NCBI GenBank assembly: GCA_030044385.1
Contig: JASHVV010000383.1
Coordinates: forward strand, 1-35,073
Source of the DNA: Gammaproteobacteria bacterium
GTDB lineage: Bacteria > Pseudomonadota > Gammaproteobacteria > Steroidobacterales > Steroidobacteraceae
DNA length: 35,073 nucleotides
Direction of reading: 5' to 3'
Of the stretch, positions 1 to 35,073 are shown piece after piece (positions within the stretch are counted from its first letter, which is position 1; the number at the start of each line of letters is the position of its first letter). Under the pieces are notes generated by a model. That model worked only from the letters and a program-made list of their open reading frames with translations, was not told where the DNA came from and searched no databases. The translations under genes were made by a program, and so were the position numbers.

Positions 1-1
1 C

Positions 2-475
2 GCGAAGGGAACCGTCACGGCCGGCAACAGCTCGCAGACCTCCGACGGCGCAGCCGCGATGGTGCTCGTCTCCGAAGCCGCTCTCGAGCGCTACGGCCTG
101 ACGCCGCTCGCCCGTTACGTCACCTTCGCCGTCAAGGGAGTTCCGCCCGCCATCATGGGCGTGGGCCCGAGGGTGGCCATCCCGGCTGCGCTGGAGCTTG
201 CCGGCATCGGTCGCGACGACTTGAAGTGGATCGAGCTCAACGAGGCCTTCGCCGCCCAGGCGTTGGCGGTCACCCGGGATCTCGATCTCGATCCGCGACG
301 CATCAACCCTCACGGCGGGGCGATCGCGCTCGGTCATCCGCTCGGCGCCACGGGTGCCGTCCGTACCGCAACGCTGGTCCACGGAATGCGCTCGAGCGGT
401 CTGAAAGGCTACGGCATGGTCACCATGTGCGTGGGCACCGGCATGGGCGCGGCGGGCATCCTCGAGGTGCTCTGA
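2..475 (+). CDS. Thiolase family protein (acetyl-CoA acyltransferase), C-terminal part
   Basis: The 5' end lies outside the window; the frame is open from base 2, so about 157 C-terminal residues are seen. They carry the thiolase C-terminal signatures: TVTAGNSSQTSDGAAA, then NEAFAAQALA, NPHGGAIALGHPLGATG (catalytic His) and the late CVGTGMGAAG loop whose Cys is the acid/base residue in thiolases. Family members cleave 3-ketoacyl-CoA with CoA in beta-oxidation, or condense two acetyl-CoA; the seen part cannot separate a FadA-type from a biosynthetic thiolase. A partner such as FadB would lie upstream, outside the window. It converges on the minus-strand gene ending at 506, with only 30 bases between the stops. 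Confidence 0.9.
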   Translation, partial: AKGTVTAGNSSQTSDGAAAMVLVSEAALERYGLTPLARYVTFAVKGVPPAIMGVGPRVAIPAALELAGIGRDDLKWIELNEAFAAQALAVTRDLDLDPRRINPHGGAIALGHPLGATGAVRTATLVHGMRSSGLKGYGMVTMCVGTGMGAAGILEVL

Positions 476-505
476 GGCCGGGCGGCGATCGCGGAATCGC
501 GGGGA

Positions 506-1426
506 TCAGCGTTCCGGGCCAACGGCCTGGTGACACTCCAGTCCGTTCACTTTGCCGCCGGAAGTCAGCGGCATGATGGAGCAACGCAGCGCGCCCTTCG
601 AGTAATTCGCTTCATAGACGTCCATGCCGTGCGGGCCGGTTTTGATGAACTTCAGTCCCTGAAATGCTCCCAGGCCGCCGATCGTCCTGACGATCGATGG
701 CCCCGCCTCCGGGCTGGCCCTCGCGGTCCTCTCCCAGGCCTCGAGCTGCCGGCGTAGCGCGACATCGGTTCGGGTGGTGGGCTCGTGGGCGCTCATCCGG
801 TGCCTGAGCTGTTGCAGCCAGGCGTCAAATGCCGCCTCTGGAGCTCTGCGAGCCGTATGCTGGACTCCTACCTCGTGGAGGATCAATCCGGTCACGCGAC
901 CGTCGGGAGCCGTCACGAAACTGAGCTGCGCTGCGAACTCCGTTGCAAAGAACTCCGTGGGACTCTCCGGAAAGAATTCCGTGGGTGGTTGGCCGGCGTT
1001 CTCCACCTGCCAGAAGTAGCGGGTTTCCTGCCGGTACACGCGCACGAATACACGGCCGTCGGGAAAGGCGAACTCGTAATAGCCCACGTACTTGTCGAAA
1101 TCGGCCGGGCTGAAGGGCGTTTCGCGCTGCGGCCGCGTCTGCTCGTACAGCAGTTTCCGCTGCTCGGATCGCGTCTTTGAATCGCGACTCGGCGCCGCGG
1201 CCCCGCCGGCTCGCTGCGCCGGCGCACAGGCGAAGACCGGGGCGCACAAGACGTTCCCAAAACCCAATAATGGGGGCGGCGCATATGGCAACTGCTCCTG
1301 CCCGGCGGTGGCTTCGGCGCCTCTGACCGGTTGCACACCGGCCAAGAACAGCGCGCACAGGCAGCCGGTGACCACTATCGTGCCGAGCAGCCTTTTGCCG
1401 AAATCAGGTTTGCAATGGCGGCTCAT
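506..1426 (-). CDS. Secreted protein with a module duplicated from the neighbouring M56 peptidase
   Basis: A 306-residue protein. The ATG at 1426 is chosen because AGAAGGAAAC precedes it and a signal peptide follows (residues 1-36: basic start, hydrophobic core, cleavage near RGAEA). A longer in-frame start would run into the upstream gene. After a Pro/Ala/Cys-rich linker, residues about 92-306 match the C-terminus of the M56 peptidase next door almost end to end. Both contain LLYEQTRPQR, PF(S/T)PADFD, GYY, FPESPTEFFAT, a (W/A)-rich helix, LGA(F/L)QGL(K/R)F and PL(T/S)S(G/A)GKV. The YVGYYEF...FFPESPTEFF pattern recalls DUF3471-like domains found at the end of serine hydrolases. Function is not known. 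It starts 20 bases after the peptidase stop and is probably the third gene of the operon. A free-standing sensor or decoy for the same ligand is an inference. Confidence 0.8.
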   Translation of the reverse strand: MSRHCKPDFGKRLLGTIVVTGCLCALFLAGVQPVRGAEATAGQEQLPYAPPPLLGFGNVLCAPVFACAPAQRAGGAAAPSRDSKTRSEQRKLLYEQTRPQRETPFSPADFDKYVGYYEFAFPDGRVFVRVYRQETRYFWQVENAGQPPTEFFPESPTEFFATEFAAQLSFVTAPDGRVTGLILHEVGVQHTARRAPEAAFDAWLQQLRHRMSAHEPTTRTDVALRRQLEAWERTARASPEAGPSIVRTIGGLGAFQGLKFIKTGPHGMDVYEANYSKGALRCSIMPLTSGGKVNGLECHQAVGPER

Positions 1427-1446
1427 GTTTCCTTCTACTCTGCTGC

Positions 1447-3249
1447 CTATGGCAGATAGAACAGCCCCGTGACTTTCCCAGCGGAGGATAGCGGCGCAAT
1501 GAGGCACTTCACCGCCCCGTTGGAGAAGGTCGCGACGTAGACATCCCACCCATTCGGATTGACGGTCACGAACCGCAACCCTTGCAACGCTCCGAGATAC
1601 CTGATCATGTCCAGCATCTGCGCGCGCTGCCTGCGGCTCGCTGAGGCGAGCCCTGCTCCCATCTGCGAATAGTCGGGTGTTCCTTTCTCCCAGCCCTCCA
1701 GCTGCGCTCGGAGCGAGGCCTGCGTTCCAGGGCTCGGCACGTTACCGGCCGTCCGTTGCTGCAACCTGGAGGCGGCGGCCTGATAGGCGGCTTCGGAGAC
1801 GCGCAGAGCAGTCTGCAAATAGCCGCTCTGATGGAGCGTCATCTCGGTCACATGGCCGTGGGTCGCGAAGCTGACCTGCGCCGGGACGGCGGTGGCGAAG
1901 AATTCGGTGGGACTCTCGGGGAAGACTTCCAACGGTCCGTTGCCGGTCACCTGCACGTAATAGCGGTCCACGCTCCGGAACACTCTGGCGAACAGAGAGA
2001 CGTCAGCGAAACGGTAATAGCCCGCGTATTGGTCGAAGTCGGCTGGGGTGAACGGCACTTGTCTTTGCGGCCGCGTCTGCTCGTAGAGGAGCCTCTGCGG
2101 ATCGGTCGGGCCGGCGGCCTGCAGGCCGCCCGCGGCTTGCCTTGCTCCAAGAGGAGAGGAGAGGCCGGGCTGGATCAGCGCAGCGCCCGTGAGAATGACG
2201 AGCGCAATGCCTGCCGCCAGCCTCACCGTAAACGAGGTGGGCCTGAAGCGTGCAATGCCAATGAGTCTCGCCTCGAGGTCGCTGTGGCGGTCGGCAATGC
2301 CGAGTCCGTAGCTCGGCCCGCCGGCATCGGAGTCCGCCAGATGCAAGAGCATGTTTCCGTATTCGCCACGCTCTGCGCGGGAGAGGCGGCGCAGCACGTG
2401 GGCGTCAGAAGCAGATTCCATATCCGCGCGCATGAGCCGCCCCGCCAGCCACACGGCGGGATTGAACCAGTGCAGGAGCTGCGCGAGCGCTGCGATCCAG
2501 CTGACGAGGACGTCGTTGCGCTTTACGTGAGCGAGTTCGTGGAGAAGGATGTGCCGCAGTCGGGCGGCATCGAGACGCGCGTCCAGGCCGAGCGGCAGCA
2601 GGATCGTTGGACGCAACCAGCCCACCACGGTCGGTGATTCGATGGCGCCACTCGCGAGGATCCGCACAGTCCTCCGTACACGCAGCTCTGCCTTGCATCC
2701 TGCCAAAATCCTGCTGGCGCTTGCTCCGGCCGCGCGGGCCGCGAGCCTCATGCGGCGGAATTTCAGGAGATTGATCAGGTAGAGCGCGCCGAGCGTGGCA
2801 ACGCCTGCCATCCAGATGAGAGCCAGCCAGGAAAGCAGTGCTCCGCGCCGCAGGCCATGCCGCGCAGCGGGAATCGGGGTCGGACTCAGCGCCATGGGTG
2901 CGGGTGTCGCTCTCTGCGCATCCGCCCGGGCTGTCAGCCGCTGCGATCGTGAGCCCGGACCCCGGTATATACCAGCCGCCGGCGCTTCCGGGCGCAGTCC
3001 CCCGGGCATTACCGTCAGCGACGCAGGCAGGCTCGAGGGGAGCGCGGAGATCAGAGGAACGCCAGGCCCCAGTGGACATATGAGGCACGCAAGTACCGGG
3101 AGCCACAAGGCGTGTCGCCAGGTCGATGTGGTCGCGAGATCTAGCAAGCGGCGGAAAGTCGTCACGGCGGCAATCAGCGCGGTCCCCTTCAGGGAGGCAA
3201 TCGCAATCCACGCCGCAAAGCCGAGCAGAGCTGATGACTGGAACGACAT
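1447..3249 (-). CDS. BlaR1/MecR1-type M56 membrane metallopeptidase with an extra C-terminal periplasmic module
   Basis: A 600-residue protein with ATG at 3249 preceded by AGGGAGGGTGC. Hydrophobic segments near residues 8-30, 44-60, 138-162 and 343-361 give the usual BlaR1-type membrane core. The zinc peptidase motif HELAH is at 237-241 (HELAHVKRND), followed by the LHWFNPAVW segment and ESASDAHVL around 278-286, which should supply the third metal ligand. In BlaR1 the sensor is a penicillin-binding domain. Here there is none: residues about 386-600 are instead the same module as in the downstream gene. Family knowledge says that the activated peptidase leads to inactivation of the paired BlaI-type repressor, whose gene ends 15 bases upstream. 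The signal sensed is unknown and need not be a beta-lactam. Confidence 0.9.
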   Translation of the reverse strand: MSFQSSALLGFAAWIAIASLKGTALIAAVTTFRRLLDLATTSTWRHALWLPVLACLICPLGPGVPLISALPSSLPASLTVMPGGLRPEAPAAGIYRGPGSRSQRLTARADAQRATPAPMALSPTPIPAARHGLRRGALLSWLALIWMAGVATLGALYLINLLKFRRMRLAARAAGASASRILAGCKAELRVRRTVRILASGAIESPTVVGWLRPTILLPLGLDARLDAARLRHILLHELAHVKRNDVLVSWIAALAQLLHWFNPAVWLAGRLMRADMESASDAHVLRRLSRAERGEYGNMLLHLADSDAGGPSYGLGIADRHSDLEARLIGIARFRPTSFTVRLAAGIALVILTGAALIQPGLSSPLGARQAAGGLQAAGPTDPQRLLYEQTRPQRQVPFTPADFDQYAGYYRFADVSLFARVFRSVDRYYVQVTGNGPLEVFPESPTEFFATAVPAQVSFATHGHVTEMTLHQSGYLQTALRVSEAAYQAAASRLQQRTAGNVPSPGTQASLRAQLEGWEKGTPDYSQMGAGLASASRRQRAQMLDMIRYLGALQGLRFVTVNPNGWDVYVATFSNGAVKCLIAPLSSAGKVTGLFYLP

Positions 3250-3264
3250 GGCTCGGCACCCTCC

Positions 3265-3633
3265 CTACGACTCGTCGAGAATCCTGCGCAGTTCACGCTT
3301 CTCCTCGGCGGTCAGCGGCCGCCGGCGGACGAGCTGGGCGATCATCGGCGTAACGGCGCCCCCGAACACGCGGTCGATGAAGCTCTCAGCCGCTCGGCGC
3401 GTACAGTTCTCCTGCGATACGGCCGGGTGATAGTGGTACACGCCGTCGACGATGCGGTGGTTCACGGCGCCCTTGCGTCGCAAGCGATTGAGCATCGTAC
3501 GCACTGTCTTCGGGTGCCATTTCTTCGCCGGGGCGAGCTCTGCCGTGAGCTCATTGACGCTGACGGGCGAGTGTTCCCACAACGCCTTCATGACCTCCCA
3601 CTCAGCCTCGGAGATCGCGGGGAGCTGCTTCAT
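3265..3633 (-). CDS. BlaI/MecI-type transcriptional repressor
   Basis: A winged-helix repressor of about 122 residues. The start at 3633 (MKQLPAISEAEWEVMKALW) is the usual BlaI start and has GGAGG 11 bases before it. A longer in-frame ATG at 3678 would place the operator inside the coding region and is less likely. The helix-turn-helix section (NELTAELAPAKKWHPKTVRTMLNRL) and the segment GAVNHRIVDGVYHYHPAVS, with the site region where BlaI proteins are cut, are visible. The C-terminus (FIDRVFGGAVTPMIAQLV...LTAEEKRELRRIL) is the standard dimerisation arm. It is the first gene of the operon with the M56 peptidase, and should bind the two palindromes at 3659-3701, so it is autoregulated. Confidence 0.93.
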   Translation of the reverse strand: MKQLPAISEAEWEVMKALWEHSPVSVNELTAELAPAKKWHPKTVRTMLNRLRRKGAVNHRIVDGVYHYHPAVSQENCTRRAAESFIDRVFGGAVTPMIAQLVRRRPLTAEEKRELRRILDES

Positions 3634-3658
3634 GAGACGTCGGGCCTCCGGCGCAGGC

Positions 3659-3676
3659 GGCTTACAATTGTAAGCC
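3659..3676. promoter_or_regulatory. BlaI-type operator 1
   Basis: GGCTTACAATTGTAAGCC is a perfect 18-base palindrome with the TACA-N2-TGTA core known for BlaI/MecI operators. It lies 26 bases upstream of the repressor start at 3633. A possible minus-strand promoter has its -35 (TTGTAA) in operator 2 and its -10 (TACAAT) in this one, with a slightly short 15-base spacer. Confidence 0.8.
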
Positions 3677-3685
3677 ATGGCCGGA

Positions 3686-3701
3686 GCTTACAACTGTAAG
3701 C
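3686..3701. promoter_or_regulatory. BlaI-type operator 2
   Basis: GCTTACAACTGTAAGC repeats operator 1 with one imperfect central position. The two centres are 26 bases apart, as in other twin BlaI operators. Operator 2 is also nearest to the divergent nitrate reductase region, but more than 200 bases before its predicted promoter. Confidence 0.75.
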
Positions 3702-3828
3702 ACGCATCCGCAAGGGTGGACCGAGCCGGACCACAGGAAGAGGCTCCCGCAAGAAGCTCGCGTGTCGCCATCCAGCCGCGAGGCGCGGCCTGCGCTCTCA
3801 TGGAGCGACTCGCCGTAGTGCCGCCCTC

Positions 3829-3850
3829 CGGTGGTGCGGTCGTACCACCG
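3829..3850. promoter_or_regulatory. Candidate enhancer palindrome upstream of the sigma-54 promoter
   Basis: CGGTGGT (3829-3835) and ACCACCG (3844-3850) are perfect 7-base inverted arms around an 8-base centre. The site lies about 90-110 bases before the predicted transcription start, the usual place for an activator of sigma-54 promoters. It does not match the NtrC consensus (GCACC-N5-GGTGC), so the protein that binds is unknown. Confidence 0.4.
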
Positions 3851-3913
3851 TCATTTCGGCCTCACGAGCGATAACTCCGCGCCTCTGCCGCAAATGACCG
3901 GCTACAGCGGCTC

Positions 3914-3929
3914 CGGCACGACCTTTGCA
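3914..3929 (+). promoter_or_regulatory. Sigma-54-type (-24/-12) promoter for the nitrate reductase gene
   Basis: CGGCACGACCTTTGCA fits the consensus TGGCACG-N4-TTGCW with one mismatch at the first base. The GG (3915-3916) and GC (3927-3928) elements are exactly 12 bases apart. Transcription should start near 3940, giving a leader of about 115 bases before the ATG at 4056. Nitrogen-regulated sigma-54 promoters are known for assimilatory nitrate reductase operons such as Klebsiella nasF. Confidence 0.7.
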
Positions 3930-3943
3930 CACAGGGTTGAGCA

Positions 3944-3959
3944 GGCCCGACGCCGGGCC
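3944..3959 (+). promoter_or_regulatory. Leader hairpin with a six-base loop
   Basis: GGCCC (3944-3948) pairs with GGGCC (3955-3959) around the six-base loop GACGCC. It would be the first structure in the transcript, just after the predicted start. Leaders controlled by ANTAR proteins (NasR, NasT) carry hairpins with six-base loops having A at position 1 and G at position 4; here position 4 fits but position 1 is G. A second such hairpin was not clearly found. Confidence 0.4.
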
Positions 3960-3966
3960 ACCCAGC

Positions 3967-4029
3967 AATGCCGCCAATCGTCCGCCGCCCCGCGCCGTGG
4001 GGAGGCGCGTCGTTGGCGGCATTTATTTT
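3967..4029 (+). terminator. Terminator-like attenuator in the nitrate reductase leader
   Basis: AATGCCGCCAA (3967-3977) and TTGGCGGCATT (4013-4023) are perfect 11-base inverted arms, and the T tract TTTATTTT (4022-4029) follows directly. An inner hairpin, CGCGCC (3991-3996) with GGCGCG (4004-4009), closes most of the loop. The structure ends 26 bases before the start codon, so it would act as an attenuator for the gene behind it, not as the end of another transcript. In Klebsiella nasF and related nas leaders such a terminator is overridden by an ANTAR protein in response to nitrate. Confidence 0.6.
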
Positions 4030-4055
4030 GCCCATTGGAAGTCGCTCGAGCGCGG

Positions 4056-7000
4056 ATGTTCACGAACCATCACAAGGTCAGGAGTGTCTGTCCCTACTGC
4101 GGGGTCGGCTGCGGCATCCTCATGGAGGTATCGGACGGCCGCGTCGTGAAGGTGAGCGGGGACAAGAGCCACCCGAGCAACCTCGGGCGCCTTTGCACCA
4201 AAGGCGGCACCTGTGCGCAGCCTCTCGAGAGCTCCGGACGTCTGGAGCAGGCGTACCTGCGCGACGGCCGCGAGCGCCAGCCGGCCCGCGTGCCCGTGTT
4301 GGACGCCATCCGCGAGAGCGCGCGCAGGCTGAGTGCCGTCATCGACACGCACGGTCCCGACGCCGTGGCCCTGTACGTCTCGGGACAGATGTCGCTCGAG
4401 GCGCAGTATCTGGCCAACAAGCTCGCGAAGGGCTTCATCGGAACCAACAACATAGAGTCAAACTCGCGGCTGTGCATGGCGAGTGCCGGCAGCGGCTACA
4501 AGCTATCGCTCGGCTCCGATGCGCCGCCGGGCTCCTACGACGACTTCGACCACGCCGACCTCTTCTTCGTCATCGGCGCCAACATGGCCGATTGCCACCC
4601 GATCCTCTTCCTGCGGATGATGGATCGGGTGAAGGCGGGCGCGAAGCTGATCGTGGTGGATCCGCGCCGCAACGCAACCGCGGAGAAGGCGCACCTGTTC
4701 CTGCAGATCAGGCCCGGTACCGATCTGGCGCTGCTCAACGGGCTCCTGCACCTGATCGTGGCCAACGGGCGCACCGACCCGCAGTTCATTGCCGGGCTCA
4801 CCGAGGGCTGGGAGGCGATGCCTCCGTTTCTCGAGGACTATCCCGCCGGCAAGGTCGCCGAGATCACCGGCCTTGCGGAGGCGGACATCCGGCAGGCGGC
4901 CGCGTGGATCGGGGACGCGAAGGCATGGATGAGCTGCTGGACCATGGGGCTCAACCAGAGCACGCATGGCACCTGGAACACGAACGCGCTCTGCAACCTG
5001 CACCTGGCGACCGGCGCCATCTGCAAGCCGGGCAGCGGGCCGTTTTCCCTGACCGGGCAGCCCAATGCCATGGGCGGCCGTGAGATGGGCTACATGGGGC
5101 CGGGACTGCCCGGGCAGCGGTCGGTGCTAGTCGAGGCCGATCGCGAGCTCGTCGAGCGGCGCTGGAAGATCGCTCCGGGCACGCTGCGCACCACGATCGG
5201 GGGCGGCACGGTCGCGATGTTCGAGGACATGCGGGCGGGAAAGATCAAGGCTTGCTGGATCATCTGCACGAACCCGGTCGCCACCGTCCCCAATCGCAGG
5301 ACGGTCATCGAGGCCCTCGAGGCCGCCGAGCTCGTCATCACGCAGGATGCCTTCCTCGATACCGAGACCAATCGATATGCCGACATCCTGCTGCCCGGCG
5401 CGCTGTGGGCGGAGGCGGAAGGGGTGATGATCAACTCCGAGCGCAATCTGACGCTGATGCAGCCCGCGGTCCCGCCGCCCGGCGAGGCGCTGCCCGACTG
5501 GCAGATCATCGCGCGCATCGCCTGCGAGATGGGACACGCCGAGCATTTCACGTATGCATCCGCAGCCGAGGTGTTCGAGGAGATCAAGCAGTTCTGGAAT
5601 CCCACGACCGGCTACGACCTCCGCGGCGCGAGTTACGAGCGGCTGCGGGAGACACCCTTGCAATGGCCCTGCGCGCCGGGAGGGGCGCCCCGCAACCCTA
5701 TCCGGTATCTCAACGACGGGGCGAGTCAGCGGCTCCTGTTTGCCACGCCAAGCGGCAAGGCGCAGTTCCTGCCGCGGCCACATCTGCCGCCTGCCGAGAT
5801 GCCCGACGGAGACTTCCCGTGGGTGCTCAACACCGGCCGGCTGCAGCACCAGTGGCACACCCTAACCAAGACCGGCAAGGTCGCGGCGCTCAACAAGCTC
5901 AATCCGGGTCCCTTCGTCGAGATTCATCCGGAGGATGCTACGACGCTCCGCATCGCTGCCGGGGACGCCGTGGAGGTCCGATCGCGGCGCGGGCGCGCGG
6001 TGCTGCCGGCGGTCGTGACCGAGCGGGTACGGCCGGGCAACTGCTTCGCGCCGTTCCACTGGAACGACGTGTTCGGTGACGACCTGGCCATCAATGCCGT
6101 GACCAGCGACGCGACCGATCCGATCTCGCAGCAGCCGGAGTTCAAGTTCAGTGCCGTGGCGCTGACGCGGGTCGCAGCGCCCGATGCCGCTTCCAAACCG
6201 CCGGGCGATACGGCCGATGCAGATGAAACGAACGTCCACGCGAGCATCGACGCCGGTGCTTGCAGCTATGACACCGAGCCTCACGAAATGACACAGATCG
6301 ATGTTCTGGCGAAGCTACTCGGCCTCGAGCGCATTCCGCCCTTGGATCTCACGGCCGATGAGCAGTTTTACATGGGAGGCTATCTCACGGCGTTGCGCAC
6401 CGATGTTGCACGCCGCTCCGGTGGCATACCGGTGTTGCCCCCGACAGCCCCGTTCGACCGGCACAGACGGCTCATGCTCGACGGCATTCTGGCCGGCCTG
6501 TTCGCGCGCACCCGTCTGCCGCTCGCGTTGCCGGATGCAATGCCGCAGCCCCCGGCGCTCGCGCCGGCAGCCGCGCGCGCGGCCCCCATCACGATTCTCT
6601 GGGCTTCACAGACAGGTAACGCGGAGTCCTTCGCGAAGCACTGCAGCGAGCGCTTCGAGCGCGACGGCCACACGGCGAGGCTCGCGAGCATGGACACGGT
6701 GAGCCCCGAGGGCCTCACCGGCACGGGCCGGGTGTTGCTCCTCACGAGCACTTTCGGAGACGGCGATCCACCCGACAACGCGCGCGCCTTCTGGAAGGCG
6801 CTCGAGGCCGATTCGGCCCCACGGCTGCCTGATACGGAATTTGCGGTCCTGGCTTTCGGAGACTCCAGCTACGGCCAGTTCTGCGGCTTCGGGCGCAGGC
6901 TCGACGCCCGGCTGGAAGCGCTCGGCGCGCGCCGGCTCGCAGCCCGGGTGGATTGCGAGCCGGAATTCGAAGCGAGTGCGAAGGCGTGGTTGGACGGAGT

Positions 7001-8168
7001 GGCTGCGGCGTGGACGTCCGAGCGCAAGGTTTCGGCCGGCGAGCACCGTTACAGCCGCCGCGAGCCGCTGCTCTCGCGCGCCGTCGTCAACCGCATCCTG
7101 AACCTCGAGGGCGCGGGCAAGGAGACACGGCAGCTCGTTCTCGAGATCACGGATACCGCCTTGACCTACGAGGCCGGCGATGCGCTGGGGATCTGGCCGA
7201 CCCAGTGCCCGCGCCTGGTTGATGAGCTTCTCGCCGCGCTGGACCTCGACGCCTCGTACCCGGTGATGCTCGACGAGCATGGCGAGCTGCCGCTCGCCGA
7301 GGCGCTCATGAGGCACTGCGAGATCACGACCATCTCGCCCGACATGCTGCGATTCGTGTGCGATCGCGCTCGGGCGGGCCTATTGCAGGAGCTGCTCGCC
7401 GCGGGGCGCGAGGAGGATCTGAGCCAGTGGCTGCGCGGACGCCAGCTCATCGATCTGCTGCAGGCATACCCGATCCCGGGCAGCGACGCCGGGGATTTCC
7501 TGCGCGTGCTCAAGCGTCTGCAGCCGAGGCTCTACTCGATCTCATCGAGCCCCAAGGCGCACCCAGGCCACATCCATCTGACGGTATCCATCGCGCGCTA
7601 CACGTGCGACGGCCAGTCGCGCGGTGGCGCGTGCTCCACGTTTCTCGCCGATCGCTCGAGGGACGCCGCGGTGCCGATCTTCGTGCAGAAGTCGCCGCAC
7701 TTCCGGCCGCCGCGGGACCCGGATACGCCCATGATCATGGTGGGTCCGGGGACCGGCATCGCGCCCTTCAGGGCCTTCCTGCAGGAGCGGCGCGAGAGCG
7801 GCGCGCGCGGCAGGAACTGGCTGTTCTTCGGCGAGCAGCACGAGGTGACGGATTTCTACTACCGCCAGGAGCTGCAGAAGATGCAGCACGACGGGCTCCT
7901 CACCCGGCTGAGCGTCGCCTTCTCGCGGGATCAGGCGGACAAGGTGTATGTGCAGCATCGGATGCGCGAGCGCGGGCGCGAGTTGTGGGCCTGGCTGCAG
8001 GAGGGCGCCCATTTCTACGTCTGCGGCGATGCCACGCGCATGGCGCGCGACGTCGATGGCGCGCTGCGGCAAGTGGCCGAGCATCACGGAGGCCTGAGCG
8101 CATCGGGTGCGGACGATTTCGTCGAGCGCCTCAGAGTGGAGAAGCGTTATGTCCGGGATGTCTACTGA
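4056..8168 (+). CDS. Fusion of assimilatory nitrate reductase (molybdopterin) and CysJ-like diflavin reductase
   Basis: A 1370-residue cytoplasmic enzyme. The ATG at 4056 lies just before the iron-sulfur motif, where NasA-type proteins begin; the ribosome site is weak. C12, C15, C19 and C47 (CPYCGVGC...RLCTKG) bind [4Fe-4S]. C140 in SNSRLCMAS is the expected Mo ligand. The molybdopterin domain runs to about 585 and the dinucleotide-binding domain (NTGRLQHQWHTLTKTG) to about 705. The linker (705-840) contains a CysJ N-terminus-like segment (TADEQFYMGGYLTAL). Then come flavodoxin (ILWASQTGNAESFA, from about 843), the FAD domain (RLYSISSSP at 1158; GGACSTFL) and the NADPH domain (GPGTGIAPFRAFLQER from 1230). 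No BFD-type [2Fe-2S] domain is seen. It should pass electrons from NADPH through FAD/FMN to reduce nitrate to nitrite. Such fusions are known in proteobacteria. Nitrite reductase is not in the window. Confidence 0.93.
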   Translation: MFTNHHKVRSVCPYCGVGCGILMEVSDGRVVKVSGDKSHPSNLGRLCTKGGTCAQPLESSGRLEQAYLRDGRERQPARVPVLDAIRESARRLSAVIDTHGPDAVALYVSGQMSLEAQYLANKLAKGFIGTNNIESNSRLCMASAGSGYKLSLGSDAPPGSYDDFDHADLFFVIGANMADCHPILFLRMMDRVKAGAKLIVVDPRRNATAEKAHLFLQIRPGTDLALLNGLLHLIVANGRTDPQFIAGLTEGWEAMPPFLEDYPAGKVAEITGLAEADIRQAAAWIGDAKAWMSCWTMGLNQSTHGTWNTNALCNLHLATGAICKPGSGPFSLTGQPNAMGGREMGYMGPGLPGQRSVLVEADRELVERRWKIAPGTLRTTIGGGTVAMFEDMRAGKIKACWIICTNPVATVPNRRTVIEALEAAELVITQDAFLDTETNRYADILLPGALWAEAEGVMINSERNLTLMQPAVPPPGEALPDWQIIARIACEMGHAEHFTYASAAEVFEEIKQFWNPTTGYDLRGASYERLRETPLQWPCAPGGAPRNPIRYLNDGASQRLLFATPSGKAQFLPRPHLPPAEMPDGDFPWVLNTGRLQHQWHTLTKTGKVAALNKLNPGPFVEIHPEDATTLRIAAGDAVEVRSRRGRAVLPAVVTERVRPGNCFAPFHWNDVFGDDLAINAVTSDATDPISQQPEFKFSAVALTRVAAPDAASKPPGDTADADETNVHASIDAGACSYDTEPHEMTQIDVLAKLLGLERIPPLDLTADEQFYMGGYLTALRTDVARRSGGIPVLPPTAPFDRHRRLMLDGILAGLFARTRLPLALPDAMPQPPALAPAAARAAPITILWASQTGNAESFAKHCSERFERDGHTARLASMDTVSPEGLTGTGRVLLLTSTFGDGDPPDNARAFWKALEADSAPRLPDTEFAVLAFGDSSYGQFCGFGRRLDARLEALGARRLAARVDCEPEFEASAKAWLDGVAAAWTSERKVSAGEHRYSRREPLLSRAVVNRILNLEGAGKETRQLVLEITDTALTYEAGDALGIWPTQCPRLVDELLAALDLDASYPVMLDEHGELPLAEALMRHCEITTISPDMLRFVCDRARAGLLQELLAAGREEDLSQWLRGRQLIDLLQAYPIPGSDAGDFLRVLKRLQPRLYSISSSPKAHPGHIHLTVSIARYTCDGQSRGGACSTFLADRSRDAAVPIFVQKSPHFRPPRDPDTPMIMVGPGTGIAPFRAFLQERRESGARGRNWLFFGEQHEVTDFYYRQELQKMQHDGLLTRLSVAFSRDQADKVYVQHRMRERGRELWAWLQEGAHFYVCGDATRMARDVDGALRQVAEHHGGLSASGADDFVERLRVEKRYVRDVY

Positions 8169-8283
8169 GGGCAACCCGATCCGGCGCGAGCCATCGCAGG
8201 ACTGCCCGAGCGAGGGCCAGAGGAGAGGTGAGGGGGGAAGGCGTCTTGCCATTCGTCGAAATCCGGTCCGGCCGTTCGTCTAT

Positions 8284-8298
8284 ATGATGAGCCATCAT
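8284..8298. promoter_or_regulatory. Candidate operator before the glutathione transferase gene
   Basis: ATGATG-AGC-CATCAT is a perfect inverted repeat with a 3-base centre, 17 bases before the start codon at 8316 and overlapping the ribosome-binding region. It could bind a regulator or form a small hairpin in the mRNA. The 147-base gap between the reductase stop and this gene holds nothing else I can support. Confidence 0.3.
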
Positions 8299-8315
8299 TT
8301 ACCCGGAGCGTTCCC

Positions 8316-8966
8316 ATGAGTCCCACCATTACGGCCTTTGAGCAGTCGCCCGATCGTGGCAGAGGACTGGCGCGCGACATGCGCGTTCGCTGGGCGCTCG
8401 AGGAGGTGGGCCAGCCTTACAACGTCCGTCTGCTTTCGTTCGCAGCGATGAGGGAGCCCGCGCATCTCGCGCTGCATCCCTTCGGGCAGATTCCGACCTA
8501 TGAAGAAGACGATCTCGCCTTGTTCGAGTCGGGTTCGATCGTGCTCCACATCGCGCAGCGCCACGGGGGCCTGTTGCCGGCTGGGGCGAATGCCCGGGCG
8601 CGCGCGATCACCTGGATGTTTGCCGCCCTCAACACGGTGGAGCCCCCGATCGTGGATCTTCAGATCGCCAGGATCATGGAGGGCGACCAGCCGTGGTACG
8701 AGCAGCGACTGCCTCTCGTGCAGGCGCGCCTGCACAAGCGGCTGGGCGAGCTTTCCGGTTGCCTGGGGCATGCCGACTGGCTCGACGGCGCGTTCAGCGC
8801 CGGTGACCTGCTGATGGTATCCGTGCTGCTCAGAGCGAAAGCAGCGGGCATCCTGAGCGAGCATCCGAAGCTTGCCGCCTACGTGGCCCGAGGCGAAGCG
8901 CGGCCCGCCTACAAGCGGGCTTTCGACGCTCAACTGGCAGTCTTCACTGCCGCGTCGGCCCGCTGA
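8316..8966 (+). CDS. Glutathione S-transferase family protein
   Basis: A 216-residue protein with ATG at 8316 and CGGAG 6-10 bases before it. The N-terminal half is a thioredoxin-like GST domain: RVRWALEEVGQPYNV, the cis-proline region PFGQIPTYEEDD, and LFESGSIVLHIAQRHG (glutathione-binding ES motif). The second half is the all-helical domain, with SAGDLLMVSVLLRA matching the N-capping motif. It probably acts in the cytoplasm on electrophiles or peroxides; the substrate cannot be told. The 3' end overlaps the convergent cutC gene by 23 bases. No functional link to either neighbour is evident. Confidence 0.88.
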   Translation: MSPTITAFEQSPDRGRGLARDMRVRWALEEVGQPYNVRLLSFAAMREPAHLALHPFGQIPTYEEDDLALFESGSIVLHIAQRHGGLLPAGANARARAITWMFAALNTVEPPIVDLQIARIMEGDQPWYEQRLPLVQARLHKRLGELSGCLGHADWLDGAFSAGDLLMVSVLLRAKAAGILSEHPKLAAYVARGEARPAYKRAFDAQLAVFTAASAR

Positions 8967-9705
8967 CGAGGGCCTCCGCTGCGCGCAGCTCGTCCACGAG
9001 TCGCCGCACCGCTTCCGGGTCGGTCTGCCGCCAGTCGGCATCGAGCCCACGCAACGCAGCAGCTCGCGGGCTCGCCGGGGATGTTCGCCGTGCCGACGCC
9101 GAGGCGTGGATCTCGCACACCCCGGTCGCCGCTACGAGCTGCCTCACGTTCTCCGGGCGGACCCCGGCTGCGGCGATGACGCCGATCCGTCCGGCCGCCT
9201 GACGTAACACCGCGGCGATGGCCGCGGCACCTTCCGGCGCGCTGGAATGCGCGCCGGAGGTCAGAACACGCTCGCACCCGAGCCCGATGAGCGCTTCGAG
9301 CGCGGGCTGCCGATCGCGCACCACATCGAAGGCCCGATGGAAGGTGATCGACATCGGTCCCGCTGCCGCGATGAGGCTGCGACACACTGCCAGGTCGACG
9401 TCCCCCGCCGTATCGAGCGCGCCGATCACGACCCCATGGCAGCCGAGGCGGGCGCACTCCTCGATGTCGTATTGCATGACCCGGATCTCGGCCTGCGAAT
9501 AACAGAAGTCTCCGGCGCGCGGCCGGATCAGCACGTGCAAGGGCAGGGTGAGCCCGGCGCGCGCTGCGGCAATGGTCCCGCGTGAGGGCGTGACGCCCCC
9601 GCCGGCGAGGTCGGCGCACAACTCGACCCGATCCGCGCCGCCGCGCTGCGCGGCGAACGCGGAGCCGATCCCGTCGGCAGCAATCTCGAGCAGCAGCCGT
9701 GTCAC
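8944..9705 (-). CDS. cutC: CutC family protein
   Basis: A 253-residue TIM-barrel protein of normal family length. It starts with GTG at 9705, preceded by AGGAGG at 8 bases; this site overlaps the GH20 stop, which ends 12 bases before. Family patterns are clear: LLLEIAADGIGSAFAAQRGGADRVELC, GGGVTPSRGTI, HVLIRPRAGDFCYS, GCHGVVIGAL, ITFHRAFDVV and GCERVLTSGA. CutC was named from copper sensitivity in E. coli, but a direct copper role is doubtful. Here it is the last gene of a five-gene sugar operon (LacI, PfkB, AGE, GH20, CutC), which suggests a part in glycan or GlcNAc-derived metabolism. That is an inference from position. Confidence 0.92.
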   Translation of the reverse strand: MTRLLLEIAADGIGSAFAAQRGGADRVELCADLAGGGVTPSRGTIAAARAGLTLPLHVLIRPRAGDFCYSQAEIRVMQYDIEECARLGCHGVVIGALDTAGDVDLAVCRSLIAAAGPMSITFHRAFDVVRDRQPALEALIGLGCERVLTSGAHSSAPEGAAAIAAVLRQAAGRIGVIAAAGVRPENVRQLVAATGVCEIHASASARRTSPASPRAAALRGLDADWRQTDPEAVRRLVDELRAAEALVSGPTRQ

Positions 9706-9717
9706 GCGTGGGCCTCC

Positions 9718-11331
9718 TCAGCGCGGCGAGGTGTCGGGGTGCGATCCCAACCGCGCGCTCAGGTCTTCGAACTGCGCATAGGTGGGCTCCGGATTGGGCG
9801 ATCCCCACAGACGCTGCGCCAGCACACGCAGCGGCTGCGCGATGCGCCCCGCGATGTAGGTCTGCGTCTCATACCCCACGTTGTCGCACCATACGTTCAG
9901 CATGCTTCCCAGGTTGCGCGCGTGGTTGCTGGCCCGGATCGTCAGACCCTTCTGGAAGATATCGGGTTGCCAGACCCCGTAAACCCAGGGCAGGTCCGGA
10001 GTCCGGCCGTTGCCCGTGCCGTAGCCGGTCACATAGTACGTCGGGTCCCAGCTCTCGTTGGCGATGAGATGGCCCGCATCGACGATCTGCTGCGGCGTGG
10101 GCCCATAAGTCATCCAGTAATCGACCACGATGTCCGGATTGACGGTGACTGCCGCGCCCCCGCCGAGGCCGTCGTTCCAGATGCGCAGGGTCTTGCCGGC
10201 GGCGCGCACCTGCGTGTCCGCCCAGTTGATGAAGCCGAGGAAGGTGTCCTTGGCATTGGCCCCAGGGCCGTAATGAGTGCGAGCGTAAGCGAGGAGCTGC
10301 GGGTCTTTCGCATAGTCCGTGAGGTACTCGTCGGCGCCGAGGTGCCAGTAGGGTCCGGGGAAGAGCGGCAGGTACTCCTGCAGCAGGTCGCGCATCAGCT
10401 CGTAGGACTGCGGATTGGAGAGATCGATCAGACCATAGTTCGGGCTGTCCGGCGTCGGCGCCGTGTGGGCGGAGTCATAGAGCTGCAGCTGCGGGTGCGC
10501 GGCGAGAATCGCCGCCATGTGCCCCGGCATGTCGATCTCCGGAATCACCATGACGTGGCGCGCCGCGGCGAAGGCGATGATGTCCCGGACCTGCTGCTTG
10601 GTCAGATGCTCGCGCGAGACGATCTCGGGGTGCGAGGTGCTTTCGAGGCGGAAGCCGTTGTTGTCGGAGAGGTGCAGGTGCAGGGTGTTCAGCTTGAGGT
10701 AAGCCATCTCCGCGATCTCTTCGCGCAGCCACGAGGGCGTGAAGAACTTGCGGCCGTAGTCGACACCCAGTCCGCGCTCCGGCTTCAGCGGCCAGTCTCG
10801 TGCGACGCCGTACGGCAACTGTTGGCTCTCGCGCAGCAGCTGCAGCACCGTCTGGGTGCCGTAGAACACCCCAGCGTCAGTTCCCGCAGTAATGCAGAGG
10901 TGCTCGCCGATGCTGAGCGAATACGCCTCAGGGCCGGACGCCGCGGACGGCAGAGGCGCGCCTGCGGCTGCGCCGGCACCTGCACCCGGCTGGAGGGTGA
11001 GATAGATGTCACCGGGCTGGGCTTCGGCCTCGCTGCCGATGACCTGGGGGAAGTCGCGGTTGAAGAGCGCGCCGAGGCTGGCGGCGAGGAGCCGGCTCGT
11101 CGTCGCGAGCACGCCGGCCGCCTGCGGGGAGCGGACGATGCGCGTGTGGTCGCCGAGCTGAAACTCACCCTGTGCTTGCGGGTGCCACTGCTGCACCGCC
11201 GGGATGGTCGCCGGCAGCAGCGGCTGCTCGCGCTGCGGACTCACCTGACAGGCCGAGAGCAACGTCAGCGCGGCGGCCGCCGTCACGCGCAGCGCCGCGC
11301 GGGCCCCCTTCGAAACCTCCAGATCGATCAT
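9718..11331 (-). CDS. GH20 beta-N-acetylhexosaminidase, predicted lipoprotein
   Basis: A 537-residue enzyme with ATG at 11331 and GGGAG 8 bases before. Residues 1-28 form a lipoprotein signal ending in the lipobox LLSAC (C28), so it is likely held in the periplasm or outer membrane. A GH20b N-domain (to about 180) is followed by the barrel: RGLGVDYGRKFFTP, LNTLHLHLSDNNGFRLES and VIPEIDMPGHMAA. The catalytic pair is D334-E335 in HLGADEY, where the Asp orients the substrate acetamido group and the Glu is the acid/base. The substrate-binding Trp region (YGVWQPD) follows. It should remove non-reducing GlcNAc from N-glycan antennae. It lies 16 bases after the AGE-family gene, in the same operon. 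Confidence 0.93.
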   Translation of the reverse strand: MIDLEVSKGARAALRVTAAAALTLLSACQVSPQREQPLLPATIPAVQQWHPQAQGEFQLGDHTRIVRSPQAAGVLATTSRLLAASLGALFNRDFPQVIGSEAEAQPGDIYLTLQPGAGAGAAAGAPLPSAASGPEAYSLSIGEHLCITAGTDAGVFYGTQTVLQLLRESQQLPYGVARDWPLKPERGLGVDYGRKFFTPSWLREEIAEMAYLKLNTLHLHLSDNNGFRLESTSHPEIVSREHLTKQQVRDIIAFAAARHVMVIPEIDMPGHMAAILAAHPQLQLYDSAHTAPTPDSPNYGLIDLSNPQSYELMRDLLQEYLPLFPGPYWHLGADEYLTDYAKDPQLLAYARTHYGPGANAKDTFLGFINWADTQVRAAGKTLRIWNDGLGGGAAVTVNPDIVVDYWMTYGPTPQQIVDAGHLIANESWDPTYYVTGYGTGNGRTPDLPWVYGVWQPDIFQKGLTIRASNHARNLGSMLNVWCDNVGYETQTYIAGRIAQPLRVLAQRLWGSPNPEPTYAQFEDLSARLGSHPDTSPR

Positions 11332-11347
11332 TCACTCGTCTCCCATG

Positions 11348-12601
11348 TCAACGTGTCGCCGTCGTGCGCACGACGCCGAGCACCTCGTAGCAGGCGCCCA
11401 TCGTGTGGTAGTCGGTCTTGCCCGCCGGACTCTTCTCGTCGTTGTACTTGACGTTGGCGACATCGAGGATGCGGAACCAGCCGCCGTAGCGATGGTCGAC
11501 GAAGTGCTCCCAGGCGTAACTCCACAGGCGGTCGTACCACTCCCAGTAGCGGCGCTCGCCGGTTCGAGCCGCCAGCAGCGCCGCGGCGGCCAGCGATTCC
11601 GCCTGTACCCAGAAGTACTTGTCGGCGTCGCAGACGAACATTGCGCCATCACCGATCGCAGCACCTTCCATCCCCGCCGCCCGCAACCGCTGCGGCGCGA
11701 AGCCGTAGTGCATGCCACCGTGGACACTGTCCCAGGAATATCCGAGCGCGCGGTCGAAGAGCCCGCACGCCGTGGGCAGCAGCCAGTCCGCGTCCACGTA
11801 TCGCCCGAGAATGAGCAGCAGCTTCGCCCATTCCGTCTGATGTCCCGGCTGGAAGCCCCAAGGCCGGAACAGGTGGCGTGGGTTATCGAGGTTATAGCGC
11901 CAGTCGACGCGCCAGTCCGCGTCGTAATGCTCCCACACCAGCCCATCCGCGAGCCGTGCCTGGCGGCGCGTCATGTGGTCGGCGAGCAGCAGCGCACGTT
12001 CGAGGTAGCGCGGCTCGCTGCTCGCGGCGAAGGCGGCGAGCAACGCCTCGCACATGTGCATGTTGGCGTTCTGGCCGCGATAGCGGCTGAATTTCCAGTG
12101 AACGTCGGCCTCATCGCGATACAGCCCAGCGGCGCCGTCGAAGAAGTAGCGCTCCAGCAACGCCCAGAGCTCATCGAGCCAGGCGCGCGCCTCGGCGATA
12201 CCGGCGTGCAGCGCGTGCGCGTAGGCGAGGAGCACGAACGCAAGGCCATAGCAGTGGCGGGTCGTGTCCTCGACCGCTCCGTCATGTAGTGTCCAGGCAT
12301 AACCGCCGCTTGCGGCGTCGCGGTGAACTCCGCGCAGGTAGCGCAGGCCGTGATGCACAGCGTCGAGATAGGCCGGATCGCCGAACTCCCGATACGCCAT
12401 CGCGTAATCGAAGATGAAGCGGGCGCTGCTCACCAGGTGCCGGTGGCGGCGGTCGTAGATCGTGCCGTCGTCCTTGAAATAATGAAAGAAGCCACCGGCC
12501 GGGTCGATGCAGCGCGGATGGTAGAAGGCCATGGTGTGCGCGATGTGCGCGCGCAGGAACGCCGGCGAGCGGAAATCCGCTCTCGCTGCCGGGCTCGTCA
12601 C
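11348..12601 (-). CDS. AGE-family mannose isomerase / N-acylglucosamine 2-epimerase
   Basis: A 417-residue (alpha/alpha)6-barrel protein. It starts with GTG at 12601, 9 bases after the PfkB stop, with GAGAG as a modest ribosome site. AGE-superfamily markers are present: HLVSSARFIFDYAMAYR, RGQNANMHMCEALLAAF (181-186 region), FQPGHQTEWAKLL (H254), GGMHYGF, the late GGWFR motif and KTDYHTMGACYE. It has no signal peptide, so it is cytoplasmic. The family includes AGE, cellobiose epimerase, YihS and mannose isomerase. A sugar kinase next door and an alpha-mannosidase across the promoter favour mannose to fructose isomerisation, but N-acylglucosamine/N-acylmannosamine epimerisation stays possible. 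Confidence 0.88.
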   Translation of the reverse strand: MTSPAARADFRSPAFLRAHIAHTMAFYHPRCIDPAGGFFHYFKDDGTIYDRRHRHLVSSARFIFDYAMAYREFGDPAYLDAVHHGLRYLRGVHRDAASGGYAWTLHDGAVEDTTRHCYGLAFVLLAYAHALHAGIAEARAWLDELWALLERYFFDGAAGLYRDEADVHWKFSRYRGQNANMHMCEALLAAFAASSEPRYLERALLLADHMTRRQARLADGLVWEHYDADWRVDWRYNLDNPRHLFRPWGFQPGHQTEWAKLLLILGRYVDADWLLPTACGLFDRALGYSWDSVHGGMHYGFAPQRLRAAGMEGAAIGDGAMFVCDADKYFWVQAESLAAAALLAARTGERRYWEWYDRLWSYAWEHFVDHRYGGWFRILDVANVKYNDEKSPAGKTDYHTMGACYEVLGVVRTTATR

Positions 12602-12610
12602 ACCCGGCTC

Positions 12611-13603
12611 TCAGGCAGCGCGGCCATGCTGCTGCTCCGTCAGAAGCTGCTCGACCTCGGCGCGCGAAGGCATGGCCTCGAAGGCGCCCTTGCGCGTCAC
12701 CGCGAGCGCCCCGGTCGCCGCGCCGAAGCGCAGCGCGCTCTCGAGCGCGGACGATTCGGCGAGGAACGCATCGAGGCCGGCAGTGCCCACGCCACGCCTC
12801 GCAAGCTCGCTCAACAGTCCGCCGACGAACGCATCGCCGGCGGCCGTGGTATCGGTCGGGCGAACTTTGAAGCTCGGCAGCTCACCGCGCGCCGCGCGCG
12901 TGTGCCACCGCAGCGGCGCGCCGCCGTGAGTGATCACGACGAGCCGGGCGCACGCACCCAACAGCCGGCCGACCACCGCCGCCTCGCCACCGAGCGGGTG
13001 GGCGAGAAATTCGAGCTCGTTGTGCGCCAGCTTGACCAGATCGGCCCCCTCCAGCATCCGCCACAGGCTCGGTGTCGGGTCGGAGCCCGTCGGCCACAAT
13101 CCGGACCTCAGGTTCAGGTCCACGCTGACCAACGCCTGGGCTGCGCGGGCGCGGCGCATGCCTTCCAGAGTGGAGGCGGCGCTCTGCGCCTCCGTCAGGC
13201 TGTTGGAACAGACGTGGAACACCGCCGCCTCGGTGAAAGCCTGGTCGCGGAAGTAGGCCTCGCGGAACAGGAGGTCTGCCGCCGGCGGCCGGTAGAAACT
13301 GAAGCGTCGCTCGCCGGCCGCGCCGAGGCTGACGAAGGCGAGTGCCGTGCGCGCCTCCCCGGTGCGCGTCACGTACTGCGTGCCGACGCCGGCTGCGCAC
13401 AGGCTGTCGAGCAGAAAATCGCCGAACACGTCGCTGCCGAGCATGCCGATGAATTCACTGCGCGCGCCGAGGCGCGCCGCAGCCACGGCGACGTTGGCCG
13501 GCGCGCCCCCTGCGAACTGCAGGAACGCCGGCGGCGCTCCCGCCGTCCCCGGCTCCTCCAGGAAGTCGATCAGAGCCTCGCCGAAGCAGCATATTTTTTT
13601 CAT
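12611..13603 (-). CDS. PfkB-family sugar kinase, probable fructokinase
   Basis: A 330-residue ribokinase-fold kinase with ATG at 13603; no strong Shine-Dalgarno sequence is seen. The PfkB N-terminal signature is at residues 31-46 (AGGAPANVAVAAARLG). The C-terminal signature is DTTAAGDAFVGG, with the catalytic base D257 in the AAGD anion hole. LVSVDLNLRSGLW and KLAHNELEFL are typical of fructokinases. The probable reaction is fructose plus ATP to fructose-6-phosphate, which takes the product of the neighbouring mannose isomerase into glycolysis. The gene follows the LacI-type regulator by 46 bases and precedes the AGE gene by 9. Confidence 0.9.
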   Translation of the reverse strand: MKKICCFGEALIDFLEEPGTAGAPPAFLQFAGGAPANVAVAAARLGARSEFIGMLGSDVFGDFLLDSLCAAGVGTQYVTRTGEARTALAFVSLGAAGERRFSFYRPPAADLLFREAYFRDQAFTEAAVFHVCSNSLTEAQSAASTLEGMRRARAAQALVSVDLNLRSGLWPTGSDPTPSLWRMLEGADLVKLAHNELEFLAHPLGGEAAVVGRLLGACARLVVITHGGAPLRWHTRAARGELPSFKVRPTDTTAAGDAFVGGLLSELARRGVGTAGLDAFLAESSALESALRFGAATGALAVTRKGAFEAMPSRAEVEQLLTEQQHGRAA

Positions 13604-13649
13604 ATCGGGGCTTTCGCGGGCACGCGTGTCGGATGACGGACGCGACCGG

Positions 13650-14729
13650 TCATCTCCCTCCGTTCCGTGTCGTATGCCGCAGAGGCCGGTGCCGGCCGGT
13701 GCTCTGCCGCACGACCAGGGTCACCGGCGCAATCGTGCGCACCGTCCGCGCCGGCGGATGCTGCGCCCCGGCGAGCGCGAGCGCCGCGGCCTGGCGGCCG
13801 CGGCCGCGCGGGTCGGAAGCCAGCGTAGTCAGTGGCGGCATGCTCGCCGAGGCTTCCGGAATGTCGTCGAACCCCGTGACCGAGAAATCGTGCCCGGGGC
13901 GCAGCCCACGCTGCACGAGCCCGAGCAGCAGCCCCAGTGCCACCGCATCGTTGTAGGCCACGGCGGCCGTTGGCGCCGGGTCGCGCACGAACAGCGCGTC
14001 GGTCTGTGCACACGCCTGCAGGCGTGTCGGCGCACTCTCGATGATCCAGTGCGGCTCCGGCGTGATGCCGGCGGCGGCGAGCGCCTCGCGATGGCCGACG
14101 CGCCGCTCCCGGCAGGAGCTCGACTCGCCATGGCCGCCGAAGAACGCGATGCGCCGATGACCGAGCGACAGCAGGTGCTCGGTGGCGAGAAAGGCACCGC
14201 GACGGTTGTCGAGACCGAGAAAGTCCCAGGTCGGCGTCACGGGGTCGCGCGAGCTCAGCTCGCGGTTGAAAACCAGCAGCGGCGTGTGCGCGCCGACGGT
14301 GCGCTGCACCACGAGGGCATCGCTGCCCTCGGCCGGTGAGAGAATGATTGCCGCCGGGTCGTGCTCCATGAGTGAAGTGAGCACCGCCTGCTGGCGCTCG
14401 GCCGACTCGCTGGTGCTGCCGAGCAGGGTGACATAACCGGCGGCGCCCAACGCCTCGTCCACCCCGGCGGCGAATTCGGCGAAGAACGGGTTCGCCAGGT
14501 CGTTGATGACCAGCGCGACGTTGGAGGAGTGCTGGCGCCGGAGATTGGCGGCGACGCGGTTGTAGACGTATCCCATGCGACGCATGTGCTCGAGCACGGT
14601 GGCACGCGTCTCGGGATGCACGAGCGGGCTCTCGCGCAGCACCAGCGACACCGTCGCTCTGGAAACGCGCGCCGCGCGGGCGACGTCGTTCAGGGTGACT
14701 CGGCGGCGGCTGGCAATTCTCTGGATCAT
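13650..14729 (-). CDS. LacI-family transcriptional regulator of the glycan locus
   Basis: A 359-residue repressor with ATG at 14729. The N-terminal DNA-binding domain (VTLNDVARAARVSRATVSLVL, then a hinge near residues 48-65 ending NLRRQHSS) is standard. The remaining two-lobed periplasmic-binding-like domain (VALVINDLANPFFAEFAAGV, GHRRIAFFGG, AVAYNDAVALGLLLGL, VTGFDDIPEA) binds the inducer, probably a sugar from the imported glycan. It is the first gene of the operon with PfkB, AGE, GH20 and CutC. One copy of the proposed operator lies 10 bases upstream of its start, so autoregulation is likely. The C-terminal 15-20 residues are basic and variable. Confidence 0.93.
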   Translation of the reverse strand: MIQRIASRRRVTLNDVARAARVSRATVSLVLRESPLVHPETRATVLEHMRRMGYVYNRVAANLRRQHSSNVALVINDLANPFFAEFAAGVDEALGAAGYVTLLGSTSESAERQQAVLTSLMEHDPAAIILSPAEGSDALVVQRTVGAHTPLLVFNRELSSRDPVTPTWDFLGLDNRRGAFLATEHLLSLGHRRIAFFGGHGESSSCRERRVGHREALAAAGITPEPHWIIESAPTRLQACAQTDALFVRDPAPTAAVAYNDAVALGLLLGLVQRGLRPGHDFSVTGFDDIPEASASMPPLTTLASDPRGRGRQAAALALAGAQHPPARTVRTIAPVTLVVRQSTGRHRPLRHTTRNGGR

Positions 14730-14739
14730 ATCGGCGTGG

Positions 14740-14755
14740 CTTAGAACGATCCAAA
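14740..14755. promoter_or_regulatory. Proposed LacI-type operator O1
   Basis: CTTAGAACGATCCAAA matches the palindrome TTTAGATCGATCTAAA in 13 of 16 bases and keeps the central CG usual for LacI-family operators. It sits just before the regulator's own start codon, where it could block the minus-strand operon. Confidence 0.65.
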
Positions 14756-14833
14756 ATTCTGCCCCATTTTGGTCCGCTTGTCATCGCGGTCATGGGTGAC
14801 GGCGTGAGCATCTTGCAATTGGATACGGTTGAT

Positions 14834-14849
14834 ATTAGAACGATACAAA
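14834..14849. promoter_or_regulatory. Proposed LacI-type operator O2
   Basis: ATTAGAACGATACAAA matches the same palindrome in 12 of 16 bases, 27 bases before the GH92 start. It overlaps a possible plus-strand promoter (TTGGAT at 14819-14824, 17-base spacer, GATACA at 14842-14847). O1 and O2 are 94 bases apart, so looping between the divergent promoters is possible. Confidence 0.6.
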
Positions 14850-14876
14850 TAAATCACTGCAAAGCTGAGGGGATTC

Positions 14877-17351
14877 ATGGGCGCCGACCCTGTGTGCCGC
14901 CGGCCGGGCTACGTCCGGCGGCGGGCTGCGATGGTCATGACCGCGTGTGCCGCTGTGTCCGCCGCGGCGCTTGCCGGCCAGGGCGAGCCCGCGCGCGATC
15001 TGGCGCGCACGGTCAACACTTTCATCGGCACCGGGGATGGCGGCAACACCTTCCCGGGCGCCGACGCTCCCTTCGGCATGATCCAGGTGAGTCCGGTAGG
15101 CGCCTACTATTCGGGCTGGCAGTACGACGACCCGACCATCCGGGGCTTCGGGCACTCGTTCCTCTCGGGCGCCGGCTGCTCGGGACAGGGCGGCCAGCTG
15201 GCGGTGCTGCCGGTGACCGGGCGCATCGGTTCCGGCGGCGCATTCGCCGCACCCGGGTCCTTCGATTACCGCAAGTATGCCGCCCATTACACTCACGCGG
15301 GCGAAGTCGGCCAGGCGGGTTACTACCGCGTGCACCTTACGTCCTATGGTGGCATCGACGCAGAAGCGACGGCGTTGACGCGCGCCGCCGCCGAGCGCTA
15401 CCGGTTTGCCGCGGGCTCTCGTGAAGGGACGTTGCTGGTCAACACAGGCCAAGCGGACAAGGACCATACCGTTGTCGGCAGCGTCCTCAAGATTGTCGGC
15501 GATCGCGTCATTGAGGGCCGAATCACGACCCACAGCTTCTGCGGTGGCCAGGCCTACACCACCTGGTTCCGGATGAAGTTTGATCGGCCGTTCCGCGCCT
15601 TTGGCACCCTCGATGCGGATGGAGCACACCCCGGCAACCGCAGAAGCGGCCAGGACGATGGCCAACCCAATGGAGCCTGGCTCACCTTCGATCTCGGCAA
15701 GGACCGCGCGGTCACCGCGATCAGCGCGCTATCGCTCGTCGATGCCGCAGGCGCGCGGCTCAACCTGCGCGCCGAGGGCGAGCGCGACGGCCACCTGCTT
15801 TCCTTCGACGCCATGCGGGCGCTGGCGCAGGGCGCGTGGCGGCGAGAGCTCGGCACGGTGCGTATCGAGGCGGCGAACGCCGACGACGCGACGGTTTTTT
15901 ACACTGCGCTGTACCACGCACTGCTGCAGCCGCTCACGGCGAGCGACGCCGACGGCCGCTACCGCGGCTACGACACCGAGGTCCACCGTGCCGATGGCTG
16001 GACCTATTACGACTACTTCTCGCTGTGGGACACCTACCGGTCGCAGAACCAGTTGCTCGCGCTGCTGCGGCCGTCGCGGGCGCGCGATATCGCGCGCACG
16101 ATGCTCGCGATTCAGGCGCAGAACGGCTGGCTGCCGCGGTGGGGCTACGCCGACTTCGACACCAACGTCATGACCGGGGATCCGGTGACGCCGTGGCTCA
16201 CGGACCTTTGGCGCTTCGGCGACCTGAAGGGTGAGGAGCGGGAGGCCTACGCGGCGCTGCGCCAGAACGCCTTCGGCGTGCCGCCCTTCGCCTCGCGCAG
16301 CCAGGGCCGCGCGGGCAATCCCAACTACCTCGCACACGGCTTCGTACAGTACGACCCCGCGTTCTCGCCGAAGGGCATGGACTCCGATCCGCAGCATGCG
16401 GCCTCGGCGACCCTGGAGTACGCCACGGCGGACTGCGCTCTGGCGCAGCTGGCGCAGGCGGTCGGCGAGCGGGCGGACGCGCAGGTGTTGCGCGCCCGCG
16501 GCGGCAACTGGCGCAAAGTGTGGGACCCGGCCGTGGTCGACGCTCCGACCGGCTTCCGCGGCTTCCCGAGGCCGCGGCTCGCCGACGGCGGCTGGTTCCA
16601 GGATCCGGGAGGCGGTTACAGCCCGCGCTCCCAATACGGCTTCCACGAGGGCACGGCGTGGCAGTATCAATGGCTCGTGCAGCAGGACGTGCCGGGCCTC
16701 GTCGCCGCGCTCGGCGGCCGCGACAGCGCGCTGCGCAGGCTCGACACGTTTTTCGCCTACGACGAGCTGCTCAAGGACCCGCTGCACGCGGCAAGCCGCA
16801 GCTGGGTGAGCGGCACCTACAGCTATTACGATCAGTACCGTTACAACCCGGAGAACGAGCCGGACATTCAGGTGCCGTGGATGTACGCGCTCATGGGCGC
16901 ACCATGGAAGACCTCGGCCGTCGTGCGCGCCGCCGAGGCGCTATATACCAACGCGCCCGGCGGCATTACCGGCAACGACGACCTCGGCACCATGTCCGCC
17001 TGGTACGTCTTCGCCGCCCTCGGCTTCTACCCGATGGAGCCCGGCAGCGGCCGCTTCGTGCTGAACGCGCCGAGATTCCGCCAGGCCGCGATCACCCTGG
17101 AGAGCGGCCGGGTGCTCGAGATCGACGCACCGCGCGCGAACGCCGCCCGGCTCCAGTACATCGACGGGGTGCGGCTCGGCGGCCGGCCCGACCCGCGCGT
17201 CTGGCTGGACTTCGAGCAGCTGAATGCCGGCGGCCGGCTCGAATACCGCCTGACGGGCACGCCGCCCGAGCACGGCTGGGGCACGTCGTCCGCGGATCTT
17301 CCGCCTGCGCTGTGCCCGACCGATTCGCGTGGTGCTGGCGCAACACGTTGA
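14877..17351 (+). CDS. GH92 alpha-mannosidase, secreted
   Basis: An 824-residue enzyme with ATG at 14877, preceded closely by GAGGGG. An RRR-plus-hydrophobic stretch (residues 14-34) is an export signal; the mature part begins near QGEPARDL. The GH92 N-domain signature (FIGTGDGGNTFPGADAPFGM) is at 49-68. In the catalytic (alpha/alpha)6 domain the expected acid is E591 in FHEGTAWQYQW, and the base Asp pair is D701/D702 in GNDDLGTMSAWYVF. NEPDIQVPWMY provides further conserved contacts. GH92 enzymes are calcium-dependent, inverting exo-alpha-mannosidases, mostly alpha-1,2 or alpha-1,3. It should remove mannose from released N-glycans. The gene is divergent from the LacI-type operon and is followed after 109 bases by the receptor gene. 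Confidence 0.95.
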   Translation: MGADPVCRRPGYVRRRAAMVMTACAAVSAAALAGQGEPARDLARTVNTFIGTGDGGNTFPGADAPFGMIQVSPVGAYYSGWQYDDPTIRGFGHSFLSGAGCSGQGGQLAVLPVTGRIGSGGAFAAPGSFDYRKYAAHYTHAGEVGQAGYYRVHLTSYGGIDAEATALTRAAAERYRFAAGSREGTLLVNTGQADKDHTVVGSVLKIVGDRVIEGRITTHSFCGGQAYTTWFRMKFDRPFRAFGTLDADGAHPGNRRSGQDDGQPNGAWLTFDLGKDRAVTAISALSLVDAAGARLNLRAEGERDGHLLSFDAMRALAQGAWRRELGTVRIEAANADDATVFYTALYHALLQPLTASDADGRYRGYDTEVHRADGWTYYDYFSLWDTYRSQNQLLALLRPSRARDIARTMLAIQAQNGWLPRWGYADFDTNVMTGDPVTPWLTDLWRFGDLKGEEREAYAALRQNAFGVPPFASRSQGRAGNPNYLAHGFVQYDPAFSPKGMDSDPQHAASATLEYATADCALAQLAQAVGERADAQVLRARGGNWRKVWDPAVVDAPTGFRGFPRPRLADGGWFQDPGGGYSPRSQYGFHEGTAWQYQWLVQQDVPGLVAALGGRDSALRRLDTFFAYDELLKDPLHAASRSWVSGTYSYYDQYRYNPENEPDIQVPWMYALMGAPWKTSAVVRAAEALYTNAPGGITGNDDLGTMSAWYVFAALGFYPMEPGSGRFVLNAPRFRQAAITLESGRVLEIDAPRANAARLQYIDGVRLGGRPDPRVWLDFEQLNAGGRLEYRLTGTPPEHGWGTSSADLPPALCPTDSRGAGATR

Positions 17352-17375
17352 CGGCGCCGGTGCGACGCGTTAAGG

Positions 17376-17391
17376 TTTAGATCGATCTATC
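17376..17391. promoter_or_regulatory. Proposed LacI-type operator O3
   Basis: TTTAGATCGATCTATC contains the perfect 12-base palindrome TAGATCGATCTA (17378-17389) and matches O4 in 14 of 16 bases. It lies in the GH92-receptor gap, 52 bases centre to centre from O4, close to five helical turns, which suits repression by a looped tetramer or co-operative dimers. Confidence 0.75.
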
Positions 17392-17427
17392 TGGAAGCTC
17401 CAAGTCGCTTGCGAACTCGTGAGATCA

Positions 17428-17443
17428 TTTAGATCGATCTAAA
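17428..17443. promoter_or_regulatory. Proposed LacI-type operator O4
   Basis: TTTAGATCGATCTAAA is a perfect 16-base palindrome with central CG, 17 bases before the receptor start codon. It is the best copy of the motif in the window. TTGCGA at 17409-17414 could be a -35 element with the -10 inside the operator, but this promoter assignment is weak. Confidence 0.8.
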
Positions 17444-17460
17444 AACAGGGGGAATTGCCG

Positions 17461-20415
17461 ATGATCAAGTCCGTGTGGCTCAAGGGCGCTCTGGCCGCAG
17501 GTCTCGCGCTCAGCTTGTCCGTGCCCGTTTTCGCGGCCACTGCGGCCAGCCCGGCCGCCGCGCAGAGCAAGGCCGTCAGCAAGAAGGCCAAGGCCATCAG
17601 GGTCGCGCAGGCCCAGACGGTGCAAAATCCCCCGCAGCCGCAGTCGCCCCCGCAGCTCGAGACCGTGACGGTCACCGGCTCCCGCATCGCGCGCAAGAAC
17701 CTCCAAGGGCCCTCTCCGGTCACCATCATCACCGGGCAGGAGATCAAGGCTGAAGGCTTCACCACCCTCTACGAGGTGATGGACGACACCACTCAGTCGT
17801 TCCCCGTGCAGACGCCGCCGAGCTGGGGCAGCACCAACGTCAATGCGCGCCAGTTCAACATGTACGGCCTGGGTCCCAACCACTCGCTCCTGCTGATCGA
17901 CGGCATGCGCGTCCCGGACTACCCCCAGCCTCAGCAGTGCTGCTACGGTGCTCAGGACAACTTCCAGAACTACAACAACATTCCGACCGGGATGATCGAT
18001 CGGGTCGAGATCCTGGACAGCGGCGGATCGGCGATTTACGGCTCGGATGCGGTCGCGGGCGTCGTCAACGTCATCCTCAAGCACCACTACAACGGTGACG
18101 ACGTCGTTGCCCGCGGCGGCGCCGCGTCGCGCGGCGGCCGCGACTACTCGGATTTCGAGTGGACCGGCGGCAAGGGCGGCGACACCTGGAGCGTGGTCTA
18201 CAACTTCCAGGCGATGCAGCGCAGCGCGCTGTGGGGTTACCAGCGTCCCTATACGGATGCCGACTCGGATGCCGGCTACGGCACCTGGAATTCCACGGAC
18301 CGAACGTACGGCTACCAGAGCTATCCGGGTGCGGAGCTCACCAATCTCGATGGCGACTACATCACGCCTCCTGCAGGATCCTGTACGGCGTTCGGCAACG
18401 AATTCCGGCTACAAAACAGCCCGTCGGGCTACTACTGCGCGCAGAACGCCCTCTTTGAGCACTGGGTGCTGACGCCCGGACGCAAGGATCTCAATGGCTA
18501 CGTCCGCGGGGAGCTCGATCTCCCCCACGGCATGCAGGCCTACGTGGCCCTGGGCATGTGGCACACGGTGGGCATCTCGAACACGGAGCTCCCCTTCCTC
18601 TACCAGAGCGGCTCGTACGGCGGCGCCGTTCCCGGCCTGCCCGCCTCCAGCGGCAACGCCTACCCGGACCCGACGGGTCCCTTCTACGACCAGACGACAG
18701 GGCAGGTGATCACCGGCTATCTCCGTCAGCTGACGGCCGCCGAGATGGGCACGAGCGGCAACACCTACGATACCGAGCTCGACACGGACTTCAAGATCGG
18801 CCTGAAGGGCAAGATATTCGACCGCTTCGACTGGGATCTCACGTGGGGCCGCGCGCTCTACTGGGTGGATGAGAACTACACCGCTCTCGACGAGACGGCG
18901 ATGTTCAACTTCTTCTTCGGCCCCAATCTCGGGCCGACCACGGTCAACGGTGTCACGTACAACACCTACGCGCTCAACGCCGCGCGGTTCTGGGGTCCGA
19001 TCACGCCGTCCGAGTACGACAGCTTTGCGGAGTACGGCGAGAATCGCGACACCTCGTGGATCGATCAGGGGCAGGGGACCATCACCGGCACGCTGTTCAA
19101 CGACTGGGCGGGACCGGTGGGTTTCGCGGCGGTGGGCAGCGTGGCGGAGCAGGGGTTCATGGAGTACCCGGACGCCCAGGGGCTGACCACGTCATTCCAG
19201 AATCCATTCCAGGAATACAACACCGGCGGCGGGCGGCGCACCCATGGAGCGGTCGGACTGGAATTCCGCGTGCCGCTGCTCAAGTCGATCACCGCCACGC
19301 TGGCCGGCCGATCCGACCGGTACAACGAGGAAGGCCCTTCCCTCACGGCCAATACCTTTGAGACCGGACTGGAGTGGCGGCCGATGCGCAACCTGCTGGT
19401 GCGCGGCAGTCTGGGCACCAGCTTCCATGCTCCGGACATGGTCGACATCTATCCGCAGACGTCGGTGCAGGCGGTGGGCATATACGATGACCCTTACGAG
19501 TGCATCGTCGCCAAGGACTTCAACTGTCCGGCCACGCAGCACAACACTTACTTCAACGTCTACAGCGGGGCCAATCCGGCGCTGCAACCGGAAACGGGCA
19601 GGAGCTTCACTTACGGCGTCGCCTGGGATCCGCAAACCGAGCAGGGCTTCTCCGGGTCCATAGACTACGTTCATATCGTCCTCGCCAACGAGATCGAGGT
19701 GCTGACATACAGCCAGATCCTCACCGACGAGGCCGGGTGTCTGACGGGGCTGCAGCTCGACGGCGCGCCGTACACCGCGCACGCGCCGGGCTCGGCGTAT
19801 TGCGATGAGGTGATCGCGGCGGTCCACCGCAACAGCACCGGGCAGATTACGTCGATCGACGCGGGCGCGATCAACGAGGCCATGACCAAGATCAGCGCCG
19901 TCAACGCGCAGGCGGATTACCGCTGGATGTGGGACAACATAGGCAGGTTCGACTTTCACCTGAACTACACCCTGAACGTGAGCTTCCAGCAGCAGACCGT
20001 GGCCACGGACCCGCTGACGAACCTCGCGTACGAGAACCCCAAGAGCAAGATGAACGCCAACCTCACCTGGAGCCGCGGGCCCTGGGCCGCGACGCTCTGG
20101 GGCCAGCGCATCGGTGGCGTGCAGCAGCCCGGCTACTATTCGTGCGCGAACTCGGAGGGCACGTACGGTCCCCCGCCGTGCGCCGCCGGCACCTCGCTCT
20201 TCCTGGGCCACAGCACGCCCTGGGTCACGATGAACGTCTCTACGTCATACAACATCACCCAGGCGCTGAAAGTCGGCGCTTACGTGAGCAACGTATTCAA
20301 TCGTGTCGGCAATATCCCGTATTACGCGGGTGGCTTCGAGTTCATCCAGACCAACGCCGGCCAGGACTACGTCGGCCGGGAGTGGTCACTGGAGATCGAT
20401 TACAAGATCGACTGA
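17461..20415 (+). CDS. TonB-dependent outer-membrane receptor (probable glycan importer)
   Basis: A 984-residue receptor. The ATG at 17461 follows GGGGGA; a TTG six bases earlier is less likely. Residues 1-35 form a signal peptide. A TonB-box-like stretch (LETVTVTGSRIARKN) precedes the plug: PSPVTIITGQEIKAEGF, NMYGLGPNHSLLLIDGMRVP, MIDRVEILDSGGSAIYGSDAVAGVVNVIL. The remaining 700 residues are the barrel, ending in the terminal aromatic strand WSLEIDYKID. There is no SusD-like partner, as usual for the CUT-type receptors of Xanthomonas and Caulobacter. Two LacI-type operators and its place between the alpha-mannosidase and the PNGase suggest it imports N-glycan pieces. The substrate is inferred from neighbours only. 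Confidence 0.93.
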   Translation: MIKSVWLKGALAAGLALSLSVPVFAATAASPAAAQSKAVSKKAKAIRVAQAQTVQNPPQPQSPPQLETVTVTGSRIARKNLQGPSPVTIITGQEIKAEGFTTLYEVMDDTTQSFPVQTPPSWGSTNVNARQFNMYGLGPNHSLLLIDGMRVPDYPQPQQCCYGAQDNFQNYNNIPTGMIDRVEILDSGGSAIYGSDAVAGVVNVILKHHYNGDDVVARGGAASRGGRDYSDFEWTGGKGGDTWSVVYNFQAMQRSALWGYQRPYTDADSDAGYGTWNSTDRTYGYQSYPGAELTNLDGDYITPPAGSCTAFGNEFRLQNSPSGYYCAQNALFEHWVLTPGRKDLNGYVRGELDLPHGMQAYVALGMWHTVGISNTELPFLYQSGSYGGAVPGLPASSGNAYPDPTGPFYDQTTGQVITGYLRQLTAAEMGTSGNTYDTELDTDFKIGLKGKIFDRFDWDLTWGRALYWVDENYTALDETAMFNFFFGPNLGPTTVNGVTYNTYALNAARFWGPITPSEYDSFAEYGENRDTSWIDQGQGTITGTLFNDWAGPVGFAAVGSVAEQGFMEYPDAQGLTTSFQNPFQEYNTGGGRRTHGAVGLEFRVPLLKSITATLAGRSDRYNEEGPSLTANTFETGLEWRPMRNLLVRGSLGTSFHAPDMVDIYPQTSVQAVGIYDDPYECIVAKDFNCPATQHNTYFNVYSGANPALQPETGRSFTYGVAWDPQTEQGFSGSIDYVHIVLANEIEVLTYSQILTDEAGCLTGLQLDGAPYTAHAPGSAYCDEVIAAVHRNSTGQITSIDAGAINEAMTKISAVNAQADYRWMWDNIGRFDFHLNYTLNVSFQQQTVATDPLTNLAYENPKSKMNANLTWSRGPWAATLWGQRIGGVQQPGYYSCANSEGTYGPPPCAAGTSLFLGHSTPWVTMNVSTSYNITQALKVGAYVSNVFNRVGNIPYYAGGFEFIQTNAGQDYVGREWSLEIDYKID

Positions 20416-20453
20416 CCGGAATGACACAACGACCCCAGATGAAGGAGTCCTCC

Positions 20454-22337
20454 ATGAAGTCTTCGCCGTTCTCCGCAACCGCGCTTGTCGCGGCCGCCTC
20501 GCTGTTTGCGCTGGCGGCGGCCCCCGCCGTCCGGGCGCAGCAGCTCACCATCGGCTCGCCGAATGTGGCCGTGGCCGATCCCGTCGTGCCGCTCCCGCCG
20601 ACCAAGTCCTGCGTGGTGACGCTCTACACCAACGAGTCCTTCCCGACCGTCACACCCACGAGCACGCTGCCCCTGTGGGACGGCAGCAATCATCCCTTCA
20701 CTTATACGCCGCCCGCCGCCTGCCCGGGTCCATGGGAGAAGGTGGTGTACAGCGCCGACTTCAGCGTCAATGCCGGTGTGGCGTACGATCGTACGGCGAT
20801 CGTGTGGCTCGGCGGCGCGGTGATCTTCCTGGGCACGACCGAGGAGCCGAACCAGCTGCAGACTGCTTCGTGGCACATCAACCGCGACATCACCGATTAC
20901 AGCTCACTCCTCACGCAGGCCCAGAGCGGGTACATCAACCTCAGCAACTGGTACGACCCCAACGGCGCCCTCGGCGTCGGCCCCCTGACCGGCATCTACC
21001 ATGCCTCTGCGCAGCTCCTTTTTTATCCGGCGCCGGGTAACCCGCAGGGCAACCGGAATGGGCCCCGGAACGGCGGGCAGGCAGGTCTCATCCCCCGCCC
21101 GGATCAGGTGCTGAACCTGGAGGCGAACAGCCTCGATGAGCTCTCGACCCCGAGCCAGCAGCTCGCCGCGACGCTCACGTTGCCGACCAACATCGAGCGG
21201 GCCTTCCTCGACGTCTACGCACAGAACCAGTCGGGCGAGGAGTTCTTCTTCTTCGACGTGGCGGACCAGAACGTCGCCAGCGCATTCGAAGACACGTACG
21301 CCTCGCCCTACAAGGAGGCGGAGGTCACGATCGACGGCCAGCCGGCCGGGATCGCGCCCGCCTATCCCTGGATCTTCACCGGGGGCGGCGATCCGATTCT
21401 GTGGCAGCCGATTCCCGGCGTTCAGACCCTGGACTTGCAGCCTTACCGCGTCGATCTGACCCCCTTCGTCGGCCTGTTGGACAACGGCAAGCCGCATACC
21501 ATCGCCGTCAACGTCAACGGGCTGGACGCGACGAATTCCACCGGGTACTTCCAGACGGCGGCATCTCTGCTCCTGTACCTGGACCACGGCGGCAGCCGCG
21601 TCACAGGTCAGGTCACCGAAGACACGCTGCAGGCCACCCCGGTGGTGAACACCGACGACCAGGTGACGACCACCTCCGACGGCTCGATCAGCGGGCCGCT
21701 GTCGGTGACCTCCAGCCGCGAGTTCACGATTACGGGAACGGCCAATACCTCGCATGGCACGGTGACGACGAGCATCCATGAGAGCATGTCGTTCTCGAAT
21801 GTGCAGCAGTTCACCCTGGTGGCCTCCACCGGAGCCAACACGCAGGACGCGGTGCAGGACACCAAGGTCGACAAGACGACCACGATCACGACAGGCCGCG
21901 GGCCAGCCGTGGTGCTGCACGAGTTTCGCGACTACCCGTTGACGTTCAACTACGACGTCCCGGTGTATCCCAACGGCTCCTTCGCTCTGGATACTTTCGC
22001 GAACCAGGAGTTCGAGCAGCAGGTGGACATCGGCGACGGCTGGAACATGATGACCGCGCAGCTCGATAACCACCGGCTCGCGACCGCGACGCGCAATCCC
22101 TATCCCACCCCGGCGGCGCCCACAAACTCGTCGCAGAGCTACACGTACTCGGCGCCGTTCGGCGCGTGCTACAGCCGCACCATTACCTCGGCCCTGGGGA
22201 CCTCCTGGCCCTCGGACCTCACGAGTGTGACGGACGGAGTCGGCTGTCCGGGCCGTGTCAACGCACTCAGCTGGAATGACGAGTTCTCCGACCTCGCTTC
22301 CCGGGAGTTCGGTGCGACCGTCCAGCTGTTGCCTTAG
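20454..22337 (+). CDS. Secreted peptide-N-glycosidase A (PNGase A) family amidase
   Basis: A 627-residue protein with ATG at 20454 and GGAG 8-9 bases before it. Residues 1-28 are a signal peptide (cut near VRA-QQ). The pattern of the plant/fungal PNGase A family is recognisable in order: YDRTAIVWLGGAVIFLGTTE (111-130), a WHINRDITDYSSLL section, IERAFLDVYAQ with EEFFFFDVADQN (248-273), YKEAEVTIDGQPAG (286-299), and the hallmark WIFTGGGDPILWQPIPG (306-322) followed by YRVDLTPFVGLL. Family enzymes hydrolyse the GlcNAc-Asn amide bond and, in almond PNGase A, accept core alpha-1,3-fucose. It starts 38 bases after the receptor stop, so both are probably co-transcribed. It would release N-glycans from glycoproteins outside the cell. 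Activity is inferred. Confidence 0.85.
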   Translation: MKSSPFSATALVAAASLFALAAAPAVRAQQLTIGSPNVAVADPVVPLPPTKSCVVTLYTNESFPTVTPTSTLPLWDGSNHPFTYTPPAACPGPWEKVVYSADFSVNAGVAYDRTAIVWLGGAVIFLGTTEEPNQLQTASWHINRDITDYSSLLTQAQSGYINLSNWYDPNGALGVGPLTGIYHASAQLLFYPAPGNPQGNRNGPRNGGQAGLIPRPDQVLNLEANSLDELSTPSQQLAATLTLPTNIERAFLDVYAQNQSGEEFFFFDVADQNVASAFEDTYASPYKEAEVTIDGQPAGIAPAYPWIFTGGGDPILWQPIPGVQTLDLQPYRVDLTPFVGLLDNGKPHTIAVNVNGLDATNSTGYFQTAASLLLYLDHGGSRVTGQVTEDTLQATPVVNTDDQVTTTSDGSISGPLSVTSSREFTITGTANTSHGTVTTSIHESMSFSNVQQFTLVASTGANTQDAVQDTKVDKTTTITTGRGPAVVLHEFRDYPLTFNYDVPVYPNGSFALDTFANQEFEQQVDIGDGWNMMTAQLDNHRLATATRNPYPTPAAPTNSSQSYTYSAPFGACYSRTITSALGTSWPSDLTSVTDGVGCPGRVNALSWNDEFSDLASREFGATVQLLP

Positions 22338-22387
22338 TGAAGAGCAGGGTGGTGCCGCGCCAGCGCGCGCAGCGCCGCCTGCCGGAG

Positions 22388-22421
22388 CCGGCGGGCCCTA
22401 CCTCACCCCGGGGCCCGCCGG
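22388..22421. terminator. GC-rich hairpin between convergent PNGase and fucosidase genes
   Basis: CCGGCGGGCCC (22388-22398) and GGGCCCGCCGG (22411-22421) are perfect 11-base inverted arms with a 12-base loop. The hairpin lies in the 100-base gap between two convergent stops and could end transcription from both sides. There is no T tract, so it is not a classical intrinsic terminator. Confidence 0.45.
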
Positions 22422-22437
22422 AACCGGCGGCGGATCG

Positions 22438-23895
22438 TCACGACTCGGTGCCGCGGTACAGTCCGACCGACGCCAGACGCGGCGGTCCATAGGCGAATTC
22501 GATCGCGAGCCGCAGCTCCCGCGCGGTGACCGGCGGGAATCGATCGAGCTTCCGGCAGCCGATGGTCGTGCCCCAGGTCACCGTGCGCCACTCGCCCGCT
22601 GGGGTGCGGTACTCGAGCCGATAGCCGGCGATCTGCTGGCCGAGCGCAATGGCCTCCTGGAGACGCAGCGTGTCGAATTCGACGGGCCGGGACAACTCGA
22701 ACGCGAGCCAGCCGCGGCTCTCGTCCGAGGCGGTGGCCCAGTAGGTGTCGGGGTCATTGTCGAGCACCGCCGCCGGCGCGTGCCCCGGAGCGGCGCTGCT
22801 GGCCTGCACGCTCGCCTCCTGCAGGCGGTTGACCGCCAGCAGGCTCTCGCGGAGGTGCGCAAAATCGCGAAGCGAGCGCACGTCCGTCCGGTCGAGCACG
22901 CCCGCTCGCGTCGGCGGCACGTTGAGCAGCAGCTTGCTGTTGTGTCCCACCGAGCTCAGGTACAGCGCGAGCAGATCGTCACCGGTTTTGACCTGCGAGT
23001 CCTGCGCGGCATGCCAGAACCAGCCGGGGCGGATCGAGACGTCGGACTCCGCGGGGCGCCAGACGCTGCCGCGCGGGTCGCCCATGCCGAGGACCTGTTC
23101 CGCATCCACTGCGGTGTAGCCGGGGTACTTGACGCGCTCCGGGTCGAACGATCCCCAGCAGGTGACCGGCGCGGCGCCGTGCTCCTCGCCCACCCAGCGC
23201 ACATCCGGTCCCGCGTCGGAGAAGATTATCGCGCCGGGCTGCAGCCGGCGCACGGTCCGCCAGATCCGCGGCCAGTCGTAAGTCTGGTGCGTTGCGGTGG
23301 GACTCCTGGCGCCGTCGAACCAGATCTCGGTGAGCGGGCCGTAGTTTTTGCACAGCTCGGTCAGCTGTGCGATGTAGTAGTCGTTGTAGGCCTCGCCGGA
23401 GCCGTAGCTCGGCGCGTGGCGATCCCAAGGCGACAGGTACAGTCCGGCGCCGAGACCTTCGGCGCGGCACGCCGCCGTGAACTCCGCCACCACGTCCCCG
23501 TGGCCGCCGCGATACGGGCTCGAGCGCACCGAATACGGCGTGGTGGCGGTCGGCCACAGGCAAAAGCCGTCGTGGTGCTTGGCGGTCAGGATCATGGCGC
23601 GGAAGCCCGTCGCGCGCGCGGTGCGCGCCCATTGCTCGGCGTCGAGGCCGGACGGATTGAACAGCGCCGGCGAGGCTCGTCCGTCGCCCCACTCCTGATC
23701 GGTGAAGGTGTTCATCGAGAAATGCACGAACATCGCCAACTCCGCGCGTTGCCAGGCGAGCTGCCCGGCGCTCGGCAGCGGCGGGCCGCCGGCGTGCGGC
23801 GCGTTCCCGCGTACGCGCGCCCCCGCCGTGCGCGCGAGGCCGCCTGCGGCAACCGCTGCCGTGCCGGTGGTGAGCAGCGCGCGCCGCGTGATCAT
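22438..23895 (-). CDS. GH29 alpha-L-fucosidase, secreted, with C-terminal F5/8C-like domain
   Basis: A 485-residue enzyme. The ATG at 23895 has GGAG 7 bases before it and opens an export signal (MITRRALLTTGTAAVAAGG; the RR suggests Tat but is not decisive). GH29 motifs are clear: ELAMFVHFSMNTFTDQEWG, ILTAKHHDGFCLWPT (about 102-116), AGLYLSPWDRH, and EIWFDGAR, whose D194 is the expected nucleophile. About 140 C-terminal residues resemble a discoidin/F5-8 type C domain (AVLDNDPDTYWATASD...GWLAFEL). This layout fits the GH29-B type, often specific for alpha-1,3/1,4-linked fucose, which would suit plant N-glycans. It faces the PNGase gene; no copy of the LacI-type operator was seen before it. Confidence 0.92.
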   Translation of the reverse strand: MITRRALLTTGTAAVAAGGLARTAGARVRGNAPHAGGPPLPSAGQLAWQRAELAMFVHFSMNTFTDQEWGDGRASPALFNPSGLDAEQWARTARATGFRAMILTAKHHDGFCLWPTATTPYSVRSSPYRGGHGDVVAEFTAACRAEGLGAGLYLSPWDRHAPSYGSGEAYNDYYIAQLTELCKNYGPLTEIWFDGARSPTATHQTYDWPRIWRTVRRLQPGAIIFSDAGPDVRWVGEEHGAAPVTCWGSFDPERVKYPGYTAVDAEQVLGMGDPRGSVWRPAESDVSIRPGWFWHAAQDSQVKTGDDLLALYLSSVGHNSKLLLNVPPTRAGVLDRTDVRSLRDFAHLRESLLAVNRLQEASVQASSAAPGHAPAAVLDNDPDTYWATASDESRGWLAFELSRPVEFDTLRLQEAIALGQQIAGYRLEYRTPAGEWRTVTWGTTIGCRKLDRFPPVTARELRLAIEFAYGPPRLASVGLYRGTES

Positions 23896-24004
23896 GTTGG
23901 CTCCGTTGGATCGAATGCAGGGGCGATCATGGTAGCAAACCGCGGCGGCGCGGGTCTCAGTACGTATTTCAAGTAGAGTAAGCCAATTGCAGGAGTCTCG
24001 TATC

Positions 24005-24235
24005 ATGCACTCGGATGAGATCGTTACCGTGACAGCGGCCGACTTCCAGCGGAACATCGGGCTCTATCAGGATGAGGCGCTGCGCAGGCCGGTGGTCATC
24101 ACCAAGAATGGCCGGCCGCGGACCGTGTTGATTTCCGCGGCGGAGTACGAGCGACTGATACGGTGCGATCGTCGCGTCACGCCTGCCGGCGAGGTGTCGG
24201 ACCGTCACTTCGCCGGGTTCCGCGAGGCCGAATGA
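24005..24235 (+). CDS. Phd/YefM-type antitoxin-like protein without a visible toxin
   Basis: A 76-residue protein. The ATG at 24005 is preceded by AGGAG at 10 bases; an earlier TTG is less likely. The sequence VTAADFQRNIGLYQDEALRRPVVITKNGRPRTVLISAAEYERL is typical of Phd/YefM antitoxins (DNA-binding N-terminal fold, then a toxin-binding tail). Such genes normally precede a RelE, ParE, Doc or PIN toxin. Here the next gene ends on the opposite strand 15 bases downstream, so there is no room for one, and none is seen upstream. It may be a solitary remnant, a free regulator or an antitoxin for a toxin elsewhere. Confidence 0.85.
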   Translation: MHSDEIVTVTAADFQRNIGLYQDEALRRPVVITKNGRPRTVLISAAEYERLIRCDRRVTPAGEVSDRHFAGFREAE

Positions 24236-24250
24236 GAAATGCATCCGCAT

Positions 24251-25405
24251 TCATCGTGTGCGCTCCTCGACCTTCCGCGCGAGGTCGGCGAGCTCTTTGA
24301 GGTCGAGCTCCTCGTCGATGGTGACGTCGGAGGAGGAATCCGCTGCGCGCGCAGCCGGTTTCGGCACGTTGACGGACTTCGCCGGCTCGGCGCCGGCGGC
24401 GGGCCGCGCCGCGGGCCGCACCCAATCGGATTTCTGCTCCATCCAGCGCTGGTACCGATCGAGCGTCCACATGCTGTCCTCGCCGCCGGACAGGATGACG
24501 TTGGCGATCTGACTCATCTGTCCCGAGCGGATGGTGCCTTTCGCGGCGGCGCTGCCGAAGAGGATCTCGCACTTCGGCACCCGCAGCTGCAGCGGGCCGA
24601 GAAACTCGAGCCGCTGGCAGACCACGCCGACCAGCACATCCGCGAGCTGGGCGCGGATGCTCCCCTGAATCTCGGCCGGAAAGGACATGCAGATCCGGTT
24701 CAGCGCCTCGCCGCAGGTCGCCGAGTGCAGGGTCGCGAGCACCAGGTGCCCGGTCTCGGCGGCATTCAGCGTCAGGCGAATGACTTCCGGCGTGCGCATC
24801 TCGCCGACCACGAGCACGTCCGGGTTCTCCCGCAGCGCATCCACGATGGCCTGCTCGAAGTTGGGGGAGTGCGTCGGTATCTCGCGCTGACGGACGAACG
24901 ACTTGCGGTTGGTGAAGATGTACTCGAGCGGGGCTTCGAGCGTGATGATGTTGCGCGCGCGCGCGAGGTTGATTTCCTCGATGAGCGCGGCGAGCGTCGT
25001 GGACTTGCCGCTGCCCGTCGGGCCGCAGATCACCGCGAGTCCGCTCGTCGCCTCGACGAGCTTGTGCAGGTCCGGGTGCAGGTTGCAGGAGCGCAGATCG
25101 CTCACGGCGGGCGCGAGCAGCCGGACTGCCATGGCGATCCCGCGGATCGTGGAGAAGAGGCTCACCCGGCAACGCAGGCCACCCGCCATCATGGAGACAT
25201 CGCCCGAGCCGCGCTCGAGGAAGCGATTCCACGCCTCCGCGCCGAGCAGCTCCCGGCCCAGCTCGGCGAGACGGGCTGCGGCGATCGGCTCCCCGAGCGG
25301 TGTCAGCTCGCCGCGGATCCGGTACACGGCCGGCGTCCCGGTCTCCAGATGGAGGTCACTTGCGCCGAGCTCGCGCCCTTTTTGGATCCAGTCCTTGAGT
25401 GGCAT
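24251..25405 (-). CDS. PilT/PilU-family pilus retraction ATPase
   Basis: A 384-residue cytoplasmic ATPase with ATG at 25405 and GGAG 6-7 bases before it. The N-terminal PAS-like part contains GASDLHLETGTPAVYRIRGEL. The RecA-like part has Walker A GPTGSGKST (128-136), an Asp-box region (ITLEAPLEYIF, with Ala where PilT usually has Asp or Glu), Walker B VVVGEMRTPE (199-207, Thr where Asp is usual after GEMR) and the His box TLHSAT (225-230). A charged tail of about 60 residues (320-384), rich in Ala/Pro and then acidic, is not part of the core. Such hexamers drive pilus retraction. No other pilus gene is nearby; it may be an accessory PilU-like homologue. Confidence 0.88.
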   Translation of the reverse strand: MPLKDWIQKGRELGASDLHLETGTPAVYRIRGELTPLGEPIAAARLAELGRELLGAEAWNRFLERGSGDVSMMAGGLRCRVSLFSTIRGIAMAVRLLAPAVSDLRSCNLHPDLHKLVEATSGLAVICGPTGSGKSTTLAALIEEINLARARNIITLEAPLEYIFTNRKSFVRQREIPTHSPNFEQAIVDALRENPDVLVVGEMRTPEVIRLTLNAAETGHLVLATLHSATCGEALNRICMSFPAEIQGSIRAQLADVLVGVVCQRLEFLGPLQLRVPKCEILFGSAAAKGTIRSGQMSQIANVILSGGEDSMWTLDRYQRWMEQKSDWVRPAARPAAGAEPAKSVNVPKPAARAADSSSDVTIDEELDLKELADLARKVEERTR

Positions 25406-25482
25406 GGAGGACTCCGAGGAACTCCGAGGTGGAAATTGTACTAGCCTGTGAGCCGGAGGGGCTTGGTCCGCTATACTTGTAT

Positions 25483-25499
25483 ATAAACGTATAGTTTAT
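25483..25499. promoter_or_regulatory. AT-rich inverted repeat before the GH78 gene
   Basis: ATAAAC-GTATA-GTTTAT is a perfect 6-base inverted repeat with a 5-base centre, in an AT-rich island (25470-25505) of an otherwise GC-rich gap. TATACT at 25472-25477 could be a -10 element. It differs from the LacI-type operators of the N-glycan genes, so the rhamnosidase is probably under other control. Confidence 0.35.
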
Positions 25500-25560
25500 C
25501 CACAAACGCAGGTACCATGGTCTCGTTTCCGCTCAGTCGGATCTCGGGGACGGTCGCTTC

Positions 25561-28323
25561 ATGAAATTCCCAGTCAGGTCATCCGGAGCTTTTCTCGGCA
25601 TCGCCGCCTTCGTCGCAGGATGCGCCTTGCACGCGCAACCCGCATCCTCGTCCACTCCCGCACGGTCGCCGGTCTACAGCGCTGAGGCGACGACGATCGG
25701 CACGCTTCTCGACAACCCCCGGACGCGTGCAATTCTCGACGAGGACATTCCGGGGTTCAGCTCCTCCTTCGGCCTGACAAGGGCCCGCAGCGTCACCCTG
25801 AGAAAGGCACAGCCGTACTTTCCGGCCATGCTGACGGATGCGGTGCTCGCCAGAGTCGATGCCGCGCTGGCCAAGGTCCCCGTCATCCCGGCGCGCGCGC
25901 CGCAGCCGCCCGATGGGCCGACGAGCATTCCCGATGCCCAGCTCGATCCGGCGCGAAACCTGCAGCGCTCCCAACTCGAGTCCGTGCGGCATCAGCCGCT
26001 ACCCGAGCAGTACATCTGGACACGGCCCGGTGCGGCGTCGACCAACGACGGCGCGCTCCTTTACTTTCGGCGCGCCTTCGCGGTGAGCGCGGTGCCGGGG
26101 CACGCCACGCTGTATCTGGCCGGTCCGCGCAGCGCGACGATCTATCTCAACGGCAGGGAGGTGGGTCATTACCAGCTGGACCTGGATTTCCCGATGGGGA
26201 TCCGCGTTTACGAATGCGACGTCACCGGAGCGCTCCACGCCGGCAGGAACGTGTTGGCGATCGAGGCGGCGCGCGGACCCGATGCCGGCAGCGAAGCCGA
26301 GGATGCGGTCAGCAACCATCTCGATCAGGGGCAGGTGCTTGCGGCGATGATCGTTCCGGCGACGCGCGGGATAAAGGCTCCGCCCATCGTGATGAGCGAT
26401 GGGCAGTGGCGGGCGACCGCAAAGAGCGTGCCGACAGGATGGCAGGAGCCCGGATTCGACGCTGCGGCGTGGCGGAAGGTCGCTGATCTGGGCGGCATCG
26501 AGAGCTCGATCGATCTTTTCCAGGCGAATGCCGACGCCGGCATGTACGCGTGGCCGGGCTACGACGGCATCTCGCCGTTTTTGGCGCATTATGCATTGGA
26601 TGCCATGGAGGTCAGCGACGTCTATGCCGGCACGGGCACGGTCAGGAACGCGTCGGCCCTGACCGGAAGCAAGGTCGGCGGCGACTTCACCGTCACCCTG
26701 CCTGGAAAGCAGGTGCGCGCTGATGACGCCCCGCGGCTCACGCTGGATTTCGGCCGCGAGGTGACCGGCCGGATCGAGCTGCAATCCGACTCGAGCTCTC
26801 CCGCGGAAGTGACGGTGCAGTACGGCGAATCCGCAGCCGAAGCATTGATGCAGCCGTACCTGGGCGTGGATTCCGTGTATCTGCCGCCTCACGGCAAGGC
26901 GTACGGACCGAAAAGCGCCTTCCGCTACGCGATCATCCGCTTCACGGGCGGGCGATCGACCCGCTTTCGCAGCATCCGTCTGGACGGGATCGCATACCCC
27001 GTCGCGTACGAGGGCTCGTTCGATTCGTCCGATCCCGAGTTGAACAGGATGTGGACGATCGGCGCCTATACGGCCCATCTATGCATGCAGGACGGCATCT
27101 GGGACGCGCCCAAGCGGGATCGCAACCGGTGGATGGGCGATCTCGACGTCAGCGGGCTGACGATCGATGACGTGTTCGGCGACCGCTTCCTGATGGAGGA
27201 CACGCTGAATCGTCTGCTCGGGCCGGCTCCGGTCGACAGGCACGTGAACGGCATTCCCGGCTATTCCGCGTTCTGGCTGACCGGCGAGACGGAATACTAC
27301 CTGCACACCGGCTCGATGACGCAGCTGCGCAGCGTGCATGCGCGTCTCGTGCAATTGCTCGGCCACATGGAGAAGGAGCTGAATCGGCAGGATGTGTTTT
27401 CCGACCTGACTGCCGCCTGGCCGTTCGTCGATTGGGCGCCGGACATGTATGGCGACACGGCGCAGACACGGCTGGCGACTCAGTTCGAATACTATGCGGC
27501 GTTCAAGGATGGGGCGTATCTGTTGCATGTGCTGCACGATGAGCGCAATGCCGGCCGCATGGCCGAGGAGGCCGCCGCGCTGAAGGCGGCTGCGCAGAAA
27601 TACCTGCTGGACGCCCGCGGAACGTTCGGGAATCGCTGGCAGCCCAACGCCTACGCGGTGGTCTCTGGTGTTGCAGACAGGGATCAGTATGCGGCGATCT
27701 GGAATGACATCTTTTCCCACGTCGGCAAGCCGGAGTCGAGCACATACATCATCACCCCGTATTACAACTTCTACGTGGTGAGCGCGATGGCGAGGATGGG
27801 CCACGGCCGGGCGGCGCTCGACTGGATCCGCCAGTACTGGGGCGGCATGGCGCAGGAGGGGGCGACGAGCTTCTGGGAAGGCTACAACCCCACCTGGTTC
27901 AGGGGATTCCTGTATCACGCCTCGCTTCAGGCCGACGCCATGTCCGGGTTCCGCGTGAGCCTCGCTCACGGGTGGTCGAGTGGAGTCACTCCGTGGCTGA
28001 TGGGGGAGGTGCTGGGCATCCAGCCCGTGGCCGGCGGGTTTGCCCAGGTCGACATCCGTCCCGACCTGTTGGGCCTCGAGTGGGCGAAAGGGGCCGAGCC
28101 TACGCCGCACGGATTGCTGCAGGTCTCCATCCGTGACGAGGGCTATGTAACGAAGATCGAGCTGCCGCCGGACGTGGCGGCCCGGGTGTCGGTGCCGGTG
28201 CCATCCCCCGGCGCGAAGGTGACCGTCAACGGCAAGCCGGTGCAGAGTGTGCGCGCCGAAGGCGGCAAACGCGCCGTAGTGCTGCTGAAGGGACGAGGGC
28301 AGTACGTTGTGAGGAGCAAGTAG
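25561..28323 (+). CDS. GH78-like alpha-L-rhamnosidase, predicted lipoprotein
   Basis: A 920-residue exported enzyme with ATG at 25561 and a weak ribosome site. The signal ends in VAGC (C21), a lipobox. Residues 38-110 form a helical module (TIGTLLDNPRTRAILDEDIPG, then LRKAQPYFPAMLTDAVLARV) also met in other proteobacterial glycosidases. Beta-sandwich parts follow (YFRRAF...YLNGREVGHYQLD; LTLDFGREVTGRIEL). The (alpha/alpha)6 catalytic domain has DAPKRDRNRWMGDLD (515-529), the acid region, and GATSFWEGYNP with E773 as probable base, then SLAHGWSSG. Expected reaction: release of terminal alpha-L-rhamnose from plant polysaccharide or glycosides. It ends 7 bases before the convergent hipA. Another exo-activity within the clan cannot be excluded. 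Confidence 0.88.
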   Translation: MKFPVRSSGAFLGIAAFVAGCALHAQPASSSTPARSPVYSAEATTIGTLLDNPRTRAILDEDIPGFSSSFGLTRARSVTLRKAQPYFPAMLTDAVLARVDAALAKVPVIPARAPQPPDGPTSIPDAQLDPARNLQRSQLESVRHQPLPEQYIWTRPGAASTNDGALLYFRRAFAVSAVPGHATLYLAGPRSATIYLNGREVGHYQLDLDFPMGIRVYECDVTGALHAGRNVLAIEAARGPDAGSEAEDAVSNHLDQGQVLAAMIVPATRGIKAPPIVMSDGQWRATAKSVPTGWQEPGFDAAAWRKVADLGGIESSIDLFQANADAGMYAWPGYDGISPFLAHYALDAMEVSDVYAGTGTVRNASALTGSKVGGDFTVTLPGKQVRADDAPRLTLDFGREVTGRIELQSDSSSPAEVTVQYGESAAEALMQPYLGVDSVYLPPHGKAYGPKSAFRYAIIRFTGGRSTRFRSIRLDGIAYPVAYEGSFDSSDPELNRMWTIGAYTAHLCMQDGIWDAPKRDRNRWMGDLDVSGLTIDDVFGDRFLMEDTLNRLLGPAPVDRHVNGIPGYSAFWLTGETEYYLHTGSMTQLRSVHARLVQLLGHMEKELNRQDVFSDLTAAWPFVDWAPDMYGDTAQTRLATQFEYYAAFKDGAYLLHVLHDERNAGRMAEEAAALKAAAQKYLLDARGTFGNRWQPNAYAVVSGVADRDQYAAIWNDIFSHVGKPESSTYIITPYYNFYVVSAMARMGHGRAALDWIRQYWGGMAQEGATSFWEGYNPTWFRGFLYHASLQADAMSGFRVSLAHGWSSGVTPWLMGEVLGIQPVAGGFAQVDIRPDLLGLEWAKGAEPTPHGLLQVSIRDEGYVTKIELPPDVAARVSVPVPSPGAKVTVNGKPVQSVRAEGGKRAVVLLKGRGQYVVRSK

Positions 28324-28330
28324 TCCTGAT

Positions 28331-29650
28331 TTATCCGAGCCGTTTTGCCTGAATCAGTAAACCGTTGAATATGGAGTCGCTGACGGAATTCGGAAAGCCT
28401 TTGGGCAACCGCGTGGAAATTGCCTCGACCGCGGGAGAGGCTGCGGCAATGAAGCGTTGAATGGTGGGTTCGAAATCCTCGCCCATGGCGTTCGTTTTTG
28501 CCACCGTGTTCCAGTGTCGACGCTGGATGTGAGCCATCCGGTAATGTGCGCTCGTCGCGCGTACGGCCATGGCCAGTTTGACCCTCTGCCATTGGAATTT
28601 ATTTGGCCCGGGGCCGATGACGGGCCACGCCGACATGATGTCGTACAAGGGCGTCAGGTGATACCGTCCCAGGGCCTCGATGAAGATGCTGAAGTTCTTG
28701 GCATGACCATCGGGGGCCGCCAGCATCCAGAAGAGCAATTGTGCAGCCAGGAATGTTTCGCGATCCCCTTCGGCGCTTTCGCTCCCGCGCAGCACGCTGA
28801 GGATGGTAGACATCCCGGGCCCTCCGTGCTCCTCGTACTTCCGTTCGTTCGGGATTCCGCGGACCTGGCAGAAATCCTCCTGTGGCAGGCGCGCCCACCA
28901 GGAATGGTCGATCAGCCGCCGATCGAAGCGCTCCACGATCAACACCTTGTGCCTGCCGAACCTCGCTATGTCGCAGCGTGCGACGGGAAGACCGAATTCG
29001 CGCGCGATCTCGGCGCACAGCCATTCGTTCTCGACGGAGGTTGAGAAATCGGCGCGCATTCCGCCGACCTGACCGAGGGGGAGCTTGAAGATGTGAGTCG
29101 TGGGCGTCGCCCCGAGCGGTTTGCACCATCTATCCTGATGCCACACCAGCGCTGTTTTCTCCTGCGCGCCGGCGATCGAGATTCGCAGGTCCTCCTCGCC
29201 GGAATCGCCGGGTGTCGGCTCGGAGAGGGTGCGGTCCAGGATCTGCGCCACCTGTCCGTCTGTGAGCGGCTCGGTATTGATATGGCGTACATCGGGCGGC
29301 TCGGCCCCGGTCGGTAGCAGCTGAATGGCTCCCACGCAGTCCCTGCCGATCTTCTCGAGCAAGTCCATCGTGCGCATGCTGGTCTCGAATTTGTGCGAGA
29401 TGCGCTTGCGGATGCCCGGACTGTCCGGCAAGAGATTGTCGAAGAATGCTTCGACGCGCGGTCCGGTGACCGGATCTGTCCCCTGTTCCATTGGCAACGA
29501 CAATGAAAGCGGTCGTCTGAGCGGATGAACCAGCCATCGCTCGTCGTAGCGAAAACTATGGCCGCTATAGGACGAAAAGGTCCACTCGCCGACGTACTCT
29601 CCATTCATCCACACGGCCAGGGTTTTGCGATGTGAGGGACGACCAGCCAT
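28331..29650 (-). CDS. hipA: HipA-type serine/threonine kinase toxin
   Basis: A 439-residue kinase of normal HipA length. The ATG at 29650 overlaps the hipB stop (TAATG), so translation is coupled. The N-subdomain (LAVWMNGEYVGEWTF...FRYDERWL) is typical. S158 in RISIAGAQEKTALV corresponds to the autophosphorylated Ser150 of E. coli HipA. The catalytic Asp is D314 in DGHAKNFSIF, and D337 in LYDIMS is the probable metal ligand. E. coli HipA phosphorylates glutamyl-tRNA synthetase and causes growth arrest and persistence; the target here is assumed, not known. All key residues are present, so it appears active. The 3' end meets the rhamnosidase gene tail to tail. Confidence 0.95.
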   Translation of the reverse strand: MAGRPSHRKTLAVWMNGEYVGEWTFSSYSGHSFRYDERWLVHPLRRPLSLSLPMEQGTDPVTGPRVEAFFDNLLPDSPGIRKRISHKFETSMRTMDLLEKIGRDCVGAIQLLPTGAEPPDVRHINTEPLTDGQVAQILDRTLSEPTPGDSGEEDLRISIAGAQEKTALVWHQDRWCKPLGATPTTHIFKLPLGQVGGMRADFSTSVENEWLCAEIAREFGLPVARCDIARFGRHKVLIVERFDRRLIDHSWWARLPQEDFCQVRGIPNERKYEEHGGPGMSTILSVLRGSESAEGDRETFLAAQLLFWMLAAPDGHAKNFSIFIEALGRYHLTPLYDIMSAWPVIGPGPNKFQWQRVKLAMAVRATSAHYRMAHIQRRHWNTVAKTNAMGEDFEPTIQRFIAAASPAVEAISTRLPKGFPNSVSDSIFNGLLIQAKRLG

Positions 29651-29895
29651 TACCAACTTCTCGGGGGAGTGCCTTGCGCCGAACGTGGCGTGATTGCGAG
29701 CTCCGCTCCCAAAGCCATCAGGACGGTGAGTAACTGGTCGGTGGTAACGCGCTCGGGGTGGTTCTCGATAGCCGAGATCCGCTCCTGCGATAGGCCGACC
29801 TTCCGTCCGAGGTCGGTCTGACTCAGCCCCTGGGCCTTCCGTAGGCGGCGCAGGATCGAGCGAAGCTGATCGGAGGTCCTGACCGGGTAAGCCAC
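29650..29895 (-). CDS. hipB: HipB-type antitoxin, XRE-family repressor
   Basis: An 81-residue protein starting with GTG at 29895. The helix-turn-helix (LRRLRKAQGLSQTDLGRKVGLSQERISAIENHPERVTTDQLL) fills residues 14-56. The C-terminus (LLTVLMALGAELAI) is the HipB dimer strand, with a short Pro/Arg tail. It should neutralise HipA and repress its own promoter through the operator at 29902-29919. It is translationally coupled to hipA. Confidence 0.93.
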   Translation of the reverse strand: MAYPVRTSDQLRSILRRLRKAQGLSQTDLGRKVGLSQERISAIENHPERVTTDQLLTVLMALGAELAITPRSAQGTPPRSW

Positions 29896-29901
29896 TATAA
29901 A

Positions 29902-29919
29902 TATCCGCTTGCAAGAATA
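29902..29919. promoter_or_regulatory. HipB-type operator
   Basis: TATCC-GCTTGCAA-GAATA fits the E. coli Hip operator TATCC-N8-GGATA with one mismatch. It lies 6 bases before the hipB start and overlaps the predicted transcription start. Confidence 0.7.
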
Positions 29920-29924
29920 AACTT

Positions 29925-29953
29925 ATTATATTCTCAAAAAGTAATTATATAAA
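29925..29953 (-). promoter_or_regulatory. Promoter of hipBA
   Basis: On the minus strand a perfect TATAAT (29925-29930) stands 17 bases from TTTATA (29948-29953). Transcription would start near 29918, inside the Hip operator. The region 29896-29975 is strongly AT-rich compared with its neighbours. Confidence 0.6.
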
Positions 29954-29980
29954 TATATTCTAGATTGAAAATATTGCGCG

Positions 29981-30838
29981 CTATCCCCGCTCGCGAGGGA
30001 GGTGCACCGTCGCCGCGAGCAATGATCCGATCCGCCCGGCATCCTCCGCGGTCGCCGGGTTGTGGATCACCAGGGTGAGATCCGGCCGCCCGTCGACCGC
30101 GAACGCCGAGTATTCGAATGCGAGCGGGCCGAGAACCGGGTGGCGGATGTGTTTGACGGCCTCGCCATGGGCGCCGGGCACATCGTTCGTTCGCCACATG
30201 GCTGCGAACTCGGGACTCAGCCGGCAGAGCTCGGCGACGAGCGGCTCCACTTCCGCCGCCGCTCCCGCGCGCGCCGTATCGAGCCGGAATGTGCCCAACA
30301 CGAACCGCGCGACGCTTTCCCAGTCGTACTGCACGGCGCGGGAGCGCGGGTCGAGGAAGATCGAGCGCAGGATGTTGCGCTCCTGCGGCGGCAGCGCTCC
30401 GTAATCCATCAACATCACGGTGGCTGCCCGGTTCCAGGCCACGACATCCCAGGTCGCGGTCCTGAGGATGGCCGGGCACGGATCCAACACGTCGAGAACG
30501 CGCTGCAGCCGCGGCGTGACGCCGGCGCTCTTGCGATAGCGCACCTCTGGAGGGTGGCCGAGGCCGAGCAGGAAGAGATGCTCGCGCTCCACATCGGTGA
30601 GCATCAGGGCACGCGCGATCCGATCGAGCACGTCGGCCGACGGCGCGCCCCCGCGGCCCTGCTCGAGCCACGTGTACCAGGTGGGGCTGATCCTGGCGCG
30701 CTGCGCCACTTCCTCGCGGCGCAAGCCCGCCGTGCGGCGGCGCGCAGCGGGAAAGCCCAGCGCTGCCGGATCGAGCTTCATGCGGTGATGCTTGAGATAC
30801 GTCCCGAGCTGGCTCTCGGGAGAGGCGGGTTTATCCAT
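29981..30838 (-). CDS. XRE-family regulator with MmyB-like ligand-binding domain
   Basis: About 285 residues. The start is placed at the ATG at 30838 (MDKPASPESQ), because an ATG 12 bases earlier overlaps a perfect TATAAT box. The helix-turn-helix part (RRRTAGLRREEVAQRARISPTWYTWLEQGR, residues about 33-63) and the C-terminal domain (CPAILRTATWDVVAWNRAA, ILRSIFLDPRSR, WESVARFVLGTFRLD, SPEFAAMWRTNDV) are the usual MmyB-type layout; this domain may bind a fatty-acid-like ligand. Such regulators often lie divergent from a short-chain oxidoreductase they control, as here (the SDR gene at 30932). Two direct repeats in the gap are candidate binding sites. Confidence 0.9.
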   Translation of the reverse strand: MDKPASPESQLGTYLKHHRMKLDPAALGFPAARRRTAGLRREEVAQRARISPTWYTWLEQGRGGAPSADVLDRIARALMLTDVEREHLFLLGLGHPPEVRYRKSAGVTPRLQRVLDVLDPCPAILRTATWDVVAWNRAATVMLMDYGALPPQERNILRSIFLDPRSRAVQYDWESVARFVLGTFRLDTARAGAAAEVEPLVAELCRLSPEFAAMWRTNDVPGAHGEAVKHIRHPVLGPLAFEYSAFAVDGRPDLTLVIHNPATAEDAGRIGSLLAATVHLPRERG

Positions 30839-30848
30839 CTTGTTAAGC

Positions 30849-30885
30849 ATTATACCAGGATAAAGTCACTACTTTACCAGGATAA
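30849..30885. promoter_or_regulatory. Divergent control region with twin direct repeats
   Basis: TACCAGGATAA occurs at 30853-30863 and 30875-30885, exactly 22 bases apart (two helical turns). On the minus strand the first repeat abuts a perfect TATAAT (30849-30854) with the TGG of an extended -10. The likely start of transcription is only about 4 bases before the regulator ATG at 30838, so its mRNA may be nearly leaderless. The repeats are probable operators of the XRE/MmyB-type regulator. Confidence 0.55.
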
Positions 30886-30931
30886 CAACTCGAGCGACAT
30901 TCGTGTCCATCGAAACCTGGAGAGCTTACCC

Positions 30932-31825
30932 ATGCGTGTGTTCGTCACCGGTGCCACGGGATTCATCGGGTCCGCCGTCGTCAAGGAGCTGATCGCTTCC
31001 GGACATCAGGTGCTCGGCCTGTGCCGCTCGGACGACAAAGCGGCGGCGCTGGCCGCCGCCGGCGCCGAGGTCCACCGTGGATCGATCGAGGATCTCGACA
31101 GCCTCGAGCAGGGGGCTGCCCGATCGGACGGCGTCATTCACCTGGCCTTCAATCATGACTTCTCGCAATTCAAGGCCAACTGCGAGAACGACCGGCGCGT
31201 CATCGAGGCGCTCGGCGCGGCAGTTGCCGGCTCGAGGCGGCCTCTGATCGTGACTTCCGGGACCGGCATGGCCAACACGGTGCCCGGTCAGCCGGCCACG
31301 GAGGACGGGGCGGTCATCAGCTCCGATGTGATTCCTCGCGCGGCGTCGGAAGAGGCGGCCGCCTCGCTCGCCGCGGCCGGCGTGAACGTGTCAGTGGTGC
31401 GGCTGCCGCAAGTTCACGATCCGGTGAAGCAGGGTCTCGTGACCTATCTCATCGCGATCGCCCGCGAGAAGGGACTCTTTGCCTATGTGGGCGACGGCCG
31501 CAACCGCTGGCCGGCGGCGCACGTGCTCGACGCGGCCCACCTCTACCGGCTGGCGCTCGAGAAGGCGGAGCCGGGCGCTATCTATCACGCAGCCGCGGAA
31601 GAGGGCGTCACGCACCGCGATATGGCCGAGACTCTCGGCCGGCGCCTCGGGTTGCCTGTCAGATCCATTGCGGCGGAGCAGGCTCAGGCGCATTTCGGCT
31701 GGCTCGCGGTGTTCGTGCTGCACGACATGCCTGCCAGCAGCGAGCGGACGCGCAAGGCCCTGGGATGGCGTCCGACCGGGCCGGGATTGCTTGCCGATCT
31801 CGAGCGGCTGCAGATTCAGGCATAG
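30932..31825 (+). CDS. SDR-family NAD(P)-dependent oxidoreductase
   Basis: A 297-residue protein. The ATG at 30932 has GGAGAG 8 bases before it; the frame is open much further upstream, but that part runs through the divergent regulator. The Rossmann motif GATGFIG is at residues 7-13, followed by LGLCRSDDKAAAL, which favours NADP(H). The usual SDR YxxxK pair is absent: the corresponding region reads IPRAASEEAAASL, as in atypical (extended, NmrA-like) SDRs. WPAAHVLDAAHLYRLALEKA and GAIYHAAAEEGVTHRDMAE are typical of that group. The substrate is unknown. It is probably controlled by the divergent XRE/MmyB-type regulator. Confidence 0.88.
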   Translation: MRVFVTGATGFIGSAVVKELIASGHQVLGLCRSDDKAAALAAAGAEVHRGSIEDLDSLEQGAARSDGVIHLAFNHDFSQFKANCENDRRVIEALGAAVAGSRRPLIVTSGTGMANTVPGQPATEDGAVISSDVIPRAASEEAAASLAAAGVNVSVVRLPQVHDPVKQGLVTYLIAIAREKGLFAYVGDGRNRWPAAHVLDAAHLYRLALEKAEPGAIYHAAAEEGVTHRDMAETLGRRLGLPVRSIAAEQAQAHFGWLAVFVLHDMPASSERTRKALGWRPTGPGLLADLERLQIQA

Positions 31826-31836
31826 AGGACCGGCCG

Positions 31837-34017
31837 TCACTCCACCTGGAACGAGACCGGCGCGAGTCGCGCGGCATGACGCTCGCCCGCGGCTCGGATG
31901 CTCGCGGAAAGAACGTGAGCTCCGCGCGTCATTTCCCAGCGCATCGCGCCCGAAGCGGTGCGGCCCAGGACCCGGCCGTCGAGAAGCCAGACGACCGTAC
32001 GCGCACCCTGCGCCGCCGCTCCGAGGCGGAACGTGTAGATCTGGTCGCAGAGGGGCGCTCGCGGGTCGATGGCCAGGATCTCGCCGGGCGTGGGCCGCAC
32101 GATCTGCAGGCCGCCGCGCGTCGTGTGCCGGTGGTGATCGCGGGTCTCGCCGCTCTCGATCTGCCAATCGTCACGCTCCACGCACGAGCCCGGACCGATG
32201 CGCTCGCAGGCTCGCACCTGGCGCAGATCGGGACTGCGCCACAGGCCCGCGTACGGCCGTCTCTCACGAAGCCGGGCGAACACGGTGCGCAGCACGGGGG
32301 CCGGGCCCGCTGAGCCCGTGACCCGATTCATGTCGGTGCCATCCAGCCGGCCCATCCAGACGCCCACCGTGTAACGATCGTCGAAGCCTACGGCGAGCGC
32401 ATCGCGGAAATCGCTCGACGTCCCTGTCTTGACCGCCGTCGGGTAGGGCAGATCCAGCACGCTGTCGATGCCGAATTCCGCGCTGCGCGCATCCGGATCG
32501 GAAAGAATGGAGGCGATGGCGGAAGCGACATCCGGCCGCAGCACCGCAACCGGCTCGGGTTCCGGCAGGCCGCGCAGCGCACGCAGCGGCAGAAAGCTTC
32601 CGTGCCGCGCCAGGGTGGAGTAGGCCTGCACGAGCTCGTACAGGCTGACCGGCCCGTCGCCGATCGCGACCGCCGGCCCATAATAGTCCGCCGGCCGGGT
32701 GAGGCTCGTGACGCCCAGCTGGGCGAGGAGCCGGATGAACCGCGGGACGCCGACCGACTCTGCCGTCTCGACCGCCGGAATGTTGAGAGAGTTGCCGAGC
32801 GCGTAGCGCAGGCTGACACGGCCGTAGTAGCGGTTGCTGTAGTTCCGGTACTCGTGGAGGCCGTTGCCGATCCTGGCGCTGAGCGGGCCGTCGCGCAGGA
32901 CGGTGTCGGGTTGCCATCCCAGCCGCTCCAGGGCGAGCGCATAGAGAAAGGGCTTGAGCGTCGAGCCGGGCTGGCGGGCGGTCAGTATCGGGTCCAGATC
33001 CCACGCGCCGGGCGCCGGCGCCGCGGCCCAGGCCAGTACCGCCGCCCGCCTGTTGTCTACGACCAGCGCCGCGGCATTGCGGACGCCGTCGCGGCGAAGC
33101 GCGGCCAGCTGCGACTCGAGAACGGCCTGCACGAACTGCTGCAAACGCGGGTCCAGTGTCGTTTGAACTTGCGATTCGCGAAGACTCAGCGCACGGACAC
33201 GAGCGCGCGCGAACCCGACGAAGGCGCCGGCCTGTACGGGCAAGCCGGGAAGCGGAGCGGCCGCGAGCGGCGAGCGCTGCACGGCGCGAAGCTCGTCGGC
33301 ATCGATCAGATTCGCCTGTCGCATGCGTACGGCCAGACGATTCACCGCGTGGCGCAGCGCTTGCGGATGCTGCCGCGGATCGAGCAGCAGCGGCGAGCGC
33401 ACCAGGACCACGAGCGCCAGCTGCTCGGCCGGATCGAGCGCGCCGACCTCACCGCCGAAGTAGTAATGCGCAGCCTGGGCAACGCCCCGCCGCTGCGCGC
33501 CGTACGGCGCCTGGTTGAGATAGAAATCGAGCACCGCCGTCCGGCCGAAGTGCTCGATCAGACGTTGCGCCTCGATACCGGCCAGCCAGTGACTCCAGTA
33601 GGTCCGCGGACGTGGTGTGAGAATCCGTGCGACCTGCTCGCCGATGGTGCTCGCGCCGCGGACGACGTGGCCGGCACCGAGATTTTGATAGACAGCCGTG
33701 AAGCGCGCCGGCCAGTCGCTCCCGCCGTGGACCCAGAAGCGCCGGTCCTCGGAGAAGACGAACCCCTGACGGACGAGAGGTGGGATGGAGGTGAGCGGCA
33801 GCTCGTCGTCGCGGTTGAAACGCTCATCGCGGCTCACGGTGAGCGGCGTGCCGTCGCGGGCGACGATCGGCGCCTCGAGCGCCGGCGGCGCCTCGTTGCG
33901 GGGCGGCAAGCTTTGCGGAAGCGGAGCGAGATCCCGCCAGGTCGCGGCGGCAAGGGCCGCGGCGCCGGTGAGCGCAACGGCAGCGCACCCGAGTGCGATC
34001 GGGCGCCGGCGGATCAC
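31837..34017 (-). CDS. pbpC: Penicillin-binding protein 1C
   Basis: A 726-residue bifunctional murein synthase starting with GTG at 34017, overlapping the macroglobulin stop by 4 bases. One N-terminal membrane anchor (about 7-26) is seen. The GT51 glycosyltransferase domain has EDRRFWVHGG (E90) and GASTIGEQVARIL; its later motif reads LDFYLNQAPYG, where many class A PBPs have Glu for the Asp. The transpeptidase domain has SxxK at S352-K355 (GSTLKP), SxN at S410-N412 and KTG at 530-532. The C-terminus (GLQIVRPTPGEILAIDP...VVWLLDGRVLG) is a BiPBP_C domain. PBP1C pairs with periplasmic alpha-2-macroglobulin in many Gram-negatives, as here. It converges on the SDR gene with 11 bases between stops. 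Confidence 0.95.
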   Translation of the reverse strand: MIRRRPIALGCAAVALTGAAALAAATWRDLAPLPQSLPPRNEAPPALEAPIVARDGTPLTVSRDERFNRDDELPLTSIPPLVRQGFVFSEDRRFWVHGGSDWPARFTAVYQNLGAGHVVRGASTIGEQVARILTPRPRTYWSHWLAGIEAQRLIEHFGRTAVLDFYLNQAPYGAQRRGVAQAAHYYFGGEVGALDPAEQLALVVLVRSPLLLDPRQHPQALRHAVNRLAVRMRQANLIDADELRAVQRSPLAAAPLPGLPVQAGAFVGFARARVRALSLRESQVQTTLDPRLQQFVQAVLESQLAALRRDGVRNAAALVVDNRRAAVLAWAAAPAPGAWDLDPILTARQPGSTLKPFLYALALERLGWQPDTVLRDGPLSARIGNGLHEYRNYSNRYYGRVSLRYALGNSLNIPAVETAESVGVPRFIRLLAQLGVTSLTRPADYYGPAVAIGDGPVSLYELVQAYSTLARHGSFLPLRALRGLPEPEPVAVLRPDVASAIASILSDPDARSAEFGIDSVLDLPYPTAVKTGTSSDFRDALAVGFDDRYTVGVWMGRLDGTDMNRVTGSAGPAPVLRTVFARLRERRPYAGLWRSPDLRQVRACERIGPGSCVERDDWQIESGETRDHHRHTTRGGLQIVRPTPGEILAIDPRAPLCDQIYTFRLGAAAQGARTVVWLLDGRVLGRTASGAMRWEMTRGAHVLSASIRAAGERHAARLAPVSFQVE

Positions 34018-35073
34018 GGCGGGGCCACCTGGAAGGATTCGGCCAGGCCCCGGCCGAAGACGTCGGGCTGATAGATCTCGTACGCCTTGGGCGGCGGCGC
34101 GAGGAAGCGCCCCGGCGAGATCACCTGCGCGGCGTAGACGAGTCGGTAGTGTCCCGCCGGCAGATCGTCCGCGTAGAACCGCACGGCATCGAGCGCGATC
34201 TCGCGATGATAGAAGCCGACTGTCGTGATCGAGTAATCCGGCCAGGCCCCGTAGTCAAACCACAGGGTGGTGCCGCCCGGTGTGCGCTCCGGCGTGGTGA
34301 GGTCCGCAGTCGCGAGTTGATGATTCACGGCTTCGAGCGCGCCCGGCAACGGGTCGGCGACGACGACGTAGTGGCGCTCCGCCGGCACATCCACTGTCAG
34401 ATCCACACGCACGATCTCACCCCGCTGCAATACCGTTCCGGGGCCGACGCTCTCCCACTCCTTGCCGTCGAGAACCCGGTAGTCCCTGCGGATGCTGAAT
34501 CCCGCATCCGCGGAGCCGACACTGAGGGCAGGCAGGGCATACTCCACGCGCAGACCGTAGTAGAGGCGCCCCTGACCGCCGTGCGTGATCGAGACCATCG
34601 CGGAGCCCACCGGCGCCGCGGCCGAAAAGGTCCGCGGTGCATCATGGCGTGTGGCGAACTGCGCCTGCCCGATCGTCCGTTGCCCGGCGCGCACGCGGCC
34701 ACTCAAGCCTTGCACCGGGCCCTCGAACGCCTGCGCGTAGTGCGCCTCCGCGGTGGTGCAAAAGACGTTCTCCTGGGAATTCGGCCATGCGCCTTCCGTG
34801 CCGCGCCGCTCATCGATCCACTTCACCAGCCGGCCGAGCAGCGGCTGCACGCGCTGCGCCTCCGGTCCGCCCGCCTGCACGGCCGAGACCAGCGCATCCA
34901 ACACGGCGCAGTTGGCCCGCAGCGGACTCGCCAGCATGGACGAGTAGGCGTCGGCCCGAGTCTCCTGGAAGGACATCGAGCCGCTGGTCTGCTCCGAGCG
35001 GCCGAGCAGATCCACCAGGATCTGCGTCGCGGTGTCCTCGTCGCGGCCGATGAGGGCCGCCTGCAGCAACAGG
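34014..35073 (-). CDS. Alpha-2-macroglobulin family protein, C-terminal part
   Basis: The 5' end is outside the window; about 353 C-terminal residues are seen. They contain the end of the alpha-helical thioester-domain region (WIDERRGTEGAWPNSQENVFCTTAEAHYA), then receptor-binding-like beta domains (RRDYRVLDGKEW, LQRGEIVRVDLTVDVPAERHYVVVADPLPGALEAVN) and the closing YRLVYAAQVISPGRFLAPPPKAYEIYQPDVFGRG, typical of bacterial YfhM-like proteins. Family members trap foreign proteases in the periplasm. The thioester CxEQ and bait region would lie upstream, so activity cannot be judged. The stop overlaps the pbpC start (GTGA), which indicates translational coupling. Confidence 0.93.
   Translation of the reverse strand, partial: LLLQAALIGRDEDTATQILVDLLGRSEQTSGSMSFQETRADAYSSMLASPLRANCAVLDALVSAVQAGGPEAQRVQPLLGRLVKWIDERRGTEGAWPNSQENVFCTTAEAHYAQAFEGPVQGLSGRVRAGQRTIGQAQFATRHDAPRTFSAAAPVGSAMVSITHGGQGRLYYGLRVEYALPALSVGSADAGFSIRRDYRVLDGKEWESVGPGTVLQRGEIVRVDLTVDVPAERHYVVVADPLPGALEAVNHQLATADLTTPERTPGGTTLWFDYGAWPDYSITTVGFYHREIALDAVRFYADDLPAGHYRLVYAAQVISPGRFLAPPPKAYEIYQPDVFGRGLAESFQVAPP

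Follow-up and report, generated by a model that had tools for sequence, protein, structure and literature searches.

A putative LacI-controlled N-glycan scavenging regulon with a PNGase A-family amidase in a Steroidobacteraceae genome

The window (the whole analysed stretch of 35,073 nucleotides, contig JASHVV010000383.1 of assembly GCA_030044385.1) comes from a Steroidobacteraceae MAG with a completeness of 82% and a contamination of 5.6%. Its gene content is taken from 23 open reading frames scanned with Pfam, and GC along the contig stays between 0.61 and 0.71. The locus of interest comprises the following features:

8944..9705, minus strand: CutC-family protein, last gene of the lacI-pfkB-AGE-GH20-cutC run (Pfam CutC, 235.8 bits)
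9718..11331, minus strand: GH20, predicted exo-beta-N-acetylhexosaminidase (Pfam; lipoprotein by eye, LLSAC)
11348..12601, minus strand: AGE-family isomerase, probably D-mannose isomerase (Pfam, 372.5 bits)
12611..13603, minus strand: PfkB kinase, probably fructokinase (closest PDB entry 3ljs)
13650..14729, minus strand: LacI-family repressor (Pfam LacI and Peripla_BP_3)
14740..14755, no strand: operator-like site CTTAGAACGATCCAAA, 3 mismatches to the palindrome, 10 bases before lacI
14834..14849, no strand: weaker operator-like site ATTAGAACGATACAAA, 4 mismatches, 27 bases before GH92
14877..17351, plus strand: GH92 alpha-mannosidase (Pfam; signal peptide by eye)
17376..17391, no strand: operator-like site TTTAGATCGATCTATC, 2 mismatches to the palindrome
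17428..17443, no strand: perfect operator-like palindrome TTTAGATCGATCTAAA, 17 bases before the TonB receptor
17461..20415, plus strand: TonB-dependent outer-membrane receptor (Pfam)
20454..22337, plus strand: PNGase A-family peptide N-glycanase (Pfam; signal peptide by eye)
22438..23895, minus strand: GH29 alpha-L-fucosidase, a neighbour of the regulon genes (Tat-type signal by eye)

All the genes that the initial annotation had named here are present, with Pfam scores far over the curated cut-offs (PNGaseA 165.7 against 25.3 bits, GH92 470.1 against 24.6, GH20 165.7 against 22.3, GH29 126.1 against 25.2), and, as it had also noted, no sugar transporter, ENGase, beta-mannosidase or catabolic gene for GlcNAc or fucose is found by Pfam among the 23 frames. 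The intergenic gaps inside the lacI-pfkB-AGE-GH20-cutC run are 9-46 bases, that between cutC and GH20 being 12 bases. The PNGase A gene, whose start at 20454 is fixed by an AAGGAG Shine-Dalgarno sequence, begins 38 bases downstream of the receptor gene, with no operator-like site of its own. For GH29, a longer frame to 24057 would overlap a Phd/YefM-type ORF.

The regulatory evidence is the 16-base palindrome. Its perfect and 2-mismatch copies stand before the TonB receptor and its 3-mismatch and 4-mismatch copies in the lacI/GH92 gap, so that all four sites of the window fall in gaps of the N-glycan locus; 40 Markov samples gave a mean of 0.2 and a maximum of 1 site at up to 4 mismatches, and at up to 3 mismatches 3 sites are observed against 0.02 expected. 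The short gaps inside the lacI run and the clustering of the sites speak against a chance arrangement. The 14-base core TTAGAWCGATCTAA, searched with at most 1 mismatch, occurs in only three places in the MAG, all at the locus (reversed control 0); the core in the 14740..14755 site carries 1 mismatch. Two related loci, L081 and L082 (genomes G594 and G486, one genus of another family), encode LacI proteins 62-64% identical to that of the window. At up to 3 mismatches the palindrome occurs at 4 sites in L082, which holds a one-mismatch copy of TTTAGATCGATCTAAA, and at 2 sites in L081, and it is present before GH92 in both. Not all of these sites are intergenic: two in L082 and one in L081 fall within, or right at the beginning of, the coding regions of pfkB and GH2. 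In a further locus, L129, a 3-mismatch site precedes a receptor gene adjoining cutC. Because the palindrome is shared within the window and with L081/L082, which have a related LacI, a single regulon probably unites three units, namely lacI-pfkB-isomerase-GH20-cutC, GH92 and receptor-PNGase A. We infer that LacI would bind the palindrome and repress these genes until an inducer is present. The shared palindrome thus backs the earlier description of an N-glycan-directed, LacI-linked block; GH29, which that description had included, lies within the span but in convergent orientation, and the stretch upstream of it holds no operator-like site at up to 4 mismatches. GH29 and a GH78-like gene (25561-28323) were considered as regulon members and rejected, there being no operator-like site at either.

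Our analysis of the PNGase A-family protein supports its assignment over nearly the whole profile (PF12222, positions 33-332 of 336), while the PNGase_A_C match is barely over its cut-off (28.0 against 27.9 bits). Its closest PDB entry is 9vla, 'PNGase Bb' (E 9.7e-42), and its identity to nine relatives is 31-43%. An AlphaFold model computed from three sequences was of low confidence (pLDDT 36) and is left out of the evidence. A contig scan also found PNGase A at 39% identity in two unclassified Pseudomonadota MAGs. The congeners' PNGase A genes were examined as possible members of the same locus by searching their neighbourhoods with 20 window proteins, and were set aside: in 7 of 7 20-kb neighbourhoods, and in L009 (a stretch of just 3.7 kb) and L010, PNGase A is the only gene in common with the window. 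Several of these genes adjoin ispF-like and other ORFs that we presume to be housekeeping genes. The family itself is not new in bacteria, since homologues have been described and assayed, among them those of Xanthomonas theicola, Dyella and Frateuria; six of 13 tested were clearly active and seven negligibly so, and some deglycosylate horseradish peroxidase (PMC7348039). One such relative accepts core alpha-1,3-fucose as well as high-mannose, hybrid and mammalian glycans (PMC4231336). The enzymes of the PNGase H+ group (Terriglobus, Dyella, Frateuria, Xanthomonas theicola and others), which resemble the window's protein as bacterial PNGase A homologues, are presented as tools, and no regulon context appears in the excerpted text of these papers (PMC4231336, PMC7348039); the words 'operon' and 'cluster' are absent from PMC4231336. 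Our literature search found no report placing PNGase A in a LacI/TonB locus. As to the view that a PNGase A-type amidase is an unusual element, the bacterial family was known and assayed, and it is the place of the enzyme in such a regulon that may be new.

The GH92 protein matches both domains of its family (PF07971 and PF17678), and its EGTAWQY and GNDDLGTMSAWY segments, which we take to be the catalytic motifs, align with those of solved enzymes. Its closest PDB entries are 7zgm and 6f8z, both treated as alpha-1,3-mannosidases (PMC9522356). In the order sample, GH92 was detected in 20 of 296 genomes at E 1e-30 (19 besides its own), the best of the others at 40% identity; of the 20 neighbourhoods, that of L060 has PfkB and AGE, that of L056 a weak PfkB, and the rest GH92 as their sole gene of the locus. 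With this identity and neighbourhoods mostly devoid of other locus genes, the congeners' GH92 genes were rejected as orthologues. Seven GH92 neighbourhoods of the order also match part of the window's nitrate-reductase-like gene. A lacto-N-biosidase function was attractive for GH20: the three solved enzymes nearest to it are all of that class, and Gal-beta-1,3-GlcNAc is carried by the Lewis a antennae of plants. The catalytic pair DE is present; in the alignment, numbered by hand, Arg, His and Asp stand at the positions of Gln190, Glu216 and Asn259, the substrate-binding set of LnbB (PMC9016705, PMC4449183). Such active-site residues are of the exo-hexosaminidase type, and the lacto-N-biosidase assignment was rejected. 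GH29 has 8ayr and 4zrx as its best solved relatives, followed by 3ues, 'Alpha-1,3/4-fucosidase'.

The remaining enzymes suggest a route for mannose. The PDB chains closest to the AGE isomerase are 3gt5 and 5x32 (the latter at 487 bits), and 5x32, listed as an N-acylglucosamine 2-epimerase, is presumably a mannose isomerase; the best NCBIfam model is D-mannose isomerase NF051846 (E 2.4e-58, 198 bits, under its 600-bit cut-off). PfkB is closest to 3ljs, 'Fructokinase' (E 8e-109), and its best NCBIfam model is also fructokinase, with a score under the cut-off. AGE has both PfkB and GH92 nearby in 5 of the 11 other genomes with a close AGE whose neighbourhoods were fetched. No inner-membrane transporter was found in the block, whereas an MFS gene is part of the L081 and L082 loci. 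GluP-type permeases lie on contigs C208 and C278. The MFS gene on C208 was rejected as the missing permease of the regulon: no operator-like site within 3 mismatches was found there, and its neighbours are of GH3, galM, AraD1 and isocitrate lyase families, which make it a general hexose/pentose candidate. Contig C158 carries a fucose permease gene together with fuconate-type genes, a probable fucose operon.

The closest counterparts of the locus as a whole are L081 and L082, with LacI at 62-64%, GH92 at 64-65%, PfkB at 62-63% and AGE at 72-73% identity, and the same palindrome. Their order is GH92-LacI-MFS-PfkB-AGE-GH2, and lacI and GH92 run in the same direction, whereas in the window the two are divergent. 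They have MFS and GH2, with GH47 beside L082, all three of which the window lacks; the window in turn adds GH20, CutC and a PNGase A relative, the last not found at either locus by tblastn. The receptor adjoining GH92 in L082 has no real similarity to the window's receptor, whose alignment with the L129 receptor beside cutC spans 940 columns at 37% identity. LacI and CutC parts sit apart in the genomes of the other family, and the window joins both and adds PNGase A. A common origin with loci of that family, which would be xanthomonad-like, is probable for the mannose module as well as for CutC and the receptor.

CutC (E 7.5e-56 to its PDB relatives) is rare, with 7 of the 369 genomes of the class sample at E 1e-20, and all three genomes in which the LacI regulon was found have it. 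In the window it closes the mannose operon, and in the two other genomes (L129, L130) cutC and the stop codon of a glycosylasparaginase-type gene overlap. This pairing, together with cutC in the nix cluster, is the best lead to its function; the lack of such a context in the four other cutC genomes and a heavy-metal P-type ATPase near cutC in G594 count against an N-glycan role. An AlphaFold model of CutC alone was of low confidence (pLDDT 49) and is left out of the evidence. CutC takes its name from copper; that it serves N-glycan catabolism as a dedicated enzyme in these bacteria is a doubtful proposal. PNGase A may replace an endoglycosidase-plus-glycosylasparaginase route, and CutC would therefore act on a product that both routes yield, for which a GlcNAc- or mannose-derived intermediate would be a candidate.

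Among described systems, the nix region of Xanthomonas resembles the locus in uniting a TonB receptor, fucosidase, beta-hexosaminidase, alpha-mannosidase and cutC; it also has the beta-mannosidase NixH, the beta-glucosidase-related NixI, the beta-galactosidase NixL and the glycosyl hydrolase NixF, which acts between GlcNAc residues, while the nix genes named in the excerpts do not include PNGase A (PMC5700972, PMC6718126). As in nix, cutC and the TonB receptor are grouped with glycosidases in the window (cutC: PMC6718126). The window block, unlike nix as so described, has a mannose isomerase, a fructokinase and LacI, and no beta-mannosidase, NixI-type glycosidase or beta-galactosidase is in the window. 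NixI is a GH3 enzyme, and six GH3 matches lie on other contigs of the genome. The plant N-glycan pathway of Bacteroides massiliensis follows a similar logic of PNGase, GH92 alpha-1,3-mannosidase and GH29; its PNGase groups with PNGase F/EMTypeII and neighbours GH92 by locus tag, the other enzymes being elsewhere (PMC9522356).

We propose, with a probability of about 0.62, that the locus is a compact N-glycan scavenging regulon under LacI that combines release by PNGase A, import by the receptor, trimming and mannose catabolism. This reading draws on gene families, gene order, the shared palindrome and the relatives, with cell location, substrates and flux as predictions. It is weakened by the missing inner-membrane transporter of the block, the lack of GH2_N2 and GH130 in the genome searched, the NCBIfam scores under their cut-offs for isomerase and kinase, the low identity of PNGase A to its relatives, the negligible activity of seven of the 13 assayed homologues, the coding-region sites of L081 and L082, and the completeness and contamination of the MAG. 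A LacI-family repressor would keep two divergent units off, one being lacI-pfkB-mannose isomerase-GH20-cutC and the opposite one GH92 followed by TonB receptor-PNGase A. Exported PNGase A would cleave the GlcNAc-Asn bond of glycopeptides, and the receptor would carry the glycan (or glycopeptide) through the outer membrane; GH92 would remove alpha-mannose and GH20 beta-GlcNAc, probably in the periplasm. An unlinked hexose permease would bring mannose into the cell for conversion to fructose and then fructose-6-phosphate; the neighbouring GH29 may take off fucose, which the unlinked operon could degrade.

In a less probable alternative, the locus serves simple alpha-mannosides (mannoprotein of fungi or yeast, free oligomannose), and PNGase A joined it recently as a passenger, extending its range only a little. 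The conserved core of GH92, LacI, PfkB and AGE is indeed mannose-only and is accompanied by GH2 in L081 and L082 and by GH47 beside L082, with no PNGase A there by tblastn, and the congeners' PNGase A relatives have no locus genes nearby. Such a passenger fits poorly with a PNGase A gene 38 bases after the receptor, behind the perfect palindrome, with GH20 inside the other operon, and with CutC homologues beside a glycosylasparaginase-type gene (L129, L130), L129 also holding the receptor homologue. Unlikelier still is a dedicated pathway for plant complex N-glycans in which GH29 acts on core or Lewis a fucose. The closest solved relative of GH92 is 7ZGM, an alpha-1,3-mannosidase for plant N-glycans, the third-best solved relative of GH29 is an alpha-1,3/4-fucosidase, and PNGase A relatives accept core alpha-1,3-fucose (PMC4231336, PMC10154615); yet the block has no xylosidase or beta-galactosidase, GH29 is convergent without an operator-like site, and GH20 lacks the lacto-N-biosidase residues for Gal-GlcNAc antennae (PMC9016705, PMC4449183).

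The 'plant-type' label of the initial annotation accordingly becomes only a possible one, given the broad range of a PNGase A relative (PMC4231336) and a regulon without xylosidase or beta-galactosidase. Its word 'complete' does not fit the gaps that it listed itself, nor the outcome of a search for two families of beta-mannoside enzymes, GH2_N2 and GH130, of which the 82%-complete genome yielded no member.

A contig join or contamination that places foreign DNA in the MAG is very improbable. The MAG contamination of 5.6% and the GH92 identities (at best 40% in 295 other genomes of the order against 64-65% in another family) speak for it, as does a synteny comparison that covered only the right end of the contig. 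Against it, PBP1C and A2M at that right end have adjacent relatives 64-70% identical in the congeners G314 and G126, although no more than 7 of the 41 genomes of the genus, its own included, match PBP1C at E 1e-50. GC, staying at 0.61-0.71 throughout, also speaks against it. Horizontal transfer would account for the rest.

For the scavenging regulon proposed here, the parts are known singly, and their combination with a plant-like releasing enzyme looks new. If the proposal is right, it would give bacterial PNGase A homologues, known as bench tools in the literature excerpted here, a plausible natural role in feeding on glycoproteins, one whose regulator is defined and whose operator can be tested, and it would narrow the question of CutC function to a small, assayable operon.

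Every gene family named in the initial annotation of this locus was borne out by Pfam, with scores far above the cut-offs; the AGE and PfkB matches to NCBIfam models lay below cut-off. The start codons were refined to 17461 for the TonB receptor, 20454 for PNGase A (with AAGGAG upstream) and 23895 for GH29, whose product carries a Tat-type signal as judged by eye. The gene lacI is followed by pfkB, AGE, GH20 and cutC with gaps of 9-46 bases.

The gaps between the locus genes were inspected for an operator common to them. In the GH92-receptor gap lie two copies of a 16-base palindrome, TTTAGATCGATCTAAA, one perfect and one with two mismatches, and the lacI-GH92 gap contains a three-mismatch copy 10 bases upstream of lacI and a four-mismatch copy 27 bases upstream of GH92. 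Three matches at up to three mismatches were observed versus 0.02 expected, and four at up to four mismatches versus a Markov mean of 0.2 (maximum 1 in 40 samples). In the whole MAG (3.28 Mb, 441 contigs, 82% complete, 5.6% contaminated; the window is its contig C62), the 14-base core with at most one mismatch occurs only at three of the locus sites, and the reversed core, used as a control, gave 0 matches. PNGase A lies 38 bases 3' of the receptor gene and has no operator-like site of its own; the convergent GH29 has none at up to four mismatches. The initial annotation had proposed a complete plant-type pathway; the locus observation holds, and the unit is better described as a probable LacI-controlled regulon for N-glycan release, import and mannose catabolism.

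The AGE and PfkB enzymes point to a putative route from mannose through fructose to fructose-6-phosphate. The closest solved relatives of GH92 are 7ZGM and 6F8Z, treated as alpha-1,3-mannosidases in the accessible portion of PMC9522356. Those of GH29 are 8ayr and 4zrx, then 3ues (an alpha-1,3/4-fucosidase), and those of GH20 are lacto-N-biosidases; even so, GH20 differs from LnbB in having Arg, His and Asp at the positions of Gln190, Glu216 and Asn259.

PNGase A matches profile positions 33-332 of 336 (Pfam), and the only solved-structure relative found is 'PNGase Bb'. A bacterial homologue releases high-mannose, hybrid, complex and core-fucosylated glycans (PMC4231336, in part); of 13 bacterial homologues assayed on horseradish peroxidase, six (Tr, Xt, Ac, Ka, Ft and Dj) were clearly active and the remaining seven had negligible activity, according to the available text of PMC7348039. 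The gene occurs in 8/296 genomes sampled from the order, all from the window's genus (23 genomes listed), and in one of 369 class-sample genomes, the window's own. The seven congeneric copies, 31-43% identical to the window's, form two sequence groups sharing about 40% identity, and their neighbourhoods (L011-L017) hold no other locus gene. Several of these copies sit in housekeeping-looking neighbourhoods.

Further functions were sought elsewhere in the MAG. Neither GH2_N2 nor GH130 was found in the 82%-complete assembly. Six GH3 matches lie on other contigs (ORFs were listed around five), among them a xylosidase-like one on C208 scoring below cut-off. Five MFS matches include GluP-type permeases on C208 and C278 and, on C158, a FucP scoring above its cut-off. 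The neighbours of this FucP are an aldo-keto reductase, a dehydratase of the enolase superfamily and an amidohydrolase that resembles fuconolactonase but scores below the cut-off; judging by homology, this fucose gene set (L113:4642-10010), which includes an IclR regulator, is probably an L-fucose oxidation operon.

Other genes in the window include:

1447-3678 (-), BlaR1-like M56 peptidase and BlaI-type repressor, adjoining the nitrate-reductase-like gene
3831-8168 (+), a fusion resembling assimilatory nitrate reductase, in which molybdopterin oxidoreductase, flavodoxin, FAD and NAD domains are combined in a single protein of 1445 aa
23987-24235 (+), Phd/YefM-type antitoxin ORF with no toxin gene identified alongside, followed on the opposite strand by a PilT-like gene for a type II/IV secretion ATPase
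25561-28323 (+), weak alpha-L-rhamnosidase (GH78-type) domains, a lipoprotein by eye, with no operator-like site
28331-30850 (-), HipA-type kinase adjoining an MmyB-like HTH regulator in a lower-GC stretch

An AGE isomerase search of 369 class genomes gave 12 with E < 1e-100, the window's own among them. Two, G594 and G486, from one genus of another family, have LacI, GH92, PfkB and AGE clustered (62-64, 64-65, 62-63 and 72-73% identity, respectively), together with an MFS permease and GH2; GH47 lies beside the G486 locus, and the G594 contig ends soon past its locus. Palindrome copies stand upstream of GH92 in both and of a receptor in G486, with further copies in coding sequence: both genomes have one inside pfkB or where it begins, and G486 has one placed likewise in GH2. 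PfkB and GH92 also lie near AGE in three more genomes (two from one genus), a total of 5/11 when the window's own genome is set aside. Horizontal transfer is likely because GH92 has no close relative among 295 other genomes sampled from the window's order (best 40% identity).

CutC was found at E 1e-20 in seven of the 369 class genomes: the window's own, G594, G486, G470 and three of genus g116. In G594 and G486 an Asparaginase_2 stop codon overlaps the cutC start, a glucokinase-type gene preceding the pair in G486. In G594 cutC is followed by a TonB receptor 37% identical to the window's and preceded by an operator-like site with three mismatches; no relative of that receptor was detected alongside cutC in G486, and the receptor adjoining GH92 there is not similar to the window's. 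Near cutC in the other four genomes, the only window-protein match found is PilT in G470. A copper role for CutC is possible, since a heavy-metal P-type ATPase follows the G594 receptor. The Xanthomonas nix cluster, as described in the accessible part of PMC6718126, contains cutC. That CutC is a glycan-catabolic enzyme is a bold reading worth testing. The cutC and AGE loci are about 1.75 Mb apart on a single contig in G486 and on separate contigs in G594. The window thus unites elements that were found apart in these genomes, and the locus is a novel arrangement of components already known.
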